Position numbers and translations under genes: made by a program. This document shows positions 1 through 64,000 of a DNA stretch of 64,000 nucleotides, piece by piece; positions within the stretch are counted from its first letter, which is position 1; every line of letters starts with the position of its first letter. The stretch is taken from NCBI RefSeq assembly GCF_001561995.1, contig NZ_LLWC01000022.1, positions 434,001-498,000 of the forward strand, in the 5' to 3' direction. Source of the stretch: Polycladidibacter hongkongensis (GTDB lineage Bacteria; Pseudomonadota; Alphaproteobacteria; Rhizobiales; Stappiaceae). Below the pieces are notes generated by a model. That model was given only the letters and a program-made list of their open reading frames with translations, had not been told where the DNA came from and ran no database searches.

Positions 1-857
1 TTTGTGGCCACAGCAATCGCGCCAATCATGCCGCCCATGGCAAGCGACCCGGTATCCCCCATGAAGATCGCAGCTGGCGGCGCATTAAACCATAAAAACC
101 CAAGCCCCGCGCCAATCACCGCCCCGCAGATCACAGCCAGCTCGCCCGTGCCCGGCACATGATGGATTTGCAAGTAATTGGCAAAAACCGCGTTACCAGT
201 CAGATAGGCAATCAGCGCAAACGACGCTGCTGCAATCATGACGGGCACAATCGCCAGTCCATCCAGCCCGTCTGTCAGGTTCACCGCATTGCCCGCACCC
301 ACCACGACAAAAGCCGCAAACGGTACGAAGAACAGACCCAGATTAATGGTCAATTCCTTGAAAAACGGAAAGCCAATGGAGGTAGAAAACGGCTCGGTAT
401 CCAGCAGCGTCACCGCAAAAGCGGCCGATCCGGCAATCAAAAACTCAAGCCCAAGCCTTGCTTTGCCCCCAAAGCCCTTGTGCGAGGATTTGCTCACCTT
501 CAGATAGTCATCATAAAACCCGATCAACCCGAAGCCGAGCGTAACCCCGACAACAATCCAGACATACGGGTTGGAAAGATCCGCCCATAGCAGCGTCGCA
601 ACCAGCATACCGGAAAGGATCATCAGCCCGCCCATTGTCGGCGTGCCTTTTTTAGTCAGCAAATGGCTCTGCGGTCCGTCTTCACGGATCGGCTGTCCAT
701 GCCCTTGGCGCAGGCGCAGCGCGGCGATAATGCGCGGACCAAACAAAAACACAAACAAAAGTGCCGTCATAATCGCCCCGCCCGTGCGGAAGGTGATGTA
801 TTTAAACACGTTCAACGCGGAAATGTGATTGGCCAATTCCCCAAGAAAATACAGCAT
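1..857 (-). CDS. mraY: Phospho-N-acetylmuramoyl-pentapeptide transferase MraY (3' end beyond window)
   Basis: Partial gene: 285 codons are visible from the ATG at 857 and the C-terminus lies off the left edge. MraY is the membrane enzyme that moves phospho-MurNAc-pentapeptide onto undecaprenyl phosphate to give lipid I. Seen here: several hydrophobic segments, a KKGTPTMGG motif near the first cytoplasmic loop, the hallmark [13 protein letters not shown] aspartate-rich motif and FMGDTGS. The start is 9 bases after the murE/murF stop, so it is the next gene of the same minus-strand dcw operon. Confidence 0.95.
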
Positions 858-866
858 GATCTACCT

Positions 867-3800
867 TCAGGCCTCGTTCTGCTCTACCACCGCGGAATAC
901 TTCTTGCGCAGCGCCTCCACAAGGGGTGCCATCCGCGTTCCCAGCGAGCCTTTAATCATAATTACGTCACCCGCACGCACGTCTTTCACAAGCCGCTTTT
1001 TCAATCCGCGCGAATCATCTGAATTGGCACCCTTTTTGCCCTCTGGCAAGGCGTCCCACAGCTCTTGCATCAGGGTACCCACACAATAAACAAGATCAAT
1101 GTCATTTGCGCGCACACAGCGGGACAGATTTCGGTGGTGCTTTGCCGCATCTACACCCATTTCGCGCATATCGCCAAGCACAGCGATACGCCGCCCGCCC
1201 TCGGTAACCGGCATGGTGCCAAGCAGCTTCAGCGCCGCTTCCATGCTTGCCGGATTGGCATTATAGCTCTCGTCCAGCAACAGAGCCGCACCGCCGCCGA
1301 TCTCCAAAGGCACCTGTTCGCCGCGGCCTTTGGGCGCCTGCATATCAGCAAGTGCCAAACCGGCCAGCGCCAGATCAGCACCCAACGCTACAACTCCTGC
1401 AAGCACCGCAAGCGAATTAATCACATGATGCTCACCCGGCGCGCCGATCTTGTAGGTAATCTCCTGCCCCAATATCGAGGCGGTCAAGCAGCTGCAATCG
1501 GCATTCAGCGCTAGCTGGGTAACAGTGGCATCGGCTCCCGGCTTCAGCCCAAAACTGTGAATGGTCTGCACGCCTGCCACCACAGCCAGATAGCGCAAAA
1601 GATCATGCTGCCGGTTGTCCCGATTGAGGATCACGCTGCCCCCCGGCTCCAATCCGGCAAATATCTCTGCCTTGGCCTTGGCAACATCCTCCAAGAGCTC
1701 GAAAAATTCCATATGCACGGGCTCGACAGTGGTAACAATCGCCACATGAGGACGCACCATCTTCACCAGCGGCGTGATCTCGCCAGCATGGTTCATACCG
1801 ATTTCAAAAATGCCGAATTCGGTATCCCGTGGCATCCGCGCCAATGTCAGCGGCACGCCCCAGTGATTGTTAAAGGAAGCCACCGGTGCATGCGTCTTGC
1901 CAGCAGCCTCTAGGCAAAGTCGTAGCGCTTCTTTGCTGCCGGTTTTGCCCACAGATCCGGTCACCGCGATCACCCGGCCCTGCATGCGCGCCCGCGCACG
2001 CTGGCCAAGCCGTTCCATGGCGTGCAGCACATCGCGCACCACCACATAACGCCCCCCCTCGGGAAGATCCTCCAGTTTTTCTTGCGCCACAACGGCAATT
2101 GAAGCCCCGGCTTCCATAGCCTTTTCCAAAAAGGAGTGCCCATCATGCGCTTCACCAGCAATGGCAAAAAAAGCATCACCAACGCATAGGCTACGGCTAT
2201 CGATTGAGATTCCGGTTATTTCTGCATTCGGTTCGCCAAGCACGTCACCGCCCACAGCGTCAAGGAACTCCGGCAAGGTCCAAAGCGGTGCCTCTTCAGC
2301 GTTCATCCCCTCCGGCAACTCAACAACCCGCAGCGGATCAAAGGCAGGCAGGCTCTCTTCCTCAACTGCATCAGCTGCAAGATCGCCAAGAGTTTCACCT
2401 GTTATGTCTGCTTCCTCTGCCATCTCGGCGGCGGGCAATTCAGGCTTTTCAGCTGTATCCAGCGGCTCTGACGAACCCTCCTCAAGGCCTGCCGCGCCGA
2501 GTTCTGCATCCGCGTCCAATGTCACCGTCTCAGGCACAACCTCGGGCTCTGTTTCCAGTTCCTCAGCACCCTCCACCAGCACTCCATCACTCAGCAGCTC
2601 GGCTTCAAGCGCTTGGTCCAGATCAATCTCCAGCGAAGCTTCAAACCCTTGCGCAGCTTCCTCGCCAAACTCTTCCGCGCTAGCCAAGGCGGCAGCGATC
2701 GCTTCATGGTCGGAAAACGGCAGCACCTCATCGCCAACGATCTGGCCTGTTTCATGCCCCTTGCCCGCAACACACAGCACATCCCCCTCGCCCAGCAGAT
2801 TTACCGCTGTGGCAATGGCTTCACCGCGATCCCCGATTTCAATCGCCTCAGGTACAGCCGCCAATATCTCTTGCCGTATGGCAGCCGGGTCTTCACTGCG
2901 CGGATTGTCATCAGTAACAATCGTAAGATCCGCGAGCCGACCGGAAATTTCGCCCATTATCGCCCGCTTGCCTGTATCCCGGTCTCCGCCACACCCAAAC
3001 ACGCAAATCAAACGCCCACGCGCAAAGGGCCGCAAGGCCACCAGCACATGCTCCAGTGCATCCGGCTTGTGCGCATAATCTATGAACACCTGCGCGCCAG
3101 CGGCGGTTGTGCCCACATGCTCCAAGCGCCCGCTGGCCCCCTTAAGATGCTCAAGCGCAGCAATAGCAACTTCGGGATCAACACCGGCACAAATCGCCAT
3201 ACCTGCCGCCAGCAATGCGTTCGACGCCTGAAACGTCCCGGCCAGTGGCAGCAACACTTCAAACGGCTCCCCAAGCAGCTCCAGATGCAACCGCTGCCCA
3301 TAGCCCTCGGGCACAGCATCAAGCAAGCGCAGCTCTTCGCCGCCAACACCGGTGGTAAAAACAAACAACCCGCGCGCCTGCACCACCTCCAGCACCGCCT
3401 CGGCATAAGGGCTTGCTGGATCAACCACAACAGAACCTTCATCCGGCAACACTTTGCTAAACAGGCGCAGCTTGGCCGCCAGATAGTCTTCAATAGTGGG
3501 GTGGTAATCCATATGGTCGCGGCCAAGGTTGGTAAACCCGGCAACCTGCAACTGCACCCCGTCAAGCCGGTATTGATCAAGCCCGTGGCTGGATGCTTCC
3601 AGACACACATGGCTGACCCCCTCATCGGCTAGCCTGCTTAAATCCGCATGCAACGACACCGGATCCGGTGTCGTCAGCCCACCATAGCTTTTCCCGCTAG
3701 AGGTCACCGTGCCAATCGTACCCATCGAGGCGCTGCTCAGCCCGGCAAACTCGAAAATCTCGCGCACAAACACCGCAACCGATGTTTTGCCGTTGGTGCC

Positions 3801-4133
3801 GGTGACGGCACAGGCGATTTCCGGTTGCGCCCCGTAAAAGCGGGCAGACATAAGCGCCAGCGCCAACCGCGCATTGGGCACTTCAATCAACTCGGCCCCT
3901 GCCGCATCTTCCCGCACGCGCTCGTCAACGCGCCCTTCACCAACAACAACAGCGACAGCGCCTTGTTCAACGGCAGCGGCAATAAATTGCGCGCCATCGG
4001 CCTTCACACCATCAAGGGCCACAAATACAAATTGGGGCTCAACCGCACGACTATCAGCGGTGAGCCCGACAACCTCAGCATCCTGCGCCAATGGCTTTAG
4101 GTGCAACGGGGCGATAAGATCACTAAGCAACAT
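867..4133 (-). CDS. Fused MurE-MurF peptidoglycan ligase
   Basis: One uninterrupted 1088-residue frame joins two Mur ligases. Residues 1-485 are MurE (adds meso-diaminopimelate to UDP-MurNAc-dipeptide): P-loop TGTNGKTS at 111-118, the DAP-specificity motif DNPR at 409-412 and AGKGHE at 456-461. Residues about 615-1088 are MurF (adds D-Ala-D-Ala): P-loop VTGSVGKTGSK at 724-734 and an ESYNANP motif. Residues about 486-612 form a Glu/Asp/Ala-rich linker without a recognised fold. Most alphaproteobacteria have separate murE and murF genes; fusions are known in Bordetella (from memory). It lies between ftsI and mraY in the dcw operon. Confidence 0.95.
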   Translation of the reverse strand: MLLSDLIAPLHLKPLAQDAEVVGLTADSRAVEPQFVFVALDGVKADGAQFIAAAVEQGAVAVVVGEGRVDERVREDAAGAELIEVPNARLALALMSARFYGAQPEIACAVTGTNGKTSVAVFVREIFEFAGLSSASMGTIGTVTSSGKSYGGLTTPDPVSLHADLSRLADEGVSHVCLEASSHGLDQYRLDGVQLQVAGFTNLGRDHMDYHPTIEDYLAAKLRLFSKVLPDEGSVVVDPASPYAEAVLEVVQARGLFVFTTGVGGEELRLLDAVPEGYGQRLHLELLGEPFEVLLPLAGTFQASNALLAAGMAICAGVDPEVAIAALEHLKGASGRLEHVGTTAAGAQVFIDYAHKPDALEHVLVALRPFARGRLICVFGCGGDRDTGKRAIMGEISGRLADLTIVTDDNPRSEDPAAIRQEILAAVPEAIEIGDRGEAIATAVNLLGEGDVLCVAGKGHETGQIVGDEVLPFSDHEAIAAALASAEEFGEEAAQGFEASLEIDLDQALEAELLSDGVLVEGAEELETEPEVVPETVTLDADAELGAAGLEEGSSEPLDTAEKPELPAAEMAEEADITGETLGDLAADAVEEESLPAFDPLRVVELPEGMNAEEAPLWTLPEFLDAVGGDVLGEPNAEITGISIDSRSLCVGDAFFAIAGEAHDGHSFLEKAMEAGASIAVVAQEKLEDLPEGGRYVVVRDVLHAMERLGQRARARMQGRVIAVTGSVGKTGSKEALRLCLEAAGKTHAPVASFNNHWGVPLTLARMPRDTEFGIFEIGMNHAGEITPLVKMVRPHVAIVTTVEPVHMEFFELLEDVAKAKAEIFAGLEPGGSVILNRDNRQHDLLRYLAVVAGVQTIHSFGLKPGADATVTQLALNADCSCLTASILGQEITYKIGAPGEHHVINSLAVLAGVVALGADLALAGLALADMQAPKGRGEQVPLEIGGGAALLLDESYNANPASMEAALKLLGTMPVTEGGRRIAVLGDMREMGVDAAKHHRNLSRCVRANDIDLVYCVGTLMQELWDALPEGKKGANSDDSRGLKKRLVKDVRAGDVIMIKGSLGTRMAPLVEALRKKYSAVVEQNEA

Positions 4134-4213
4134 GATGTAGATATTTCCGGCCTATGAGTCCTGATTATGGCAAAGAAGCAAAAAACTCCCGATCCCGGCA
4201 AACTATCCAATAA

Positions 4214-5920
4214 TTATTGGTAGGACACTGGAATAGTTTCCGCATCCTCAGAAAAGTCTGGCACAACACCCAGCATCGGCGCAATCCGCCGGACCACATT
4301 GGCAGTTGTTGGCACCGCATTCCAGCCAGCAGTGGCATACTTCTGCCCCTCCAGCGGTTTGGGCTCGTCCAGCATGATCAGCAATTCATACTCCGGCTTA
4401 TCCATTGGGAAACTGGAGAGAAACGACGTGCGATAAAGCCCCTCCACATAGGCGCCATCCACCACCTTCTGCGCAGTGCCGGTTTTACCACCCACATCAT
4501 AACCCGGCACAGCAGCGCGTTTACCCGAGCCTTTCAGCACATTCAGCCGGTTGAGATAACGCACCTGCTCGCTCACCTGTGCGCTCATAATCCGCTTACT
4601 GACTTTTTCAGCCTCTCCGGCACTGCGCGGTAAAAAGGTTGGCGGAATAAACTTGCCACCGTTTACCATGGCCGCCCCTGCCACAGCCATCTGTAGCGGA
4701 CTTACGGAAAGGCCATGCCCGTACGAGATTGTCATTGCGGCCAACTCGTTCCACTTGGGCGGCAACAATGGGCGCGCCTCCTCCGGCAATTCGGTGTTCA
4801 GGCGCGTCGTCAGGCCAAGCGATGCCAAAAAGCGTTGCTGCTCTTGCACGCCCGCAGCCAACATCATTTTCGCGGTACCAATGTTAGAGGAGTAGATAAA
4901 AATCTCCGGCACGCTCAGCACACGCTTTTTGCCGTGAAAGTCGTTGATCGTCCGCCCTGCCACGCGAATGGGCTTGGTCGCGTCATAACTGTCACCCATA
5001 TGTGCAGCACCGCTATTCAGCGCCATCGCCACCGTCAAGCCCTTGAACACCGAGCCCATCTCATAGACCCCGGCAGTGGCGCGGTTCAAACGGTCTTTTT
5101 CCAGTGCTTGCGCCCGGTCATTGGGATCAAAATCCGGCAGTGATGTCATGGCGATCACCTCGCCCGTATCCGCTTTCAGCACCACCCCGACAGCGGCAAT
5201 GCTCTGATACCGCTCCATCGCCTGTTGCAATTCATCGCGCAAGGCGTGCTGAACTCTGGAATCAACAGATAGCCGCACCGGCTCCATCTGCATGTCGTTG
5301 CTGGCAAAGCCAAGCTCGCGCAGCTCGCCAAGATAGGCCTTGTCGATATAGCGCTCCATTCCCGCAATACCGTCATTATCGATGTTCACGGTGCCAAGAA
5401 TATGCCCCGCCAGACTGCCTCCGGGGTAAAACCGCCGTGTTTCATCGCGAAAGCCAATGCCCGGCAAGCCCAAGCGATGAATGGCCTCGCGCTGCGCCAT
5501 CGTCAATTCCCGCTTAAGCCAGATAAAACCCGCCTTACTCTTCAGTCGCTTGCGAACGTTAGGTGTATCCAGCTCCGGCAACACCGAAATCAACCCGTCA
5601 TAGACTTCATCAGCATCCGGTATTTTGATAGGTTCGGCATACAGTGAAGCGCTCTTGATATCCGTCGCCAGTATTTCGCCATTTCGATCCAGAATATCCG
5701 GACGTGAGGTTTGCTGCTTCTGCTGCGCGCTCACATACCGGCTCGGCCCATCCTCGCCCTGCAATCCCAAAGACACCAAGCGCCCGGCGATGGCCGCATA
5801 CGCAAGAAAGAAAGTTAACATCGCCATATAGATACGCGATTTGGGCAAGCTACGCGGCGCACTGTGGCGGCGGGCAAATCCGTCATTTCTCGGCATTTTC
5901 AGGAAAGAGCTGTCAGACAT
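4214..5920 (-). CDS. ftsI: Peptidoglycan D,D-transpeptidase FtsI (PBP3)
   Basis: 568-residue class B penicillin-binding protein that cross-links septal peptidoglycan. A basic cytoplasmic tail precedes one membrane segment (about 30-52). The transpeptidase domain carries all three motifs: SVFK with the acylated serine at 290, SSN at 344-346 and KTGT at 479-482. It starts 6 bases after the ftsL stop. The 80-base gap to murE/murF shows no terminator, so co-transcription is likely. Confidence 0.95.
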   Translation of the reverse strand: MSDSSFLKMPRNDGFARRHSAPRSLPKSRIYMAMLTFFLAYAAIAGRLVSLGLQGEDGPSRYVSAQQKQQTSRPDILDRNGEILATDIKSASLYAEPIKIPDADEVYDGLISVLPELDTPNVRKRLKSKAGFIWLKRELTMAQREAIHRLGLPGIGFRDETRRFYPGGSLAGHILGTVNIDNDGIAGMERYIDKAYLGELRELGFASNDMQMEPVRLSVDSRVQHALRDELQQAMERYQSIAAVGVVLKADTGEVIAMTSLPDFDPNDRAQALEKDRLNRATAGVYEMGSVFKGLTVAMALNSGAAHMGDSYDATKPIRVAGRTINDFHGKKRVLSVPEIFIYSSNIGTAKMMLAAGVQEQQRFLASLGLTTRLNTELPEEARPLLPPKWNELAAMTISYGHGLSVSPLQMAVAGAAMVNGGKFIPPTFLPRSAGEAEKVSKRIMSAQVSEQVRYLNRLNVLKGSGKRAAVPGYDVGGKTGTAQKVVDGAYVEGLYRTSFLSSFPMDKPEYELLIMLDEPKPLEGQKYATAGWNAVPTTANVVRRIAPMLGVVPDFSEDAETIPVSYQ

Positions 5921-5926
5921 ACACGC

Positions 5927-6280
5927 CTACTCCACCACCGGCAGCTGGCCAGCATAGCCGCCCATGGCCCGCGCCGACGCTGGCTCCATCTGCACCGGCC
6001 GCACTGGCAACGCATCAAGCGTGGTAATCTGCTGGCCCTCCATAGGCTCCAGCTGCAAGTAGGTGTTGTAGCGTTCAACAATGCCTTGCAACCGCTGCGG
6101 CTGGTTCAACGCACTCCACTTCGCCGTATAAAAACGGATATCTTCGCGCTCCTGCTCGATTTCCATCTGCAGGCTCTCCGCATATTCTGCCAGCTGCTCG
6201 CTTTCCATTTTGATATCGTAAACCACGAAGGCGACACCAAGCACAATAGCCAGCATAAACAGGTTGAAGTAACGCATCAC
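5927..6280 (-). CDS. ftsL: Cell division protein FtsL-like
   Basis: 117 residues with a short N-terminus, one membrane segment at about 5-21 and a heptad-rich coiled-coil region at about 25-50, the bitopic layout of FtsL, which recruits FtsW/FtsI through FtsQLB. Sequence conservation in the family is low, so the call rests on topology and on position between rsmH (stop at 6281, directly adjacent) and ftsI. The Pro-rich C-terminal tail is longer than in enterobacterial FtsL. Confidence 0.85.
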   Translation of the reverse strand: MMRYFNLFMLAIVLGVAFVVYDIKMESEQLAEYAESLQMEIEQEREDIRFYTAKWSALNQPQRLQGIVERYNTYLQLEPMEGQQITTLDALPVRPVQMEPASARAMGGYAGQLPVVE

Positions 6281-7318
6281 TTACCCCCCTAGCCCTTGGA
6301 ACCGCGCCAGATGCGGCACGCCGATCCCGTATATATCCAAGTCACGCGCTGCGGCTGTGGTGCGCTTGCCTGCCCGCAAGCGGGCACTGCGTGCCCGGGG
6401 GTTTTGCGCAACCTCCTCATCGCTGGCATCCTGATTGCCTTTGACCACGTACTCAAAAGTGGCAGGTGGCACATCCTGCTCCGGCATATGCCGCGAGCCG
6501 CCGCCGCGCGTCTTGCAGCGATCGGCAAGAAACCGCTTCACCAATCTGTCTTCCAGCGAATGGAATGTCACCACCACCAACCGCCCGCCAGGCTTCAAAA
6601 TCCGCTCCGCAGCAGCCAACGCATTCGCCGCCTGATGCAGCTCGCTGTTTACATAAATCCGCAAAGCTTGGAAGGTGCGTGTTGCGGGATGAATACTCGC
6701 CTTTTTCGGATTGCGCCGCACCACACTTTCCACCACTTTGGCCAGCTCAAGTGTGGTCTCGAACGGCTTTAACTCCCGCGCTTGGCATATGGCATGCGAA
6801 ACAGACGAAGCGCGTTTTTCTTCTCCCAGAAGGCCGATGATGCGGGTCAGGTCTTTGCGATCGATAGTGTTGACCACATCCGCAGCGCTTGGTCCCGCCT
6901 GCGCCATGCGCATGTCCAGTGGCCCGTCAAAGCGGAAAGAAAAACCGCGCGCCGCTTGGTCCAGCTGCATGGAGGAAACGCCAAGGTCAAAAACCACACC
7001 GTCGACTTGCTCGTGACCACATGCACGGGCATGTGCCTCCAGATCTTCAAATGCGCCATGCATAAGGTGCAACTGCCCTTTGGCCGCCGCAACCAGCTTT
7101 TGCCCATCGCGGATCGCATCCGGATCACGGTCAATACCAATGACCTGCGCCCCTTGACGTAAAAACGCCGAACTGTAGCCGCCCGCACCAAAAGTTCCGT
7201 CAATAATGACAGATCCGGGCTTGGCATCCATCGCCGCCTGCACACGCTCCAGCAACACTGGAATATGGCGATCAAGGTCACCGGTAACACCCGGCCCTAA
7301 TTTGTTATCGCCGCCCAT
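6281..7318 (-). CDS. rsmH: 16S rRNA (cytosine-1402-N4)-methyltransferase RsmH (MraW)
   Basis: 345 residues, normal family length. SAM-binding segment DGTFGAGGYS at 40-49, DLGVSSMQLD at 111-120 and the family signature HSLEDR at 253-258. It methylates C1402 in the ribosomal decoding centre. Its ATG overlaps the mraZ stop as TAATG at 7316-7320, indicating coupled translation. Confidence 0.95.
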   Translation of the reverse strand: MGGDNKLGPGVTGDLDRHIPVLLERVQAAMDAKPGSVIIDGTFGAGGYSSAFLRQGAQVIGIDRDPDAIRDGQKLVAAAKGQLHLMHGAFEDLEAHARACGHEQVDGVVFDLGVSSMQLDQAARGFSFRFDGPLDMRMAQAGPSAADVVNTIDRKDLTRIIGLLGEEKRASSVSHAICQARELKPFETTLELAKVVESVVRRNPKKASIHPATRTFQALRIYVNSELHQAANALAAAERILKPGGRLVVVTFHSLEDRLVKRFLADRCKTRGGGSRHMPEQDVPPATFEYVVKGNQDASDEEVAQNPRARSARLRAGKRTTAAARDLDIYGIGVPHLARFQGLGG

Positions 7319-7788
7319 TAGGTTTCTCCAGTTTCACTGCGCAAGGCCCCACCACCGCCAGAAAGCACCGCCAAGGCGCGCTGCATCGCGTCCTTTCGAT
7401 GGACTTCAAAGCGTGCCGGTGCCCAAATTTGAAATTTATAGCCCTGCCCGACAAACACCACCTGATCACTGATCCCGGCATGTTGGCGCACCATATCCGA
7501 CAGCTGGATGCGCCCGTCACGATCTATCTTCAAGGTTTCGCTTGCGCCATATAGCGCGGTAGACAAGGCATCATGTTCGGCAGAAAGCGGTGCAAATGCG
7601 CTAAGACGCAGTTCAATTTCGCTCACAAGCCCGTGCCCGCCCGCATCGACCGCTGCCTGAAAGGGAGAGGGAAAGCAGTAAAGCCCGTCATAGCCATCGC
7701 TCGCCAACACCGCGCGGAAAGACGCAGGGACAGAAACACGTCCCTTGGCATCCACCCGATTGGTGAAGTGCGAAACAAACCCAGCCAT
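7318..7788 (-). CDS. mraZ: Transcriptional regulator MraZ
   Basis: 156 residues with two AbrB-like swapped-hairpin repeats: DAKGRVSVPASFR in the N-terminal half and DGRIQLSDMVRQ in the C-terminal half. MraZ forms ring oligomers and autoregulates the dcw operon by binding tandem TGGGN repeats; such repeats are visible upstream at 7930-7964. First gene of the operon. Confidence 0.95.
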   Translation of the reverse strand: MAGFVSHFTNRVDAKGRVSVPASFRAVLASDGYDGLYCFPSPFQAAVDAGGHGLVSEIELRLSAFAPLSAEHDALSTALYGASETLKIDRDGRIQLSDMVRQHAGISDQVVFVGQGYKFQIWAPARFEVHRKDAMQRALAVLSGGGGALRSETGET

Positions 7789-7929
7789 AAACCCCTCGTG
7801 TCATCCGCCAAATGCTTGCCGTCGTGGCACGCGCACAGGCCAGCATGCCGCCAAATCAGCCCTCCGCCGCATACGAAGGCCTGCTGCCTAACCCGATCAC
7901 CCGTTTTTTGGGAACGCGCCCAATAACCA

Positions 7930-7964
7930 CGGGCAACTTTGGGATAGCATGGGATACTATGGGC
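7930..7964. promoter_or_regulatory. MraZ-type operator, four 10-bp-phased repeats
   Basis: On the plus strand, CGGGC at 7930, TGGGA at 7940, TGGGA at 7950 and TGGGC at 7960 recur at exactly 10-bp intervals (5-bp boxes, 5-bp spacers). E. coli MraZ is known to bind three TGGGN boxes with 5-bp spacers. The site lies 142-176 bp upstream of mraZ. The fourth box is degenerate. Confidence 0.75.
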
Positions 7965-8151
7965 GTCAACGACACCAAATCCCAGTAACAACCGCCGCAA
8001 GACGCCGCATTTAATCGATTTTGAAGAAACATGGTTAAGGCAACGTTACCAACCGCATCGTTAAAACACTATATTTATCAAGGCTAAGAGGCTCACTCTG
8101 CGCCACAAGACCATACCCACCCAGCGACGCGCCCTCTTAACAACGGCACAG

Positions 8152-8180
8152 AAAAGGAGCGTCACCACCGGCAACGCTCC
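8152..8180 (-). terminator. Rho-independent terminator of the isomerase-like gene
   Basis: Read on the minus strand: a 7-bp stem GGAGCGT/ACGCTCC (arms 8174-8180 and 8156-8162) with an 11-base loop, followed by TTTTC. It lies about 60 bases past the stop at 8238. Confidence 0.6.
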
Positions 8181-8237
8181 CCGTTATTCCCTGAAATTTT
8201 AGATGCCCCAATTAAAAAGGGGTTGCCAAGCTATTGA

Positions 8238-9074
8238 CTAAACACAGAATCCTAGGCTGCTAAGATAATCCGCCCCTTTGCGCAGATTGGCCACATCAAC
8301 CACCTCCAGCAACAACCGCGGCGGTCGCTGCAAACGCCGCAGCGCAGCAAATACAGCATGCCACGGCACACTCCCCTCTCCCGGATGCCAGTGGCGATCT
8401 GCATAGCCATCAACATCCTGCAAATGCACATGTGCCAAATCATTCCCGGCCACATTGATAAAATAGTCAACCGGCGGCGCCCCGTGCGAAACATGCGCAT
8501 AATGTGCATGCCCTGTATCGATCGACAGTTTCAGCGCTCTGCTATCCGCCGCCTGCACCAACTGTCCGCGCCACGCCGGATCAATATCCTCGATATTCTC
8601 CAGAACAAGCTCGACACCCATATCTTCAGCGCGCGATATCGCTGCCTGCAAATTGTCTAGCACCACCTCCAGCTTGCGCCGCGTGGCACCCGGCCAATTG
8701 CCCAGATTGTTGTGATCCCAATAACTGTAGGGGCTATGCAACACCATTTGGCTGGCCCCGAATGCGGCACAAGCATCCAGCCCCTGTTGCAAACGCTTGC
8801 GCACCAACCCCTGAAACTCCCGGTCCTCAACACCAAGATCAATGCCGTAAAATGGCCCATGCAGCCCGACCTGCCCTTGAAACCCGTCAAGCAACTGCCG
8901 CGCCACACGCGCCCTGTCCGACCAGTCTTCGCTGATCAAATGCACATCGCAAAAGTCTTGAATTTCCAAGGGGCGGTCCCGCTCAAAAAGCCAGTCCCGA
9001 TGCGCAGCAATATCCTGTAGATTAAGCGCGGCGCCCACCACCAACTCTGCTTGCTTTGCCATGTCATTCCCCAA
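8238..9074 (-). CDS. Sugar phosphate isomerase/epimerase-like TIM-barrel protein
   Basis: 278 residues of the xylose-isomerase-like/AP endonuclease 2 barrel fold. Likely metal ligands are spread over the strands: LEN (about 157-159), DTGHAHYAH, HLQD, DRHWHPGEG and LLEV near the end. The substrate cannot be told from sequence. It is monocistronic, with a terminator downstream and the prophage left end about 100 bases upstream. Confidence 0.8.
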   Translation of the reverse strand: MGNDMAKQAELVVGAALNLQDIAAHRDWLFERDRPLEIQDFCDVHLISEDWSDRARVARQLLDGFQGQVGLHGPFYGIDLGVEDREFQGLVRKRLQQGLDACAAFGASQMVLHSPYSYWDHNNLGNWPGATRRKLEVVLDNLQAAISRAEDMGVELVLENIEDIDPAWRGQLVQAADSRALKLSIDTGHAHYAHVSHGAPPVDYFINVAGNDLAHVHLQDVDGYADRHWHPGEGSVPWHAVFAALRRLQRPPRLLLEVVDVANLRKGADYLSSLGFCV

Positions 9075-9175
9075 TGCTCTAAAAGCGAGCCGTCAACATG
9101 CTGCTGTATCTGCAATGCAAATAGCCCGCGCGCATGTCAAAGCGGTAACAGCTTCGGCGCAATCATGTGGAAGAC

Positions 9176-9212
9176 AGTAAAATTACCAGTCGGCCTGTAA
9201 GCCGGGTTCTGT
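9176..9212. repeat. attL: 37-bp prophage end repeat (remnant of rnpB 3' end)
   Basis: 37 bases identical to 51590-51626, from AGTAAAATTACCAG through GGGTTCTGT. The right copy is the 3' end of complete rnpB on the minus strand; here the rest of rnpB is absent. Identity ends abruptly on both sides, as expected for the core of a site-specific recombination. Confidence 0.9.
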
Positions 9213-9280
9213 TGAGTATGTAATGTATGATGTTGTATGATTTAATATATTGTTTTTTGATAGTGATTTAATTACATATT

Positions 9281-9310
9281 TGTAGGTCAATGTAGGTCAA
9301 TGTAGGCCAA
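9281..9310. repeat. Three tandem 10-bp repeats beside attL (possible integrase arm sites)
   Basis: TGTAGGTCAA, TGTAGGTCAA and TGTAGGCCAA are directly adjacent at 9281, 9291 and 9301, one helical turn apart and about 70 bp inside attL. This resembles arm-type binding sites of tyrosine integrases, although a regulatory site for the gene at 9363 is also possible. Confidence 0.5.
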
Positions 9311-9362
9311 ATTCGCGCCCATTATGCGCGCAATCCCGCCCAAACTCAAACGAGGTAGACAG

Positions 9363-9995
9363 ATGACCAAAACTCTACATAACTCAGATATTTCCGGCGC
9401 ACGTAAAAACGTAAAAGACATCGTCGTGGTCGGTAATGGGGACGCATTCCGGCTCTTGTGCAAAGCATCCAGCAAATCCGAAGGCTGGATGAAATCCACG
9501 AAGGCTATGGAGATTACAGGCGTTGGTTGCGTAGTCCAAGTCACTACACATCAGCGCAACCACGATGGGACGAACTCTGTCGCTGAGGCTGTCACGTTTG
9601 TGCCAGGTGCGGTTATCACGGACGATGAGAACAATGGGCGTAAGTTAATCGTACCGAGCACCGCAGACGAACCTTGCAAGCGCTCCAAGGGGTGCACAGA
9701 AGAGGCGATAGAGCGACAGATCGAAGATAAAGGCCTAACCGCGCCTCGCATCACTCCGGACATGCTCGACAGCGAGATTGTTTCGCAGGACTACCACGTA
9801 TTCAAAGGTTCTTGTTTAACGGTTTGTTGCCTAACCCTGAAGAACGGCTTCACAATCACCGGCGAAAGCGCCTGTGCTTCCCCGGAAAACTTCAACGATG
9901 AACTTGGCAGGGACATCGCGTTCAAAAACGCCCGTGAAAAACTCTGGGCGTTTCTCGGCTTCCGCCTTAGGGACAAGCTTTCCGCTCCGCTGTAG
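9363..9995 (+). CDS. Phage protein with C-terminal N4 Gp49/Sf6 gp66-family domain
   Basis: 210 residues. The ATG at 9363 follows a GAGG ribosome site; an earlier in-frame ATG at 9324 lacks one. Residues from about 119 on carry the family signature: ITPDMLDSEIVSQDYHVF, then LKNGFTITGESACASPENF and a KLWAFLGF tail. The first 110 residues match nothing I recognise and make it longer than typical stand-alone members. The family's function is unknown. It is the outermost left gene, reading inward and convergent with the integrase. Confidence 0.75.
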   Translation: MTKTLHNSDISGARKNVKDIVVVGNGDAFRLLCKASSKSEGWMKSTKAMEITGVGCVVQVTTHQRNHDGTNSVAEAVTFVPGAVITDDENNGRKLIVPSTADEPCKRSKGCTEEAIERQIEDKGLTAPRITPDMLDSEIVSQDYHVFKGSCLTVCCLTLKNGFTITGESACASPENFNDELGRDIAFKNAREKLWAFLGFRLRDKLSAPL

Positions 9996-10035
9996 GAGCC
10001 TAGAAGAAGAAGAAAAAAAAGGGGCGCTTACTCTG

Positions 10036-11106
10036 TCAGGCGCTCTCCACCCCACTTATCGCCTCCACAGCGGACCGCGCGAAGTCTGGGGCGAACTTAG
10101 CGTAAACTTTCTCGACCTGCTCCACGGAGTTCCCTAGCACCTTGGCGATGATCCACAAGGAGACCCCTCGGCGCGCCATATGTGTCGCCGCACTGTGCCT
10201 AAGTACGTGAGGAGTGACCCCTTCCACACCAGATAACTCCATCACCTTATCAAACGGCTCTTGCAGTCGTGTTTTTTTATCCAACACGAAATCGTTAATA
10301 CGCTCGGAATACGCTCGATGCAAGACGGGAAGTAGTGTCGAGGAGATCGGCACTGATGCTCTTCTTTTGCTGGTTTGCTGCCGCCCCTCCGGTAGATAAT
10401 GGATTACACCAATCTCAAAATCTACTTGCGACCACTTCAGCTCCAAAATAGCCGTGCGCCTAGCGGCTGTCTCTCGCGCCAACCAAATGAAGCGCTCAAT
10501 TCGCGTCAATCGCCCGTCAGCAGCGCGCAGCGACGCAGCCGCTTCACAAACTTTTCGCAGCTCATCGTCACTTAACCACCGCTCTCTTGGCGCGGACCCT
10601 TCCGGCAGCGGATCGAGCTCGGGGATATCCACCTTGCTGATTAGGCCCGCAGCTCTTGCCAAAGACCACGATGATCTTAACCGCGCCAATTCGAGGCGAA
10701 GCGTAGAGCGGGCCGGCGGCTTCCCGTTCCCTGAATACTTCCCTCTCAAGCGCGCCGCTATGTGCCTGCGCTCCACCTCTCGGGTTACCTCTGATAAACG
10801 TAGGTCCCCAAAGGAAGCGTCAAGCCGTTTCCATACGGAGCTCAAATTATCATCAGCACCGTTCTTTCCATGGGTCTCCCCCCAGATTTCACGGCAAGTC
10901 AAACCAGCCCCGCGCCCCTCGACCTCTCCATCGTCGCGTAGTTTCAACCACTCATCTAAAAACGCATCCGCGAAATCGATATTCGTCTGGCGAGTTGACG
11001 TGCGCCTTGAACGCCGTCCTTCTGTCCAGTAGATGTAGTAGATACCTTTTCCGTTCGGCTCGCATCGATACGAGATCCCGCCCTTAACCCTTTTGAGTAC
11101 CGACAT
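10036..11106 (-). CDS. int: Tyrosine-family site-specific integrase
   Basis: 356 residues. Core-binding SAM-like region about 60-165 and catalytic domain about 175-350. Visible active-site set: R217 (AARRTAILEL), K247, H300-x-x-R303, N326 in LGNS where His or Trp is usual, and the nucleophile Y335. The ATG at 11106 has GAGGGG upstream. It catalyses recombination between phage attP and the rnpB 3' end. The histidine-to-asparagine change occurs in some active relatives. Confidence 0.92.
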   Translation of the reverse strand: MSVLKRVKGGISYRCEPNGKGIYYIYWTEGRRSRRTSTRQTNIDFADAFLDEWLKLRDDGEVEGRGAGLTCREIWGETHGKNGADDNLSSVWKRLDASFGDLRLSEVTREVERRHIAARLRGKYSGNGKPPARSTLRLELARLRSSWSLARAAGLISKVDIPELDPLPEGSAPRERWLSDDELRKVCEAAASLRAADGRLTRIERFIWLARETAARRTAILELKWSQVDFEIGVIHYLPEGRQQTSKRRASVPISSTLLPVLHRAYSERINDFVLDKKTRLQEPFDKVMELSGVEGVTPHVLRHSAATHMARRGVSLWIIAKVLGNSVEQVEKVYAKFAPDFARSAVEAISGVESA

Positions 11107-11282
11107 GTAAGCCCCTCTATGTATTCCGAAAGGTCAACCTCACGAATAAGAACAGGCCTGCCCGGTAAATAAGGCAAGGCTCCTGAAAGCCGCAGACGCT
11201 TCACCGCCGAAGTGCTTCGACGAAGGATAGCTGCTACCTCAGCCTGCGTTAGCAGCCGGCTCGTCCCGTATCTTTTCGTCAT
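10956..11282 (-). CDS. Excisionase-like helix-turn-helix protein
   Basis: About 108 residues from the ATG at 11282. Residues about 8-55 look like a MerR-like/HTH_17 DNA-binding domain of the excisionase family (LLTQAEVAAILRRSTSAVKR, then LPYLPGRPVLIREVDLSEYI). The remaining C-terminal tail runs out of frame through the first 150 bases of int and looks low-information, so the functional part may be only the first 60 residues. It overlaps the repressor's 3' end by 44 bases. Confidence 0.6.
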   Translation of the reverse strand: MTKRYGTSRLLTQAEVAAILRRSTSAVKRLRLSGALPYLPGRPVLIREVDLSEYIEGLTCRYSKGLRAGSRIDASRTEKVSTTSTGQKDGVQGARQLARRISISRMRF

Positions 11283-11697
11283 CCTGGCGCACAATCTCCA
11301 TAACCTTCAGCGCTGCCTCGAGAGATAGCAGTCGGTTGATCTTCACCCACGCGTAATCAGGGCGTCCAGGGGACACCTTCAGCTCCAACTCCGCGTTATC
11401 TTTCTCAAACGCTCGCCCTATGACATTAGGAAGCAAATCTTCCGGCTTCACTTCAAGAGCTGCAGCGAGTTTTCGTAAGTTTCCGTCGGAAGGCAGCGAA
11501 GCCCCACGCACGTAAGTGGAAATCGCATCCCTATTCAAAGAGGCGCGCCGAGCGAGCTCGCTTTGGTTCCAGCCTTTGGACAGCATCAAAGAATATACGC
11601 GCCGTCCGAACTCATCCTTAGTTATCGCCCTCGGGGCAAAGTCATGCGTATCCCGCGGCACCGCCGCCCCAGCATGGGTTCTTTCTTCTTTTGCCAC
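11239..11697 (-). CDS. CI-like repressor, XRE-family HTH
   Basis: 152 residues from a GTG at 11697 with GGAGA upstream. Residues about 30-85 form an XRE/lambda-repressor helix-turn-helix (GWNQSELARRASLNRDAISTYV). The C-terminal half is short and has no LexA-type S24 protease motif, so induction may not go through RecA self-cleavage. Divergent from the Cro-like gene at 11833, with operator-like repeats between: the likely lysogeny switch. Confidence 0.8.
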   Translation of the reverse strand: MAKEERTHAGAAVPRDTHDFAPRAITKDEFGRRVYSLMLSKGWNQSELARRASLNRDAISTYVRGASLPSDGNLRKLAAALEVKPEDLLPNVIGRAFEKDNAELELKVSPGRPDYAWVKINRLLSLEAALKVMEIVRQDDEKIRDEPAANAG

Positions 11698-11832
11698 TTC
11701 CAGTCTCCAATATGTTTGGTGTATGCCTTATGTAATACGCCTTTCGGACAAATTCAACCCGTTCTTATTGACAATATGTCTTTCGTAAGTCATACACTAA
11801 CCATACACCAGACATTTTGTAGGGGGTGTGGT
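11698..11832. promoter_or_regulatory. Divergent operator/promoter region of the lysogeny switch
   Basis: Contains TGGTGTATG at 11717-11725, CATACACTA at 11791-11799 and CATACACCA (the exact inverse of the first) at 11802-11810, plus the symmetric GACAATATGTC at 11770-11780. A -35-like TTGACA lies at 11768-11773, with a -10-like element near 11791 for the rightward transcript. Repressor binding is inferred from symmetry and position. Confidence 0.6.
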
Positions 11833-12141
11833 ATGAAACTTGACGTTGTCGCTTTGATTAACGATGCGACCGGAATATCGGAAATTAACGGACGAACTAC
11901 TCGTGTCCGTAAAGCGCTCATGGACGCCTATGGCGAGGCCCCGGATATCCGCACAATTCAAAAATGGGTTGAGCGGAATAGCATACCTGGGACGTGGTCA
12001 GTCGCACTTGTCGCTATATCAGCAGAGAAAACTAAACGAAAAACTAATATTTCTAAATACTTACTTAACGGAGAGCGCGCATGTTCCGCCCAAAACAACA
12101 CGACGAGGAAAGACATTTTTGGCGTTCTTCCTGCGACCTAA
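11833..12141 (+). CDS. Cro-like small DNA-binding protein
   Basis: 102 residues. ATG at 11833 after AGGGGG. The segment APDIRTIQKWVERNSIPGTW looks like a helix-turn-helix recognition region of a Cro/YdaS-type regulator. First gene of the rightward early operon and divergent from the repressor, which is the position of Cro in lambdoid phages. The exact family is not certain. Confidence 0.6.
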   Translation: MKLDVVALINDATGISEINGRTTRVRKALMDAYGEAPDIRTIQKWVERNSIPGTWSVALVAISAEKTKRKTNISKYLLNGERACSAQNNTTRKDIFGVLPAT

Positions 12142-12284
12142 ACAACGCATCTCCAAACACCGAAGCTTTTAACGAGGCCGTTGAGGAATTACAGTTAATA
12201 TCGAAATACACGAATTCTTCTGCATTGAGAAAAAAATGTGAAACGGTTCTAGCAGAGAAAGGGGTGGGGGTGCTATGCGCATAA
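12081..12284 (+). CDS. Small phage protein of unknown function
   Basis: 67 residues; ATG at 12081 with GGAGAG upstream. It overlaps the preceding gene by 61 bases and the next by 10. Mixed charge, no recognised motif. Supported by ribosome site and gene-chain overlap only. Confidence 0.5.
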   Translation: MFRPKQHDEERHFWRSSCDLNNASPNTEAFNEAVEELQLISKYTNSSALRKKCETVLAEKGVGVLCA

Positions 12285-12775
12285 TGGGTGTAGATCCTGG
12301 CGGGTCGGGGGCGTTGTCCTGCATAGAAACGAGCACTATGGTGGTTATCGATTGCATTGACATGCCAGTCTTTCTGGTACAACGGGGCAAATCAGACAAA
12401 CCCAGGCTAAATACGGCAGAGGTTATCGACTTCATTTGCCGAAACCACCCGACGGAATGCTGGTTCGAGCTAGTCGGCGGGCAAGAACACGACGGCCCTT
12501 CACGCGCTTTCAACTTCGGCAGGATCACGGGAGCGTGCGAAGCGTCGATTGCAGCTGCAAAAATCCCAATTCGCTGGGTCGCGCCTCACGTTTGGAAGAA
12601 AGCTCTAACAATTAGAGGTAAGGACGCGGCCAGAGCGGAAGCGGTGAACTTTTTCCCGAATAGCGCTGAATTGTTTAAGCTCAAGAAGAATGACGGTCGC
12701 GCAGAAGCTACGCTAATCGCGGTTTACGGAGCGAGACAGCCTCGACTAGCCAACATGCGCTCCGTACTTGACTAA
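12275..12775 (+). CDS. RuvC-like Holliday junction resolvase
   Basis: 166 residues of the RNase H-like fold. First strand MGVDPGGSGAL with catalytic-type D7, second acidic residue E65 in CWFELVGGQ, and an acidic pair in NDGRAEATLIAVYG (D140, E144). Probably resolves branched replication intermediates before packaging. It ends in RSVLD, one of the shared C-terminal tails in this prophage. Confidence 0.85.
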   Translation: MRIMGVDPGGSGALSCIETSTMVVIDCIDMPVFLVQRGKSDKPRLNTAEVIDFICRNHPTECWFELVGGQEHDGPSRAFNFGRITGACEASIAAAKIPIRWVAPHVWKKALTIRGKDAARAEAVNFFPNSAELFKLKKNDGRAEATLIAVYGARQPRLANMRSVLD

Positions 12776-12788
12776 GACTTACCAATGA

Positions 12789-12825
12789 AGCAAACGCCCT
12801 CGCCCGATCGAGTGCGTTTTTTTTT
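12789..12825 (+). terminator. Rho-independent terminator after the resolvase gene
   Basis: AAACGC and GCGTTT arms flank a GC-rich loop containing a short CG inverted repeat, and run into a stretch of nine to ten T residues at about 12817-12825. It ends the first early transcript before the helicase gene. Confidence 0.6.
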
Positions 12826-12843
12826 CTTGCGCACGTCTGATAG

Positions 12844-12895
12844 TATGATTACAAAGAATACATCAGACACTTTTTAACATACATCAGGCTCGCAA
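12844..12895 (+). promoter_or_regulatory. Leader of the helicase-polymerase operon
   Basis: AGTATGATTAC at 12842-12852 contains a -10-like TATGAT. It is followed by two ACATCAG repeats, as ATACATCAGACA and ATACATCAGG, before the ATG at 12896. No good -35 is seen. Direct evidence is only the repeated motif and the position after a terminator. Confidence 0.35.
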
Positions 12896-14239
12896 ATGCT
12901 CCTTACCCCGTATGACACGCAGAAATCTGGCGCAGCTTTCTTGGCCGCGCGCAAGCGAGCTCTGCTGGCGGATGAGCCGAGGGTCGGGAAAACCGGCGCA
13001 GCTCTACTCGCCAGCCAGCGTATCGGGGCGGAACGCACACTCGTCGTGACGACTAAGTCGGGTGGAGCTGTCTGGCGGCAGGCGTGGCGAGATTGGTTGG
13101 GAGTAACAGACTGCTGCATTTCATCCAAGGGTGCTCTCAAAAAGCCCACGCCAAATAGAAATATAATCATAAGCTGGGGTTCGCTGGTCTCTCAAATCGA
13201 CCAACTCGCCGAGGTTCAGTGGGATCTAGTCATATTAGACGAGAGCCATTACGCCAAGAACCCGGAAGCGAAGCGTTCGATTGCAGCTTTAGGGCCTACC
13301 GCCTCTCCCGACTACAGCCCGCTAGAGGGGGCGTTCGGCCTAACGCCTTACGTTTGGTTTCTCACCGGAACGCCCGTGCCAAACCTGCCGCCGGACCTCT
13401 ACCCTATGTTGCGGTTCAGCGTTCCCGATCGGTTATCAGAATACGGCGTATTGGCCTATGAAGACTTCTACGCCAGGTACTGTCGCTTCTATAACAAAAC
13501 AATGCGCAGGGGTAATTGGAGCCGTAGCCTACGTATCGGTTTAGAAGCAAAGAACACAGAAGAGCTGTCCGAAGTTTTAAGCGGTTTTTGGCTACGACGC
13601 ACCCAGAAAGACGTCGGGATACAGGAACCCATCTACGAGGTATTGCCTCTTGAGGTGACGGACGGACAACGCGAAGAGCTGAGTAACATCTGGGCATCTG
13701 GTGGCATGACTGCGACGGACTTGCTGGACGCAGCCGATGTTGGAGAGACGAAAAGCCTCGACATACACCTAGGCCCGTTACGAAGGGTAACAGGCACTAT
13801 CAAAGCGCGCCCGTTAGCCGAGCTGATATGCGAAGAGCTGGACGCTGGCACTGACCGGATTGTCATTATGTACTGGCACCGTGAAGTTCGCGACCACTTC
13901 CTCAAATCGCTGGCGAAATACAGGCCCGTATTTATCGATGGCAGTTGCTCTGCCGAAGAGCGGCGCGCCGCCCAAGCTCAATTCAAAGAACGCAGTCGTG
14001 TGGCGGTTTGCCAAATTCAGGCTGCGGGGGAGGCTATCGACCTCTCCAACGCCAATGAACTGGTGTTCGCGGAGTTCAGCTTCACCCCGAAGGACATGAA
14101 GCAGGCTGCTCTACGGATCACAAATCACAACCAGATGCGACAACCGCGGGTGCGCGTTGCAGCAATCGCAGGGACCCTCGACGAGGCCCTGCAAAGATCC
14201 CTAACCCGAAAAGTTCAATCCAACAGAAAGGTAATCTAA
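12896..14239 (+). CDS. SNF2-family DEAD/DEAH-box helicase
   Basis: 447 residues. Walker A-like DEPRVGKT at 26-33, TTKSGG motif Ia region, Walker B DESH at 115-118, LTGTPVPN motif III and, in the C-terminal RecA-like half, GEAIDLSNANELVFAE and a QAALRITNHNQ motif VI-like segment. Probably a DNA translocase acting in phage replication or recombination. Genes of this class often accompany DUF2800, DUF2815 and family A polymerase genes in phages. Confidence 0.88.
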   Translation: MLLTPYDTQKSGAAFLAARKRALLADEPRVGKTGAALLASQRIGAERTLVVTTKSGGAVWRQAWRDWLGVTDCCISSKGALKKPTPNRNIIISWGSLVSQIDQLAEVQWDLVILDESHYAKNPEAKRSIAALGPTASPDYSPLEGAFGLTPYVWFLTGTPVPNLPPDLYPMLRFSVPDRLSEYGVLAYEDFYARYCRFYNKTMRRGNWSRSLRIGLEAKNTEELSEVLSGFWLRRTQKDVGIQEPIYEVLPLEVTDGQREELSNIWASGGMTATDLLDAADVGETKSLDIHLGPLRRVTGTIKARPLAELICEELDAGTDRIVIMYWHREVRDHFLKSLAKYRPVFIDGSCSAEERRAAQAQFKERSRVAVCQIQAAGEAIDLSNANELVFAEFSFTPKDMKQAALRITNHNQMRQPRVRVAAIAGTLDEALQRSLTRKVQSNRKVI

Positions 14240-14874
14240 TGGGCGTCGAGCTAACATTCAAAGATGAAGACATGCGAGGGGTGGTTGCCCAAATTCTAAG
14301 AGCTGCAGAAGGCTTTCAGCAAGGCTCCGCCCCTGTTGAAGAGCGAGGCAATTCGTGCATGACCCCAAAAGAGGAAACCCACTCCGAAGGCCAGACAGAG
14401 GCAAGCGGGGGTACGAGCGGGGATACGAGCGGCACAGAAGATAACCGCTTAGTCGGAGGTAAAACCGAGGGGAAAGCGCGTCGTACTAAAGCGGAGATGG
14501 AGAGCGACGCAGAACTAGTAGAACTCGCTGAGCGCGCCGGCATTACCGAAGATAAACTGAACTCCGTTATCGCGGAGCATGGGCGGGCATCCGCCAAAGC
14601 TGCGCTTGAAGGTCGCATACGCGATGCAGACGCGTCGGGTGCCGAAGCGCCTCTCGACCCGGTGGACAAGAAGGAAATCATTAATCGATTGCAAAAACTG
14701 ATCGAACTAAAGGGGCAGGATGTAGTTGAGCAAGAAGCCCCTACATGGATGGGCGCCGCCGGTGTTAGCGCTCTCATGGGCAAAAGTCCAGCAGCGCAAC
14801 ACGAGGCTCTGCAGCAGCTGCAACAGCAAATAGACAACCACCGCGAAAGTGGCGGGTCGGGCTTGTTAGATTGA
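14239..14874 (+). CDS. Hypothetical acidic phage protein
   Basis: 211 residues; its ATG overlaps the helicase stop (TAATG). A Glu/Gly/Thr-rich, probably disordered stretch at about 40-85 precedes a helical part with Gln-rich segments. No family recognised. It ends in SGLLD, matching the shared C-terminal tail pattern. Its position between helicase and DUF2800 suggests a replication or recombination accessory role (inference). Confidence 0.7.
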   Translation: MGVELTFKDEDMRGVVAQILRAAEGFQQGSAPVEERGNSCMTPKEETHSEGQTEASGGTSGDTSGTEDNRLVGGKTEGKARRTKAEMESDAELVELAERAGITEDKLNSVIAEHGRASAKAALEGRIRDADASGAEAPLDPVDKKEIINRLQKLIELKGQDVVEQEAPTWMGAAGVSALMGKSPAAQHEALQQLQQQIDNHRESGGSGLLD

Positions 14875-14875
14875 T

Positions 14876-16174
14876 ATGGAGGCCCACTCAGAACGAGAGC
14901 ACTCCATTTGGTCCCCCTCCTCAAGCGGGCCCAACATGGAGTGCGCGGGGCGAATTGCTTTAATCGAGCATGTCGCCCCGAAACGCAGCAGCTCTTTTGC
15001 CGCAGCTTGGGGCACCGCAGCGCACGAAGTCGCGGAGTGGTGCTTTAAGAACAATGGAGAGCCGGAATCGTTCCCTTTCTCTGCCCTCGACATTGACGGG
15101 TTCAAGATCCCGATAGATGACGAGGTGAGGGAAACTGCAGGCGAGTTTGTCAGTTACGTTCGACAACGCCTGAGGGAGTACCGAGACGAAATCAAATGCG
15201 GGGAGGATGGGGAAGCATCACCCTCTTTCTTTTCTGAACGCAAGTACTACGGCGGTAAGCTGGGCCTGCCGTTGCCTGTCGCCGGAACAGCCGACGGCAC
15301 TCTGGTGTTTCCTGCTTGGGAGCTTGTGGAGGTTATCGACCTTAAGGGCGGGGAAGGCGTCGTAGTGGAGGCTGCGGGTAACAGGCAAGCTCGGACATAC
15401 GGCACCTTAGCGAAGTCGGATGGGGTTGCTCCTGCGCATTACAGTTTGCAAAACACAATAGTTCAGCCACGCGCTCCGCACACCGAAGGCTCTGTACGGA
15501 GCGAGAGATTAACCGCCGATGAGCAAAACGCCTGGGCGCGTGAGTTTAAAGCTGCGGTCGTACGTGCAAAGCGGGCGCTCGATGAGTTCGACCCCACGTC
15601 GGCGGAATGGGCGCAGCGGCACTTAAAAGCGGGCAAGCATTGTAAATTTTGTCCGGTTGCCGGTGTCTGCCGCGCTCAAGCGGACAAGGCGCTGGCAATC
15701 GCGCAGACGCGCTTTGAAGATCTCGATCGCCCCGCCTCGCTGCCATCCCCTGCGGCGCTAAGCCCTGCGGAAATCGGCTATGTGCTCTCTAACGAGGCTC
15801 TGCTGACCCAGTTCCTTAAGGACTGCAAGGCGCGAGCTGCAGAGCTTATAAACAAGGGAGAGCGTGTCGCGAGCCCCGACGGTGAGTTCAAACTCTTCCC
15901 CAAAAAAGGGAACCGGACGTGGATTGGTGGCAAGGAAAATATACCTGCGCTGCTCGCGATGGAAACTGGTCTGCCGCGCGATGCGTTCCTTTCAGCTCCC
16001 GCCCCCCTCACCCCGGCAGCAGTTGAGAAGACGCTGAAGCGAAAGAAAATTGCCGCAGATATCGTGTCTGCGTACATCGACCGACCTGTGACGGGCAAAG
16101 AGCTTGCACTCGTCGTAAACCGAGCAGAAGAGCCCGCTAAAGCAACTATCGAGCTCTTCGCTGATCTAGGATAG
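14876..16174 (+). CDS. DUF2800 family protein (predicted PD-(D/E)XK nuclease-like)
   Basis: 432 residues. The N-terminal segment SSSGPNMECAGRIALIEHV and AAWGTAAHEVAEWCF match the DUF2800 start, and VEVIDLKGGEGVVVEA looks like the nuclease core. A Cys cluster, CKFCPVAGVC, resembles the Fe-S ligands of Cas4/RecB-like nucleases. Likely phage recombination exonuclease partner of the DUF2815 protein. The gene starts 1 base after the previous stop. Confidence 0.8.
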   Translation: MEAHSEREHSIWSPSSSGPNMECAGRIALIEHVAPKRSSSFAAAWGTAAHEVAEWCFKNNGEPESFPFSALDIDGFKIPIDDEVRETAGEFVSYVRQRLREYRDEIKCGEDGEASPSFFSERKYYGGKLGLPLPVAGTADGTLVFPAWELVEVIDLKGGEGVVVEAAGNRQARTYGTLAKSDGVAPAHYSLQNTIVQPRAPHTEGSVRSERLTADEQNAWAREFKAAVVRAKRALDEFDPTSAEWAQRHLKAGKHCKFCPVAGVCRAQADKALAIAQTRFEDLDRPASLPSPAALSPAEIGYVLSNEALLTQFLKDCKARAAELINKGERVASPDGEFKLFPKKGNRTWIGGKENIPALLAMETGLPRDAFLSAPAPLTPAAVEKTLKRKKIAADIVSAYIDRPVTGKELALVVNRAEEPAKATIELFADLG

Positions 16175-16185
16175 GAAAGATAAAC

Positions 16186-16848
16186 ATGGCGAAACGGAAG
16201 AGAATGTATCGGGCAGAGCCACGTCTGGTGTCTGCGGAAGCCCGCGGCTCTTATCTGCAAGGCTTATTCAACCCACAGGTCAACGAACGCGGGCAGACCA
16301 TTTGCCAAGTAACGCTCATTTATAAAGAGAACGAGATCGATGAGCTAAAGGCGATGGTTGCCGAGTGCGTAAACGGGGAGTGGAAGGATAAAGGCGTTGG
16401 TCTGTTTAAGGAAGGCCTTATTAAAAATCCGATTTTATCAGGCAAAGGCAAAGAGGCGAGAAACAAAGAGACCGGAGAGATTAAAGAAGGTCTCGGCGAG
16501 GGCCTGGTGTTTATACGCCCTAACCGGTTTATTTCAGAGACAGTCGGGCTCCCTCAAGTCGTTAACCGCCGCCGCGCACCAATCACCAAAGAAGATTTCA
16601 ATAACGGTGTGATGAAATCAGGAGATTACGTTTACGCCTGCCTAGGGGCTTACTGCTGGGAAAACGATGAAGGGGGGAAAGGTGTCTCGTTCTCAATCGA
16701 AGCGATCCAGTTCGTTCGCGAGGGTGAGCGACTAGGTAGCGCCGGCGGTGTAGATGTCTCCAAAACCTTTAAAGATCTGGGCGGGGATGAAGCCGAAAAA
16801 TCAAAGGTCTCTGCAACAGGCGGCGGGGCTGCGTCATTGTTTGACTAG
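16186..16848 (+). CDS. DUF2815 family protein (predicted ssDNA-binding)
   Basis: 220 residues with a beta-rich, lysine-rich body and a disordered tail rich in Lys, Ser and Gly from about 185. DUF2815 proteins sit beside DUF2800 and a family A polymerase in many phages and are presumed to bind single-stranded DNA. The terminal ASLFD is the clearest example of the shared tail. RBS AGGAAAG upstream of the ATG at 16186. Confidence 0.82.
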   Translation: MAKRKRMYRAEPRLVSAEARGSYLQGLFNPQVNERGQTICQVTLIYKENEIDELKAMVAECVNGEWKDKGVGLFKEGLIKNPILSGKGKEARNKETGEIKEGLGEGLVFIRPNRFISETVGLPQVVNRRRAPITKEDFNNGVMKSGDYVYACLGAYCWENDEGGKGVSFSIEAIQFVREGERLGSAGGVDVSKTFKDLGGDEAEKSKVSATGGGAASLFD

Positions 16849-16860
16849 TTTGTATGATTT

Positions 16861-16885
16861 GTCGCCCGACTACATGTCGGGCGAC
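16861..16885. terminator. Perfect 10-bp hairpin between DUF2815 and the next gene
   Basis: GTCGCCCGAC (16861-16870), loop TACAT, then GTCGGGCGAC (16876-16885). There is no run of T on either side (AAATTT follows), so it may be an attenuator, RNA-processing site or protein-binding site rather than a simple terminator. A TGTATGATTT element lies directly before it at 16851. Confidence 0.45.
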
Positions 16886-16902
16886 AAATTTCCGAGGTGT
16901 TT

Positions 16903-17103
16903 ATGATTAACATTGTTAAAGAAATCAGCCTTCGCCGAACAGGACCTTATCGCTGGCAGGGGAACATGCGCTTCGAAATGGGGGAAGGGTGGGTAGTAGA
17001 GCACGGCACCAGCGCGCAAGAAGTCTTTGCGAAACTTATGCAACCTGAATTGCGTAAGCCAGTTCCTGCCTCCGAAGCAAAAAAGCAAAGTGTATTCGAC
17101 TGA
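16903..17103 (+). CDS. Small hypothetical phage protein
   Basis: 66 residues from the ATG at 16903, with GAGGTG upstream. Basic with several aromatics, no recognised fold. Ends KKQSVFD, the shared tail; the Q before SVF makes it one of the closer matches to a clamp-binding peptide. The stop overlaps the start of the methyltransferase gene. Confidence 0.65.
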   Translation: MINIVKEISLRRTGPYRWQGNMRFEMGEGWVVEHGTSAQEVFAKLMQPELRKPVPASEAKKQSVFD

Positions 17104-18122
17104 TGTCAGCGTACTACAACGAGATAGACAAACAAGCCGCTCAATGGCTTCGAGAACTAATAGCGTGGGGGCTTATTGCGGATGGGGAAGTTGACGAGCG
17201 AAGCATTTCTGATGTCACACCGACTGACCTCAGAGGATTCACACAGTGCCATTTCTTTGCGGGAATCGGCGTGTGGTCATACGCGCTCAGACAGGCGGGG
17301 TGGCTTGATGAAGCCCCAGTCTGGACCGGCTCCTGCCCCTGCCAGCCTTTCAGCACGGCAGGCCGAAAGCGCGGGGTTGCTGACGAGCGGCACCTATGGC
17401 CGCACTGGCAGCACCTCATCAGACAGTGCAGACCTGCAGTCGTGTTTGGAGAGCAAGTTGCGAGCCAAGACGGCCTCGGTTGGTTCGATACTGTACAAGC
17501 TGACATGGAAGGAGAGGGTTACGCCATCGGGGTTGCGGATTTGTGCGCTGCGGGCGTCGGTGCCCCGCACATCAGGCAGCGTCTCTACTTCGCAGCGCAA
17601 AGGCTGGCCGACCCCTCAACTGAGCGATGCTTCAGGGGGGGGGCAGCTGGCAAGAGCACTACACACCAAGAGGTCCAACAACCTAAACGACTTTGCCCAA
17701 CTGGCAGGGTGGCCGACAGCTTCCGCGCGGGACCACAAAGGTGGGTACTCGGGCGGCAGAATGAGGAAAGGAAAACTGTCAACGGATACGCTGGACGTCG
17801 CCGTACAACTGGCAGGGTGGCCGACAGCAACGCAAGTGGACGGGACGAAGGCCTGCAACAGGCACCGGGAGGACAGGCAAAACGGAGTGGGTGCGGTCGC
17901 CTCAATAACCACGCCGATACGTATGACCAACACTGGCAAGATGTTGACTGGCTGTTCTGCAGAGATGGCAAGTGGCGGCCAGTTGAGGCCGGGACACACC
18001 CGCTGGCTCATAGGGCTCCCGCCCGAATGGGACGTCTGCGGGGTTATGGCAATGCTATCGTCGCGCAAACGGCGCGAATCTTCATAGAGGCCTTTCGCGA
18101 ATCTAGGGGGCTGGATGCCTGA
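17103..18122 (+). CDS. DNA (cytosine-5) methyltransferase (dual-coding locus, frame A)
   Basis: 339 residues with the m5C methyltransferase motifs in order: FAGIG (52-56, SAM binding), PCQPFS with catalytic C80, GEQV (116-119, in place of ENV), RQRLYF (158-163) and GYGNAIVAQ (314-322). The stretch between motif VIII and the C-terminus (about 165-300) is the variable target-recognition region and carries a repeated TGRVADS. Modifies phage or host DNA, probably against restriction. Almost the whole gene is overlapped by a long second frame, described separately. Confidence 0.88.
   Translation: MSAYYNEIDKQAAQWLRELIAWGLIADGEVDERSISDVTPTDLRGFTQCHFFAGIGVWSYALRQAGWLDEAPVWTGSCPCQPFSTAGRKRGVADERHLWPHWQHLIRQCRPAVVFGEQVASQDGLGWFDTVQADMEGEGYAIGVADLCAAGVGAPHIRQRLYFAAQRLADPSTERCFRGGAAGKSTTHQEVQQPKRLCPTGRVADSFRAGPQRWVLGRQNEERKTVNGYAGRRRTTGRVADSNASGRDEGLQQAPGGQAKRSGCGRLNNHADTYDQHWQDVDWLFCRDGKWRPVEAGTHPLAHRAPARMGRLRGYGNAIVAQTARIFIEAFRESRGLDA
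17176..18087 (+). CDS. Overlapping +1-frame protein within the cytosine methyltransferase gene
   Basis: 303 codons open inside the methyltransferase gene. It is not a random shadow: it has the layout of a phage protein family I recognise from memory, often annotated as a methyltransferase or hypothetical. Core SLSARQAESAGLLTSGTYGR (57-76) and LYKLTWKERVTPSGL (106-120), three GWPT(P/A) repeats (143, 178, 214) and a C-terminal TRWLIGLPPEWD segment. An internal ATG at 17308 after GGGGTGG could be the true start. Function unknown; whether it is translated is untested. Confidence 0.5.
   Translation: MRMGKLTSEAFLMSHRLTSEDSHSAISLRESACGHTRSDRRGGLMKPQSGPAPAPASLSARQAESAGLLTSGTYGRTGSTSSDSADLQSCLESKLRAKTASVGSILYKLTWKERVTPSGLRICALRASVPRTSGSVSTSQRKGWPTPQLSDASGGGQLARALHTKRSNNLNDFAQLAGWPTASARDHKGGYSGGRMRKGKLSTDTLDVAVQLAGWPTATQVDGTKACNRHREDRQNGVGAVASITTPIRMTNTGKMLTGCSAEMASGGQLRPGHTRWLIGLPPEWDVCGVMAMLSSRKRRESS
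17698..17828 (+). repeat. 23-bp direct repeat inside the dual-coding region
   Basis: An identical 23-bp sequence starting CAACTGGCAGGGTGG occurs at 17698-17720 and 17806-17828, 108 bp (36 codons) apart, so both frames repeat in phase: frame A reads TGRVADS and frame B reads QLAGWPTA at each copy. Confidence 0.85.
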
Positions 18123-20373
18123 CATAATTGAGATCGACTATGAAACCCGCTCCCCGCTGAAGCTTCGCGACGTCGGGGCCTACAAGTATTTTGACAGCCC
18201 CTATACGCAAGTGATGATGGCGAGTTACCAAGTCAACGATAGCGGCGAGATAAAACGATGGTCAATCGGCGACCCCTGCCCCGCAGACATAAAGGAGCTT
18301 TTCCCCGCCCCCTCTACAATTATTTTCGCCCACAACGCCGCGTTCGAACGTCTCGCCACATGCAAAGTTATGTCGGTTCGCCACGGCTGGCCCGCCCCCC
18401 GATTGGAGCAGTACCGCGACACAGCTGCCATGGCTGCAGCTCAGTCATTACCACGTAAACTGGAGGAGTTAGCTAAAGCTCTCGCGCTGCCTGTCCAAAA
18501 GGATATGGACGGGAACAAACTCATGCAGAAATTGTCCAAACCACGGAAGATATGGACACCTGAAGATAGGAGCCACAAACGTTTCCCCCCGCCAGCGGTT
18601 TTGCGAGAGAACCCATTGCAGTACACCGATACGGAGGATGGGCGGGTGATTGAGTGGTGGGCTGACGCGCAGGATATCGAGCGGGAGCATTTCTACTGCG
18701 ATCGAGACGTTGAAACGCAACAAGCCGTACGCCATGCCCTTGTTGATCTGCCCCGCAGCGAATGGGAGACGTACTGGCTCACCGAACGAATGAATGATGC
18801 TGGCGTACCAATCAGCCGCGAGCTTTCCTCAGCGCTGCAGCAGCAGGTCGAACATGCGCGAGAAGAATTAGATCAAGAATGCCGTAGCTTAACCGGCGGT
18901 CAGGTGACCACACTTTTACAGCGAGACAGGATACGTAACACGCTGGAACGCGATTTCGGGCTATCCTTACCAGATCTTCAAGCCGCCACACTGGAGAAAG
19001 CTCTGAACCGGAGCGATATCTCCGTTCAAGCGAGGCGCTTAATAGAATTAAGGCTCGAGGCTGGGAAAGCCTCAACTGCAAAGCTGAGAAAGATCGACCA
19101 AGCTATCTGTTCTAGTGGCTGCATTCACGGCGTGCATGTCTATCACGGCGCGAGCACAGGTCGCTGGTCTGGCAGACTGTTGCAAACTCAAAACATGCCG
19201 AGGGGCACCGGAACCGTGCCGGATCCAGTGAGCGCCGTGCCTACCATGCTGGTTGCTAGCCCGGCGACCATTCGCATGGTCTACGGCCCACCGATAGCCG
19301 CAGCTTCCGACTGCCTCCGCGCTGTCATTACCGCGCCTAAAGGCAGCGAGCTATTCGCCGCCGATTTCGCGTCCATCGAAGGGCGGGTTATTGCGTGGCT
19401 AGCAGGTGAGAGCTGGAAAATCGAGGCGTACGAGCTGGCGGATGTGGGCAAGGGCCCTGGGCTTTATGAAGTCGCCGCTGGCGGCATCTACGGCGTTGAC
19501 CCCGCCTCAATAGGCAAGAAGGACAAGAGGAGACAGGTAGGTAAGGTTGCCGATCTAGCGTTAGGCTTCGAGGGTGGCGTGATGGCGCTGTTCGAGATGG
19601 CCGAAGCCTACCACCTAGACATGGCCGAAGCCTACGAAAGCCTGCAGGCCGCGGTTGACGAAGGTGTTTGGGTGAAAGCCGAGAAATCATACTGCAAAAA
19701 GAAGTTAGCCTACGAGGAGAAGTACTCCGAACTCGCACCTCGCCACGGTAAAGACAAAGCAAAGGAGGCCGCCTCTAAGCTGGCATACGGGGTGGACGTT
19801 CTGCCAAGGGAAGCCTGGATAGCTTCCGAAGTTACCAAACAGCAATGGCGCGCTAAGCACCCCATGGTTCGTAAACTGTGGCAAGGGCTTGTCGACGCCG
19901 CAATACAGGCAACGCTATTCCCAGGTACAAGCCGCAGCTACGGCGGTGTTTCATACCTCGTTAAACTAGGTTTCCTTTGGTGCCGCCTGCCTTCAAAACG
20001 TTGTCTGGCCTACGGGGCGCCGCGCGTAAAAACAACTAAAACGCCCTGGGGCACGGACACCTACTCACTCTCTGGCATGACGCTAGACAGCAAGACCGGA
20101 AGGTGGTTGCGCAAGTCCCTGTACGGCGGGTTGTTGACAGAAAACGTTGTGCAGGCAATCGCTCGAGATCTGATGGCGCAGGGTTTGAAAGCGACAGAGG
20201 CTGCAGGTTACCGCAATATCATGACAGTTCACGACGAAGGCGTTGCTCTAGTGCCGGACGGCTTCGGCTCCTTGGAAGAGTACTGCCGCCTATTGGCCTC
20301 AAAACCACCTTGGGCAACCGGCATCCCCCTACGCGCCGAAGGCTATCGCTCGAGGCACTACAAGAAAGACTAA
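18115..20373 (+). CDS. Phage DNA polymerase, family A (Pol I-like)
   Basis: 752 residues. N-terminal 3'-5' exonuclease-like domain beginning IEIDYETRSPL, then polymerase motifs: motif A region LFAADFASIEGRVIAWLAGE (about 413-432), a motif B-like helix region in the middle, and motif C MTVHDEG (about 703-709). Main replicative enzyme of the phage. It overlaps the methyltransferase gene by 8 bases. Confidence 0.93.
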   Translation: MPDIIEIDYETRSPLKLRDVGAYKYFDSPYTQVMMASYQVNDSGEIKRWSIGDPCPADIKELFPAPSTIIFAHNAAFERLATCKVMSVRHGWPAPRLEQYRDTAAMAAAQSLPRKLEELAKALALPVQKDMDGNKLMQKLSKPRKIWTPEDRSHKRFPPPAVLRENPLQYTDTEDGRVIEWWADAQDIEREHFYCDRDVETQQAVRHALVDLPRSEWETYWLTERMNDAGVPISRELSSALQQQVEHAREELDQECRSLTGGQVTTLLQRDRIRNTLERDFGLSLPDLQAATLEKALNRSDISVQARRLIELRLEAGKASTAKLRKIDQAICSSGCIHGVHVYHGASTGRWSGRLLQTQNMPRGTGTVPDPVSAVPTMLVASPATIRMVYGPPIAAASDCLRAVITAPKGSELFAADFASIEGRVIAWLAGESWKIEAYELADVGKGPGLYEVAAGGIYGVDPASIGKKDKRRQVGKVADLALGFEGGVMALFEMAEAYHLDMAEAYESLQAAVDEGVWVKAEKSYCKKKLAYEEKYSELAPRHGKDKAKEAASKLAYGVDVLPREAWIASEVTKQQWRAKHPMVRKLWQGLVDAAIQATLFPGTSRSYGGVSYLVKLGFLWCRLPSKRCLAYGAPRVKTTKTPWGTDTYSLSGMTLDSKTGRWLRKSLYGGLLTENVVQAIARDLMAQGLKATEAAGYRNIMTVHDEGVALVPDGFGSLEEYCRLLASKPPWATGIPLRAEGYRSRHYKKD

Positions 20374-20400
20374 TTCCGATCGGGATAGGAAAGGTAAACC

Positions 20401-20598
20401 ATGCGCAAAAACCCACCACAGCACACTCAGGTGCGCACATTGAGGCTCAATGAGAAGTTAGACCAGGAGATAATGCGCCTCGCGCAGCACTACGGATTCA
20501 CGGAGTTTTCGCCATTTATGCGTTTCTTAATGCTCGATGCGCTCCGCCGCCATCGCTCTTCGGAGGAGAAGGGAGGTCGACGCTGTGACGATCGATGA
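20401..20598 (+). CDS. Small basic protein, possibly ribbon-helix-helix
   Basis: 65 residues; GGATAGGAAAGG before the ATG. VRTLRLNEKLDQEIMRLAQHYGF followed by a helical FMRFLMLDALRRH resembles a MetJ/Arc-type ribbon-helix-helix DNA-binding fold. Could be a small regulator; function not established. Confidence 0.55.
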   Translation: MRKNPPQHTQVRTLRLNEKLDQEIMRLAQHYGFTEFSPFMRFLMLDALRRHRSSEEKGGRRCDDR

Positions 20599-20791
20599 GC
20601 TCCGCATCGCCCTCCGCGAGGAAAGCGGGGGTCGCGTAAGCATCAATGTTTTCTCGTTTTCGAACGGTGCCCGTGTGGTTTTAACTTTAAAGTTCGAAGG
20701 CGGGAAGGAGCTCCAATTCGAAGGTGAGAGCTTCGAGGAGTGCCGGCAGCAGCTTTTTGCGAAAAGAAGCGCGCCGAGCGTGTTTGATTAA
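20585..20791 (+). CDS. Small hypothetical phage protein
   Basis: 68 residues from a GTG at 20585 with GGGAGGT upstream. This start is better than an earlier in-frame ATG at 20537, which lies deep in the preceding gene. Beta-rich, with VSINVFSFSNGARVVLTLKFEGGKE unrecognised. Ends APSVFD, one of the shared C-terminal tails. Overlaps the preceding stop by 14 bases. Confidence 0.65.
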   Translation: MTIDELRIALREESGGRVSINVFSFSNGARVVLTLKFEGGKELQFEGESFEECRQQLFAKRSAPSVFD

Positions 20792-20825
20792 GCAGCGTAA
20801 AGATCTGTGCTAGAGGCAAGTCGAA

Positions 20826-23102
20826 ATGACAACAACGAACCAAACAGATAATGCCTTTCAAAGGTTCTGGGAGGCGGGCTACACGCGACTGTGTCCGATC
20901 ATCCCGCCTGGAGCACCTCTCGACCCTGAAAGCGCAGCGGCGAAACGTCTAGCGAGCCACCCAGACAAAGACCCACGCGGCAAAGCACCCGGCGTCCCTG
21001 GAGTAGACGGCCTCTGGAAGGGTTTGGACTTTGTGCACACCGAGAGCACTGAGTTTTCAGTGGCCAAATGGCACGAGGACGGAGCTGGCGTTGGCATAAA
21101 AACCGGAGACGGGTTGATTGCTGTCGATATAGACACCACCGACCCCTCAAAAGCAGCTCAGCTAACAAAGGCGGCCATTCAGATACTAGGTGAAGCCCCT
21201 GCACGCATAGGAAGGGCCCCTAAAACCCTATTGCTGTACCGCGTGGCGGAAAGCATCCCCTACGAAAAGGTCACGTTCTCGACAGAGACAGAGGACCGCG
21301 CTCTTGTGGAGATATTAAGCGAGGGCAGGCAGTTCGTCGCTCACGGGGTGCACCCAACGACTTCCCGCCCCTATCACTGGCCGGAGGGCGTTCCGCAGTA
21401 TGACGAACTGCCGACGACAGATGCTGAAGCTTTGGAGGCTTACTTAGCGTGGGTAGAGCAAAACAGCGATGCCCCCAGGCGTTTCTCCGGCGGTAGTATA
21501 GATAGATCGGAGATTGACCAGAGCACCCTCGTCGGGGATAGGGATTTAATCACACAAGCTCTGGCTCGGCTGCCAAATACCACGGCCACCTTCCCGACAA
21601 GAGATGACTACTTGCGGGTCGGCTACGCCGTAAAGGCTGCCTTTGGCCCTGAACTGGAGCAGGAAGCTTTCTCCGCCTTTTTCGATTGGTGCTCTAGATG
21701 GGATGGCGGTGTAAACGACCACAATGAGGTTTTATCCGATTGGAACCGAATGAAGCCGCCTTACATGGTAGGCTCATCTTGGCTGTATAAGCAAGCTGAA
21801 GACCTCGGCGGTTGGCGGGGTAGAGTAGAATCTATCTTTAACGATTTAGGCGAACGCCCCGCTGCCGAAACAGACCCATTTGATTGGATTAGACCTGAAA
21901 TAGACGAAGGCCCCGCTGCCGAACCAATAAAACCGCACCGCCTATCTCTGGGTGACCTGGCAGAAATCCCGCCTCGGCAGTGGCTATACGGCAGCAAAAT
22001 CTCGCGCGGATACACAACAATCCTATCATCCCCTGGAGGGGTCGGGAAGACAGCCCTCGCAACCGTGCTAGCCGTTTCCTGCGCGGCAGGGAGTGAGTTG
22101 ATCGGCGACACTCCGGTTCACCCCCTCAAGGTGTGGATGTACAATCTGGAGGACGACCTGACCGAGATCAAAAGGCGGCTGAAAGCGGCACTGTTGTTTT
22201 ACGGCTTAGGTGACGATGTCCTTGCCAACATACTAGTCCTCTCGGGACGTGACCGAAGACTGAGCTTACTGAAGCAGGATAACAAAGGATCATTGACCGA
22301 GCTACCCGATGCGGATCTCTTAAAAGCGAGTATAATAGATAACGGAGTTGACCTGCTCGTGGTCGATCCGTTCGCAAGGTCACACCAAGTCAACGAGAAT
22401 GACACATCCGCACAAGACGAGCTTATGAGGATCTACGCTCAGGTCGCACACGAAGCGTCCTGTGGTGTACTCCTGCTGCACCACTTCAATAAGCAAGGGG
22501 AAGCTGGTGATATGAACGCGGTGCGCGGCAGCAGCGCCCTCACAGCAGGCGCACGCTCGGTCCTGACAGTCGCCCCTATGCCTGAAGACGACGCGAAAGC
22601 TCTGGGCATCGAAGTCTCTCAGCGTCGCAGATACATCCGCATTGATGATGCTAAAAACAACATGTCCCCTCCCGCTCGTAGCGCAGAGTGGCTATTCCTA
22701 GACAGTTTTGATCTGGAGAACGGAACAGAAATATACCCGCAGGGCGATAGCGTCCAGGTCGCGACGGCGTGGACACCGCCGGGGCCGGGGGACGGAATGA
22801 CCCGCAGCGACGAGGAGGCGGCGCTAGCAGTGCTCGATGAAGGGCTGGCGGGTGAGAGGTTTTCCGCCAAACCATCAGCTAAAACGAGATGGGCTGGCGA
22901 TATGCTGATGGAGCGTTTCGGTCGCAGCCGCGTACAGGCAGTAGGTCTGTTGAATAAATGGTTGAAGCTCAATTACATAGAGGAACGCAGCTACCGCTCA
23001 CCAACCTACCGCCGGTCAACTCAAGGCATCTTTGTCAACTTCTCGAGCTTCGCATCAGAGGTGTTTGAAGATCTGGGTGACGGCGGGAGTGTGTTGAACT
23101 AG
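20826..23102 (+). CDS. Primase-polymerase/helicase fusion
   Basis: 758 residues. The N-terminal bifunctional primase/polymerase domain (about 10-200) contains VGIKTGDGLIAVDIDT, with metal-binding aspartates. Residues about 390-640 are a RepA/AAA_25-type hexameric helicase: Walker A SSPGGVGKT (about 399-407), Walker B LLVVDPFARSH and a GVLLLHHFNK sensor strand. A short C-terminal winged-helix-like part follows. Ends GGSVLN, a variant of the shared tail. Starts phage DNA synthesis with the polymerase. Confidence 0.88.
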   Translation: MTTTNQTDNAFQRFWEAGYTRLCPIIPPGAPLDPESAAAKRLASHPDKDPRGKAPGVPGVDGLWKGLDFVHTESTEFSVAKWHEDGAGVGIKTGDGLIAVDIDTTDPSKAAQLTKAAIQILGEAPARIGRAPKTLLLYRVAESIPYEKVTFSTETEDRALVEILSEGRQFVAHGVHPTTSRPYHWPEGVPQYDELPTTDAEALEAYLAWVEQNSDAPRRFSGGSIDRSEIDQSTLVGDRDLITQALARLPNTTATFPTRDDYLRVGYAVKAAFGPELEQEAFSAFFDWCSRWDGGVNDHNEVLSDWNRMKPPYMVGSSWLYKQAEDLGGWRGRVESIFNDLGERPAAETDPFDWIRPEIDEGPAAEPIKPHRLSLGDLAEIPPRQWLYGSKISRGYTTILSSPGGVGKTALATVLAVSCAAGSELIGDTPVHPLKVWMYNLEDDLTEIKRRLKAALLFYGLGDDVLANILVLSGRDRRLSLLKQDNKGSLTELPDADLLKASIIDNGVDLLVVDPFARSHQVNENDTSAQDELMRIYAQVAHEASCGVLLLHHFNKQGEAGDMNAVRGSSALTAGARSVLTVAPMPEDDAKALGIEVSQRRRYIRIDDAKNNMSPPARSAEWLFLDSFDLENGTEIYPQGDSVQVATAWTPPGPGDGMTRSDEEAALAVLDEGLAGERFSAKPSAKTRWAGDMLMERFGRSRVQAVGLLNKWLKLNYIEERSYRSPTYRRSTQGIFVNFSSFASEVFEDLGDGGSVLN

Positions 23103-23164
23103 GCTCGAACTTACAGGTTGTGCATTCACACAAAGAGAGTATACCAGCGGCCAAGGAGATATCA

Positions 23165-23761
23165 ATGGACCCCACGTATAACTTAAATGGTGCTTTCAAA
23201 CCTACAGTGAAAAGAAACGCAGACCTTGCCGGAGCGGATTTTTTCCCAACGCCTCCTTGGGCAACGCATGCTCTTATGGAAAATGAACCTTTTGTCGGAG
23301 ATACGTGGGAATGCGCGTGCGGCGACGGGGCCATGGCGGGAGTTATCGAAAAGTACTCCAAACGCGTCATCAGTTCTGACCTCTACGATAGAGGTTTCGG
23401 AGACGCAGGCATTGATTTTCTACAAGCCGAAAGTAAGCGACCTAACATAGTCACCAACCCCCCGTACAATGCAGCACAGGGCTTTGTAGAAAAAGCGGCT
23501 GAGCTCGCAGAAAACAAATTTGCACTGCTGCTGCGTCTTGCTTTTTTAGAAGGGGCGGGGCGGGCGAAAACGATTTTCACAACAACCCCGCCAAGTCGCG
23601 TATGGGTGTTCAGCGAACGCATCACGTTTTACCCGAAAGGGGCGCGACGGGCAGGCTCAGGGACAACAGCATACGCGTGGTTCGTCTGGGACAAGTCTCA
23701 CCAAGGCGGTACAGAGCTAAAATGGCTGCAGCCCGGTTACAGAAAAAAGTACGCGGGATGA
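23165..23761 (+). CDS. DNA methyltransferase-like protein with NPPY motif
   Basis: 198 residues from the ATG at 23165, preceded by AAGGAG; an upstream ATG at 23120 lacks this. CACGDGAMAG (51-60) is a degenerate SAM-binding loop and NPPY (98-101) is the catalytic motif of N6-adenine or N4-cytosine methyltransferases. Small and without a clear target-recognition domain. Last gene of the rightward early operon. Confidence 0.75.
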   Translation: MDPTYNLNGAFKPTVKRNADLAGADFFPTPPWATHALMENEPFVGDTWECACGDGAMAGVIEKYSKRVISSDLYDRGFGDAGIDFLQAESKRPNIVTNPPYNAAQGFVEKAAELAENKFALLLRLAFLEGAGRAKTIFTTTPPSRVWVFSERITFYPKGARRAGSGTTAYAWFVWDKSHQGGTELKWLQPGYRKKYAG

Positions 23762-23764
23762 TAG

Positions 23765-24079
23765 CTAGGAGATTTGTTTTTTGCCTAACTCAGTAATTCT
23801 CAAACTACTAGAGTTTGGAATATACTCTATCAAACCAAGAGCGATCGGGCTCCCCGGCTGCTCTCTATGCGACACCAAATTACGCACTTTCTGCGAGAAA
23901 TATGTGTCGTTGCGGTCCTGTAGGATTTGCGCGTCCACCCCGGCAGGGTGCAGCCTCTGTGCGAGCTGTCGCGTCAGCTGCCCTATCGTCAGGCATCCGT
24001 CCTTCGCACCCGCTAACAGCTCGAGGGTTGGTCTCACCAAATCGCTCTCGTGAATTCGGGAAATACTTTGCGATTTCAT
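23765..24079 (-). CDS. Small winged-helix-like phage protein
   Basis: 104 residues from the ATG at 24079 with GGAGA upstream; upstream codons of the same frame encode a hydrophobic stretch without an RBS and are likely spurious. RPTLELLAGAKDGCLTIGQL through ITELGKKQIS resembles the N-terminal winged helix of Mrr-type endonucleases, without a nuclease domain. Convergent with the methyltransferase gene (4-base gap) and separated from the late operon by about 110 bases. Confidence 0.55.
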   Translation of the reverse strand: MKSQSISRIHESDLVRPTLELLAGAKDGCLTIGQLTRQLAQRLHPAGVDAQILQDRNDTYFSQKVRNLVSHREQPGSPIALGLIEYIPNSSSLRITELGKKQIS

Positions 24080-24189
24080 AATAAAACGTCTCCACTTAGG
24101 TAACTTAATAATTCTCTCTAAAACTGCACTGCAAATATAGTAGTAAAAATAGATTACACAAGTACCGATCAAACAAGCACCAAACAACC

Positions 24190-24900
24190 TCAACTTAAAA
24201 GCTCAAATAACGCGGCTACCCTTCGCCGGCGATCGGCTTCGTCTTCTGTTTTAGTCCTGTGCCCGTGATGCGGGCCTGATTCAAACAAATCCGTCAGTCT
24301 CAAAGCATCGAGCTTGACCCTCGAGGGTATGACGTTCGTAAAAAGCCGGTCGTGCACCGGCGCTCCGCTCCGCGCACTTTCGCCTGCGACCGCCTGTTTA
24401 GAAGCCTTTCCCGCTACAGCGGGTAGTCTCGGTGGTTGATTAGACGCAGCCCCCCGATACTTGTTCTTCCAGATATCTGCAAAAGCCGCCGCAGTGTCGC
24501 CCTCCGCCCCTCCGTTCAGCGTTACAGCATCCGCCCCGACAACATCTGCAGCAAGCGCGTTCGGTCGGGTTAGCAGCTTCAGGGCGCCGCCCGCCCCCTG
24601 TTGGTGCCCTAGATACAACTCCCAGGGCTCGGGCACCCTCCCTAACCCCCTGGAAAGGGCGCGTCGAACATCAGTAAGATATGCCCCCGCACGATCAGAG
24701 TTCAGCCTCGGGTCGTATTTGTCGCCGCCGCCGTATTCGTCCCAAGTACTATCGATAAACTGAAAGAGCCCTCCGGCTGAACTGCTCTTGTTCTGGGCTC
24801 TCGGGTTAAGAGCGCTTTCGATCTCGCCAATGCGAACCATCGTGCGAGGGTCGATCCCGTGCGTATTGGCCGCTTCTGTGATGATATCGACGATATTCAT
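24190..24900 (-). CDS. Phage lytic transglycosylase (virion-associated)
   Basis: 236 residues. SLT/lysozyme-like fold at 10-110 with catalytic-type Glu in RIGEIESALNP and the FQFIDSTW segment; the rest is a disordered, basic tail. Last gene of the leftward structural operon, 4-base overlap (ATGA) with the 951-residue gene upstream. By position it corresponds to the transglycosylase part of T7 gp16, which helps the DNA through the cell wall at injection. Confidence 0.82.
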   Translation of the reverse strand: MNIVDIITEAANTHGIDPRTMVRIGEIESALNPRAQNKSSSAGGLFQFIDSTWDEYGGGDKYDPRLNSDRAGAYLTDVRRALSRGLGRVPEPWELYLGHQQGAGGALKLLTRPNALAADVVGADAVTLNGGAEGDTAAAFADIWKNKYRGAASNQPPRLPAVAGKASKQAVAGESARSGAPVHDRLFTNVIPSRVKLDALRLTDLFESGPHHGHRTKTEDEADRRRRVAALFELLS

Positions 24901-27752
24901 CGCTTTGCCCTTTCAGCATCTTCAGGCCTCACTGTTAGTTCGAGAGGTTCTGGTTTCGTCTCGCGCCCCTCGCCATCAGATACGATATCTAATAATTCAT
25001 CGGTACGGTTGCCCCACGTAGAGCGCAGCCCCCGCGCCAAGGCTGCCCGGTCAGCCGGATTGTACCTCATCAGCAAACTACGAGCTTTCTCAGGATCCAA
25101 CAAAGCCTCGTCAAGTATGCGATGAAAAGCTGCGACCCGGCTCCTATTCGTCGCGTTTCGCGCAATCGTCCCTGCCATTGAGGTGATAAAGTAAACCGGC
25201 GACATCTGCCCTCTTTGCACGGCGGTGTATCGACTTTGGGCGGTTGCAAAATTAACCACTCGGTCAGCTTCGGTTCGCAGCGACTGCGCAGTGCCAGAAG
25301 ACTGGGGGGCTCGGGCGCGGTTACGCACGTCAACGTCCTGCAAAGCTGAACTTATTTCCTTGATATCGGCGAGATGTTTAGGGTTTTCAGCGTATATAGC
25401 CTGTGCGGCTTCACTATTGTCCGTCAAAAAACGTTGCAGTTTACGGGGGACCCACGCACTCATACCACCCATGGTCCGCCCCCCTTCACCCACAGCGCGC
25501 GACGCCCCTTCCATAGCGTCCCAAAACGCCCTCTTAGCACCATCCACAGCCTCGGGGGCGCTGCCCGCGCGCGCCATAAGCTCTTCAACAGCCGCCTTCG
25601 GGTCTTTCGAACCAAGCGCCTCCTTCATCGCGCGGGCCCCTTGACCTGGACCGTAAGAGAGATAGTCGGCGGTAGCGCTTTGTCCGCGTTGCGTAAGCCT
25701 TTTAGCAACATTACTAGCGCCTTCCTTTGCTATATCGGCGGCGCCGCGGCTAGCCACTGCGTCGGAGACCGCGCTTTGAACATCAGGCACTGTCTCCAGG
25801 GCGGTTTTATAGCTTGCCGCATTCGCAGACACACGGCTCGCGTTTCCTAAATCACGGCCTTCTCTCGTCACCCGGCCAAATAACGCGTCTTTGAGCGCAT
25901 CAACCGCCCCCTCGTCGTCCGAAACCTCTTCCATAGCAGTCACCGCATAAGAGGCGTTCCCTTTTTCCGGCTGCACAAACAGGCTCGGGACCGAGCTATC
26001 AGGCCGTGCGTACCCGCCTGTCTGCTCTTTCAAGGCTTTTCCGACAGGTTTACTCGATCTTGTAAAGCGTTCGTTTAAGTCGAAAGATACGGCTCGCGCT
26101 CTGGCAAGCGCTTCCGAAGCTTCAGGAGGGGCTGCGGCGTCTATATGCGCATCAACCGCACCAATGAACTGGTCCAGTACTCGCATTCTATTGGCGTCGC
26201 CAGCCATTTGAGCTTCTCGTTTTAACGAACTCAGCGCGCTACGTGCGCCCGTGACTTCCTTCAAAGGCAGGTAATCGCTTCCCGCAGCAAGGCGGTCGAC
26301 TAAAGCCAGCACGTTATTAGGCGCGAACTGCATAACTTCCGCCCCTGAAAGGCGAGACACAACCCCTCTAAGGGAATCCCGCAGGTGAGCTGAAGGCATC
26401 TGTGCTCCAGCCACCTCGGCCCACGCCCCGCGCTCCGCCTCGCGTGCTTCCTCGAGGTTCGCCTGTAATTTGTGGCGCAGGACCCCGCCTCGCTGCTCGT
26501 CGGTCATTCTGGGGGTAATCGTGCTTTCAGCTTGCACCGCTTTGGAGTCCAGCTCCTCCGCGTGCCTCATTGCCGTGTCGATTTCATTGACCACGCCCTC
26601 CCGCAAGGCGTCTGAGAACGCACTCGCCTCTGTGTCAGGGCGGGTGCCCATAAGCGCATCGTCAACTGCTTCCGCATTCGCGTCCCGTGCGGATGTGAAC
26701 CGCGCGGAATTCGGGCCCGATTGCCTCTCGTACTCAAGAGAAGCTAAGCCGGGGTCCCCTGTTCTGTCCGCCGCGGTGGCTTTAAACCCCGAGACGGCGT
26801 TCTCTGCCGCTGCAGGCGCCCTTAGCGCACGCATCAAGGATCGGGCGTCGACCGCGTCCGGGTTACTCGTCGCCAACTCCGCAGTAGTGTCTGCGGATCT
26901 CAATAGCTGGTCAGCCACCGCCCCCTCAACCAAATCGTCAGAGTAGCTTTTACTACCCGTTACCGCGCTGACTGTGTTTTTCACGCTACGGCCTAGGCCT
27001 GTAAGAGCCCCGGCCCCAGCGACCCCTAAAATAGCACCAAGTAACTCACCAACCGGGTTATCTGTAATCTCTTTCGCCACCCCAGCCCCCGTTCCGGCAG
27101 CTGCGCTAGTCCCTATCTCCGCTGCTAGAGCTTTTGCCGGGTTCGATGCAATTGTTTCGGCAGCTTCGCCGGCCATCCTTTGCACGAAATTACCTCCGTG
27201 CACCGCTAGTTGCTTAGCACCCTCCCTCCCTAGTTTGGACGCACCCGCCCAAGCCCCCGCGACAGGCAGCGCCGCCCCGCCGAACTCATCAGCGACACGA
27301 CCAAATACGCGCTGACCTGTACTATACCGGTTCGGGTCAGTCGCCTGCGCTGTGAAGTCCCCGTATTTGTCCGTGCGCCCGCTTGCGAGCGAGGCGAGCT
27401 CGGAAGGTGCGTAAAGGGCCTCTTTTACGAAATCTCCCCCTAGAAATGGCTTGTCACTTACTGGTAGGCCGACAGCGCCTAGCGCGCTATTCACCAAATC
27501 AACGGGCAGCCCAACCAGGTTACTAAACCCGTCCGTGAACCCTGCGGCACCCGCGCGCGCGTAGCCTCCGGCGATACCCGCGGCCCCACCTATCACCTCC
27601 CTAGTTTCTGGCGGGATTATAGCGTCGACCAGAGAACCATCGGTTTTAACCGGCTCTCGGGGTTTAACCGTTCCAAGCGCTTCAGCTATTTCCGCGTCAG
27701 TAGCGTCTGCGGGAAACCGGTAGGTGACCCCTTCGTACTCCACGTTTATCAT
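24897..27752 (-). CDS. Large internal virion/injection protein
   Basis: 951 residues, almost entirely Ala/Glu/Arg-rich and predicted helical. The N-terminus VEYEGVTYRFPADATDAEI is a short domain seen at the start of many podovirus internal proteins. A hydrophobic glycine-rich part (about 60-90 and 230-265) could contact membranes. Probably the T7 gp15/gp16-like core or ejection protein. No enzymatic motif found. Confidence 0.65.
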   Translation of the reverse strand: MINVEYEGVTYRFPADATDAEIAEALGTVKPREPVKTDGSLVDAIIPPETREVIGGAAGIAGGYARAGAAGFTDGFSNLVGLPVDLVNSALGAVGLPVSDKPFLGGDFVKEALYAPSELASLASGRTDKYGDFTAQATDPNRYSTGQRVFGRVADEFGGAALPVAGAWAGASKLGREGAKQLAVHGGNFVQRMAGEAAETIASNPAKALAAEIGTSAAAGTGAGVAKEITDNPVGELLGAILGVAGAGALTGLGRSVKNTVSAVTGSKSYSDDLVEGAVADQLLRSADTTAELATSNPDAVDARSLMRALRAPAAAENAVSGFKATAADRTGDPGLASLEYERQSGPNSARFTSARDANAEAVDDALMGTRPDTEASAFSDALREGVVNEIDTAMRHAEELDSKAVQAESTITPRMTDEQRGGVLRHKLQANLEEAREAERGAWAEVAGAQMPSAHLRDSLRGVVSRLSGAEVMQFAPNNVLALVDRLAAGSDYLPLKEVTGARSALSSLKREAQMAGDANRMRVLDQFIGAVDAHIDAAAPPEASEALARARAVSFDLNERFTRSSKPVGKALKEQTGGYARPDSSVPSLFVQPEKGNASYAVTAMEEVSDDEGAVDALKDALFGRVTREGRDLGNASRVSANAASYKTALETVPDVQSAVSDAVASRGAADIAKEGASNVAKRLTQRGQSATADYLSYGPGQGARAMKEALGSKDPKAAVEELMARAGSAPEAVDGAKRAFWDAMEGASRAVGEGGRTMGGMSAWVPRKLQRFLTDNSEAAQAIYAENPKHLADIKEISSALQDVDVRNRARAPQSSGTAQSLRTEADRVVNFATAQSRYTAVQRGQMSPVYFITSMAGTIARNATNRSRVAAFHRILDEALLDPEKARSLLMRYNPADRAALARGLRSTWGNRTDELLDIVSDGEGRETKPEPLELTVRPEDAERAKR

Positions 27753-29185
27753 TGCGCCCTCACAATCTTGCCATCCGCCCCGCGAATAAAACGCACAACC
27801 CCGCCTTCTTCGTCGGGGGCTGGGTCGGGTGGTTGGCGTGTGTTCAGATTCGCCCCGCCCATCATCGCGCCCAAATTGCCTCGACGGATCCCGATATCTC
27901 GCTCGATTTGGTCTAAGGACGCGCCGACGCTTTCGCTGTTAGCTAAAAGCCCTCCCCCCTGAAGAGCCTCTAGCTGACGCTCCAGCGCAAACCGACTAAC
28001 CTCTCCTTGCGGGTTCTCAGCGCTTGCCATCGCATATGCCATCGAAAGCAACCAGCGGTTATACTGTGAGAAAGTAGGGTCGTACCCTCCCTCTTTCTCG
28101 ACTGCCTCGGCAAGCTGGGCGAGGGTGTCTGGCGTTACCAACCCATTTTCGTCTTTGAAAACGTACTGGGCTAGATCGCGTGTTGTTTGTGCCGCATCCT
28201 GCATCGCTCTCAGTACACTGCCAGATATCCCCGCGAGGGCGGGGTTGTCCGCCAACAACTCTCTCCCCCTATTGATTTGCTCCTGCAGATTATCAAGCGC
28301 GTAGAGCTGCCTGTTTCGATCCGTCACGTTTGTATTCGTGAAGTCCTTTAAACCATCGGATTTAGCCTCGCCGATCAACGCACCTTGCGGTAGTGGCTCG
28401 CGTGTCACTGCGTCTACGATCTCACCTGTATTTACGTTGATATGGGCCGTGCCAGACCGCCCATCAGGTAGTTTGTAGTTCTTGACCGAAAACGCCCCGC
28501 CCGAAGGCTGACGGTATGGCGTCTGCCCGATCGCGTCACTTCTTACGACAAGCTCCGGGCGACCGCCCTCCCCCGTAACAGTTTCGACATTAACGCCGCT
28601 TTTATAGTCCCTAGCCACATCGGCTGAGGATATCCGACCTTCCGCGAAGGCTTGCCCCAGCATAGCGCCTTTAACTTCGCTTTCGCTTCTTGGTTTCTGA
28701 GACCCACGCTGCTCTGTGTCCGATATACCTAAAGCCTGCATCACTTCGGGCGCGATAAACCGGGTCTCCCCTTCCGCCACCGGTTTCAAAGATTCCACGG
28801 CCAAAGCTTTGAGCAAGGCTGCGTCCTCCCCAACCCGTTGACCCGCAAAAGTATTGGGCGCCTTGCCGTGAACAGCATATATAGAAGCATCCAGATCCTC
28901 TGGTCGCGCTCCCTCTTCTTTCGACCGATTGTAGAGGTCGTATTCAGGGAGCGCGCGTAGGTAGTCAGAGCCCATAACGCGCGCACCTGAGTAATCTTGC
29001 GGCGAAAGAGAATTTCGCAGCATCTGCCACGCTTCGTTTCGCGACTGCTGCTCGTTTTTTTGTGATTGGTATTCCAGCCACCCAAGAGCAGTTCGCGGGT
29101 CTTGTGGCGCGAAGGCTTGCGCGAGCTGGGAGAACGCCGCGCCAATGACTGGGTTGTTATAGTGCCTGTTTGCTAGGGAAGACAT
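27749..29185 (-). CDS. Internal virion protein, gp15-like (putative)
   Basis: 478 residues with a long helical body; no recognised motif. It lies between the gp14-like gene (adjacent at 29186) and the 951-residue protein (4-base overlap), the place of T7 gp15 in the ejection-protein operon. The assignment is positional only. Confidence 0.5.
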   Translation of the reverse strand: MSSLANRHYNNPVIGAAFSQLAQAFAPQDPRTALGWLEYQSQKNEQQSRNEAWQMLRNSLSPQDYSGARVMGSDYLRALPEYDLYNRSKEEGARPEDLDASIYAVHGKAPNTFAGQRVGEDAALLKALAVESLKPVAEGETRFIAPEVMQALGISDTEQRGSQKPRSESEVKGAMLGQAFAEGRISSADVARDYKSGVNVETVTGEGGRPELVVRSDAIGQTPYRQPSGGAFSVKNYKLPDGRSGTAHINVNTGEIVDAVTREPLPQGALIGEAKSDGLKDFTNTNVTDRNRQLYALDNLQEQINRGRELLADNPALAGISGSVLRAMQDAAQTTRDLAQYVFKDENGLVTPDTLAQLAEAVEKEGGYDPTFSQYNRWLLSMAYAMASAENPQGEVSRFALERQLEALQGGGLLANSESVGASLDQIERDIGIRRGNLGAMMGGANLNTRQPPDPAPDEEGGVVRFIRGADGKIVRAQ

Positions 29186-29857
29186 TTAACCTCCATATAA
29201 CTGTGGGATCCCGAAAGGTTTGGGCTTAGGCAAAGGGGTGCCGCCCCACCCCCTCGCTCCAAACAAAGACCCGCCTCCACCACTCAACCCTCCAGACGTC
29301 ATGACGCTGCCAAGCCCGCCGGCAATGTCCGCAATCAGCCCAGCCCCTGCTCCGGCGCTATTGGCAGCTTCAAGTTCCATCGGCAGGACGGATTGAGACC
29401 CGCGGCTAAGCCCGCCGATCATCCCGATTTCCTGAGCGTCTTTAGCGCGTTCTATATTGGCGTCACCGAGCACATTCCCGAAGGAACGCAGCGCGGCGAG
29501 AGTTTTCGCTTGCCGGTCTGTATGCTGCTTAGCGCGGGCGCTTTGCTTGGCGGTATTTACGTTAACGATCTCCGAGCTATCCGGCATAAGCGCCGGCTGC
29601 GCGCCTGTATCCGCGTTTGTCTCAAACAAAGACTGAAGACTTTGCGTTTCCAGCTGGCGTTTATCCTCGAAATCTTCGAACTCGGCTCGGCTTTCATCAT
29701 TCAATTTCAGCTGCTCGCCCCAGAAGCCTTTCTGGCGAATCCGTTCCGCCGCCATCGCGTCATCGCGCGCGTCTTGTATGGCGCTCTGCCGCGCGCCATT
29801 TGCGGCAGCGCTAACCCCGCTTAACGCTATACCTGCTATTGTCATGGGGTCGCACAT
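29186..29857 (-). CDS. T7 gp14-like internal virion protein
   Basis: 223 residues. MCDPMTIAGIALSGVSAAANG starts it, a Cys-Asp-Pro plus hydrophobic N-terminus typical of gp14-type ejection proteins, followed by a charged helical region (about 30-80) and a Gly-rich C-terminus. In T7-like phages gp14 forms the outer-membrane pore of the ejection channel. Confidence 0.65.
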   Translation of the reverse strand: MCDPMTIAGIALSGVSAAANGARQSAIQDARDDAMAAERIRQKGFWGEQLKLNDESRAEFEDFEDKRQLETQSLQSLFETNADTGAQPALMPDSSEIVNVNTAKQSARAKQHTDRQAKTLAALRSFGNVLGDANIERAKDAQEIGMIGGLSRGSQSVLPMELEAANSAGAGAGLIADIAGGLGSVMTSGGLSGGGGSLFGARGWGGTPLPKPKPFGIPQLYGG

Positions 29858-29881
29858 TTCACGCTCCTGTCGCTTGCGGAT

Positions 29882-30499
29882 TTACGGAGAGACTTTTACT
29901 GCGTTCGTAGGGCTAAATAGGCCTGTTGAATAACGCGGTTTATGGGGGTTTCCTTCATAGGATGCGGCCCGCTCAAGCGCCACTTGGGTGCCGAGGCCAC
30001 TCATAAAGTCCGCAAAAAGGTTCTCCAAAGGGCTGAAAGCCGCCGGCTTAGACAGCAATTCAGCTTGGTTTATCGCGCTGTTCGATGCGGTTTTTGCGTC
30101 ACCAGTAGCCGATAGAGTGCTGATTAAATCCCCTCGCGACCTCTCGACCTCGCCTCGTAACTGTTTTGATTGAGCCTGCGCTTGATCCGCCACATTCTGC
30201 TTCTCTATATCGTAAAGCTTCTGCAGCTCACTGAGCTTGCCCCCGCGAACAGAGCTATCAAGCGTTCCGCTTCGAGCGAGCGCGAAGGATAGTTCTTTCG
30301 TCGCGTTGTTGTATTGGTCTTCGAGCTGCGGGTTTGCGTAGTCGAGATACGACTGCGCACGCGTCTTGAAAAAGTCGTCTGTGAACTGGCCGTCGAATAC
30401 GCTATTGATCTGCGATGTGCCTGCGCGTACCCGCGCTTGCCTTTGCTCCTCTTCGCGCCGAGCTCGAGCCGCCTCTTTACTTCCGCCTTTTTTACCCAT
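29882..30499 (-). CDS. Hypothetical virion-associated protein
   Basis: 205 residues; very basic start (MGKKGGSKEAARARREEEQRQARVR avoided in full: Lys/Arg/Glu-rich first 25 residues), then helical segments rich in Gln, Ser and Ala. Unrecognised. It sits in the ejection-protein cluster between a GNAT-type gene and the gp14-like gene and overlaps the former by 8 bases. Confidence 0.6.
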   Translation of the reverse strand: MGKKGGSKEAARARREEEQRQARVRAGTSQINSVFDGQFTDDFFKTRAQSYLDYANPQLEDQYNNATKELSFALARSGTLDSSVRGGKLSELQKLYDIEKQNVADQAQAQSKQLRGEVERSRGDLISTLSATGDAKTASNSAINQAELLSKPAAFSPLENLFADFMSGLGTQVALERAASYEGNPHKPRYSTGLFSPTNAVKVSP

Positions 30500-30947
30500 C
30501 GCAGAGCCCCCTTCTCATATAAAAACCGACCTTCTCGAAGCCGAAATGCTCTAAGAAAGCTGCTGTTCTCTCGCTGTTGAAACTGTTATCGTTCCCGCCG
30601 AGAATCTCGGAGGCGCCGATTTGTTTGCTCCAACGGATTAAATTGTTCATGAGGTGGACGGCCGCCCGACTGCCGCGATTTTCGGGACGCACAAAGAGTA
30701 CATCCTGCGTAGTGTAATGTCCACCTGCCCACATGTACCCGTGCATTGAGGCGACCAAAAAACCAACGAGACAGCGCTCGTCCTCCGCTACGAAGATTGT
30801 TGGGTTGGCTGATTGTAAATATTGCTCGCAGGTCGCGAGAACTTCCCGCTCGCTGAAACCTATTTCAGGTCGCGTCTGCATGACGTTTAATCGCGCCATG
30901 TCTACCAAAGCCGGAAAGTCCGGCCTATCCGCTAGCCTCACAAACAT
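30492..30947 (-). CDS. GNAT-family acetyltransferase
   Basis: 151 residues with the GNAT layout: beta strand VAEDERCLVGFLVAS, motif A region DVLFVRPENRGSRAAVHLMN (the Q/R-x-x-G-x-G/A acyl-CoA loop is partly degenerate) and C-terminal FLEHFGFEKVGFYMRRGL. Such genes are common in the structural clusters of podoviruses. The substrate is unknown. Overlaps the upstream gene by 23 bases. Confidence 0.7.
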   Translation of the reverse strand: MFVRLADRPDFPALVDMARLNVMQTRPEIGFSEREVLATCEQYLQSANPTIFVAEDERCLVGFLVASMHGYMWAGGHYTTQDVLFVRPENRGSRAAVHLMNNLIRWSKQIGASEILGGNDNSFNSERTAAFLEHFGFEKVGFYMRRGLCDG

Positions 30948-31419
30948 CGTCTTTCACCCATGCGTAAGTGTAATACTTCTGCCCCGAGCGGCCATAGGCG
31001 GCGTGCTCGGCTTCTCTTTTTAGGCCCAGTATCTCAAGCCATCGATGCACCCCTTCGTGGGCTTCCATTGTTACGCACTCCACGCGGTGAGCGCCGCCAT
31101 TAAGGATGGCAGGTAACAAGAAACGCAAGAAGTACTTAGTCAAGCCAACTTTAATTTTGTCGAATTCAGGCGTCGCGAAGAACAACAACGTAACGACGCC
31201 CGGTCGTAACTCCAAAGCCCCGCCGACGGCTGCCGGTATCCCTTCGTCCGTGAAAGCGACCTCAACCCCTTTGGCGGAGCCGTAGCGCGAGGCCAAGCTA
31301 TCCGCCAATTCTTCACGGTCTCGGCACCAACCCATTGAAACAAACTCGTCGTAATCCCGTTCCCTCATCCTCGCGGCGACGTACCGGACGAATTCGAAAC
31401 TGGCGTCAACCGTACGCAT
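30925..31419 (-). CDS. T7 gp13-like protein (GNAT-like fold)
   Basis: 164 residues. RERDYDEFVSMGWCRDREELADS and the central GVVTLLFFATPEFDKIKVGLTKYF resemble the DUF2833/T7 gp13 family, which is needed for virion maturation but whose role is unclear. Overall topology looks like a second, divergent acetyltransferase fold next to the GNAT gene. Start overlaps the stop of the upstream gene by one base. Confidence 0.6.
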   Translation of the reverse strand: MRTVDASFEFVRYVAARMRERDYDEFVSMGWCRDREELADSLASRYGSAKGVEVAFTDEGIPAAVGGALELRPGVVTLLFFATPEFDKIKVGLTKYFLRFLLPAILNGGAHRVECVTMEAHEGVHRWLEILGLKREAEHAAYGRSGQKYYTYAWVKDDVCEASG

Positions 31420-32855
31420 TAGCTATCCTCTTTCGGGTCGAGATCATGGGTTATTACAGCGGAACACACCTTCGCAGGTGTTCGACTGTCAACTGGCGAG
31501 CGCGAGATGAAACGGACGCTTATATGTGTCCCCCCGCCGGAAGCTCCGATCTGCCCTCCCGCGTTGAATGTCGGCCCGTTAATAATACAAAGCTGATCGC
31601 TCACATGCGGGTTTCGAGGGTCAAACCCGACCCGTACTTCCCACTCTCCTCTTACGGAGGCGTCCACACCTTCCAGCGACTTAACCCGCGTTGGCGCATT
31701 TGCGTCTAGATAGGGGGTCCAAGCCTCCGCGCGCACATCCTCGCTGTAGGAGTAGCCGCGTTCGTCAATCCCTCCGTATGCATATATCGCGTCATCCGAA
31801 CGTAGGTACACTCGGCGCTCATGCACTACCGCACCCTTAACTTCGAACCCCGGCTCATAGAGCGACCATGCGGAAATCTTTGACGCCGTGAAATAAGAGA
31901 ACACGTAGATTTTATCAGGCAATATCAGCCAAAACGACCCATCTCTAGGCTCTTTCACCGCTATCGCCTTCGCGACCCCCGCCAGCCCCAACCGGTCAAT
32001 ATCCTCGGTGATTAACGGGTCGATAGCGGAGCCTATGTCGGTAGTCGCCGGGGAATTAGAGCTGTCCCGAGCCCGCAGGGACCTAACCCCTGACGTATCA
32101 AGATAAAACACATCATCCACCCCAAAAGCGGTCACGGAACGCGGGGCGAAAGTACCTGTCTTCTCGAGTGTCTGGCCGATTTTCGCAAGATCGGGGTTTG
32201 GGTCGAAGAACCAAGTTTGTATGCTGTCTTCGCTAAAAACCGCAACTTGGTTGTTACTGTATTTGGCGAGGGCGGTTAGTTTCGAAGCGCCTTCTGTCTC
32301 GATAGACAGGTCAAGAAACCCCGCGCCAACTCCCGTATCCGAACCCGGGGAGAATTCCAAAGGTTTCTTCAGGTTAGAAAATCTTAGAACACTTCCGCCA
32401 GCAACGAACATTTTTCGGATATGTGTCAGCAGAGCCGTAGCCTTCGCCGGGGCGTCATCCCCTTCCGCTCGCGCACCGGCGTGGAAGACGTGACGATCTC
32501 CCCCCGCGAACTCCCCGATCGAGTACGTATCGCCCCCGAATAAAGTACTGTTTGGGACATCGATCAGGGGCCGCCCTTCAGGCGATTCCAGCTGTTCGTA
32601 GATGATCGCGCTGTCGAGGTCCGCGGGGCGGGGTCCTGATCCGAAAACTACCAACCCTTCAGGCGTTCTGCTCAGACCTACAGTCTGCCCTTCTGGCAGA
32701 TCGTGGACCTTGACGAAATCCGCTCGTTGCACGAAAGCCCCGCCCCGATCGATGTGCCCGTTAAGAGCCCTCAACAAGGTACCCCCTTCGGACACTTCTG
32801 GTACCTTACGGGCGTCGAGCCCCCCGCTAAATGATCGGATCCATATATTACCCAT
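31419..32855 (-). CDS. Putative tail nozzle/tubular protein B-like
   Basis: 478 residues, rich in beta strands. N-terminus IWIRSFSGGLDARKVPEVSEGGTLLRA is similar in style to podovirus nozzle or P22 gp10-like tail proteins that form a beta-propeller at the tail tip. Its neighbours (adaptor-like gene upstream, gp13-like and ejection genes downstream) fit that position. Family assignment is by pattern and order. Confidence 0.6.
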   Translation of the reverse strand: MGNIWIRSFSGGLDARKVPEVSEGGTLLRALNGHIDRGGAFVQRADFVKVHDLPEGQTVGLSRTPEGLVVFGSGPRPADLDSAIIYEQLESPEGRPLIDVPNSTLFGGDTYSIGEFAGGDRHVFHAGARAEGDDAPAKATALLTHIRKMFVAGGSVLRFSNLKKPLEFSPGSDTGVGAGFLDLSIETEGASKLTALAKYSNNQVAVFSEDSIQTWFFDPNPDLAKIGQTLEKTGTFAPRSVTAFGVDDVFYLDTSGVRSLRARDSSNSPATTDIGSAIDPLITEDIDRLGLAGVAKAIAVKEPRDGSFWLILPDKIYVFSYFTASKISAWSLYEPGFEVKGAVVHERRVYLRSDDAIYAYGGIDERGYSYSEDVRAEAWTPYLDANAPTRVKSLEGVDASVRGEWEVRVGFDPRNPHVSDQLCIINGPTFNAGGQIGASGGGTHISVRFISRSPVDSRTPAKVCSAVITHDLDPKEDS

Positions 32856-32867
32856 CCGCGCCCCGCC

Positions 32868-33569
32868 CTATCGCCCAGGTGCACGCATTTGGCGAGACCA
32901 TCTCCCTCCGCGAAGCAAGCGCGCTCCTAAGCGAAACTGCTTAATTTTGGAAGCTTGGCTCGTCAACGCGCTCTCCAGCCGACGGATTTTCTGCCCAAGT
33001 ATTTGTGCCGCAGCGCTGTGCTTGTCTGTCATATCCTCGAGCACCGCGTGCAGCACGATCAAGTCACTATCCAAGTCGCATCGGTCACTATCAGACTTTA
33101 ACGGTTTAAGGTCGCGCACTCCATGGATCCTGATGTACCCTTCAAGTGTCTTAATGTTGGCGTCCCGGTTGGGTATCGGCCATATCTCGAGGCGTTCGCC
33201 CCTTAATTCGTACCGCTCCGGGGGGTCGCTCCTGGCGTCCATATCGCTATCACAGCTAGCATATTGAATCGAATTTATGCCATGCTTCAGCCCCACCCAG
33301 AGACCTTGATCGCGCGCCTCAACCAATTTAATTCGGTCTGTGCTAATATTATCGGGAAGCGCGGGAAATCGCTCTCCCGCGTTTACCGCGATATCCTGAT
33401 ACTCCTCCAAATGACCCCAATCGTGACACTCCCAAAGCCGCCGCTGCACTCTTTGCAGTTTGTGTGCCTGTGCATCGCGCACACCTTTATTGTGCGCGAC
33501 GTTTGAGGACAGCCCCGCTTCCAACCTGTAGTCGTTCAGAAGCTCAATAAGAGTGACACCGCGCGGCAT
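32868..33569 (-). CDS. Putative tail adaptor/tubular protein A-like
   Basis: 233 residues, mainly helical, beginning VTLIELLNDYRLEAGLSSN. The contents WECHDWGHLEEYQDIAVNAGERFPALPDN and LEIWPIPN resemble the head-tail adaptor of podoviruses (T7 gp11-like). Located between the capsid cluster and the nozzle-like gene. Confidence 0.6.
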   Translation of the reverse strand: MPRGVTLIELLNDYRLEAGLSSNVAHNKGVRDAQAHKLQRVQRRLWECHDWGHLEEYQDIAVNAGERFPALPDNISTDRIKLVEARDQGLWVGLKHGINSIQYASCDSDMDARSDPPERYELRGERLEIWPIPNRDANIKTLEGYIRIHGVRDLKPLKSDSDRCDLDSDLIVLHAVLEDMTDKHSAAAQILGQKIRRLESALTSQASKIKQFRLGARLLRGGRWSRQMRAPGR

Positions 33570-33578
33570 GTTGCCTCC

Positions 33579-34088
33579 TTAACTCAGAACGTTCGCACCC
33601 TCTCCAGCCTTCGTGGCTGTGGAAGCAGCTTTGTCAGTATCTTCAGCGGCTTTTTTCTCACCGGCTGCGGTTCGTTTCGACCGGGAAGCGGTTTGTTTGG
33701 TTTTCCGCTCCGCCGATTTCGTATTGGTTGGCTCCTGGCCCGCAGAGGCTTGCGGAACCTTAACCCGACTTAATGGCTTAAGCTGTTCGTCTAGAATTTC
33801 GCACTCCTTAAAAGATGAAGGCAGCTGTGCGAATTTGTCTGGAAAGACAATCGCTACTGGCGATGGCTTGTCAGTTCGTGCCGGATACTTCTCGAGCAAC
33901 CGCTCTCGTTCCAAATTAACGGGCAGGTCTTCTGCCGCAGGAGTGAATTCTAGGTTGAAAACGGACCCAGCCCCATGGATTTCCTGAAGGATAAGAAACT
34001 CCGCAGGCGATACGCCCGACTGAGGAACCGTCTCCTCGCGATCCCCCCCCAGCGCAACTTCACATTTCGCAAGATTTTTTAACAACAT
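33579..34088 (-). CDS. Hypothetical phage protein with Lys/Ala-rich tail
   Basis: 169 residues. An N-terminal globular half is followed by a disordered C-terminal half (about 110-169) dominated by Lys, Ala, Thr and Ser. Unrecognised. Located just after the major capsid gene, where head decoration or head-completion proteins often lie. Confidence 0.6.
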   Translation of the reverse strand: MLLKNLAKCEVALGGDREETVPQSGVSPAEFLILQEIHGAGSVFNLEFTPAAEDLPVNLERERLLEKYPARTDKPSPVAIVFPDKFAQLPSSFKECEILDEQLKPLSRVKVPQASAGQEPTNTKSAERKTKQTASRSKRTAAGEKKAAEDTDKAASTATKAGEGANVLS

Positions 34089-34147
34089 ATCGGTTTTCTC
34101 ATCTGTACTTGAAGGTGGAAAGGCGGGGATTGCCCCCGCCTGCTGTG

Positions 34148-35239
34148 CTATTTGATGAAGTACACGCCGGAGCTACGCAGTCGACGTGCGATCAGGACTA
34201 CGGTTGTCGTAGTCGCCCGGTACAGCGCGTAGCGATCATGGGGCCGCGCGGGAGTGTGGCGTTTTTTGCGCTGCCCTTTCATGTACTGCAGCTCGATGGC
34301 GTTCATATCGATATCGAGCATCGCTTTTTGCCAGCCCATATCGTCAAGTGTCGGATCGTAGATAATATCTGTATCCGCAAACGAGACCGCAGGCATGAAG
34401 CCGTCCAACGACGGTTTAGTAGCCCCGTTGGCCCAACCACGTTGGGTGTAAAGGCCGTTGGCTCGGAGCTCCCTCTCATACGCATCAATGTAGTCCGAAC
34501 CAGCGAACTTCATCGAGCGCCGCTTGCCTTGGGAGAACCGGTTAAGCTGCTTGTGCTCTTTCTGCATGTACTGGATTAACGTACCACCGCCGGTAGGACT
34601 GGACGTAATCGCGTCATCGCCACTCCCCGCGTCATGGGCGTCTTTAGTGGCGGCGCGGTTGCGCCACCAAGGGTTAGCGCCCCGGGAAACACCCCCTGTT
34701 GTCCCTGCAGCGGGGTCGAGCAGTATGAACGCCCCCACCCCAGCCAGAGCTTTCGCGTCAGTAGTCCCATCCCCGTGGAGTAATGCGTCGAGGCCGATAT
34801 CATAATCTTCCTCGAAGTCGATCACTTTCTCGTCCAGTAGGTTGGCCAATTGAACGGCTTCAGCGTCTGTCACAGGCGAAGTGACTGCGGTGCCGTCGCG
34901 CTCAATCACTTCGATACCCGCCATTTTGAGCTCAGTGTGCGTGATACCCATGCCGATGTGATGTTCGCGCCACTTATAGCCAGCTCGCTTGTTCTTCACG
35001 GGATTGCCATAGGATACCTGATCGTCATGTGAGTACCCGGCGAGTGAGAGCTGACCTGCACCTGCACGCACCCCCGCAGTGACTTTTTCTTTACCGCCGA
35101 CAAACGATTTGGCTCGTTTGTCGAAGGCCTTCAGCATGGGCTTGTCTTGCACGTCTTGCCGCGTGACCTGCCCTCGTCGATCATACGCATCCAATGTGGT
35201 ATTGGTGATGTTCTCGATTTCAGCACTTGTAAAAGGCAT
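34148..35239 (-). CDS. Major capsid protein
   Basis: 363 residues. FTSAEIENITNTTLDAYDRRG start, a central G-rich loop and YMKGQRKKRHTPARPHDRYA near the end give the look of an HK97-fold coat protein of the podovirus/P22-like type. It follows the scaffold gene with a 10-base gap, the standard order portal-scaffold-coat. A GC-rich gap of 59 bases follows. Confidence 0.8.
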   Translation of the reverse strand: MPFTSAEIENITNTTLDAYDRRGQVTRQDVQDKPMLKAFDKRAKSFVGGKEKVTAGVRAGAGQLSLAGYSHDDQVSYGNPVKNKRAGYKWREHHIGMGITHTELKMAGIEVIERDGTAVTSPVTDAEAVQLANLLDEKVIDFEEDYDIGLDALLHGDGTTDAKALAGVGAFILLDPAAGTTGGVSRGANPWWRNRAATKDAHDAGSGDDAITSSPTGGGTLIQYMQKEHKQLNRFSQGKRRSMKFAGSDYIDAYERELRANGLYTQRGWANGATKPSLDGFMPAVSFADTDIIYDPTLDDMGWQKAMLDIDMNAIELQYMKGQRKKRHTPARPHDRYALYRATTTTVVLIARRLRSSGVYFIK

Positions 35240-35249
35240 AGGTTAGTCC

Positions 35250-36287
35250 TCAGATTTTGCCTTTAGATCGGACGATATCAATCGTCTCCATTGTCTCGAT
35301 AGGCTTTCGGCTGGAGGCGGGCGCTGACACCCCGCCGGTTACGGGATTAATCACAGGCTTACGGCTCTTAGAGAACTGAGCCACCCGCTTATTCACCCTC
35401 TGGAGAGCTTTATCAAGCTGAGCGCGGACCTGTTCCGGGTTGGACGGGGAGCCCTCTTCCTTGTGTAGGAGTAAAACCTCTCCGTGCAGCATTTGGCGCT
35501 TGTGCTCGGCGTCAGGGTCGGACCGAAGCCATTTTTCTTCCCAGTGCCCCGCAGCGCTAACAACCTTGCGCTTCGCTTCTTCAGCTACGCGGTTTTGCTG
35601 TATATGCTGCGAGTGCCGGCTGCGAACCTTCATTGCGTTCTCGCGAGCTCGGGATCTTGAGATCTGAAACGCAACTTCATTCGACATTGCACCGCTTCGC
35701 ACTTGCCCTTTGAGGTCCTCAGGCAGAACTTCCCCTGCGGCGGTGGCCAGAGACGTAAGAGTAGGGCGTAAGCGCTCCCACGCCTCAACCGGGTCAAGCT
35801 TCATGAGCGCCATAATCTCTATGCCGCTCGCCACGTCGCTTTCGCTTAGGCCGTTTTCTTCCATGTAGCCGGTTAGTTTTTCAAAACCGGACACTTTATG
35901 CGACGTCTCCTCCCTATAACGCCGCAGTTCCTGGAGATTACCGATCAGCTTTTTAAAACGTGGATGCTTATGGAACGGCTCGCTTTCCCAGTCAGCAGGG
36001 TCAGCCGAGACGTCTTCCGGCTCTTCAGTCTCCGCATCCACACTCTCCGTTTTTGCTTCTGCTGGCGAGGCGTCAGCTTGATCGGCGCGGGCTCTAACGA
36101 CGTCGTCTATCGCGTCCCTGACTAGGCCGCTAAATTCCGTCTCCTGCGCACTATTTTCGCCAAGAACCGCAGAGGGCGAAGCTGCGTCTTCAGCCACAGA
36201 GCCGAGCTCTTGTAACTGGTCGCGCCCATCTTGAGTTGAATTGTCGGCAGGTGACGATTCTGCCCCAAATACGTCCGTTCCGCTCAT
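35250..36287 (-). CDS. Scaffolding protein
   Basis: 345 residues, strongly acidic N-terminal half (Glu/Asp/Ala/Ser-rich, to about residue 115), helical middle and a basic C-terminal end (VNKRVAQFSKSRKPVINPV), the charge distribution of phage scaffolds that bind coat protein through a basic C-terminus. AGGAG precedes the ATG. Confidence 0.75.
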   Translation of the reverse strand: MSGTDVFGAESSPADNSTQDGRDQLQELGSVAEDAASPSAVLGENSAQETEFSGLVRDAIDDVVRARADQADASPAEAKTESVDAETEEPEDVSADPADWESEPFHKHPRFKKLIGNLQELRRYREETSHKVSGFEKLTGYMEENGLSESDVASGIEIMALMKLDPVEAWERLRPTLTSLATAAGEVLPEDLKGQVRSGAMSNEVAFQISRSRARENAMKVRSRHSQHIQQNRVAEEAKRKVVSAAGHWEEKWLRSDPDAEHKRQMLHGEVLLLHKEEGSPSNPEQVRAQLDKALQRVNKRVAQFSKSRKPVINPVTGGVSAPASSRKPIETMETIDIVRSKGKI

Positions 36288-36367
36288 AGTTTTCTCCTAA
36301 GTAGGCTTGCCATTTTGTATCACGTAATATGATATTTAATCAATTGTATCCTTACACTTCATACACT

Positions 36368-38452
36368 CTAGACCTGATTATTCCCCCCTGGCGGCAACGT
36401 TCCGGCAGGACCGGAAGGGGCGCTTGGTCCGTTGTTAAAACCCTGATGCCCTTGCGCGGCGGGGTTGTCGTTAGGGTCCGCGGGTGTAGGTTGCGTAAGA
36501 CCGTTCTGCGCTACGATAGAGGGTAAATTATCCGCAATGGCTTCGGTGAGATCCAGCTTATCATCAAGCCGGCGGATTGTCTCTCGAGCTAGCCAGTGCG
36601 GCTGCACCCCCGGCATTTGGATAAGGAAGGGCAGCATCCTCTCCCAGTTCTGTAGCTCAGCCGCAGCGTTTGGCTTGCCGCTCGAGCCTGCTTCGATCTC
36701 AAGCCTGATCTCTTGGGCGATTTCGCTCAGACCAAGCTCAGGCCAAAAAGCTCCGGGCCCGGCGATTTTGCGCACAGTCTGCCGGCTCAACTCCTGCAGC
36801 ATGATTTGACCTGCCGCCCTGGTGACTGAAGTCAGGAATAAGTCGAGGTCGTCTACCGCCAAGCCAACCCCAGCCATGCGCGCTCCTTCCGCAATCGAAC
36901 TTTCCGTTGCCGTGGCTTTGGCAACAGCGCCGAACTGAGCTTCCTGCGAACCGGTCACCAGCTGTATATCTGTGAAGTTCTGGCCGGTTTCGTACAAGTT
37001 AGGATCTACAGAGGGCATAGGAAGTCGCTGAAACACATCTTGGATTTTTTGATTTTCGCCTATGTTAATTTCAGTAACAGAAAACGGCTCGGCGAGTGCG
37101 AGCGCGCCTTTGTCCTCGTCGGAAAGACCTGAATGCTTTGATGCTACGAAGCGAGGCCGTGCGGCACTTCTGTGCTCTCGCTGGCCTTGCCTTGACTGGT
37201 TGTAGTCGTGCTGCATATCTCGGATCAGGCGTACGTCGGAGAGCGGGAACAGCTCCTCCTCGTGCTCGGTTTCGTTAGGAGCAAGCGCGAAAACCGGCCA
37301 GAATTGCTCTACATAAACATCCGGAGCGGCGGGTTCGCGTAGAAACGCCGGATGCCCCTCCGTCACATAATAAACAAGACCCGCGACTTTATCGTAGTGC
37401 TTAAACACAGTCACATTCCTCCGGTCAGCGCGATCCGCGCTCTCTCCCCGATCGGAGTTGTCGTTAAGCTCGTGCTCGCGCTGACTGCTGCCTAGCTTTA
37501 CATTAAATTTTTTCTCGACTTCCTCGCAGGAGTACGAATAGCTAATCGTCAGCCAGCGCCCCCCTTTGAACCCGCTAAGGCTTTTACATTCGCAGTCAGG
37601 TATAACCTGAGTTGACGCGGGAAAATCGAAAACCAAGCCCTCTTGCGCTATAATTGGCTCGTTATCCGCCAGCGACTGAGCGGAGTACATCAGCTCTGCG
37701 TTTTTCGCTTCGTCACGGGACCCGTCTAAAGCTGTATCCGCCATCGAGCCAGCCACGCCCTCGGCCATGCCTTGCGCCTGCTCATACAACCACCGGGCCC
37801 TCTCCGGTGTATCAGGCGCTCTTTCATCAAGCGACAGCTGGTTTTCATACTCGCGCTTAAAATTAATCTCTATGTAGCCTACGGAGTTTATGAGCGCGCG
37901 ACTGACCAACTCCTTCATCGCGTGCTTAAAACCCAAGGGCGGTTGTTCGTTCATGAAGTACGCGAGCAGAACCTCGAGCGTCTTGCCTATCTTTTTTGCA
38001 TTTCGCCGCGCTGTCATACCCTGTTGGAAGTCTGCCAAAAGGCTTTGCGCCTCCGCGACCTCTGCGTTTTCAAGCAGGGCCTCGGGCTCTACTAACCTCA
38101 TCCCGATACTTTGCTGGGCCTGTTGCACAACCATCATAGCTGTCTGCAGACTTTGGTCACTTTCATCCCAAATCGCGAAGTCTAATCTTGGCCTCCGCCG
38201 GGCTACTGCCTTCGGGTCTTTGGCGTAAAGTGCGGCGGTTTTCATACGCACATGCTGATGCGTTAAGTTGGCTACATAACAACCGTTGTTGACCCACTCT
38301 GATGTCGCGCCTTGCCTGGCGAATTCCTGGTCCTCGCGCATCCGGTCGAAATCTGACTTCCACCGAGCCAGATCTGCCTTAATACGCGCCAGTATTTTAG
38401 TTACCAGGGCGGGTGCGCCATCAGGTGCCTCTACGCTGTCGACTTTATCCAT
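36368..38452 (-). CDS. Portal protein
   Basis: 694 residues. The helical N-terminus, the central KHYDKVAGLVYYVTEGHPAFL and VYVEQFWPVFALAPNETEHEEELFPLSDV region and the FTDIQLVTGSQEAQFGAVAKATATE stretch match P22-type/podovirus portal proteins in size and arrangement. It follows terL with an 8-base overlap. The C-terminal tail is Pro/Asn-rich. Confidence 0.8.
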   Translation of the reverse strand: MDKVDSVEAPDGAPALVTKILARIKADLARWKSDFDRMREDQEFARQGATSEWVNNGCYVANLTHQHVRMKTAALYAKDPKAVARRRPRLDFAIWDESDQSLQTAMMVVQQAQQSIGMRLVEPEALLENAEVAEAQSLLADFQQGMTARRNAKKIGKTLEVLLAYFMNEQPPLGFKHAMKELVSRALINSVGYIEINFKREYENQLSLDERAPDTPERARWLYEQAQGMAEGVAGSMADTALDGSRDEAKNAELMYSAQSLADNEPIIAQEGLVFDFPASTQVIPDCECKSLSGFKGGRWLTISYSYSCEEVEKKFNVKLGSSQREHELNDNSDRGESADRADRRNVTVFKHYDKVAGLVYYVTEGHPAFLREPAAPDVYVEQFWPVFALAPNETEHEEELFPLSDVRLIRDMQHDYNQSRQGQREHRSAARPRFVASKHSGLSDEDKGALALAEPFSVTEINIGENQKIQDVFQRLPMPSVDPNLYETGQNFTDIQLVTGSQEAQFGAVAKATATESSIAEGARMAGVGLAVDDLDLFLTSVTRAAGQIMLQELSRQTVRKIAGPGAFWPELGLSEIAQEIRLEIEAGSSGKPNAAAELQNWERMLPFLIQMPGVQPHWLARETIRRLDDKLDLTEAIADNLPSIVAQNGLTQPTPADPNDNPAAQGHQGFNNGPSAPSGPAGTLPPGGNNQV

Positions 38453-40022
38453 TCAAAAACCCTCGCTTTGCCCTCCGCGCTTGCTGCGCGCTCTCTTGCA
38501 ACACCCACCCGAGCGTTCCTGTCTTAGGCCGTGATACCCGTTCACGAACGGAGGGGCCCGACTGGACGCCTAAGCCCAACCCGATGAGAGCGAGTGTATC
38601 TACAAAATCGTCAAACGTACCGTTTGGGAATTGCATCATTTGATCGATGGATCTCTCCACCCAAGGCGCGTCTTTCGGAAAGAACACCTTACCTTGCGCA
38701 ACCCGAGCGGCGATCGATTGAGCCTTTTGCGCCTTATCCCCCGAGGGGGAGACATTAGCTATATTTAGGTACTTACCCGTCTCACGCATGCGCCTGTTTA
38801 AAAAAGGTCCAATAGATTTCGCTATCTGTCCTTTTTCCGCCCACCATATTAAAGGCCGCAGCCCGCCCGTCCCTCCCATATTGAGCATCATTTCAACAGC
38901 AACGTCAGTGGCGAGGCGGTCCCAAATGCAATCCAAGAGGTACATGTTATCCAGCTTATCTACGCCGACCTTTAGCATGACGGTGAAGTCACGCTTTTGT
39001 GCGGTGGATACTGCGTGGTCGGAAGCCGCATATATGCGCAGCTCCTCCGGCAGATCACCGGGGTTGTAGTATCTAATATTATCCCGCTTAAACAGCGTCC
39101 CGTCCGCTGCCGTTGGGCGCTGCTGGTATAAGGCTTCAAAACCCAGCGGATCGAAAGCCCTCATCTCCTCCAGAAAATCTAAATCGAAACGATCAGGCCC
39201 GTCCGGCCACAGAGGCTCTCCGGGAACCCGGCCTAACGGGTCATCGTCTTCCGCTATCGCCGGCAGATTAATGACCTTGATCTTTTTCGCGAGCTTCTCG
39301 CTGAAATAGGGGTTCTCTGGGTCTGTTAAACGACCGATCGGGTCGTCTGTGTGCCAGCGAGTGAACGTCATAATGACGAGTTTAGACCCTCGACGGCGCG
39401 ACAACATGACCCTCGTCAGCCACCTCCAAGCTTGATCTCGGATCGCCTGTGAGTTTGCCTCCTTATCGTCTTTTAGTAGATCGTCGATAATAGCTAGGTG
39501 TGCGCCTCGGCCCGTGAGGGGGCCGCCCCGCCCTACGAAGTACGCCCCGCCCCCGCGCGTAGTCTTCAGCCTGTTCGACGCCTTCCCGTCCTTCGCCAGC
39601 TCGGTCTCGGGAAATACTTGTTTATAGCGGTCACTCTGGATGATATCGCGAACCTGCCCCCCGAAATCCTGTGCGAACTCATCGCTATACGTCCCCACTG
39701 CGACCTCGTGATGCGGGTAGAGGCCTAAATAGAACGCCGGTAGTCTTCGGGAGACTTGTTCCGATTTGCCGTGGCGCGGGGGCATTGTGAGTATCAAAAA
39801 TGGTATTTCCGCGGCGATTACTCGCTCGATAGCCTGAGCGAGCCCGTCATGATGCCTTGCGTTATCGTATGCGGACTTCTCGGGATTATTTGGGTCCCCT
39901 TGGTCCGGCATGGTGTGCTTGATAAATGGCATAAACCTTTCTCGGCTTTGAAGGATGTTCCGCTGAAACTTCAACAGCCTGAGCTGCTCGTCCGTCGCTG
40001 TACGCACATCTACTTCGGGCAT
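38445..40022 (-). CDS. terL: Terminase large subunit
   Basis: 525 residues. N-terminal packaging ATPase: Walker A PPRHGKSE at 81-88 and Walker B LAIIDDLLKD about 175-184, followed by an MTFTRWHTDDPIGR coupling segment. C-terminal RNase H-like nuclease domain begins about 330 with AASDHAVSTAQKRDFTVML. Cuts concatemers and pumps DNA into the prohead. Its small subunit is encoded 7 kb upstream in the transcript. Confidence 0.92.
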   Translation of the reverse strand: MPEVDVRTATDEQLRLLKFQRNILQSRERFMPFIKHTMPDQGDPNNPEKSAYDNARHHDGLAQAIERVIAAEIPFLILTMPPRHGKSEQVSRRLPAFYLGLYPHHEVAVGTYSDEFAQDFGGQVRDIIQSDRYKQVFPETELAKDGKASNRLKTTRGGGAYFVGRGGPLTGRGAHLAIIDDLLKDDKEANSQAIRDQAWRWLTRVMLSRRRGSKLVIMTFTRWHTDDPIGRLTDPENPYFSEKLAKKIKVINLPAIAEDDDPLGRVPGEPLWPDGPDRFDLDFLEEMRAFDPLGFEALYQQRPTAADGTLFKRDNIRYYNPGDLPEELRIYAASDHAVSTAQKRDFTVMLKVGVDKLDNMYLLDCIWDRLATDVAVEMMLNMGGTGGLRPLIWWAEKGQIAKSIGPFLNRRMRETGKYLNIANVSPSGDKAQKAQSIAARVAQGKVFFPKDAPWVERSIDQMMQFPNGTFDDFVDTLALIGLGLGVQSGPSVRERVSRPKTGTLGWVLQESAQQARRAKRGFLNG

Positions 40023-40025
40023 CCC

Positions 40026-40124
40026 CTACCCCCCATAGGCAGCAACAAGCACAATGAACAACCCCCACAAGGCTGTGACTGCGCCTAACATCTGAACCGG
40101 CTTTAACAAGGGATCCTGCTTCAT
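40026..40124 (-). CDS. 32-residue membrane peptide in the lysis cassette
   Basis: A very short gene: ATG at 40124 overlaps the upstream stop as ATGA, and TAG at 40026 ends just before terL. Product: a short polar start (MKQDPLLKPVQM) and one hydrophobic helix (about 13-30) ending AAYGG. Likely a small holin or holin-regulating peptide, but this is inference from topology and position. Confidence 0.5.
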   Translation of the reverse strand: MKQDPLLKPVQMLGAVTALWGLFIVLVAAYGG

Positions 40125-40417
40125 TTACCCGCCCTTAAAAGTTTGAGAACGTCCCTCCACGTCAATTCGGTTGCAGCGCGTACGATGGAGTAGCCGGTGA
40201 CCACGAGGAGCCCAGCCAGCGCATCTCGCCAATAAACGGCGGACAGAGAAAGCGTCTCCATAAGAATGGGTGTAAGAAGTTGCGCGCACACGAGCCCAGA
40301 CACCCCTCGCGCAACTACATTCAACACGGTCTTTGGCCTGGAGACCAAAACCGAGGCGACGAACGCCCCGACTAACGCCAGCAGCAGCGACCATGGGCTC
40401 TCAATATTCCATTTCAT
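40121..40417 (-). CDS. Small two/three-helix membrane protein (holin-like)
   Basis: 98 residues with hydrophobic helices at about 9-27, 36-54 and 65-82 and a basic tail. Sits in the lysis cassette between another membrane protein and the 32-residue peptide. Possibly a holin; not assigned to a family. Confidence 0.6.
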   Translation of the reverse strand: MKWNIESPWSLLLALVGAFVASVLVSRPKTVLNVVARGVSGLVCAQLLTPILMETLSLSAVYWRDALAGLLVVTGYSIVRAATELTWRDVLKLLRAGK

Positions 40418-40420
40418 CTA

Positions 40421-40768
40421 TCACCACCTTCTGCGCGCTTCGTAGAAGAAGAGATATGCCATGACCGCGCCGACATAGCTGTCTATTGGCTCCGGCAGTT
40501 TCGCAATGACCCATGTTTGAGGCGAAATGCAAGCGCTGCAGAACAGCATAGAGTAGAGAACGACAGACCCGACATACGCAGACGAGATAACAACCATGGG
40601 CGCGAGCAACCAAGCGAACCCCGGAATCTGTCCTTGAGCAGCAGCTCGCTTCTCCTGAAATCGCAAACGCATCTCTTCATGCCGCTGCTCCGTGTCCGCT
40701 CTACGCAACAAAACGGAAGTGAGAAACCTCAACGCCGCGGGTGCTGCAGCGAGTATCGCGCTAATCAC
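40421..40768 (-). CDS. Holin-like membrane protein (3TM type, putative)
   Basis: 115 residues from a GTG at 40768, preceded by AGGGAGAA and overlapping the upstream stop; a longer ATG form at 40870 would cover most of the neighbouring gene. An amphipathic Ala-rich start, a Glu/Arg-rich helix about 30-50, then two or three hydrophobic helices (about 56-78, 95-110). This resembles 3TM-type holins of alphaproteobacterial phages and gene transfer agents. Confidence 0.55.
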   Translation of the reverse strand: MISAILAAAPAALRFLTSVLLRRADTEQRHEEMRLRFQEKRAAAQGQIPGFAWLLAPMVVISSAYVGSVVLYSMLFCSACISPQTWVIAKLPEPIDSYVGAVMAYLFFYEARRRW

Positions 40769-40967
40769 GATTGCTTCTCCCTGCCGGAGTTGTTGTGTAG
40801 AAACGCAAAACCACATTCGCGATCGCGACAGCGGCGATGAACTTAGGCGCGTGCCCTGGAATGATCTCACTCAAACCTGGCACCTGAGACACCTCTGTGG
40901 CTAGTGCCACCCCGCCAACGACCGCGTTGACCGCAAAAGTGCGGAACCCCTTCAACTTACCCAGCAT
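40761..40967 (-). CDS. Small membrane protein in the lysis cassette
   Basis: 68 residues from the ATG at 40967 (an in-frame ATG at 41033 lies inside the endolysin gene and has no RBS). Hydrophobic segments about 10-27 and 40-57. The end overlaps the holin-like gene's GTG. The cassette order is endolysin, this gene, 3TM-like holin, holin-like, 32-residue peptide. Confidence 0.55.
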   Translation of the reverse strand: MLGKLKGFRTFAVNAVVGGVALATEVSQVPGLSEIIPGHAPKFIAAVAIANVVLRFYTTTPAGRSNRD

Positions 40968-40968
40968 T

Positions 40969-41634
40969 TCATCCTCCAAAGATTGACTTGAAAATAGCCT
41001 GCAACTCTTCAAAGAATGACAGAATTGCAGCACATGCAGCGGTGAAGACCAAGGGTAGCGCTCTCGAGTTTATAGGCCGGCGCCCCTTTTTGATAAGCGC
41101 TGCTTCGACATCTTCGCGTACGCGGACGCGTTTGGCTGAGGACCATACGGGGGTACCGCGTATCGGGTTCACGCGTTCGTAAACAGTTGTATACCCGTCC
41201 GAACAATAGACGCCGTGGAAGAAAAGCCGAGCTTCAGCGCGTCGTCGATCGATGATCTCCTTCGGTTTGTTGTACCAAAGGAATGCTTCTTCAGCGCCGT
41301 GAACGTCCCCTGCCAGAAATCGCTTTACCCAGGTCGCCCGGTTAATCGCTCCAGTGTTCCAGTGGAAAGAAATAGCAGCGGCGCGCTCGTGCGGTAAAAG
41401 CCGTACACCGCTAAACGCTCGATCGACCTGACCTGCATATATCTCCAGAACGGAAATGAAAATCTCGATGCAGCTCTGCATGTCGGCGGGCTTGCCTTTA
41501 AAAGCCTCGGGGTCGACGCCGGATGCTGCCGTCAACCCGAACCCCCACGTGCCTGTGCCGACACTGTCCTTATACATTTCCCGAACACAAGCTTCGTGAT
41601 GCGCGACTTCCAGCACTTCAGCGACAGATATCAT
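40969..41634 (-). CDS. Endolysin, T4 lysozyme-like (GH24)
   Basis: 221 residues from the ATG at 41634 with AAGGCG upstream; an alternative ATG at 41679 overlaps the previous stop (TAATG) but has no RBS. The catalytic triad has the exact T4 lysozyme spacing: E14, D23 and T29 (E-x8-D-x5-T). The C-terminal half is extended and ends in a hydrophobic segment (about 195-212) that may be a membrane anchor. It cuts the peptidoglycan glycan strand at lysis. Confidence 0.85.
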   Translation of the reverse strand: MISVAEVLEVAHHEACVREMYKDSVGTGTWGFGLTAASGVDPEAFKGKPADMQSCIEIFISVLEIYAGQVDRAFSGVRLLPHERAAAISFHWNTGAINRATWVKRFLAGDVHGAEEAFLWYNKPKEIIDRRRAEARLFFHGVYCSDGYTTVYERVNPIRGTPVWSSAKRVRVREDVEAALIKKGRRPINSRALPLVFTAACAAILSFFEELQAIFKSIFGG

Positions 41635-41646
41635 CGTGATACGCCT

Positions 41647-41678
41647 TGTATGATTGTTGTCAGCAACGCAATCATACA
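41647..41678. repeat. Perfect 10-bp inverted repeat before the endolysin gene
   Basis: TGTATGATTG (41647-41656) and CAATCATACA (41669-41678) with 12 bases between. It lies directly upstream of the preferred endolysin start and touches its ribosome site, so it could be an RNA hairpin or an operator. The arms contain the TGTATGAT element found repeatedly in this prophage. Confidence 0.55.
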
Positions 41679-42467
41679 TTAAAAACGCACTAACGTCACC
41701 GCATACTTTACTTCTGGGATCGTAACAGGCGAACCCGTTCCGTTAAAGGCGGCAAAGGTAACCTTGCCGGGTGTCGCGATGTGCCCGAAAAGCAAGACAC
41801 CTAGGGGGTGCTCCGCAGGGGGCGCGATCAACACCCGGTCATGCTCCTCCACCCCCTCCACCTCGACAGGAACACACACGGACGCGCCTGTAGCCACGTT
41901 CCCGAACGCGAACTGTACCTTGACCGCTATCACCTTTCTAAGGGCGTTTACGAGCCCCTCCCCTGCCGATACTGTCAGGGTTTTATGGGCGTCGCTTGGT
42001 TTAAAGCTCGATACGTCTGCCAAAGGGCGCTGCGCATCGATAGCTTCTTTCGTTAGCTCAGCAGTCATCACGCCGCCGCCCTCCCCTTTTTTCGCCCGGT
42101 CTTGCTGCGCTATACTTCTTAGACTGTCTACAGCTTTTTTTGTCGAAGCGGGCGTCATAATCAGGTCTTGTGCAACTCCTGCCGCCCCTTGCTCGTCGCT
42201 GGCAAACGCAGCGGGGTCTAGGTCATACGTCGTCACCCCACCTCTGGGACCTAGTAAGGTCTTAAGTTGATCCGAGATGCTGTCGATAGTTACGACGCCG
42301 TTACGAAGCCTCCCATCAGCACGCAGTAAGCCCTCGATCTTCGCTGCCTGCGTCTGGAGTTCCGAGGAAAGCTCAGTTTGCATGACATCGAGCTTAATGC
42401 CCGGCAACGGCGCGCTTGGATTGTTCGCTTGGAAATTTGCGAAAGAAAATGTGGCTTTAAAAGTCAT
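41679..42467 (-). CDS. Tail fibre/spike-associated protein
   Basis: 262 residues from the ATG at 42467 (GAGAG upstream; the earlier in-frame ATG at 42506 overlaps the preceding gene). MTFKATFSFANFQANNPSAP is a common N-terminus of phage tail fibre proteins, followed by LLRADGRLRNGVVTIDSISD, an element shared with the larger fibre at 42907. Helical middle and beta-rich C-terminus. Confidence 0.65.
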   Translation of the reverse strand: MTFKATFSFANFQANNPSAPLPGIKLDVMQTELSSELQTQAAKIEGLLRADGRLRNGVVTIDSISDQLKTLLGPRGGVTTYDLDPAAFASDEQGAAGVAQDLIMTPASTKKAVDSLRSIAQQDRAKKGEGGGVMTAELTKEAIDAQRPLADVSSFKPSDAHKTLTVSAGEGLVNALRKVIAVKVQFAFGNVATGASVCVPVEVEGVEEHDRVLIAPPAEHPLGVLLFGHIATPGKVTFAAFNGTGSPVTIPEVKYAVTLVRF

Positions 42468-42484
42468 TGCTTTAAGCTCTCTTT

Positions 42485-42907
42485 CTAACCAGTCACAGCA
42501 GGCCACAGCTCAGCGGCGGTTACATCATCGGGCAGCGGCTCCATGGCCTCAAGTGCGTCTGAGGCGGCGCGAATAGCGGTGATATGGTCCCAGATCACCT
42601 GCCCTGCTGCGACCTCTGCCCGTCCTTCGGCGGTTAGTGTGGCACCCTGAGAGAGCCTGAGCGCCAACTCGGCGGCGCGAGCTGTCAGGTTGCGCTGTTT
42701 CCATTCGGGGCAATAGCTAACAATCCGGCGATGCGCCTCGGCTTTGATCTGAGCGATTATCTCGGCGCGAGTTGGAGGTTCTGGTTCTGGATCCGGAACA
42801 CGTTCCCAGCCATCGGCGCCGTATTTACCGGTGAGCCAGTTTTCAAACTCAGGGGTATCGCGGCCGACAATTTCGCGGCTTTCTTTTTTAATCAGGTAGT
42901 TGGTCAT
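42485..42907 (-). CDS. Putative tail fibre assembly/chaperone protein
   Basis: 140 residues. Begins with a short beta segment, then a Pro/Glu hinge (VPDPEPEPPTRAEI) and a helical body with RRIVSYCPEWKQRN, a pattern often found in small genes following tail fibre genes. The ATG overlaps the stop of the large fibre gene. Function inferred from position. Confidence 0.55.
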   Translation of the reverse strand: MTNYLIKKESREIVGRDTPEFENWLTGKYGADGWERVPDPEPEPPTRAEIIAQIKAEAHRRIVSYCPEWKQRNLTARAAELALRLSQGATLTAEGRAEVAAGQVIWDHITAIRAASDALEAMEPLPDDVTAAELWPAVTG

Positions 42908-44796
42908 TATTCGGCCTCCTCGATTGACAGATATTCGACAAGCAAGAAACCGGGGCCGCCTAAGCCGCCTAATCCACCACCGCCACCACCAAGACCGCCA
43001 GAACCAACAGAGCCACCACCAGCGGCGAGTTGTCCTCGACCACCAGAACCGTTACCTCCGGCTCCGGTGCCAGAGTGAAACGTTTTCGGATAAAACACGC
43101 GATTTTCCAAGATGTTATTGCTTGGCCCGCCGTTTGACCCGAAAGAGCCACCACCACCGTGTGGCGTATAGCCCGCCCCCGCCACACCTCCGCCGCCACT
43201 ATCTACGTAGTGACTCGGAGAAGATCCCGTATCAATCAAGCCCCCGCTATACCCGTCATTTGTACCGTTCTGTTCGTAATTAAAGCCACCGCAGGACCCA
43301 CCACCCGACCTGCAAAATCCAGACATGGTGGTTGTTATGCTACCACCTAAGCCACCATGTAAATTCAGATCGCCGCCAGTTGCGTGACCCTTGCCGCTTT
43401 GTCGTGTTGGTATTATCTGTACGTATGAATTGGCCTTAGTACCCCCAACCCCGCCCTGCGCAACCAAATTTACCCTGTGGTTGGTTAGGGTACTGTTGTT
43501 CCCAGCTACACCATTGCCATTTCTGTTCCCTCCGCCGGTTCCTAAGGTCAAATCAAAACTCATATCTTTAGTCAGCGGAACATCAAGCAGGACAGCGGTA
43601 CCACCTGCCTGCCCGCCCGTCGTACGACGATAAGATCCCCCGCCCCCGCCACCACCGCCGCCGCCAACCAGCGAAATTCGTGCGCGACCATTGTGTTTTG
43701 GCGACCATGGCCCGCTTTCTGTGATGAGTTCTGTCACGTCATCAAGTGGGCGTAGGCCAAATTCAAGCCATTTGGCATAGTCAGCGCCAAGCTTTTTCTC
43801 AACCTCCGTCTTATCCGCCTTTGTCTCTAGCGCTGTTTGTACATCTGCCTCTACCTGCTGGAGAGCGGAAGTGGTAGTGGCAGCGTCGGCTTTAGAGGCC
43901 AGTTCATCTTGCACGCCTTGCGCCAGCTTTTCACGGGTCACCGCACCATCAGCTAGGCCGACTTGTGCATCAGCTGCAGCCTTAACCGCTGCTGTCTTTG
44001 CCTCTTCTGCCAATTGCGCGGCGGCGGCGGCGGCCGCCCTTGCGTCCTCAGCAGCAGCTGCATGACCGGCAGCACTCGGGATATGAGCTGCCAAGGCGGC
44101 AACCGCCTGCACATCTCCGATTTCAGCGGCCACCGTCTCCACTTGCGCCGCCACAGCTCCAACCGCGCTTACGTCCTCAGCAACCCCGGCAACGATCTGC
44201 AACGGATCGGCGAGCCCGCCCACCTGCTGTATTTCATCTATGTGCTGAGCCAGCAGTGTAACCCCCTCAGCCGCTTCCGCAACAGGCCCTAGCTCATCGG
44301 CCACGCCCGCTACAACGCCTAAATGAGGCTGCAATTCGCTGACTGCAGCGGAAGCTAAATCTCGCGCTTCACGGGCAGCGTCTCTTGCACTGACGGCGTC
44401 TGCAGCGACGGTCGCAAAATCGATCAGAACACCCCACTTGTTCGCAGCAAGATCATCCTCAAAACTGACGGATAGATGTCGTTGCGCGCAGATATAAATG
44501 CCATCACCCTGATATACCGTGTCTGGGGGTGTAAAGGTTTTGCCCACTTCCCAAGCCTGAGGCGGCTCGAACCCCAAAGAGAGAGCGTATTTAAGCTGGT
44601 CGCGCCCAACAGATTGATTTTGCAGGCTTCCATCAGCACGCACCACCCCTTTAACGAAGCTGAGCAGATCATCATGTGCCCGCTGGACCTCGAACAAACT
44701 AGCATCCATCTGAGATCCGGGGAATGTTTCATCGCCAGTCTCCTGCGCAAACTGGGTGAACCTGTATGGCAGTTTCACACTTTTCGGGTAGGTCAT
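42907..44796 (-). CDS. Tail fibre with glycine-rich receptor-binding end
   Basis: 629 residues. The N-terminal 130 residues (VRADGSLQNQSVGRDQLKYAL) are the adaptor, and residues about 140-330 an Ala/Glu-rich coiled-coil shaft. From about 365 a Gly-rich region carries polyglycine runs, like the polyglycine-helix sandwich tips of some phage adhesins. It ends LLVEYLSIEEAE. Variable Gly-rich loops probably set host range. Confidence 0.75.
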   Translation of the reverse strand: MTYPKSVKLPYRFTQFAQETGDETFPGSQMDASLFEVQRAHDDLLSFVKGVVRADGSLQNQSVGRDQLKYALSLGFEPPQAWEVGKTFTPPDTVYQGDGIYICAQRHLSVSFEDDLAANKWGVLIDFATVAADAVSARDAAREARDLASAAVSELQPHLGVVAGVADELGPVAEAAEGVTLLAQHIDEIQQVGGLADPLQIVAGVAEDVSAVGAVAAQVETVAAEIGDVQAVAALAAHIPSAAGHAAAAEDARAAAAAAAQLAEEAKTAAVKAAADAQVGLADGAVTREKLAQGVQDELASKADAATTTSALQQVEADVQTALETKADKTEVEKKLGADYAKWLEFGLRPLDDVTELITESGPWSPKHNGRARISLVGGGGGGGGGGSYRRTTGGQAGGTAVLLDVPLTKDMSFDLTLGTGGGNRNGNGVAGNNSTLTNHRVNLVAQGGVGGTKANSYVQIIPTRQSGKGHATGGDLNLHGGLGGSITTTMSGFCRSGGGSCGGFNYEQNGTNDGYSGGLIDTGSSPSHYVDSGGGGVAGAGYTPHGGGGSFGSNGGPSNNILENRVFYPKTFHSGTGAGGNGSGGRGQLAAGGGSVGSGGLGGGGGGLGGLGGPGFLLVEYLSIEEAE

Positions 44797-44841
44797 CGCG
44801 AACTCCGGCTCAAGTCAGACATTTCAGACGCACCATACAAT

Positions 44842-44874
44842 AAAAAAAGCCCCAGAGAAACTAATCTCTGAGGC
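44842..44874 (-). terminator. Rho-independent terminator between terS operon and late operon
   Basis: On the minus strand: a GC-rich stem (GCCTCAGAGA pairing with TCTCTGGGGC, one mismatch) and a loop of about 5-6 bases, followed by TTTTTTT. It separates the small genes downstream of terS from the tail fibre start at 44796. A TATTGTATGG sequence and GGAG ribosome site follow before that start. Confidence 0.75.
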
Positions 44875-44962
44875 AAGTTGTAAGGGAGAACGAAGTTGAG
44901 AATACACGACAACAAGACAAAAACAAGATACATTTCATACAAAATTGCTGCACGTATTCAGC

Positions 44963-45196
44963 TTAACAGCTCCCCTCCATGACGCCATAAGCGCCGGAGA
45001 TACGTCCGATATGCGCGTGGACATTCTCCGCATACTCCTTCGGACTAGCAGATCCCGCACACTCCAAATAAACTTGGATAGCAATAGGTAAGGCGTGGTC
45101 TGCGCACCTCCAAGCATGGCTGAGGGCGGTTTCAGCGGCTAGCAGAGCGTGCTCGTCTAGCCCCGTCAGCCGCTCGCGCTTGGGCGGCCTACCCAT
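44963..45196 (-). CDS. Small hypothetical phage protein
   Basis: 77 residues beginning MGRPPKRERLTGLDEHALL, with a basic start and a helical remainder. Overlaps the stop of its upstream gene by 8 bases. No recognised family. Last gene before the terminator. Confidence 0.5.
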   Translation of the reverse strand: MGRPPKRERLTGLDEHALLAAETALSHAWRCADHALPIAIQVYLECAGSASPKEYAENVHAHIGRISGAYGVMEGSC

Positions 45197-45494
45197 CTCG
45201 GCTTACCTCTAACGCCTTACGCATAGCCCGTGAGATTTTGCGGGCTGCCGTAACTGCGTGATGGTTCTGCATAATTGGATCGAGTTTAATCAACAAATCC
45301 GCCATGTGATCCAAGAGCGCAGGCGCGTCTTTGGCAGCGTTTCCGTTATTGAGTAGGGATTCCAGCTCCCTCTCCCTATCGCTCTTGCGGATTTGTAACT
45401 GCTCTACCGCATCCGCCGCTTCATACAAAACACCCTTTAGAGGCTGCGAGTACCTGCGCGCATGCTCTTTAAGACTTTGAGTTAATTTCTCCAT
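45189..45494 (-). CDS. Hypothetical phage protein, helical
   Basis: 101 residues, strongly charged, with a likely coiled coil (AADAVEQLQIRKSDREREL) in the middle. Unrecognised. Member of the small-gene operon downstream of terS. Confidence 0.55.
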   Translation of the reverse strand: MEKLTQSLKEHARRYSQPLKGVLYEAADAVEQLQIRKSDRERELESLLNNGNAAKDAPALLDHMADLLIKLDPIMQNHHAVTAARKISRAMRKALEVSRDG

Positions 45495-45503
45495 TATCGC
45501 ACA

Positions 45504-46061
45504 CTACCCCGTAGCCAACGGAACGTTCGCGAAACTCTCCTGGCGTTGATCGCCCCGGAACGTTCGCAGGTCCTCGAAAAGCTCTTTGTGAGTCTCCTGA
45601 CTGATAATTAGCAAAGGCTGCCCGCTGTCGCCTAAGACCCCGGCTTGCGCGGGGACTAGTCGCAGATGCAGCCGATGTGCAGCAGCTAAAAGAGCCTCAC
45701 GCCATTGCTTTTCGAAAGCTTCATCAGCCGCATCAAGTCCTTTGTCTGGGGTACACGGTTGCGCTTCCGAAGGTACCACTCCGCCAGAGCGGAAATGAAG
45801 CATCATCGCCAAGTTCGCTATATCTATGTAATTCTCGGCGTTACCCTTGCCGATGAGGCTCCTCAGCTGCACCTCGAGCGATGCCTCTGTAACCTGCACG
45901 GCGTCTCTCCACCCCCGACGCCCCTTAAGAATACTCGTTGCTAGCTTTTGCTTCATCCCTTCCGCGAATGCATCAACGCACTGCCGGTCTCGCGTTATTT
46001 CTTCACTTAGGCTCACTGTTGCAGCGCGACGCTTTACGGCGGTATATTGGAAATTAGGCAT
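45504..46061 (-). CDS. Hypothetical phage protein
   Basis: 185 residues from the ATG at 46061, with GGAG six bases upstream; the ATG at 46073 is less well placed. Mixed alpha/beta content, with FEKQWREALLAAAHRLHLRLVP and LLIISQETHKELF. No recognised family. Overlaps the upstream stop by 8 bases. Confidence 0.55.
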   Translation of the reverse strand: MPNFQYTAVKRRAATVSLSEEITRDRQCVDAFAEGMKQKLATSILKGRRGWRDAVQVTEASLEVQLRSLIGKGNAENYIDIANLAMMLHFRSGGVVPSEAQPCTPDKGLDAADEAFEKQWREALLAAAHRLHLRLVPAQAGVLGDSGQPLLIISQETHKELFEDLRTFRGDQRQESFANVPLATG

Positions 46062-46296
46062 TATTAGCTCCATTCTTTAAATCTGCAATTATTGCGTCAA
46101 CGAGCTCACCCCGCGTCGCATACTTATCGATAAACCCTGCGCGCCTCCATTTCTTGACAATCTCTACAGCGTCTTGGCGGCTGGAATACGCCGCGCACTC
46201 ACGCCCCGCGAGGGAGCGCTCTATGTCTCGCAACGTAGCGGAGAAGTCAGATACCGCTTTCTCGAAGTCGGCTCGTATGTTTTCGCTATCAGGCAT
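46054..46296 (-). CDS. Small hypothetical phage protein
   Basis: 80 residues from the second of two adjacent ATG codons (46299/46296), with GGAG upstream. Charged, helical; no recognised motif. Confidence 0.5.
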   Translation of the reverse strand: MPDSENIRADFEKAVSDFSATLRDIERSLAGRECAAYSSRQDAVEIVKKWRRAGFIDKYATRGELVDAIIADLKNGANNA

Positions 46297-46313
46297 CATC
46301 CACTCCGACTAGG

Positions 46314-46646
46314 TTAGTGCAGCGTAGCTTTCTGCAGCTGCATGACTTCCTTATCTAACGCAGCTGCCGTGTCATCCATTTCGCGCTCGAGGAAATCCAA
46401 GAACAACCCTTTATGCGCCGTGACAAAATCAGCAACAGCCTGCTGCAGCCCAGGTCCTGCGACATCAGAAGTACATCCTTTTTGGTGTATCAGCCGCCCT
46501 CCTTTGAAAACCAAATCCACGCCTGAGCTGCGCACACTCCGGTAGGCCGCCCGCCGCGACAGAAACAAAGATCGGCGGTGAGACAGAACTCGCGTCCCCG
46601 CCAGTATGGCATTTAACTTGGAAACGCCTGTATCATATTTAGACAT
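46314..46646 (-). CDS. Hypothetical basic phage protein
   Basis: 110 residues from the ATG at 46646, with AGGGGG upstream (an earlier in-frame ATG at 46679 has none). Arg/Ser-rich first half (LSHRRSLFLSRRAAYRSVR), acidic helical second half. Unrecognised. Confidence 0.5.
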   Translation of the reverse strand: MSKYDTGVSKLNAILAGTRVLSHRRSLFLSRRAAYRSVRSSGVDLVFKGGRLIHQKGCTSDVAGPGLQQAVADFVTAHKGLFLDFLEREMDDTAAALDKEVMQLQKATLH

Positions 46647-46679
46647 AAAAAACCCCCTATTGCGTACGACATCAGACAT

Positions 46680-46954
46680 ACATCATACTTCACGCAAGTC
46701 AAGCTCTTTTATCCCGCTAGAGAGCGGCCGCTCCGCGTGACGACAAAATGTAGGGCGACTTTATGGGGGTGCGATTTTTGGTCTGCGTGTCTAGCGCCCG
46801 TTTCCGACGCCGCGCCGGACCATACCCAGGGGGTGGGGCGGTGGCGCACCTGCCCCCGGCCCAGACCGCACCACCGCCCCCTTGTAATATTATTACAGGC
46901 CGGATGCGCGTATATCTGGTATTTATTCGAGGATCGCGCCCACCTTTTGCGCAA
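46680..46954. other. Structured GC-rich gap beside terS (candidate packaging site)
   Basis: 275 bases without a credible gene. Holds the inverted pair GGGGCGGTGG (46835-46844) and CCACCGCCCC (46871-46880) and, immediately after, the 15-base palindrome TGTAATATTATTACA (46883-46897). Located just downstream of the small terminase gene, a common place for cos or pac sites. Function is inferred. Confidence 0.4.
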
Positions 46955-47419
46955 TCAGTCGAAAATAGTAGGCTGTTTGGGGGTTACATCCGTCAATTCG
47001 CGTTCCTGCTGCAGCCGCTGGGCCTCGAGGCGGGCGATTTGCGCATCTATCTGGGAGAGGCTCAACGCGTCAGGGCTCCTGTTGGCGTCGTCCCGCCCGT
47101 CGGCGGTGAGCATGTGCGCCTGTTTTAGGACTATGTCAGCCGCGCGAATTTTGTCCTGGTTCCGCGCCCCGTCGTCTCGCATAATACTCAGTAGCACTTG
47201 ATGCGCGACATTTTGGGCCCCCTCGCTCCCCGCTAACCAAACCAGCTGCGCCCGCTGGACCTGTTCAATGATTTGCGCCCTATTCTCTAGCCGAGCTGCC
47301 ATCGCTGAGGGGTTTTTGTAGCCCGCAGCCCGCGCCGCCTCGATGGGGTTCCCTAGTTCGGCCCGTTTACCAATATATTTATATTCCATGGCTGTTAAAT
47401 CGCGTGGTTTGCGTGGCAT
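46955..47419 (-). CDS. terS: Terminase small subunit
   Basis: 154 residues from the ATG at 47419 with GGGAG upstream; the longer frame to 47674 covers a promoter region. MPRKPRDLTAMEYKYIGKRA followed by NPIEAARAAGYKNPSAMAARL is a typical small terminase helix-turn-helix, then a helical oligomerisation region. The end is QPTIFD, the only late protein with the shared C-terminal tail. It recognises the packaging start on phage DNA. Confidence 0.75.
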   Translation of the reverse strand: MPRKPRDLTAMEYKYIGKRAELGNPIEAARAAGYKNPSAMAARLENRAQIIEQVQRAQLVWLAGSEGAQNVAHQVLLSIMRDDGARNQDKIRAADIVLKQAHMLTADGRDDANRSPDALSLSQIDAQIARLEAQRLQQERELTDVTPKQPTIFD

Positions 47420-47498
47420 GTCTCTACTCCCAGATCTGTATGCTGACGCTAGCATCCTCAATAGATTACCCACAGTCAACAAATATCTGATTTGACGG

Positions 47499-47531
47499 TT
47501 GACACTGCCCATACACACCCGACAATATGTC
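47499..47531 (+). promoter_or_regulatory. Rightward promoter/operator before the 41-residue gene
   Basis: TTGACA at 47499-47504 (-35 like), 18-base spacer and CAATAT at 47523-47528 (-10 like). The symmetric element GACAATATGTC at 47521-47531 covers the -10 and is identical to the one at 11770-11780 in the lysogeny switch. Confidence 0.5.
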
Positions 47532-47534
47532 GCC

Positions 47535-47660
47535 ATGATCCACACCACACTAATCTGCGCCCTCGTCCTGCTGGGCGTGCTCGGCCTAGTCTGTCTACTA
47601 TCGGCGGATCTATTAGAGCGGGCGCTACGCAAACTATTAGGCGGAGCATCTGACAACTGA
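47535..47660 (+). CDS. 41-residue single-pass membrane peptide
   Basis: ATG at 47535, TGA ending 47660. The first 22 residues are a hydrophobic Leu/Val-rich helix, followed by a basic amphipathic tail (ERALRKLLGGASDN). First rightward gene after the divergent point with terS. Possibly a lysogeny-expressed exclusion or membrane factor; no homologue recognised. Confidence 0.5.
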   Translation: MIHTTLICALVLLGVLGLVCLLSADLLERALRKLLGGASDN

Positions 47661-48041
47661 GCGGCTGCGAACACGGTCGCGCGGGTGAGCGTCAGCGAAC
47701 ACGCACGCGCGATCGTTTTTGCTACGCCCCCGCGCCTCCTCTCTTATAGTGCCCGTTTTTCTAGAGGAGCGCTCAAGCGCGCCCTACATAGTACCGTAGG
47801 TACAGTATCACTTGCGCAGTCACAACGCACGGTCACAACTCCCCCATATTGTAGGCGACTAAACGTGCGGGCGGGCGCTTGCGCATGTTGCTCAACCTCC
47901 TAGCCCCGCCTGAGCGCCACCCTGGTTTCAGTTAACTACATTTTGTCTGTTTTGTATGTTGACATGTCCGACATAATGTCATACATGTAACCTATCAGAG
48001 ATTGAGGGCGCCCAGTCCGTCAACATATAGGAGAGCTGACA
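47661..48041. other. Gap with divergent structures and a strong promoter-like region
   Basis: About 380 bases without a convincing gene. The left part is GC-rich with small palindromes (AGTACCGTAGGTAC near 47790). The right part carries TTGACA (47959-47964), the palindrome GACATGTC (47961-47968) and GACATAATGTC (47970-47980), then ATACAT (-10 like, 47981). This is a likely repressor-controlled rightward promoter. Confidence 0.5.
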
Positions 48042-48152
48042 ATGAGGACCATTACGCGCATCTACCGCCGTTATTTCGGGCGCGCGCCTACGCTGCACCG
48101 CACTCCCCGCCCCGCGGTATTGCCCGCACGCTGGCAACGGCCGGGGGTCTGA
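48042..48152 (+). CDS. 36-residue very basic peptide
   Basis: ATG at 48042 after a strong AGGAGAG ribosome site, stop TGA ending 48152, one base before the next start at 48154. Ten arginines in 36 residues, with Pro in the C-terminal half. Function unknown; the RBS is the main evidence. Confidence 0.45.
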   Translation: MRTITRIYRRYFGRAPTLHRTPRPAVLPARWQRPGV

Positions 48153-48153
48153 C

Positions 48154-48384
48154 ATGTGCGATGTATGGCAATGGGAGCCCCACCCTGACAGCCCCGAGAA
48201 ATATCTGATGTTTGACGGGTCCAAATCGACCATCGTTCGCGTGCAACCGTTACTCGAGGGTTATCTGTGGCAGGCGGGGAAAAAATACGGATTTGCCGAG
48301 GATTTAGAGGAAGCGCAGGCTTGCGCCGAGGGGGTGCACCACCAACTCAATCTCGAACCCTCCGAGCGTTGGCTCTCAATTTAA
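48154..48384 (+). CDS. Hypothetical 76-residue protein
   Basis: Begins MCDVWQWEPHPDSPEKYLMF, with an acidic helical segment (GFAEDLEEAQACAEGVHHQL). Unrecognised. It immediately follows the 36-residue peptide. Confidence 0.55.
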   Translation: MCDVWQWEPHPDSPEKYLMFDGSKSTIVRVQPLLEGYLWQAGKKYGFAEDLEEAQACAEGVHHQLNLEPSERWLSI

Positions 48385-48398
48385 CTATAATGTATGAT
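48369..48398 (+). promoter_or_regulatory. Promoter-like element before the DUF3560 gene
   Basis: TTGGCT at 48369-48374 and TATGAT at 48393-48398 (within TGTATGATTT) are separated by 18 bases, just before the GTAAGGAG ribosome site of the gene at 48416. One instance of the recurring TGTATGAT motif with an acceptable -35. Confidence 0.5.
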
Positions 48399-48415
48399 TT
48401 GTAAGGAGACACACA

Positions 48416-49828
48416 ATGACAAACACCCACGCTCAAACTATTGTCACCATCGAAAAAATTGAGGGCATGCAAGCCACCTATAGCCCCGAAGATAACAAGT
48501 TGCGGCTTTACGCACCTTACCGGCTGGATGAAGACCTTTACAAAGTCGTTCGGGCATACGGTTTTATCTATGCACCAAAGCAAGAGCTGTTTGTTGCCCC
48601 CGCATGGACCCCGCAACGTGAAGACCTTTGCTTTGCATTGGCTGGCGAAGTCGAGCCGGAAGAAACCACACTTGCAGAACGCGCCGAAGCCAAAGCGGAG
48701 CGGCTGGAAGCGGCAGCACAAAAGAAAATGGGGCTGGCACAAAGCTACATCAACACAGCCGATGAACTCTCTCGCGCCTTTGAAATGGGGCAACCTATCC
48801 TCGTAGGGCACCACTCAGAGCGCCGCGCCCGTCGCACACAAGAGCGCATGGATGCAAACATGCGCAAGGGTCTAGCAGCAGAGAAAGGCGCGGCTCATTG
48901 TCTGTCTCTTGCATCAGGAGCCGAGGCGCACGCCAATTATAAGAATAAGCCGGCTGTTCGCGCACGCCGTATTAAAACACTGCTAACAGAATTGCGCGAC
49001 TTGCAGCGCGGCCTTAACCACGCTCAAAAGGCTTTGAAATGCTGGAATAAAGCTGAAAGCGACGAACAAATAAAAGCGCTTGTTAATGCCGGTTATATAT
49101 CGAGCGGCTCCCTCACTCTTTTTGAGGACTACCAAGCCCTGATAAAAAACGAGCTGACCCCGCAGGAGGTGAAGGAGCGCAACCTTAAGGCTTGGGGCAA
49201 TGTGTTTAAAGGCCGTAACCGTCGCCGCTGTATCGAGCATGTGCTAAACCGCTTGGCTTACGAACGCGAATTGCTAGGCCCTGTCACACGCTTTAAAGGC
49301 GAGTTGAGCGCGGCTGTTTTGCAAACCTTCGCCCGGACCCACGGGGCCGACAAGCCGAAGGCAAAAGCACTGGATGATGGTAGAATTGAACTTTCAAGCC
49401 GTGTGGATTTACCCGCCCATATGTGCGCAGGGCTTGAGCTGAAAAGCCTCACCCTATCAGTGGAAGGGTGGCGCAACCTTATGCAAGATATGGGCTACGA
49501 AGTGCCAGCCAAGGCACCGGCAAAAGCGCCAATCCTGAACTTTCAGGCTGAGACACTTTCAAGCCCGAACCAGTACCACAGGGGCGAGGTGATTACTTAC
49601 GACCAAGTTACCATGACCAAGGCCGAATATGCCGCGATACACAAGGATTATCGCGGCGTTAGGCTCTCAACATGTGGTCAGTTCCGCTTTAAGGTTTGCT
49701 ATTATCGCAAGAGCGGCGAGCCTTTTTCCTCCCGTGAGTTGGTGGCTGTTTTCCTGAGTGACAGCAAAGCGCACCCAGCCCCAGAAAGTGAGGCGATCGA
49801 CCGGCACCTAAAGGCGAAAGCAGCCTGA
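48416..49828 (+). CDS. DUF3560 domain protein
   Basis: 470 residues; strong GTAAGGAG ribosome site. The N-terminal TYSPEDNKLRLYAPYRLDEDLYKVVRAYGF and LFVAPAWTPQREDLC segments and the following long basic coiled-coil (AERAEAKAERLEAAAQKKMG) match DUF3560, known from plasmids and integrative elements and of unknown role. Codon choice looks more like the host genes than like neighbouring phage genes, suggesting a separate acquisition together with the next gene. Confidence 0.8.
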   Translation: MTNTHAQTIVTIEKIEGMQATYSPEDNKLRLYAPYRLDEDLYKVVRAYGFIYAPKQELFVAPAWTPQREDLCFALAGEVEPEETTLAERAEAKAERLEAAAQKKMGLAQSYINTADELSRAFEMGQPILVGHHSERRARRTQERMDANMRKGLAAEKGAAHCLSLASGAEAHANYKNKPAVRARRIKTLLTELRDLQRGLNHAQKALKCWNKAESDEQIKALVNAGYISSGSLTLFEDYQALIKNELTPQEVKERNLKAWGNVFKGRNRRRCIEHVLNRLAYERELLGPVTRFKGELSAAVLQTFARTHGADKPKAKALDDGRIELSSRVDLPAHMCAGLELKSLTLSVEGWRNLMQDMGYEVPAKAPAKAPILNFQAETLSSPNQYHRGEVITYDQVTMTKAEYAAIHKDYRGVRLSTCGQFRFKVCYYRKSGEPFSSRELVAVFLSDSKAHPAPESEAIDRHLKAKAA

Positions 49829-49835
49829 CAAGCAG

Positions 49836-49858
49836 CGCCGCGCCAATTGGGCGCGGCG
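49836..49858. repeat. GC-rich hairpin between DUF3560 and methyltransferase genes
   Basis: A 9-bp stem (CGCCGCGCC 49836-49844 / GGCGCGGCG 49850-49858) with a 5-base loop; no T run follows, so termination is uncertain. Confidence 0.4.
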
Positions 49859-49886
49859 GGCCTCCCTCAAAAGTAAAGGTGCTATC

Positions 49887-50477
49887 GTGAAAAAGTCCGT
49901 TTATAGCCGCCCCAATAAGCCCATGTTTATTGAACGCAAAAAGCGCAACTTAGCGACACTGGCAAAGCCGGAAATCCGGCAACCGCTTACCGTTGATCGG
50001 GCCAGCGAATGCCATATAACACCGGCACCGGTTGCCGCTCGCATGGCGAGCTATTTAGGCCCGCTGAAAAGCGGCAAAATCCTGGAGCCAAGCGCAGGCA
50101 CCGGCGCATTGTTACAAGCCCTCCTAGACGTTGGAACAGAGCCGCAGGCAATAACCGCCATTGAGCGGCACAACAAACTTGCCTCAGCGCTCAGCTTTGA
50201 GGGGGTGACAGTGCGCAACTGTTGCTTTCTGGAATATGCGGCAGACACGGGGGAAAGGTTTGAAAAAATCATTATGAACCCGCCCTTTTCCAAGGTGCGC
50301 CAGCACATGAAAGCCGCGCTGGCACTGCTAGACAAAAAAGAAGGTGCGGCACTGGTTGCCTTGGTTCCTATCACTTTTCAGCACGAAGACGCGCAAACAC
50401 TGGAAGAGCTGGACGAGAACACATTTGCCACAGCCAAGGTGCGAACCAAGATCATTCTCATTGAAGCGATGAATTGA
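49887..50477 (+). CDS. DNA methyltransferase-like protein (NPPF)
   Basis: 196 residues from a GTG at 49887. SAM motif ILEPSAGTGALL (EPSAGTG 67-73) and catalytic NPPF (131-134) of the N6-adenine class, with the ECHITPAPVAARM lead segment of plasmid-borne methyltransferases. Such genes commonly follow DUF3560 genes, supporting a functional pair. Lacks a target-recognition domain. Confidence 0.75.
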   Translation: MKKSVYSRPNKPMFIERKKRNLATLAKPEIRQPLTVDRASECHITPAPVAARMASYLGPLKSGKILEPSAGTGALLQALLDVGTEPQAITAIERHNKLASALSFEGVTVRNCCFLEYAADTGERFEKIIMNPPFSKVRQHMKAALALLDKKEGAALVALVPITFQHEDAQTLEELDENTFATAKVRTKIILIEAMN

Positions 50478-50544
50478 TAAAAAATATTAGCTATTAAGCA
50501 CATTCACACCCCCTTATGATTGGGCCAACTTGGAGGGCGTGAAT

Positions 50545-50787
50545 GTGCATTGGCTAATATTATTGTTGTTTTTACTATTCGTGCTGGCGCTGAGCTTCAC
50601 TCTAACAGCGACAAACAAGCGGGCACGAGCCGCAGGATGCTACATCTTGAGCGCGTTCCTGTTGGCTAGCGCTGTCGGCTGCGCGTGGTTCGTAAATACG
50701 CAGGGCAAACCTGCAGGCGCTCATTTTTGGACAGCGTTGTTAGCTGCTACAGCTTATAAAACGTTTGTTCGCGCCCGCAAAACCTAA
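50545..50787 (+). CDS. Small membrane protein, two/three helices
   Basis: 80 residues from a GTG at 50545 with GGAGGG upstream. Very hydrophobic helix 2-21 (WLILLLFLLFVLALSF), a short polar loop with NKRARA, then helices about 28-47 and 55-70. No family recognised; a superinfection-exclusion role is possible but only a guess. Confidence 0.55.
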   Translation: MHWLILLLFLLFVLALSFTLTATNKRARAAGCYILSAFLLASAVGCAWFVNTQGKPAGAHFWTALLAATAYKTFVRARKT

Positions 50788-50798
50788 AAGGGGCTATT

Positions 50799-51398
50799 TT
50801 GGGCAAACTGCGAATACCGTTCGTGTTGGCAACAGGAGGCGAGTGGGCACACCCCCACAGCTATAAAAACGCGCGCTTCATCTGCCTAGGGGTCAAACCA
50901 GGGAGGGCGAATTTAGAGGTCGAGTGCGTAGATTGCGCGGCACGTTTCGTGGATTTTGTCACGCCACGCAAGCGAACCATCCGCACCAGGTGCCGAGCCT
51001 GTTTTGAGCAATTCACGAGGCGAGTAGAAGAAGGCCAACCGCCCGCCCCGCCGCCTCAGCCGAAGACTGAGCGGAAATTACCTACGTCTTTGTTGCTGCA
51101 AGCCTTCGCACACGTGAGTAACGCGCCGCGAATGCAACTGACGAACCCCGGTCAAGCTCAAACATACGCTCCCAGAATATTAGCCCGCTCGCCGGATTTA
51201 GCGGGTTGGTCGCATACCGATATAAGAAAAAGTTTAGAGCGGGCTTTGAAGAGCTCGCAGTTGGTCTGGGCGGACTGCGGGCGCGACAACCACAGACGCA
51301 AGATTTACACTCTCTGCCCGAACACTAAAGACTGGCTTGATTACACCGCGTCAGTAAGCCTGCAACGCCGCGCACCGAAAAGAAGCGTGTTGGATTAA
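50799..51398 (+). CDS. Zinc-ribbon-like phage protein
   Basis: 199 residues from a TTG at 50799 after AAAAGGGG. Two CxxC pairs, VECVDCAARF and TRCRACFEQF, spaced about 27 residues apart, form a probable zinc ribbon in the N-terminal half; the C-terminal half is a helical domain with LARSPDLAGWSHTDIRKSLE. Ends KRSVLD, the shared tail. It is the last phage gene before attR. Confidence 0.6.
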   Translation: MGKLRIPFVLATGGEWAHPHSYKNARFICLGVKPGRANLEVECVDCAARFVDFVTPRKRTIRTRCRACFEQFTRRVEEGQPPAPPPQPKTERKLPTSLLLQAFAHVSNAPRMQLTNPGQAQTYAPRILARSPDLAGWSHTDIRKSLERALKSSQLVWADCGRDNHRRKIYTLCPNTKDWLDYTASVSLQRRAPKRSVLD

Positions 51399-51589
51399 CA
51401 ACCCAGCACCGGCCAAAACCAAAGAATTTAGAGCCAAGAAAAAGGCACTACCCCTTATTGAGATTTACTCAGGAAACGAAATAGCGAACGAGAAAGCGCG
51501 CGCTATTTGCGCCCAAAAGTGCGCCCAATATTGTATGTCTGACAGTCTGAAAAATGTATTTAGTTATTTAATACCAAATACTTAAGAGA

Positions 51590-51626
51590 AGTAAAATTAC
51601 CAGTCGGCCTGTAAGCCGGGTTCTGT
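51590..51626. repeat. attR: 37-bp prophage end repeat within rnpB
   Basis: Identical to 9176-9212. It provides the 3' end of rnpB, including the 3' strand of the P1 helix, so integration keeps rnpB intact. Confidence 0.9.
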
Positions 51627-52000
51627 ATGGCCGCCGCCCGAAGGCCTGCGACGTGACGATCATTCATCTGGGATGCCCATTGCTGAGCACCTCAAGCAAC
51701 CAACCCGGGTGGTCTGGCCTGAAGACAAGCTGGAAGACAAGCTTCCGCGCCACCCCTATTCGGTTTTGCTCCCGGTGGGGTTTACCCTGCCGCCCTTGTT
51801 GCCAAGCGCGCGGTGAGCTCTTACCTCACCCTTTCACCCTTACCCACACATGTGCGGGCGGTTTGCTTTCTGTGGCACTTTCCCTGAGGTCGCCCTCGCC
51901 GGACGTTATCCGGCACCGTGTCTCCATGGAGCCCGGACTTTCCTCCCCTGCGGCCTTTCAGCACTTGCAGCAGCGATCGTCCGGCCGACTGGTGCGAACC
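51595..52000 (-). ncRNA. rnpB: RNase P RNA (class A)
   Basis: On the minus strand: P1 5' strand ACCAGTCGGCC (complement of 51983-51993), the universally conserved GAGGAAAGTCCGGGCTCC (complement of about 51930-51950), an ACAGAAAGCAAACCGCC block (CR-II region), GGTAAGGGTGAAAGGGTG and the 3' end AGAACCCGGCTTACAGGCC, which pairs back with P1. This is the catalytic RNA that trims tRNA 5' leaders. End coordinates are good to a few bases. Confidence 0.95.
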
Positions 52001-52039
52001 ACCTAGGCACAATGAAGCCAAAGGTCAAGCACCTTTCCG

Positions 52040-53539
52040 CTATCCTACGCTTTCACTTTGCTTTTTCTCAGCCGCCGATGTGATCGCCGCTAACAGTACA
52101 TCACAAAACTCTGCACATATACTCTCTTCCGCATCAGCGGTGCCAACCACCAGTCCGCGCTGAGCTGTGCCAAGGCAATAGGCCGACAGCGGGTTCACGG
52201 CAAAACCTTTTTCGTTGAGTGCCCGCGCCACGACCACATCATCAACACCGGCAAACCGATGGACAAACTTTAAAGCCATCTGCAAACCGCCACTAGGCCG
52301 CTCCGCCTGCACAGCGCCCGAAAGCTTTTCATGCACCAGCTCATAAAGCCGCAATGCCTTAACCGCATAATCCCGACTAATCCGCCGCAGATGCGCCCGC
52401 AATTCGCCACTCTCTATTAGCTCGGCAAACGCCAGTTGCACATGCGCATTTACCAATGCACCTACATTTCGCTGCGCCGAAGCAAATGCCGCAGTAAACG
52501 GCTCTGGCACCACCACATACGCCAGCCGCACCGCAGGCAACAGGCTCTTTGAAGCTGTCCCGATATAAACAACCCCGTTTTCCGGGCTAAGGCCTTGCAT
52601 CGCCACGAGCGGCCGCCCGTCAAACAGGAATTCACTGTCATAATCGTCTTCTAGAAGCATCGCGCCGCAAGTCCGCGCCGCTTCAATCAGGGCCAATCGC
52701 TCACGAACTGGCATGCGCCGCCCCAGAGGAAACTGGTGCGACGGGCTGGTGTAGATCAACTGCGGCGCTTGCCCCTCCCGCTGCATATCCATCACTTTTT
52801 GCGCGAGCGCCCCCGGCGCTGCCGCGCTCATCTGCAAACCACAGCTGGCGAAAGCCGCCCGCGCGCCTAAATATCCGGGCTCTTCGATAAGCGCCGCGCC
52901 GACCTCATCACCAAAAATCAGTGCGCACAAATAAAGCGCCGCTTGCACACCCGGCACCACAATCACTTGCTCCGACTTAGCCTGCACCCCGCGCGCTTGC
53001 AGCAAATGCCCTTGCAACACCCGCTGCAACCGCGGGACTGCTGCCGTTGTCTGGTAACTGCTATCCCTCGCAGACAGCTGGGCAGCGGCCCGTCGCAAGG
53101 CCCGCCCCCACTGCGCCCGGGGAAAACTGTCAATATCGGGCCGCCCCGGCGAAAGCAGGCGCCGCGCCCCATCTGCTGCCATATAACGATGCTGCTGCGA
53201 TACCCGCCGCCCTCGTTCGGACAAAGCAAACTCCGCCTCGCCTACTTCTTTGCGTGCCGCACCTTCAAAAACCGCAGGTGCCAACACGCGCGGGCGCGCT
53301 TTCGCCTGCAGCTGCAAAACACCATCTGCCGCCAACAGCTCATAGGTCTGCACCACCACCGCACGCGAGACATTCAACAAGCGCGCCAATGAACGAGTCG
53401 ATGGCAACAACGAGCCGCTCGGCATTTCCCCGAACATCACCGCCGCTCGCACCTGCCGATAAAGCTGCGCACTGAGCGGCTCCTCGCCGCCCCGTCTTAT
53501 CTTTAGGCTCGCAGCAAACTCTTCATCATTTACACGCAC
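52040..53539 (-). CDS. MocR/PdxR-type regulator (GntR HTH plus aminotransferase fold)
   Basis: 499 residues. N-terminal GntR winged helix (about 15-80: LYRQVRAAVMFGEMPSGSLLPSTRSLARLL), then a class I aminotransferase-like domain with the PLP-lysine segment GTASKSLLPAVRLAYV. Probably senses PLP or a related compound. Divergent from the pyridoxamine oxidase-like gene at 53649, with MocR-type CTGGAC repeats between them. Confidence 0.88.
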   Translation of the reverse strand: MRVNDEEFAASLKIRRGGEEPLSAQLYRQVRAAVMFGEMPSGSLLPSTRSLARLLNVSRAVVVQTYELLAADGVLQLQAKARPRVLAPAVFEGAARKEVGEAEFALSERGRRVSQQHRYMAADGARRLLSPGRPDIDSFPRAQWGRALRRAAAQLSARDSSYQTTAAVPRLQRVLQGHLLQARGVQAKSEQVIVVPGVQAALYLCALIFGDEVGAALIEEPGYLGARAAFASCGLQMSAAAPGALAQKVMDMQREGQAPQLIYTSPSHQFPLGRRMPVRERLALIEAARTCGAMLLEDDYDSEFLFDGRPLVAMQGLSPENGVVYIGTASKSLLPAVRLAYVVVPEPFTAAFASAQRNVGALVNAHVQLAFAELIESGELRAHLRRISRDYAVKALRLYELVHEKLSGAVQAERPSGGLQMALKFVHRFAGVDDVVVARALNEKGFAVNPLSAYCLGTAQRGLVVGTADAEESICAEFCDVLLAAITSAAEKKQSESVG

Positions 53540-53549
53540 GCGGCACCAT

Positions 53550-53596
53550 CTGGACTATATTTTTTTCAGAAGCTGGACCTTCTATAAAGCCAGATT
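53550..53596. promoter_or_regulatory. MocR-type operator: CTGGAC direct repeats
   Basis: CTGGAC at 53550-53555 (in ATCTGGACTATA) and 53573-53578 (in AGCTGGACCTTC), 23 bp apart, and an inverted CCAGAT at about 53590. Direct repeats of this type are the usual binding sites of MocR/PdxR regulators. Confidence 0.65.
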
Positions 53597-53648
53597 GCAC
53601 GATACATCCGGTTTAACAAGCTTAAATGATTGCCAGAAGAGATAGAAA

Positions 53649-54335
53649 ATGCCTGATACACTCGCGCCAGAAAGCCAAAGCCCCGAAACAGAACGCCCGA
53701 AATACGCTAAAGTTCGCACCAAACCGCGGGCCACATACGATGAGGCACAAATCCATCCCATTATTGATGCAAGCCTCGTGGCTCATGTGGGTTTTATCAG
53801 CGATGGCAAGCCCATGGTCATACCCATGGCGTTCGCGCGCAGAGGCAACACCTTGCTTATCCATGGCGCCAAAGCCGCGCGTATTATCAAGCAAAACCAG
53901 GAGGAGGCCGCCCTCTGTCTTACTTTTACGCTGCTTGATGGCATTGTCTGCGCGCGCTCCGGCATGCATCACTCGGTCAACTATCGCTCAGTTGTCGCCC
54001 ATGGCAACGCCCGGCTCATCACCCATCCGAAAGAACATGCACAAGCGCTTGTCGCCATCACCGAGCATCTTTTGCCCGGGCGCTATGACGAAGTGCGAGC
54101 AGACACTGCAAAAGAAATTGCGGCTACAGGCATATTGGCTGTCGAGATCGAATGGGCAGCGGCCAAAATCCGTACAGGTGGGCCGGTGGATGATCCAGAG
54201 GATTACGACAAACCCATTTGGGCAGGGGTCTTGCCTGTCATCACCGCATTGGGGCGGCCCATAGCCGATACGAAGGAAAACGCGGCCCGGCCTGTGCCCC
54301 CTTCTCTTGCAGCCGCTCGAAAAAAGTTCGCCTAG
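53649..54335 (+). CDS. Pyridoxamine 5'-phosphate oxidase-like FMN-binding protein
   Basis: 228 residues. Split-barrel fold: AHVGFISDGKPMVIPMAFARRGNTLLIHGAKAAR and the VCARSGMHHSVNYRSVVAHGNARL region match the flavin-nucleotide-binding PNPOx-like family. Likely target of the neighbouring MocR-type regulator. The precise reaction is unknown. Confidence 0.85.
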   Translation: MPDTLAPESQSPETERPKYAKVRTKPRATYDEAQIHPIIDASLVAHVGFISDGKPMVIPMAFARRGNTLLIHGAKAARIIKQNQEEAALCLTFTLLDGIVCARSGMHHSVNYRSVVAHGNARLITHPKEHAQALVAITEHLLPGRYDEVRADTAKEIAATGILAVEIEWAAAKIRTGGPVDDPEDYDKPIWAGVLPVITALGRPIADTKENAARPVPPSLAAARKKFA

Positions 54336-54368
54336 CGGCGCGGTAACCACCGCCTCCCTTGATAAAAC

Positions 54369-54406
54369 AATAGGGCCAACCCTGATATCTCAGAGTTGGC
54401 CCTATT
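54369..54406. terminator. Bidirectional terminator
   Basis: A 12-bp perfect stem (AATAGGGCCAAC 54369-54380 / GTTGGCCCTATT 54395-54406) with a 14-base loop and T-rich or A-rich flanks on both strands. It lies between the convergent genes ending at 54335 and 54462. Confidence 0.8.
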
Positions 54407-54461
54407 TGTCCTTGCAGACGCCCTCGCGCCTTAGACGAAAGGGAAACTGTTAAGCGCGCAC

Positions 54462-54944
54462 CTAATTGCGCGCCAGAATGGTTTTCACCTTCTTGCAGTA
54501 ATTCCGGCTGATACGGTTCATCCGCTTCGCGGCGTGTCCAGCGTTGTACCGCAAAATCGTACCGCACACATCGCCGCCTGCCTTTTTATGCGCGCCAGCA
54601 AGATACTTCATGCCGTACTCGAGATTGTTCTCCGGCTTGTAGAGGTTTTTAACCGAGCCACGATAGCCCATGCCGCGCGCTGTCGCTGGTTTGATCTGCA
54701 TAAGACCAACCTCGCCAGCTCCGCCACGTGCTTTGGGGTTAAAACTGCTTTCTACCTCGACAACTGCCTTGGCCAGCTTGGTTGGCACACCATGCTTCTT
54801 GGCCTTTTTCTCGATCATGTTCACGATCGTTTTCTTCTGGGTAGAAGCACTGGCAACATCTGCCGAGCCGATTACAGCTCCCATTGCCGCAAAACCAAGA
54901 ACAATCGCAAGCATAGGAGAGAGAGAAGACTTCTTAAAGTTCAT
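54462..54944 (-). CDS. Secreted lytic transglycosylase (SLT family)
   Basis: 160 residues. A signal peptide (about 1-33, hydrophobic core MLAIVLGFAAMGAVIG) is followed by the SLT domain with catalytic E65 in VVEVESSFNP, GLMQIKPATARGMG and a LRYNAGH segment. Cuts peptidoglycan glycan strands in the periplasm. Confidence 0.9.
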   Translation of the reverse strand: MNFKKSSLSPMLAIVLGFAAMGAVIGSADVASASTQKKTIVNMIEKKAKKHGVPTKLAKAVVEVESSFNPKARGGAGEVGLMQIKPATARGMGYRGSVKNLYKPENNLEYGMKYLAGAHKKAGGDVCGTILRYNAGHAAKRMNRISRNYCKKVKTILARN

Positions 54945-55190
54945 GTGTCATCCTGACCGTTGTTTCGTCGGCCAAGAGATATGTCCGCATTATTCGTCGA
55001 AAATTAGAACTAACTCTTCACAAACTCTTACAGGTTCCGCGGCAAAACCAAGGCAAGGCTAAGCAAATGCGACCAAACAAAGGCACCAGCAAGGACAATG
55101 TGGCAGCCGCGCGTTGTCGCCCGCCACATTTGCCTTCATCCCCTTAAAGCCTAGGGAAAATACCCATTAAATTAATCGCAGGAACGCAAC

Positions 55191-55949
55191 CTAATCCAGC
55201 GTCGGCAATGCCTTTAGCAAGGCATGCAAGCTGGCAATTGTTTGCGTATCAGCAATCCCATCCACTTGGGACGGGCGGAAATGCCGCTGGAATGCCGCAA
55301 CCGCCTCCTTTGTCGCCTGATCGAACACGCCAGTAACAGTGACACCATATCCATAAATGCCCAGCAGAGATTGCAAGGCCTCGATAGGTTGGCCGTTATC
55401 CCCTTCCTGAAAGAAAGAGGAGCTGATCATTTCAACCGGCGGCAGATAATGCCCAACGCCCGCCGCTGCGAGTTGTGCCCAAGGAAAATGGCGACCCGGA
55501 TCCTGCTTTCGTGCCGGAGCAACATCACTATGTCCCAGCACATGCGCCGCCGGTATTGCGTGCCTTGACAAAATATCCTGACAAAGCGCAATGACCGCTT
55601 CAATCTGCACCGGCGGGAAGGCCGAAACCTCGCCCTCTTGCACACCTGCATTGGCAATCTCGATGCCAATCGAGCGAGAATTGATATCGCTTTCCCCTTT
55701 CCAAGAGGAAACCCCGGCATGCCAAGCCCGCCGACCCTCCGGCACACATTGCACAACACCACCGTTTTCCTTAACCAGATAATGGGCAGAAACCTCGGAG
55801 CGCGGATCGCAAAGCCAGCGCAGCGCCGCTTCGGTGTCCTCCATAGCGGTGTAATGCAGCACCAGCATATCTATAGGCAACTGTCGCTCATTATGGTTGG
55901 GCGATGGTTGTAATCTCGCGGCAACCCCACACTCTGCTTTAATGCTCAT
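55191..55949 (-). CDS. N-acetylmuramoyl-L-alanine amidase, AmiD-like
   Basis: 252 residues. Amidase_2 domain with zinc ligands H32, H140 and D150 (LVLHYTAM, VLGHSDVAP, ARKQDPG) and a C-terminal peptidoglycan-binding repeat (EALQSLLGIYGYGVTVTGVFD). No clear signal peptide, suggesting cytoplasmic recycling or unusual export. Overlaps the upstream gene by 4 bases. Confidence 0.9.
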   Translation of the reverse strand: MSIKAECGVAARLQPSPNHNERQLPIDMLVLHYTAMEDTEAALRWLCDPRSEVSAHYLVKENGGVVQCVPEGRRAWHAGVSSWKGESDINSRSIGIEIANAGVQEGEVSAFPPVQIEAVIALCQDILSRHAIPAAHVLGHSDVAPARKQDPGRHFPWAQLAAAGVGHYLPPVEMISSSFFQEGDNGQPIEALQSLLGIYGYGVTVTGVFDQATKEAVAAFQRHFRPSQVDGIADTQTIASLHALLKALPTLD

Positions 55950-56638
55950 AGTCCTCGCTCCGCCCGAATCTGTGCATAGGCTTCATTGATTGCCACCAAA
56001 CGCTCATTGGCGATACGCACAAACTCTTCAGGTATTCCCCTTGCGATTAAACGGTCTGGGTGCGTCTCTCGCACTTCACGGCGGTAATGGGCTTTGATTT
56101 CATCATCGCCGGCCCCTTCATCAATCCCCAGGATTAAATAGGGATCTCCGCCAGAGCGCACGTGCCGCGCTTTTAGCCGGGCAAAAGCCACACTATCCAT
56201 CCCGAAAATCTGCGCCACACGCTCCAAAAACGCCAACTCGGCCGAATGCATCACCCCGTCTGCCTTGGCAATATGGAACAGACCGTCAAGCACATCGGTT
56301 TTGGTGGCTTCGTCATCAGCGAACAGATCCGCCATTTTCTGCGCATAGGCTTCAAAGCCCGCAACATCCTGCTTGGCCAGATTGAACAGGCGTACAACAT
56401 TGGCAAGCTCTTTGTCAGGCACATCAAACAGCTCGTGAAAGGCCGCTTCCTCATCAAAGGTCACCACGCCATCCGCTTTGGCCATTTTTGCCGAGAGCGC
56501 AATCATCGCCACAGTAAAAGCAACAGAGCGGCGCAACTCACCAGCAGATGACACGGCCTGCTGCAACCGATCAAGCAGTTGCGCGCCCCCAGCTTGCACA
56601 TTTGCAATAAAGCTCGATATTTTCAGCCAGAAATTCAT
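55946..56638 (-). CDS. DjlA-like protein: TerB domain plus C-terminal J-domain
   Basis: 230 residues. TerB-like helical domain (about 35-155), then a J-domain (165-228) with HPD at 193-195 that would stimulate a DnaK-type chaperone. Lacks the N-terminal transmembrane helix of E. coli DjlA. Operon with the amidase; this pairing is common in alphaproteobacteria. Confidence 0.88.
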   Translation of the reverse strand: MNFWLKISSFIANVQAGGAQLLDRLQQAVSSAGELRRSVAFTVAMIALSAKMAKADGVVTFDEEAAFHELFDVPDKELANVVRLFNLAKQDVAGFEAYAQKMADLFADDEATKTDVLDGLFHIAKADGVMHSAELAFLERVAQIFGMDSVAFARLKARHVRSGGDPYLILGIDEGAGDDEIKAHYRREVRETHPDRLIARGIPEEFVRIANERLVAINEAYAQIRAERGL

Positions 56639-57001
56639 ATTATTTTACTAAACAAAATAGCAACACATTGCGAGCCCAATCCGCTGTATATCGGACTTTT
56701 TCAAAGCACATTTTGCGCAAGCGCCAAACACTTTGGACAGGCGAAAACAAAAGCCTCTAAAAACTAATCCTGCGGGTAGTTGCTGCAACACACAGTGCAA
56801 GCGGCACCAATGCTGACAGCATATTACATTTTTTATGCCTCAACCTTTGATAGAGAAATTTTTAATAATCAACTATTATTCATCTCCACCATAGGTATTT
56901 TGAGCAATAATAGAAAAGAGAGTGCAACAAACCCAAATCACCGGTTCTAAGGTGCCCTCCTCTCTGTAAACAACCGACGTAGCGTTTAAAAGGAAGAGGC
57001 G
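56639..57001. other. AT-rich gap before the GGDEF-EAL gene
   Basis: About 360 bases with no gene seen. It holds the divergent promoters; no confident element was identified apart from the AGGAAGAGG ribosome site just before 57002. Confidence 0.5.
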
Positions 57002-58978
57002 TTGGACTCGACACCTCCACTCAGAACCACAGCGTACACTATTATAACTTTCGCCAGCTTACTCATCCTCGGCTTATGCATATACGTCGTTGATCAGTAT
57101 TCGCTGTACAGCGCCCATTCACGCACCGCTGCACAATCCTTGAGCGAAACCGCCCCCACCCTTGTCGAGATCGCGAACGGGCTCCCCACTCTATCCGATA
57201 GACACACAGCCGTAACATCGTCCGCGGCAAAACGGCAGCTACGCGACTTGCTTGCCCAAGCCATATCTAAAAGCCAAAACATCGAGGCCAGCCTCTCAGA
57301 TAGCGCGGGCCTACCTTTGATTGCCTATTCTCACAACTCACCGCCCGTGCAACACGCGATCTCGCAAAGCGCTCTGGAGCATTTTAGCCGAAGCTCCACC
57401 CCCATAACCAGCTCGACCTTCTCGCTATTGCGTTGGGGGGCACCAACTTTTATCCGCCAAGAAACAATCGAGCTTTCTGGTTATCCGGCTATGGTCCTCT
57501 CGCAGTCCATCAAGCCGGTTCTTCCCGGGACGCTTCTTTATACAGCCGTTGCGAAAATCTCGCTAATCAGCTTCCTGATCACCATGGTCATCTACGGCAT
57601 TAGCGTGTTAATCGGCTGGCGGCATGTCAACGAGCGCTGGAAAACCAATCACACCATCCGCTTTTTGGCGCACAATGATCCCCTCACCCATTTGCCAAAT
57701 CGCGCTGTCTTTTCTGATCACTTGAGTGCAACGCTAAAGCGCGCCAGTAAAAACCTGCGCAACGTGTTCGTGATCGCCATCGATGTCGATAAGTTCAAAC
57801 AAATCAACGATACCTACGGCCACGGTGTCGGCGATGTGTTTTTGCAAGTCATCGCAGATCGGTTGCGCATGGTGTTCGGCGAGCATCTTGCCTCACGCAT
57901 TTCAGGTGATGAGTTCGCCGCGATTATTGATGCCGATGTCACTCCAAAAGAAGTTTCCGGTTACGCCGAGCGGTTGCTTGCCGCCAGCTCAACCCCTTGT
58001 GTGATCGAGGGCAAGGAGCTTGAAATATCGCTCTCCCTTGGTGTTGCCAGCGCCAGAGATTCACTTTGGCGCCCGTCAAAGCTGCTCCATTGCGCCGATT
58101 TAGCGCTTTATCGTTCTAAACAGGCAGGCCGCGCCACTTACACATGGTACCACGCCAGCATGGATGCCGAGCTGCAAGAACGCCGCGATTTGGAACAGGA
58201 AATGCGCAGCGCTTTGCAAAACAATGGTTTCCAAGTGATGTACCAACCGCAAGTCTCGCTTGTAGATAACCGACTAAAAGCTTTTGAGGCACTGCTTCGC
58301 TGGGAACACCCCAAGCGCGGCGCTATCAGCCCACAAGTGTTCATCCCCATCGCAGAAGAAAGCGGGATGATCGAGGATCTGGGTGAATATGTGCTGCGCA
58401 AAGCCTGCGAAGACGCCGCCAGCTGGTCCGACCCGACCATATCTGTTGCCGTGAACTTCTCTCCGGCCCAATTCAAATCGGGCCAGATTGAAAGGCAAAT
58501 CGCCAGCGCCCTGCGCAACGCCAAGCTGCCCCCGCGCCGTCTCGAAATCGAAATCACCGAGGGGCTCCTGATTTCCGACACAGAGAGCGTGCTGAAATCC
58601 CTTCGCACAATTGGTCGTATGGGTGTTTCCATCGCCATGGATGATTTTGGCACCGGCTACTCCAGTTTGAGCTACCTCTCCAAGTTTCCTTTTAATAAAA
58701 TCAAAATCGACCGCTCCTTTGTCCAGAAGATTGGCGAGGATTCCCATACAGATGCGATCATTACCGCCATTATTGGCATGGGTCGCTCGTTGAATGTGCA
58801 GATCACAGCAGAGGGTGTGGAACAAGAGCGACAGGCGAAGATTCTTCGCGCTGGCGGTTGTCACCTCGTGCAAGGCTTCTATTTCGGCCGCCCGCGCTAT
58901 GTGAATCCCGCCGCCCCTCACGAGGGCATCCGCTGCAAAAAAGCCAAGGAACGGCAGCAAATTGCCGTTCAAGACTAG
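57002..58978 (+). CDS. Membrane GGDEF-EAL cyclic di-GMP protein
   Basis: 658 residues, apparently from a TTG at 57002 after AGGAAGAGG. Two membrane helices (about 10-30 and 180-203) flank a periplasmic sensor region. GGDEF domain with RISGDEF at about 300 (SGDEF variant, compatible with activity) and EAL domain starting FEALLRWEH at about 428, plus DDFGTGYSSL and the ITAEGVE end. Could make or break c-di-GMP. Confidence 0.9.
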   Translation: MDSTPPLRTTAYTIITFASLLILGLCIYVVDQYSLYSAHSRTAAQSLSETAPTLVEIANGLPTLSDRHTAVTSSAAKRQLRDLLAQAISKSQNIEASLSDSAGLPLIAYSHNSPPVQHAISQSALEHFSRSSTPITSSTFSLLRWGAPTFIRQETIELSGYPAMVLSQSIKPVLPGTLLYTAVAKISLISFLITMVIYGISVLIGWRHVNERWKTNHTIRFLAHNDPLTHLPNRAVFSDHLSATLKRASKNLRNVFVIAIDVDKFKQINDTYGHGVGDVFLQVIADRLRMVFGEHLASRISGDEFAAIIDADVTPKEVSGYAERLLAASSTPCVIEGKELEISLSLGVASARDSLWRPSKLLHCADLALYRSKQAGRATYTWYHASMDAELQERRDLEQEMRSALQNNGFQVMYQPQVSLVDNRLKAFEALLRWEHPKRGAISPQVFIPIAEESGMIEDLGEYVLRKACEDAASWSDPTISVAVNFSPAQFKSGQIERQIASALRNAKLPPRRLEIEITEGLLISDTESVLKSLRTIGRMGVSIAMDDFGTGYSSLSYLSKFPFNKIKIDRSFVQKIGEDSHTDAIITAIIGMGRSLNVQITAEGVEQERQAKILRAGGCHLVQGFYFGRPRYVNPAAPHEGIRCKKAKERQQIAVQD

Positions 58979-59146
58979 CAGCCTCGCCTCAATAACAGTC
59001 TCGCTTCATATGTGTTATTTTGGCAACACACTAGGCTTTATAACTAGTTAATCTTGACTACAATACTCATATTACGTATTTGTCAGTAAAAGCCAGCCGA
59101 ACTCGCATAGCCAGCTATCCCGTAAACAACACCAAAAGGCGATAGC

Positions 59147-61219
59147 ATGTTACCCCATGGCTATAAGCCCGCGCTTTACGCAAGCGTGGCCGCACTTGCA
59201 CTTACCCAGATCACACCTTCTTTTGCTCAGGAAGCAACTACAAAACTAGAAGATATCGTCCTATCGCTTGGCAAAGAAAAGGTTGCGATTGAGACGCCGA
59301 TGGCCGTCACCGTGATCTCTCAGGAAGAGATCGACGCAGAACAGGCCACCACCATCGGTGAAGTCCTTGAGAATGTGCCCGGCGTTGCCACGATTAACCC
59401 TGATGCCCCCCTCGGCCAGTCCTTCAACATCCGCGGTATTGGCGCTGCGTTAGCTGCGGACGAGAACCGCATGATATTGCAGGTAGACGGCGTTAAGAAG
59501 TTCTTCGAACAATACCGCATGGGGTCGTTCTTCGCAGATCCGGAACTTTACAAGTCCGTCGAAGTGTTACGTGGCCCTGCTGGGTCAACGCTTTATGGCG
59601 CTGGTGCAATGGCAGGCGTCATCGCTATTGAAACCAAGGACGCCAGTGATTTTCTTGAGGATGGTAAGTCTATCGGTGGCCGCATCAAAGGAAACTGGAG
59701 TTCAAACGGCAACAGCTTCAACACGTCTGCTTTGGTCGCCGCTAAAATCGGTGAAGACCTCGAGTTTCTTAGCAGCTTAAACTTCGGTAGACAGTTCGCC
59801 TATAAAGGTGGAGGTGACAGCGTTGCCGCGGATGAAGGCGCTACCAACGTTTACGCAGGTTTAGCCAAGCTGAAATACACCTTTGGCGAGGATAAAGACC
59901 AAAGTCTGACTGCAAGCTACGAGCGCAGCCAGTACAACGCCGACGATCAGATCTATGACCGAACCCAATTGCTCTCCGGAATGGCGACAGCAGATCGTAG
60001 CGCCCGCAACGAAAGCGCAGTGCTGAAATATGAAAATTCTTTCAATGGCAACGACTTGTTAGATGTATCCGTCCAGCTCGCCTATTCGAAAGAGAAAACA
60101 CGTCAGAGCGATCTAAAGGAAATCAGACATTGGCGGGGCCACATGTACAAGCCCTTCGGCGATGAGACCGAGTACGCCTATACAACTTGGCAAGGAAAGA
60201 TCGAAAACCGCTCTGATATCACCGAGCTTTCAATGCCCGCCTACCTTACCTACGGGCTGGAGTTTGTCGAGCAAGAGCGTCTCAATCCCCGTTATTCGGC
60301 CGCTGGCGTAGCGCCCGGCTCCTCCTCACATCCGGAAGGGGAAAGCCTGACCCTTGGCACTTATGCTCAGGCTGAGATAGAAGTACTGCCGGATCTGGTG
60401 CTTACACCTGGCGTGCGCCTTGACTACAGCTCGATTACCCCGGGAAAAGGTGTGAAGGCAAAGGAAGGCCCAAGCGATGTCGCGTTCTCGCCAAAGCTTG
60501 CCGCCTACTATGACCTGACAGACAATCTAGGTCTGTTTGGCTCCTTCGCCCATACAGAGCGTATGCCGAGTATTGATGAGGCTCTGGGGGGCGCTAACTA
60601 CACTGCTGATAGCATCTCGCAGATTAAAAAGGAAACCTCTGACAATATTGAGGGCGGGGTCGCCCTATCGTTTAACGATCTCTGGATGGAACAAGACGCG
60701 CTGCGCGTAAAAACGACTGTCTATCACAATACAATCAGAAACCACCTTGTGGCCTACTACGATCATGCCAGCAATCGCGCCATGTTCGAGCACATGAACC
60801 GAGCCACGTATTACGGGGTTGAGCTGGAAGCAAGCTACAACAGCCCAACCATTTTTGCCGAAGCAGGGCTTTCCTACACCAAAGCGAAAAATCATGACAA
60901 GAATCTCGTCATCGATTCAGCACCACCGCTAAACGGCTTTGTCTCTGTTGGCTACAATTTTGCCGAATATGACCTGCGGGCAAAATGGCGAAGTAAGTTT
61001 TTTGCAGCGAAAACCGAATTCGACAATCCAGATTTCAAGGCCGGTGCGTACTCGCTTCATAGTGCCAGCCTCGATTGGAAACCATCTGAGGGCACATTTG
61101 CAGGGGTAGAGCTGCGCGCGTCTATCGATAATATTTTCGATAAGAAAGTCGTAACTCCAGGCACTGGCCGCGTTCTCAAGGGGCGCGAGTTCAAGCTTAC
61201 ACTCGCAAAGCAATTCTAG
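59147..61219 (+). CDS. TonB-dependent outer-membrane receptor (heme/hemoglobin type)
   Basis: 690 residues. Signal peptide to about residue 27 (SFAQEA), plug domain with IEVAIETPMAVTVIS-like TonB region, NIRGIGAALAADENRM and VEVLRGPAGSTLYG, then a 22-strand barrel ending EFKLTLAKQF with terminal aromatic. The style fits heme or siderophore receptors; the ligand is not proven. No ExbBD or TonB nearby. Confidence 0.85.
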   Translation: MLPHGYKPALYASVAALALTQITPSFAQEATTKLEDIVLSLGKEKVAIETPMAVTVISQEEIDAEQATTIGEVLENVPGVATINPDAPLGQSFNIRGIGAALAADENRMILQVDGVKKFFEQYRMGSFFADPELYKSVEVLRGPAGSTLYGAGAMAGVIAIETKDASDFLEDGKSIGGRIKGNWSSNGNSFNTSALVAAKIGEDLEFLSSLNFGRQFAYKGGGDSVAADEGATNVYAGLAKLKYTFGEDKDQSLTASYERSQYNADDQIYDRTQLLSGMATADRSARNESAVLKYENSFNGNDLLDVSVQLAYSKEKTRQSDLKEIRHWRGHMYKPFGDETEYAYTTWQGKIENRSDITELSMPAYLTYGLEFVEQERLNPRYSAAGVAPGSSSHPEGESLTLGTYAQAEIEVLPDLVLTPGVRLDYSSITPGKGVKAKEGPSDVAFSPKLAAYYDLTDNLGLFGSFAHTERMPSIDEALGGANYTADSISQIKKETSDNIEGGVALSFNDLWMEQDALRVKTTVYHNTIRNHLVAYYDHASNRAMFEHMNRATYYGVELEASYNSPTIFAEAGLSYTKAKNHDKNLVIDSAPPLNGFVSVGYNFAEYDLRAKWRSKFFAAKTEFDNPDFKAGAYSLHSASLDWKPSEGTFAGVELRASIDNIFDKKVVTPGTGRVLKGREFKLTLAKQF

Positions 61220-61244
61220 CATTAATAGAAATGCTCACATACCC

Positions 61245-61271
61245 AAAAGGGCAGCCACGCGCTGCCCTTTT
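61245..61271 (+). terminator. Rho-independent terminator after the receptor gene
   Basis: An 11-bp stem AAAAGGGCAGC / GCTGCCCTTTT with loop CACGC and following T residues. Confidence 0.85.
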
Positions 61272-61310
61272 TCATCTCCGCCGCAATTGGCCTTTACCCA
61301 ACATCTCACA

Positions 61311-61850
61311 TTACATGGCAGCTGCTGCTCTTGCCGCTTGATCGTAGTGCCCCGAAACAGATCGCAGCGTTGCTGCCAACCGCGAAAGCTCCGTTTCGTC
61401 AAGCCCCAGCTCTTTGATTGGCCGCACCAATAGCGCCTCACGCAATTTGCGATACTGATCGCAAATCTCTTCCCCGCTTGCAGTGATCGCCACTGTCTTT
61501 TCCTTGCCCCGCTTGCCAGAGCAAATCAGCCCCGCCTTCTCCAGCTTCTTCAAAGCATAGGCAACGGTATGCGTATCCTCGATATTGAGCACAAGGCAAA
61601 GATCCGCCAGTGTTTTCTCCCGGCCACGATGATTGACCGAGTGCAACACCTGCGTTTCCAGCGACGACAACCCCTCGCCGCCGCACGCTGCCATGCAACG
61701 CACCATCCAGCGTTGATAGGCGTGCACCATCATTGTAACGGCAAATTCAATTTCTGAAAGTGCCGGTAAGTCGCCCTGCGCCAGATGCGCCGCAGAAACA
61801 ACCGGCCCGATATCTTTGCTCGCTTCGCTCAAACCGACCTCACTTTTCAA
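61311..61850 (-). CDS. MarR-type winged-helix regulator
   Basis: 179 residues. A winged-helix region about 70-140 (LVLNIEDTHTVAYALKKLEKAGLICSGKRGKEK) and helical dimer ends. Divergent from the 5-oxoprolinase/hydantoinase-type gene, with tandem GACAAAATGT repeats in between, so it may control that gene. Confidence 0.8.
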   Translation of the reverse strand: MKSEVGLSEASKDIGPVVSAAHLAQGDLPALSEIEFAVTMMVHAYQRWMVRCMAACGGEGLSSLETQVLHSVNHRGREKTLADLCLVLNIEDTHTVAYALKKLEKAGLICSGKRGKEKTVAITASGEEICDQYRKLREALLVRPIKELGLDETELSRLAATLRSVSGHYDQAARAAAAM

Positions 61851-61879
61851 CGCATCCCCCTAAAGACACGAATATTTCA

Positions 61880-61911
61880 TTGACAAAATGTCGACAAAAT
61901 GTAGCTATCTT
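61880..61911 (+). promoter_or_regulatory. Promoter with tandem operator-like repeats
   Basis: TTGACA at 61880-61885 (-35 like). GACAAAATGT is repeated at 61882-61891 and 61893-61902, 11 bp apart; TAGCTATCTT at 61902-61911 is a possible -10. Probable binding site of the adjacent MarR-type protein. Confidence 0.5.
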
Positions 61912-61943
61912 ACCTATTCTTTATTCTAGTGGGCTTGAATCAG

Positions 61944-64000
61944 ATGACAACAGCAAAGTGGGATTTCTGGATTGATCGCGGCGGCACCTTCACCGATATC
62001 GTTGGCCGCACCCCTGAGGGCGAATTGCGCCCCCATAAAGTGCTTTCAGAAAACCCCGAGGCCTACCGTGACGCCGCTTTGCAAGGTATCCGCGACCTTA
62101 TGGGCCTTGGTCCGCAAGAGCGCATTCCCGCTGAACAAATCAACGCTGTTAAAATGGGCACCACCGTCGCCACCAACGCCCTTTTGGAGCGCAAAGGCGA
62201 TCGTACGGCTCTCATCATCACAAAGGGCTTCCGCGATGCGCTAGAGATCGGCTATCAGGCGCGCCCCGATATCTTTGCCAAGGAAATCATCAAGCCCGAG
62301 CTGCTCTACGAGGTTGTGAGCGAAGTTAGCGAACGCGTACGCGCCGACGGCACCATCGAAACCCCGCTGGACGAGGCAGCGGCACGCAACGCCATGCAAG
62401 CCGCATTCAATTCGGGCATCCGCTCCATTGCCATTGTGCTTATGCATGCCTATGCCTACCCGGCCCACGAGCTAAAGCTAAAAACAATCGCCAATGAGAT
62501 CGGCTTTACGCAGATATCAGTTTCCCACGAAGTCTCCCCGCTCATGAAGCTGGTGGGCCGCGGCGATACCACCGTTGTTGATGCCTACCTCTCGCCCATC
62601 CTGCGACGCTATGTGGAGCAGGTCTCCAGCGAGCTGGACATTGAAAGTACCGGTTGCCGCCTCATGTTTATGCAGTCCTCTGGCGGGCTCACCGATGCCT
62701 CTCTGTTTCAGGGAAAAGATGCCATACTCTCCGGCCCCGCTGGCGGTGTTGTTGGCGCAGTCGAAACCTCGAAAATGGCAGGGTTTGACAAGGTAATCGG
62801 CTTCGATATGGGTGGCACCTCCACCGATGTTTCCCACTTTGATGGCGCTTATGAGCGCGCCTTTGAAACCGAAGTCGCTGGCGTGCGCATGCGGGCCCCG
62901 ATGATGATGATCCACACCGTCGCTGCTGGCGGCGGCTCGCTCTTGCAGTTTAAAGAAGGCCGTTTTCAGGTCGGCCCGGAATCCGCTGGTGCCAACCCCG
63001 GTCCCAAAGGTTACCGCCGCGGTGGGCCGCTTACTGTCACCGATGCCAACATCATGACAGGTAAACTAAGCCCAGCCTACTTCCCGAAAATCTTTGGCCC
63101 GCAGCAAAACGAACCGCTGGATTATGATGCAGTAGCCACCGCCTTCACCGAACTTGCCAGCAAAGCACAGGGCAACATGAACGCCGCCCAAGTTGCCGAA
63201 GGTTTCCAGAAAATCGCCGTCGAGAATATGGCAAGCGCCATTAAAAAAATCTCGGTTCAACGCGGCTATGATGTGACCGAATATGCGCTCACCTGTTTTG
63301 GCGGTGCAGGCGGCCAAAGCGCCTGTATGGTGGCTGATGCGCTGGGGATGGAAACCGTTATTGTCCACCCGCTCTCCGGCATTCTCTCCGCCTATGGCAT
63401 GGGCCTTGCAGATATCCGTGCCACCCGACAGCGCTCGCTCACCCTGCCCCTTATTGCAGGCGAGCTACAAGTGGCAACAGAGCTGGCAGCACAGCTTGCA
63501 GAAGAAACCCTCGCAGAAGTAAAGGCGCAAGGCGTTGCGCCCGAGGCCATCCGCATCGTCAAAACAGCGCATCTGCGCTATGACGGCACCGACACCACCT
63601 TGCCAATCGCCTACACCGCGCAAGATGTGCCCGCCATGCTGGCCGCATTCACATCCGCCCACACCAAGCAGTTTGGCTTTGCCTATGAGGCCAAGCAAAT
63701 CGTCATCGAAGCTATGGAAGTCGAAGCCATCGGCGGCGGCGCAGGCCTTTCCGAGCCAGACAGCGCGCTGAGCGATGCCATGCCGCCAGCAGCAGAGCAA
63801 ACGCAAATTTTCTCCGGCGGTGAGTGGCGCCACGCCCCCGTTTACCGCCGCGAAGCCTTCTTGCCCGGCATGAATGCATCCGGCCCTTGCCTCATCATGG
63901 AGCCACACGCCACCATCGTTGTTGAGCCGGGTTGGCAAGCCGAGCTAAACGCCAAGAACCACTTCATCCTAAAGCGCGTAACCGCAATGGCCCATGCAGC
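61944..64000 (+). CDS. 5-oxoprolinase/hydantoinase-type ATPase (3' end beyond window)
   Basis: Partial: 685 codons visible from the ATG at 61944. N-terminal [18 protein letters not shown] is the HyuA/OxoA acetate-kinase-like fold, with [35 protein letters not shown] and the SLLQF[11 protein letters not shown] region. Full-length bacterial 5-oxoprolinases are about 1200 residues (A and B parts fused). Whether the B part is fused cannot be seen. Confidence 0.88.

Follow-up and report, generated by a model that had tools for sequence, protein, structure and literature searches.

The window analysed here is a stretch of 64,000 nucleotides from Polycladidibacter hongkongensis. It contains a prophage in which the products of several genes end in similar short peptides, which we call tails in the following. 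The relevant features, with the coding positions of the tails, are:

9176 to 51626, unstranded: extent of the prophage, marked by 37-bp direct repeats (9176-9212 and 51590-51626)
12275 to 12775, plus strand: RuvC-like Holliday junction resolvase (PHROG 1770, E 3.8e-23), tail RSVLD at 12758-12772
14239 to 14874, plus strand: protein without assigned function, tail SGLLD at 14857-14871
16186 to 16848, plus strand: gp2.5-type ssDNA-binding protein (SSB; DUF2815, PF10991, PHROG 112), tail ASLFD at 16831-16845
16897 to 17103, plus strand: small protein without assigned function, tail QSVFD at 17086-17100
18115 to 20373, plus strand: family A DNA polymerase (PolA; PHROG 17, E 1e-81), untailed, ending in RHYKKD
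20537 to 20791, plus strand: small protein without assigned function, tail PSVFD at 20774-20788
20826 to 23102, plus strand: primase-helicase (PF13481, PF09250, PF08707), tail GSVLN at 23085-23099
33579 to 34088, minus strand: head-region protein adjoining the capsid gene, tail GANVLS at 33582-33599, a ninth candidate
46955 to 47674, minus strand: putative terminase small subunit (PHROG 641, weak, E 0.0074), tail PTIFD at 46958-46972
50799 to 51398, plus strand: putative zinc-ribbon protein (label of an earlier note), tail RSVLD at 51381-51395

The right repeat overlaps the end of an RNase P RNA gene. The earlier note had proposed that eight unrelated prophage proteins share the C-terminal pattern [S/T]-hydrophobic-[F/L]-D/N. 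Translation confirmed that all eight tails are encoded exactly as claimed, PTIFD on the minus strand. The pattern holds for most of them and fails for SGLLD; because G replaces S/T in this tail and members of the family were seen in copies of the same phage only (3/3), this protein is the least certain member. Moreover, the list of eight was incomplete, as it missed the head-region protein ending in GANVLS. A family profile search gave no match for the latter; the gene following the capsid gene is also tailed in phages Chi, YMC16, and Phobos. The assignment of the SSB is based on Pfam PF10991 (E 2.4e-13) and the gp2.5-like PHROG 112 (E 1.1e-15), and among 40 aligned members of its family, which were picked for having the tail, F at position -2 is invariant. 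For the putative terminase small subunit, a Pfam search gave no match, and the true start is probably further in than called. The zinc-ribbon candidate had neither a Pfam match nor a relative in the compared sets and was not called by the gene finder; judged by the 37-bp repeats, it falls inside the prophage. Within the compared phage set, the only homologues of the QSVFD and PSVFD proteins come from copies of the same phage. Homologues in other phages that end in [VIL]F-x back RSVLD (12775), ASLFD, GSVLN, and PTIFD; in the RuvC-like family, 14 of 36 members have such an end, for example DDIFE. Conservation and enrichment in related phages, which the earlier note had proposed to check, were found for the homologues of four of the eight proteins, the enrichment being strong, which is in agreement with its suggestion that a shared tail may gather replication proteins and reach packaging.

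Chance was assessed in several ways. Six of 46 genes called between 9001 and 53600 (the prophage plus a slight host flank) end in [ST][VILMAG][FL][DN], compared with none of 320 genes called in 18 stretches of the host genome (360 kb in total); relative to the internal frequency of this motif, P is 9e-13. A pattern-free test of the same region gave 10 similar C-terminal pairs versus 1.6 +/- 1.3 for internal tetrapeptides, and the assertion that the tails exceed chance was thus upheld. All 24 genomes of the phage clade with F-type tails (F clade, see below) reached the floor of this test (p=0.0033), and p<0.05 was obtained for 11 of 19 other PolA phages, 2 of 23 control loci, and 0 of 9 host bins. 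The controls show a slight surplus of similar C-termini (RusA control loci 29 pairs versus 17.0; host bins 12 versus 8.8). L323, one of the control loci, has seven similar pairs versus 1.0; these ends are charged and differ in kind from the tails. When annotated plus-strand stops were checked in two phages, the gene finder had found 40 of 42 in one and 54 of 54 in the other. Two earlier gene callers had been dropped, the second because it recovered 20 of 42 stops; the counts obtained with them, which were not used, point in the same direction (142 tails in 2,733 genes, 5.3 expected; 174 in 2,698, 5.6 expected). The patterns assigned to single phages were picked after inspection, which invites the suspicion of chance or of a gene-calling artefact. 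Given the pattern-free test, the host and RusA controls, and the recall of the gene finder, we consider this explanation practically negligible.

Among related phages, the tail is concentrated in one polymerase clade: [VIL]F is located exactly one residue before the C-terminus in 190 of 1,100 proteins, where 6.0 were expected by chance, versus 12 of 936 proteins outside the clade. The register is fixed, with 190 proteins at offset 1 and only five at offsets 2 to 8; F at position -2 was observed in 353 of 2,513 proteins (z 30). The consensus is G/D/S-V/I/L-F-G/D/A/E/S, which is weakly acidic with a penultimate F. Tails occur in 63 of 1,429 families, 21 of which have at least two distinct tailed members, where chance would give about 6 tailed genes, and the carriers are unrelated: SSB, primase-helicase, two resolvase types, exonuclease, methylases, a GapR-like protein, a ribbon-helix-helix protein, the putative small terminase, and the head-region protein. 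Within the F clade, the tail is present in RusA (15/15), the DEDDh exonuclease (9/9), SSB (22/24, with SSB itself found in all 24 genomes), primase-helicases of three families (20/23, strict pattern), and the putative small terminase (18/21 genomes, 21/21 with a relaxed pattern). PolA is never tailed (0 of 82 family members, 0 of 22 in F-clade genomes), nor is the integrase (0/21). The strict tail is absent from SNF2 proteins (0/23) and rare in DUF2800 proteins (1/24); with the relaxed pattern, 13 of 23 and 11 of 24, respectively, have ends resembling the tail (EVLA and DILD, for example). In an alignment of the DEDDh exonuclease, the tail looks like an add-on: in seven tail phages it follows the shared core, and in L019 it is missing.

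The distribution follows the phage replication module. In a scan of RusA loci, one or more replication-module genes were present in each of the 18 where RusA is F-tailed (PolA itself in eight), whereas this applies to 1 of 53 where RusA is untailed. Of the 18 loci, 12 are on contigs that were already part of the phage set. Among 29 prophage loci of named genomes, four have 7-11 tails (including Rhodopseudomonas, Nitratireductor, and Bosea), three have one or two, and 22, mostly from Gram-positive hosts and other polymerase clades, have none. Close relatives of the prophage are scarce in the host's own family: two of 87 genomes match, namely the genome itself and one with broken fragments.

Other lineages of PolA phages possess shared tails of their own. 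The F-type occurs in Rhizobium phage N65 and in the Bosea, Nitratireductor, and Rhodopseudomonas prophages, DPLA in a Rhodobacter phage, and FDIL in a Brevundimonas phage; we take the hosts of these three types to belong to one class, the Alphaproteobacteria. Phage Chi has EDEV, and in Klebsiella and Salmonella phages the shared tails are DDLV and DEV. The tails of Chi, YMC16, and Phobos are acidic with V, L, or I as final residue; the exonuclease is tailed in these three phages and in BPP-1, and a Phobos helicase ends in EDLI. Within a phage, the other tails fit the tail of its own SSB (34 versus 7.8, p=5e-5, 16 lineages; the SSB was identified by annotation or, in seven cases, by PHROG 112). 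Such matches were zero in BabaJaga, BcepC6B, DLP4, and PaenBob, and the pattern-free test gave no significant sharing for BcepC6B, DLP4, Donnerlittchen, PaenBob, and APSE-1; p was 0.06-0.09 for contigs G008, G011, and G019. Between lineages, several families change their tails together. The ends in G007 are DLLA (SSB), AMLS (RuvC), and EMLS (the GapR-like protein); in G019, the GapR-like protein ends in DMLA and family 38 in EMLA. In G027, MLS is the end of two methylases and of family 10, with SSB (LEGMED) and the GapR-like protein (ALGML) as exceptions.

These observations can be compared with known systems. In phage T7, gp2.5 ends in DGDF, gp4 ends in DTDF, and gp5 is untailed; the gp4 tails are reported to bind basic patches of gp5 (PMC12593628), and PMC5686142 implicates the gp2.5 tail in contacts with polymerase and primase-helicase. 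As in T7, a gp2.5-type SSB and the primase-helicase of the prophage end in a common tail at the very C-terminus (ASLFD and GSVLN), and a family A polymerase is present and itself untailed. Unlike T7 with its two tailed proteins, a tail-clade genome encodes 3 to 13 proteins with the strict tail, among them resolvases, exonuclease, methylases, transcription factors, and the putative small terminase; furthermore, the tails of the prophage and the F clade are not strongly acidic and lack a terminal aromatic residue. In Escherichia coli, many partners recognise the one SSB tail (DDDIPF), whose acidic tip has P-F at its end. Here, too, a conserved tip appears to sit on a probably disordered SSB linker (residues 181-220 of the AF2 model are of low confidence, pLDDT 50-68); in contrast, many proteins bear copies of the tail, which ends in F-x or L-x. 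The T4 clamp gp45 is reported to accept interchangeable C-terminal motifs of gp43, gp55, and gp33, thus connecting replication and late transcription (PMC2988020); common to both cases is a hydrophobic C-terminal motif on unrelated phage proteins, in T4 for one hub. In contrast to the T4 polymerase, PolA lacks the motif, and no DnaN-type clamp gene was found in the phage records searched. For the T4-type clamp family PF02916, 0 of 22 records matched, and the positive control gave no match either.

Altogether, the tails very probably act in docking, and the hub which they bind is probably encoded by the phage. The earlier note had favoured the host clamp DnaN. Its docking tail is well supported by the sequence comparisons; the choice of DnaN is not. 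The bacterial clamp-binding motif is QL[SD]LF with a diagnostic Q at position -6, and the tails resemble its second half, as [S/D/G]-[V/I/L]-F likewise combines a small or acidic residue, an aliphatic one, and F. The lack of a clamp gene of the phage's own would fit as well: PF00712 had no match in 50 phage records, of which some are fragments. However, Q two residues before S/D is no commoner than expected (11 of 273 tailed proteins, z 0.3), the register is strictly C-terminal, enterobacterial and other phages carry tails unlike the clamp motif (DEV, DDLV, DPLA), the tail goes with the phage module and not with RusA as such, and phages of one host class bear different tails. We therefore rejected DnaN, which we regard as a very improbable hub, and these same findings argue for one encoded by the phage. 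It is similarly improbable that the tails have no role in docking and shield their carriers from, or expose them to, host proteases. Degradation signals are often C-terminal, but the carriers are chosen by function, with the integrase and most other families untailed, and the tails agree with that of the phage's own SSB and shift in several families together.

Among phage proteins, the chance that PolA is the hub is about even. Two segments of PolA, residues 506-526 and 550-568 (19630 to 19818, plus strand), are insertions of the tail clade that about three quarters of other PolA sequences lack (alignment of 37 tail-clade and 33 other proteins). In the AF2 model (mean pLDDT 90.8), this region forms helices 503-513, 516-544, and 546-556 and may be one docking site. 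Compared with the PDB, the model resembles Pol I fragments (Z 21.7, rmsd 3.4-3.8 over 494-523 residues); the 50 matches listed do not include the T7 enzyme. One polymerase seems to offer few docking sites for about ten ligands. On trees of 56 phages, tail class changes eight times for PolA and seven times each for SNF2, DUF2800, and SSB; tree congruence, which does not favour PolA, was dropped as a means of choosing the hub, as it did not discriminate between the four. An unlikely candidate is SSB, if the tails of other proteins enter its OB-fold groove as its own does and gather them on SSB-coated single strands. In crystals of the Enc34 SSB, the C-terminus occupies the groove of the sheet in an adjacent molecule, and other DUF2815 structures are said to show similar contacts (PMC5686142). 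SSB is also ubiquitous in the F clade, its own tail is matched by the others, and SSB-coated DNA would provide many sites. On the other hand, the AF2 monomer shows no confident self-docking, although a contact in trans would be invisible there, the F-type tails carry little charge with which to mimic DNA, and the reported partner of the T7 gp4 tail is the polymerase (PMC12593628). For SSB sequence searches against solved structures yielded four weak matches, the best being 4jg2 at E 0.0081. Somewhat less likely still is another module protein, for example the SNF2 helicase or the DUF2800 nuclease, or an uncharacterised protein. SNF2 and DUF2800 travel with the module and largely lack the strict tail; however, about half of them have tail-like ends, the exonuclease and a helicase are tailed in the lineages named above, SNF2 was not found in contig G005 (possibly incomplete), and several genomes lack family f4.

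On balance, we consider it somewhat probable that the tail is a lineage-specific C-terminal docking peptide, an expanded version of the T7-type SSB/helicase tail system on a phage-encoded hub, most likely PolA. In the prophage, the gp2.5-type SSB and five to eight other unrelated proteins would each present a short conserved tip at the C-terminus, and these tips would compete for a single pocket on the hub. The primase-helicase, the resolvase, nucleases, modification and transcription factors, and the putative small terminase could thereby exchange at the fork. A further-reaching version is conceivable, though we find it rather doubtful: each lineage of PolA phages would have a private address code, set by its SSB and borne by up to 13 proteins per genome, which assembles a factory for replication, recombination, modification, transcription, and packaging on one phage hub. 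Concerted changes of the code would keep co-infecting phages and the host off the docking sites, and the tagged head-region protein and the putative small terminase would pass replicated DNA straight to packaging.

In the literature searched, which mostly did not cover subscription journals, we found no description of a tail common to many proteins of such phages. If the interpretation is true, the two-member tail system of T7 becomes a widespread and expandable docking code of phage replisomes, and packaging and head-region proteins are tied to the replisome. The tails are short peptides and as such open to direct testing. They would also supply a sequence-only rule to predict which phage proteins without annotation work at the replication fork; several of the families tagged most regularly, such as families 10 and 14, carry no annotation.

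The eight C-termini that the earlier note had read in the prophage, and had summarized as [S/T]-hydrophobic-[F/L]-D/N (counted here as [ST][VILMAG][FL][DN]), are all encoded in the sequence as given there. Since a 37-bp direct repeat bounds the prophage at 9176-51626, all eight tailed genes lie inside it. SGLLD departs from the pattern in that G replaces S/T; this protein was encountered only in copies of the same phage. The codon-based gene finder did not call the gene ending at 51398, and the protein sets compared contained no relative of its product. A further tail, GANVLS at 33579, is a ninth candidate. The pattern ends 6 of the 46 genes called in window positions 9001-53600 and none of the 320 genes called in 360 kb of this host's genome. 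A pattern-free test, in which pairs with similar last-four residues were compared with internal tetrapeptides, gave 10 similar C-terminal pairs in the prophage region versus 1.6 expected. Integration of the phage seems to occur in rnpB; the features concerned are:

9176-9212, att repeat, 37 bp
51590-51626, att repeat, 37 bp
51596-51992, minus strand, RNase P RNA, its end overlapped by the prophage att repeat

Viral contigs were scanned twice, with the polymerase and with the DUF2800 nuclease of the phage replication module, which resulted in 111 loci, some sharing a contig. Our own codon-based gene finder recovered 40 of 42 checked plus-strand annotated stops in Rhizobium phage RHph_N65 (69 annotated features) and 54 of 54 in EBPR siphovirus 2 (81 annotated features). 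In both phages many proteins have the same kind of end; the proteins of APSE-1 are without it. Among 2,513 non-redundant proteins, [VIL]F stands exactly one residue from the end in 273 cases versus 14.7 expected; the counts are 25 at offset 0 and 13, 14, 15, 13, 15, and 12 at offsets 2-7. In the tail clade, as delimited by the polymerase tree, 190 of 1,100 proteins have [VIL]F at offset 1 (6.0 expected), whereas in other polymerase clades only 12 of 936 do, with 19 at offset 0 instead. The C-terminal consensus is [E/G]-[G/D/S]-[V/I/L]-F-[G/D/A/E/S]. A tailed member occurs in 63 of 1,429 families, and 21 have two or more distinct ones; tail-clade prophages of Rhodopseudomonas, Nitratireductor, and Bosea possess 11, 8, and 7 tails per locus.

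As an unbiased check, the other proteins in 16 lineages were compared with the tail of their own phage's single-stranded DNA-binding protein (SSB; annotated or, for seven phages, assigned to PHROG 112 at E 7e-34 or better). This gave 34 matches versus 7.8 ± 4.0 with the SSB tails of other lineages (p = 5e-5, which is as low as this test can go). Pattern-free sharing reached p < 0.05 in 24 of 24 F-clade genomes, 11 of 19 other phages with the family A DNA polymerase PolA, 2 of 23 RusA control loci, and none of nine host bins. Genomes G008, G011, and G019 were borderline; BcepC6B, DLP4, Donnerlittchen, PaenBob, and APSE-1 showed no tail sharing by this test. In one RusA control locus (L323), 7 similar pairs stand against 1.0 expected; these ends are charged (GENT, GKNT, EKQA).

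Within the 24 F-clade genomes, every copy is tailed for RusA (15/15), the DEDDh exonuclease (9/9), family 10 (17/17), and family 14 (21/21). The exonucleases of seven tail phages carry the tail beyond the core that they share with a relative outside the clade, which is without it. Tails end 22 of 24 SSBs, 20 of 23 primase-helicases, 17 of 22 members of the GapR-like family f5, 18 of 21 putative small terminases (a weak label, E 0.0074), 5 of 8 RuvC-like proteins, ribbon-helix-helix proteins (6/8 and 4/4), and 10 of 19 members of head-region family 250. Two methylase groups are tailed in 5/6 and 6/7 cases, and the strict tail is absent from family f4 (0/21) and the integrase (0/21), these three labels being derived from sequence reading, position, or the RHph_N65 annotation. 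It is likewise absent from SNF2 (0/23) and from PolA (0/22; the two genomes outside this count are EBPR siphovirus 2, with a large insertion in a PolA that ends RYRK, and G003, in which the contig end cuts PolA at L008), and ends one of 24 DUF2800 nucleases; a relaxed pattern finds tail-like ends on 13/23 SNF2 and 11/24 DUF2800 proteins. The insertion in the EBPR siphovirus 2 PolA (L003:26691-29828) comprises about 300 residues and looks like an intein. The GapR-like DNA-binding protein (PF10073, E 1.5e-14; L002:20936-21190 and f5) belongs to the replication module.

In a RusA scan, 80 of 557 relatives were kept and 77 new loci examined, six of them without a RusA call. All 18 loci with F-tailed RusA contain at least one module gene, at 4.5 strict tails per locus; 12 of these overlap earlier loci, and most of the RusA sequences behind the query were themselves tailed. 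Among 53 loci with untailed RusA, one has a module gene (0.02 tails per locus); four end GALFAA, with F one residue further in and the module absent.

Other lineages have other ends. Among sister phages with the same families, G007 has DDLLA on SSB, DEMLS on f5, and AAMLS on RuvC. G019 has LDMLA on f5, EEMLA on family 38, and DDPMA on SSB; in G027, methylases end EYMLS and EEMLS and family 10 EEMLS, but SSB ends GMED and f5 LGML. In the sister lineage L017, L020, L023, and L024, SSB ends [DN]PA[SG]LF; DPASLF also ends two other proteins of G008, which contains L017, and a single one of G011, which contains L024. The patterns of the following phages were picked after inspection, so that their P values are descriptive. 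In Salmonella phage Chi, [DE][DE][DEN]V ends 8 of 53 genes (primase, exonuclease, SSB, small terminase, gp1, gp4, the gene that follows the capsid gene, and a PAPS reductase); YMC16 has DDLV, DELI, and similar ends on 6 of 28 genes, Phobos DGLI, EDLI, and similar ones on 7 of 36. BPP-1 has DLV and GLV, RcSimone-Hastad DPLA three times, BabaJaga [FW]DIL three times, and gp2.5 and gp4 of T7 end DF. A tailed gene directly follows the major capsid gene in Chi, YMC16, and Phobos (L233:18207-18500, L224:18935-19207, L234:23037-23555).

The tip is short, exactly C-terminal, and family-independent, and it changes on several families at once, as would be expected under selection by a shared docking site. 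The earlier note had suggested the host clamp DnaN or another hub. Three observations make a phage-encoded site probable: the tail follows the module, the tails of Klebsiella and Salmonella phages do not resemble the clamp motif, and different tails occur among phages of one host class. PolA is the favoured candidate, as it is found in all 24 F-clade genomes, is never tailed, and has a precedent in T7: according to PMC12593628, gp4 tails contact basic patches of the polymerase, and PMC5686142 implicates the gp2.5 tail in polymerase and primase-helicase contacts. Tail-clade PolA, whose model has a pLDDT of 90.8, contains two inserted segments around residues 506-526 and 550-568 that are missing in about three quarters of other PolA and may be a docking site. 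The strongest rival hub is the groove of SSB itself, where the tail of a neighbouring molecule lies in Enc34 crystals; tree congruence did not separate the hub candidates.

Tails of this kind are already known: those of T7 SSB and helicase, SSB-Ct, and the clamp motif common to T4 gp43, gp55, and gp33 (PMC2988020). The literature searched held no description of a tail on as many as 13 proteins of a genome, of lineage-specific codes, or of tagged packaging and head-region proteins.
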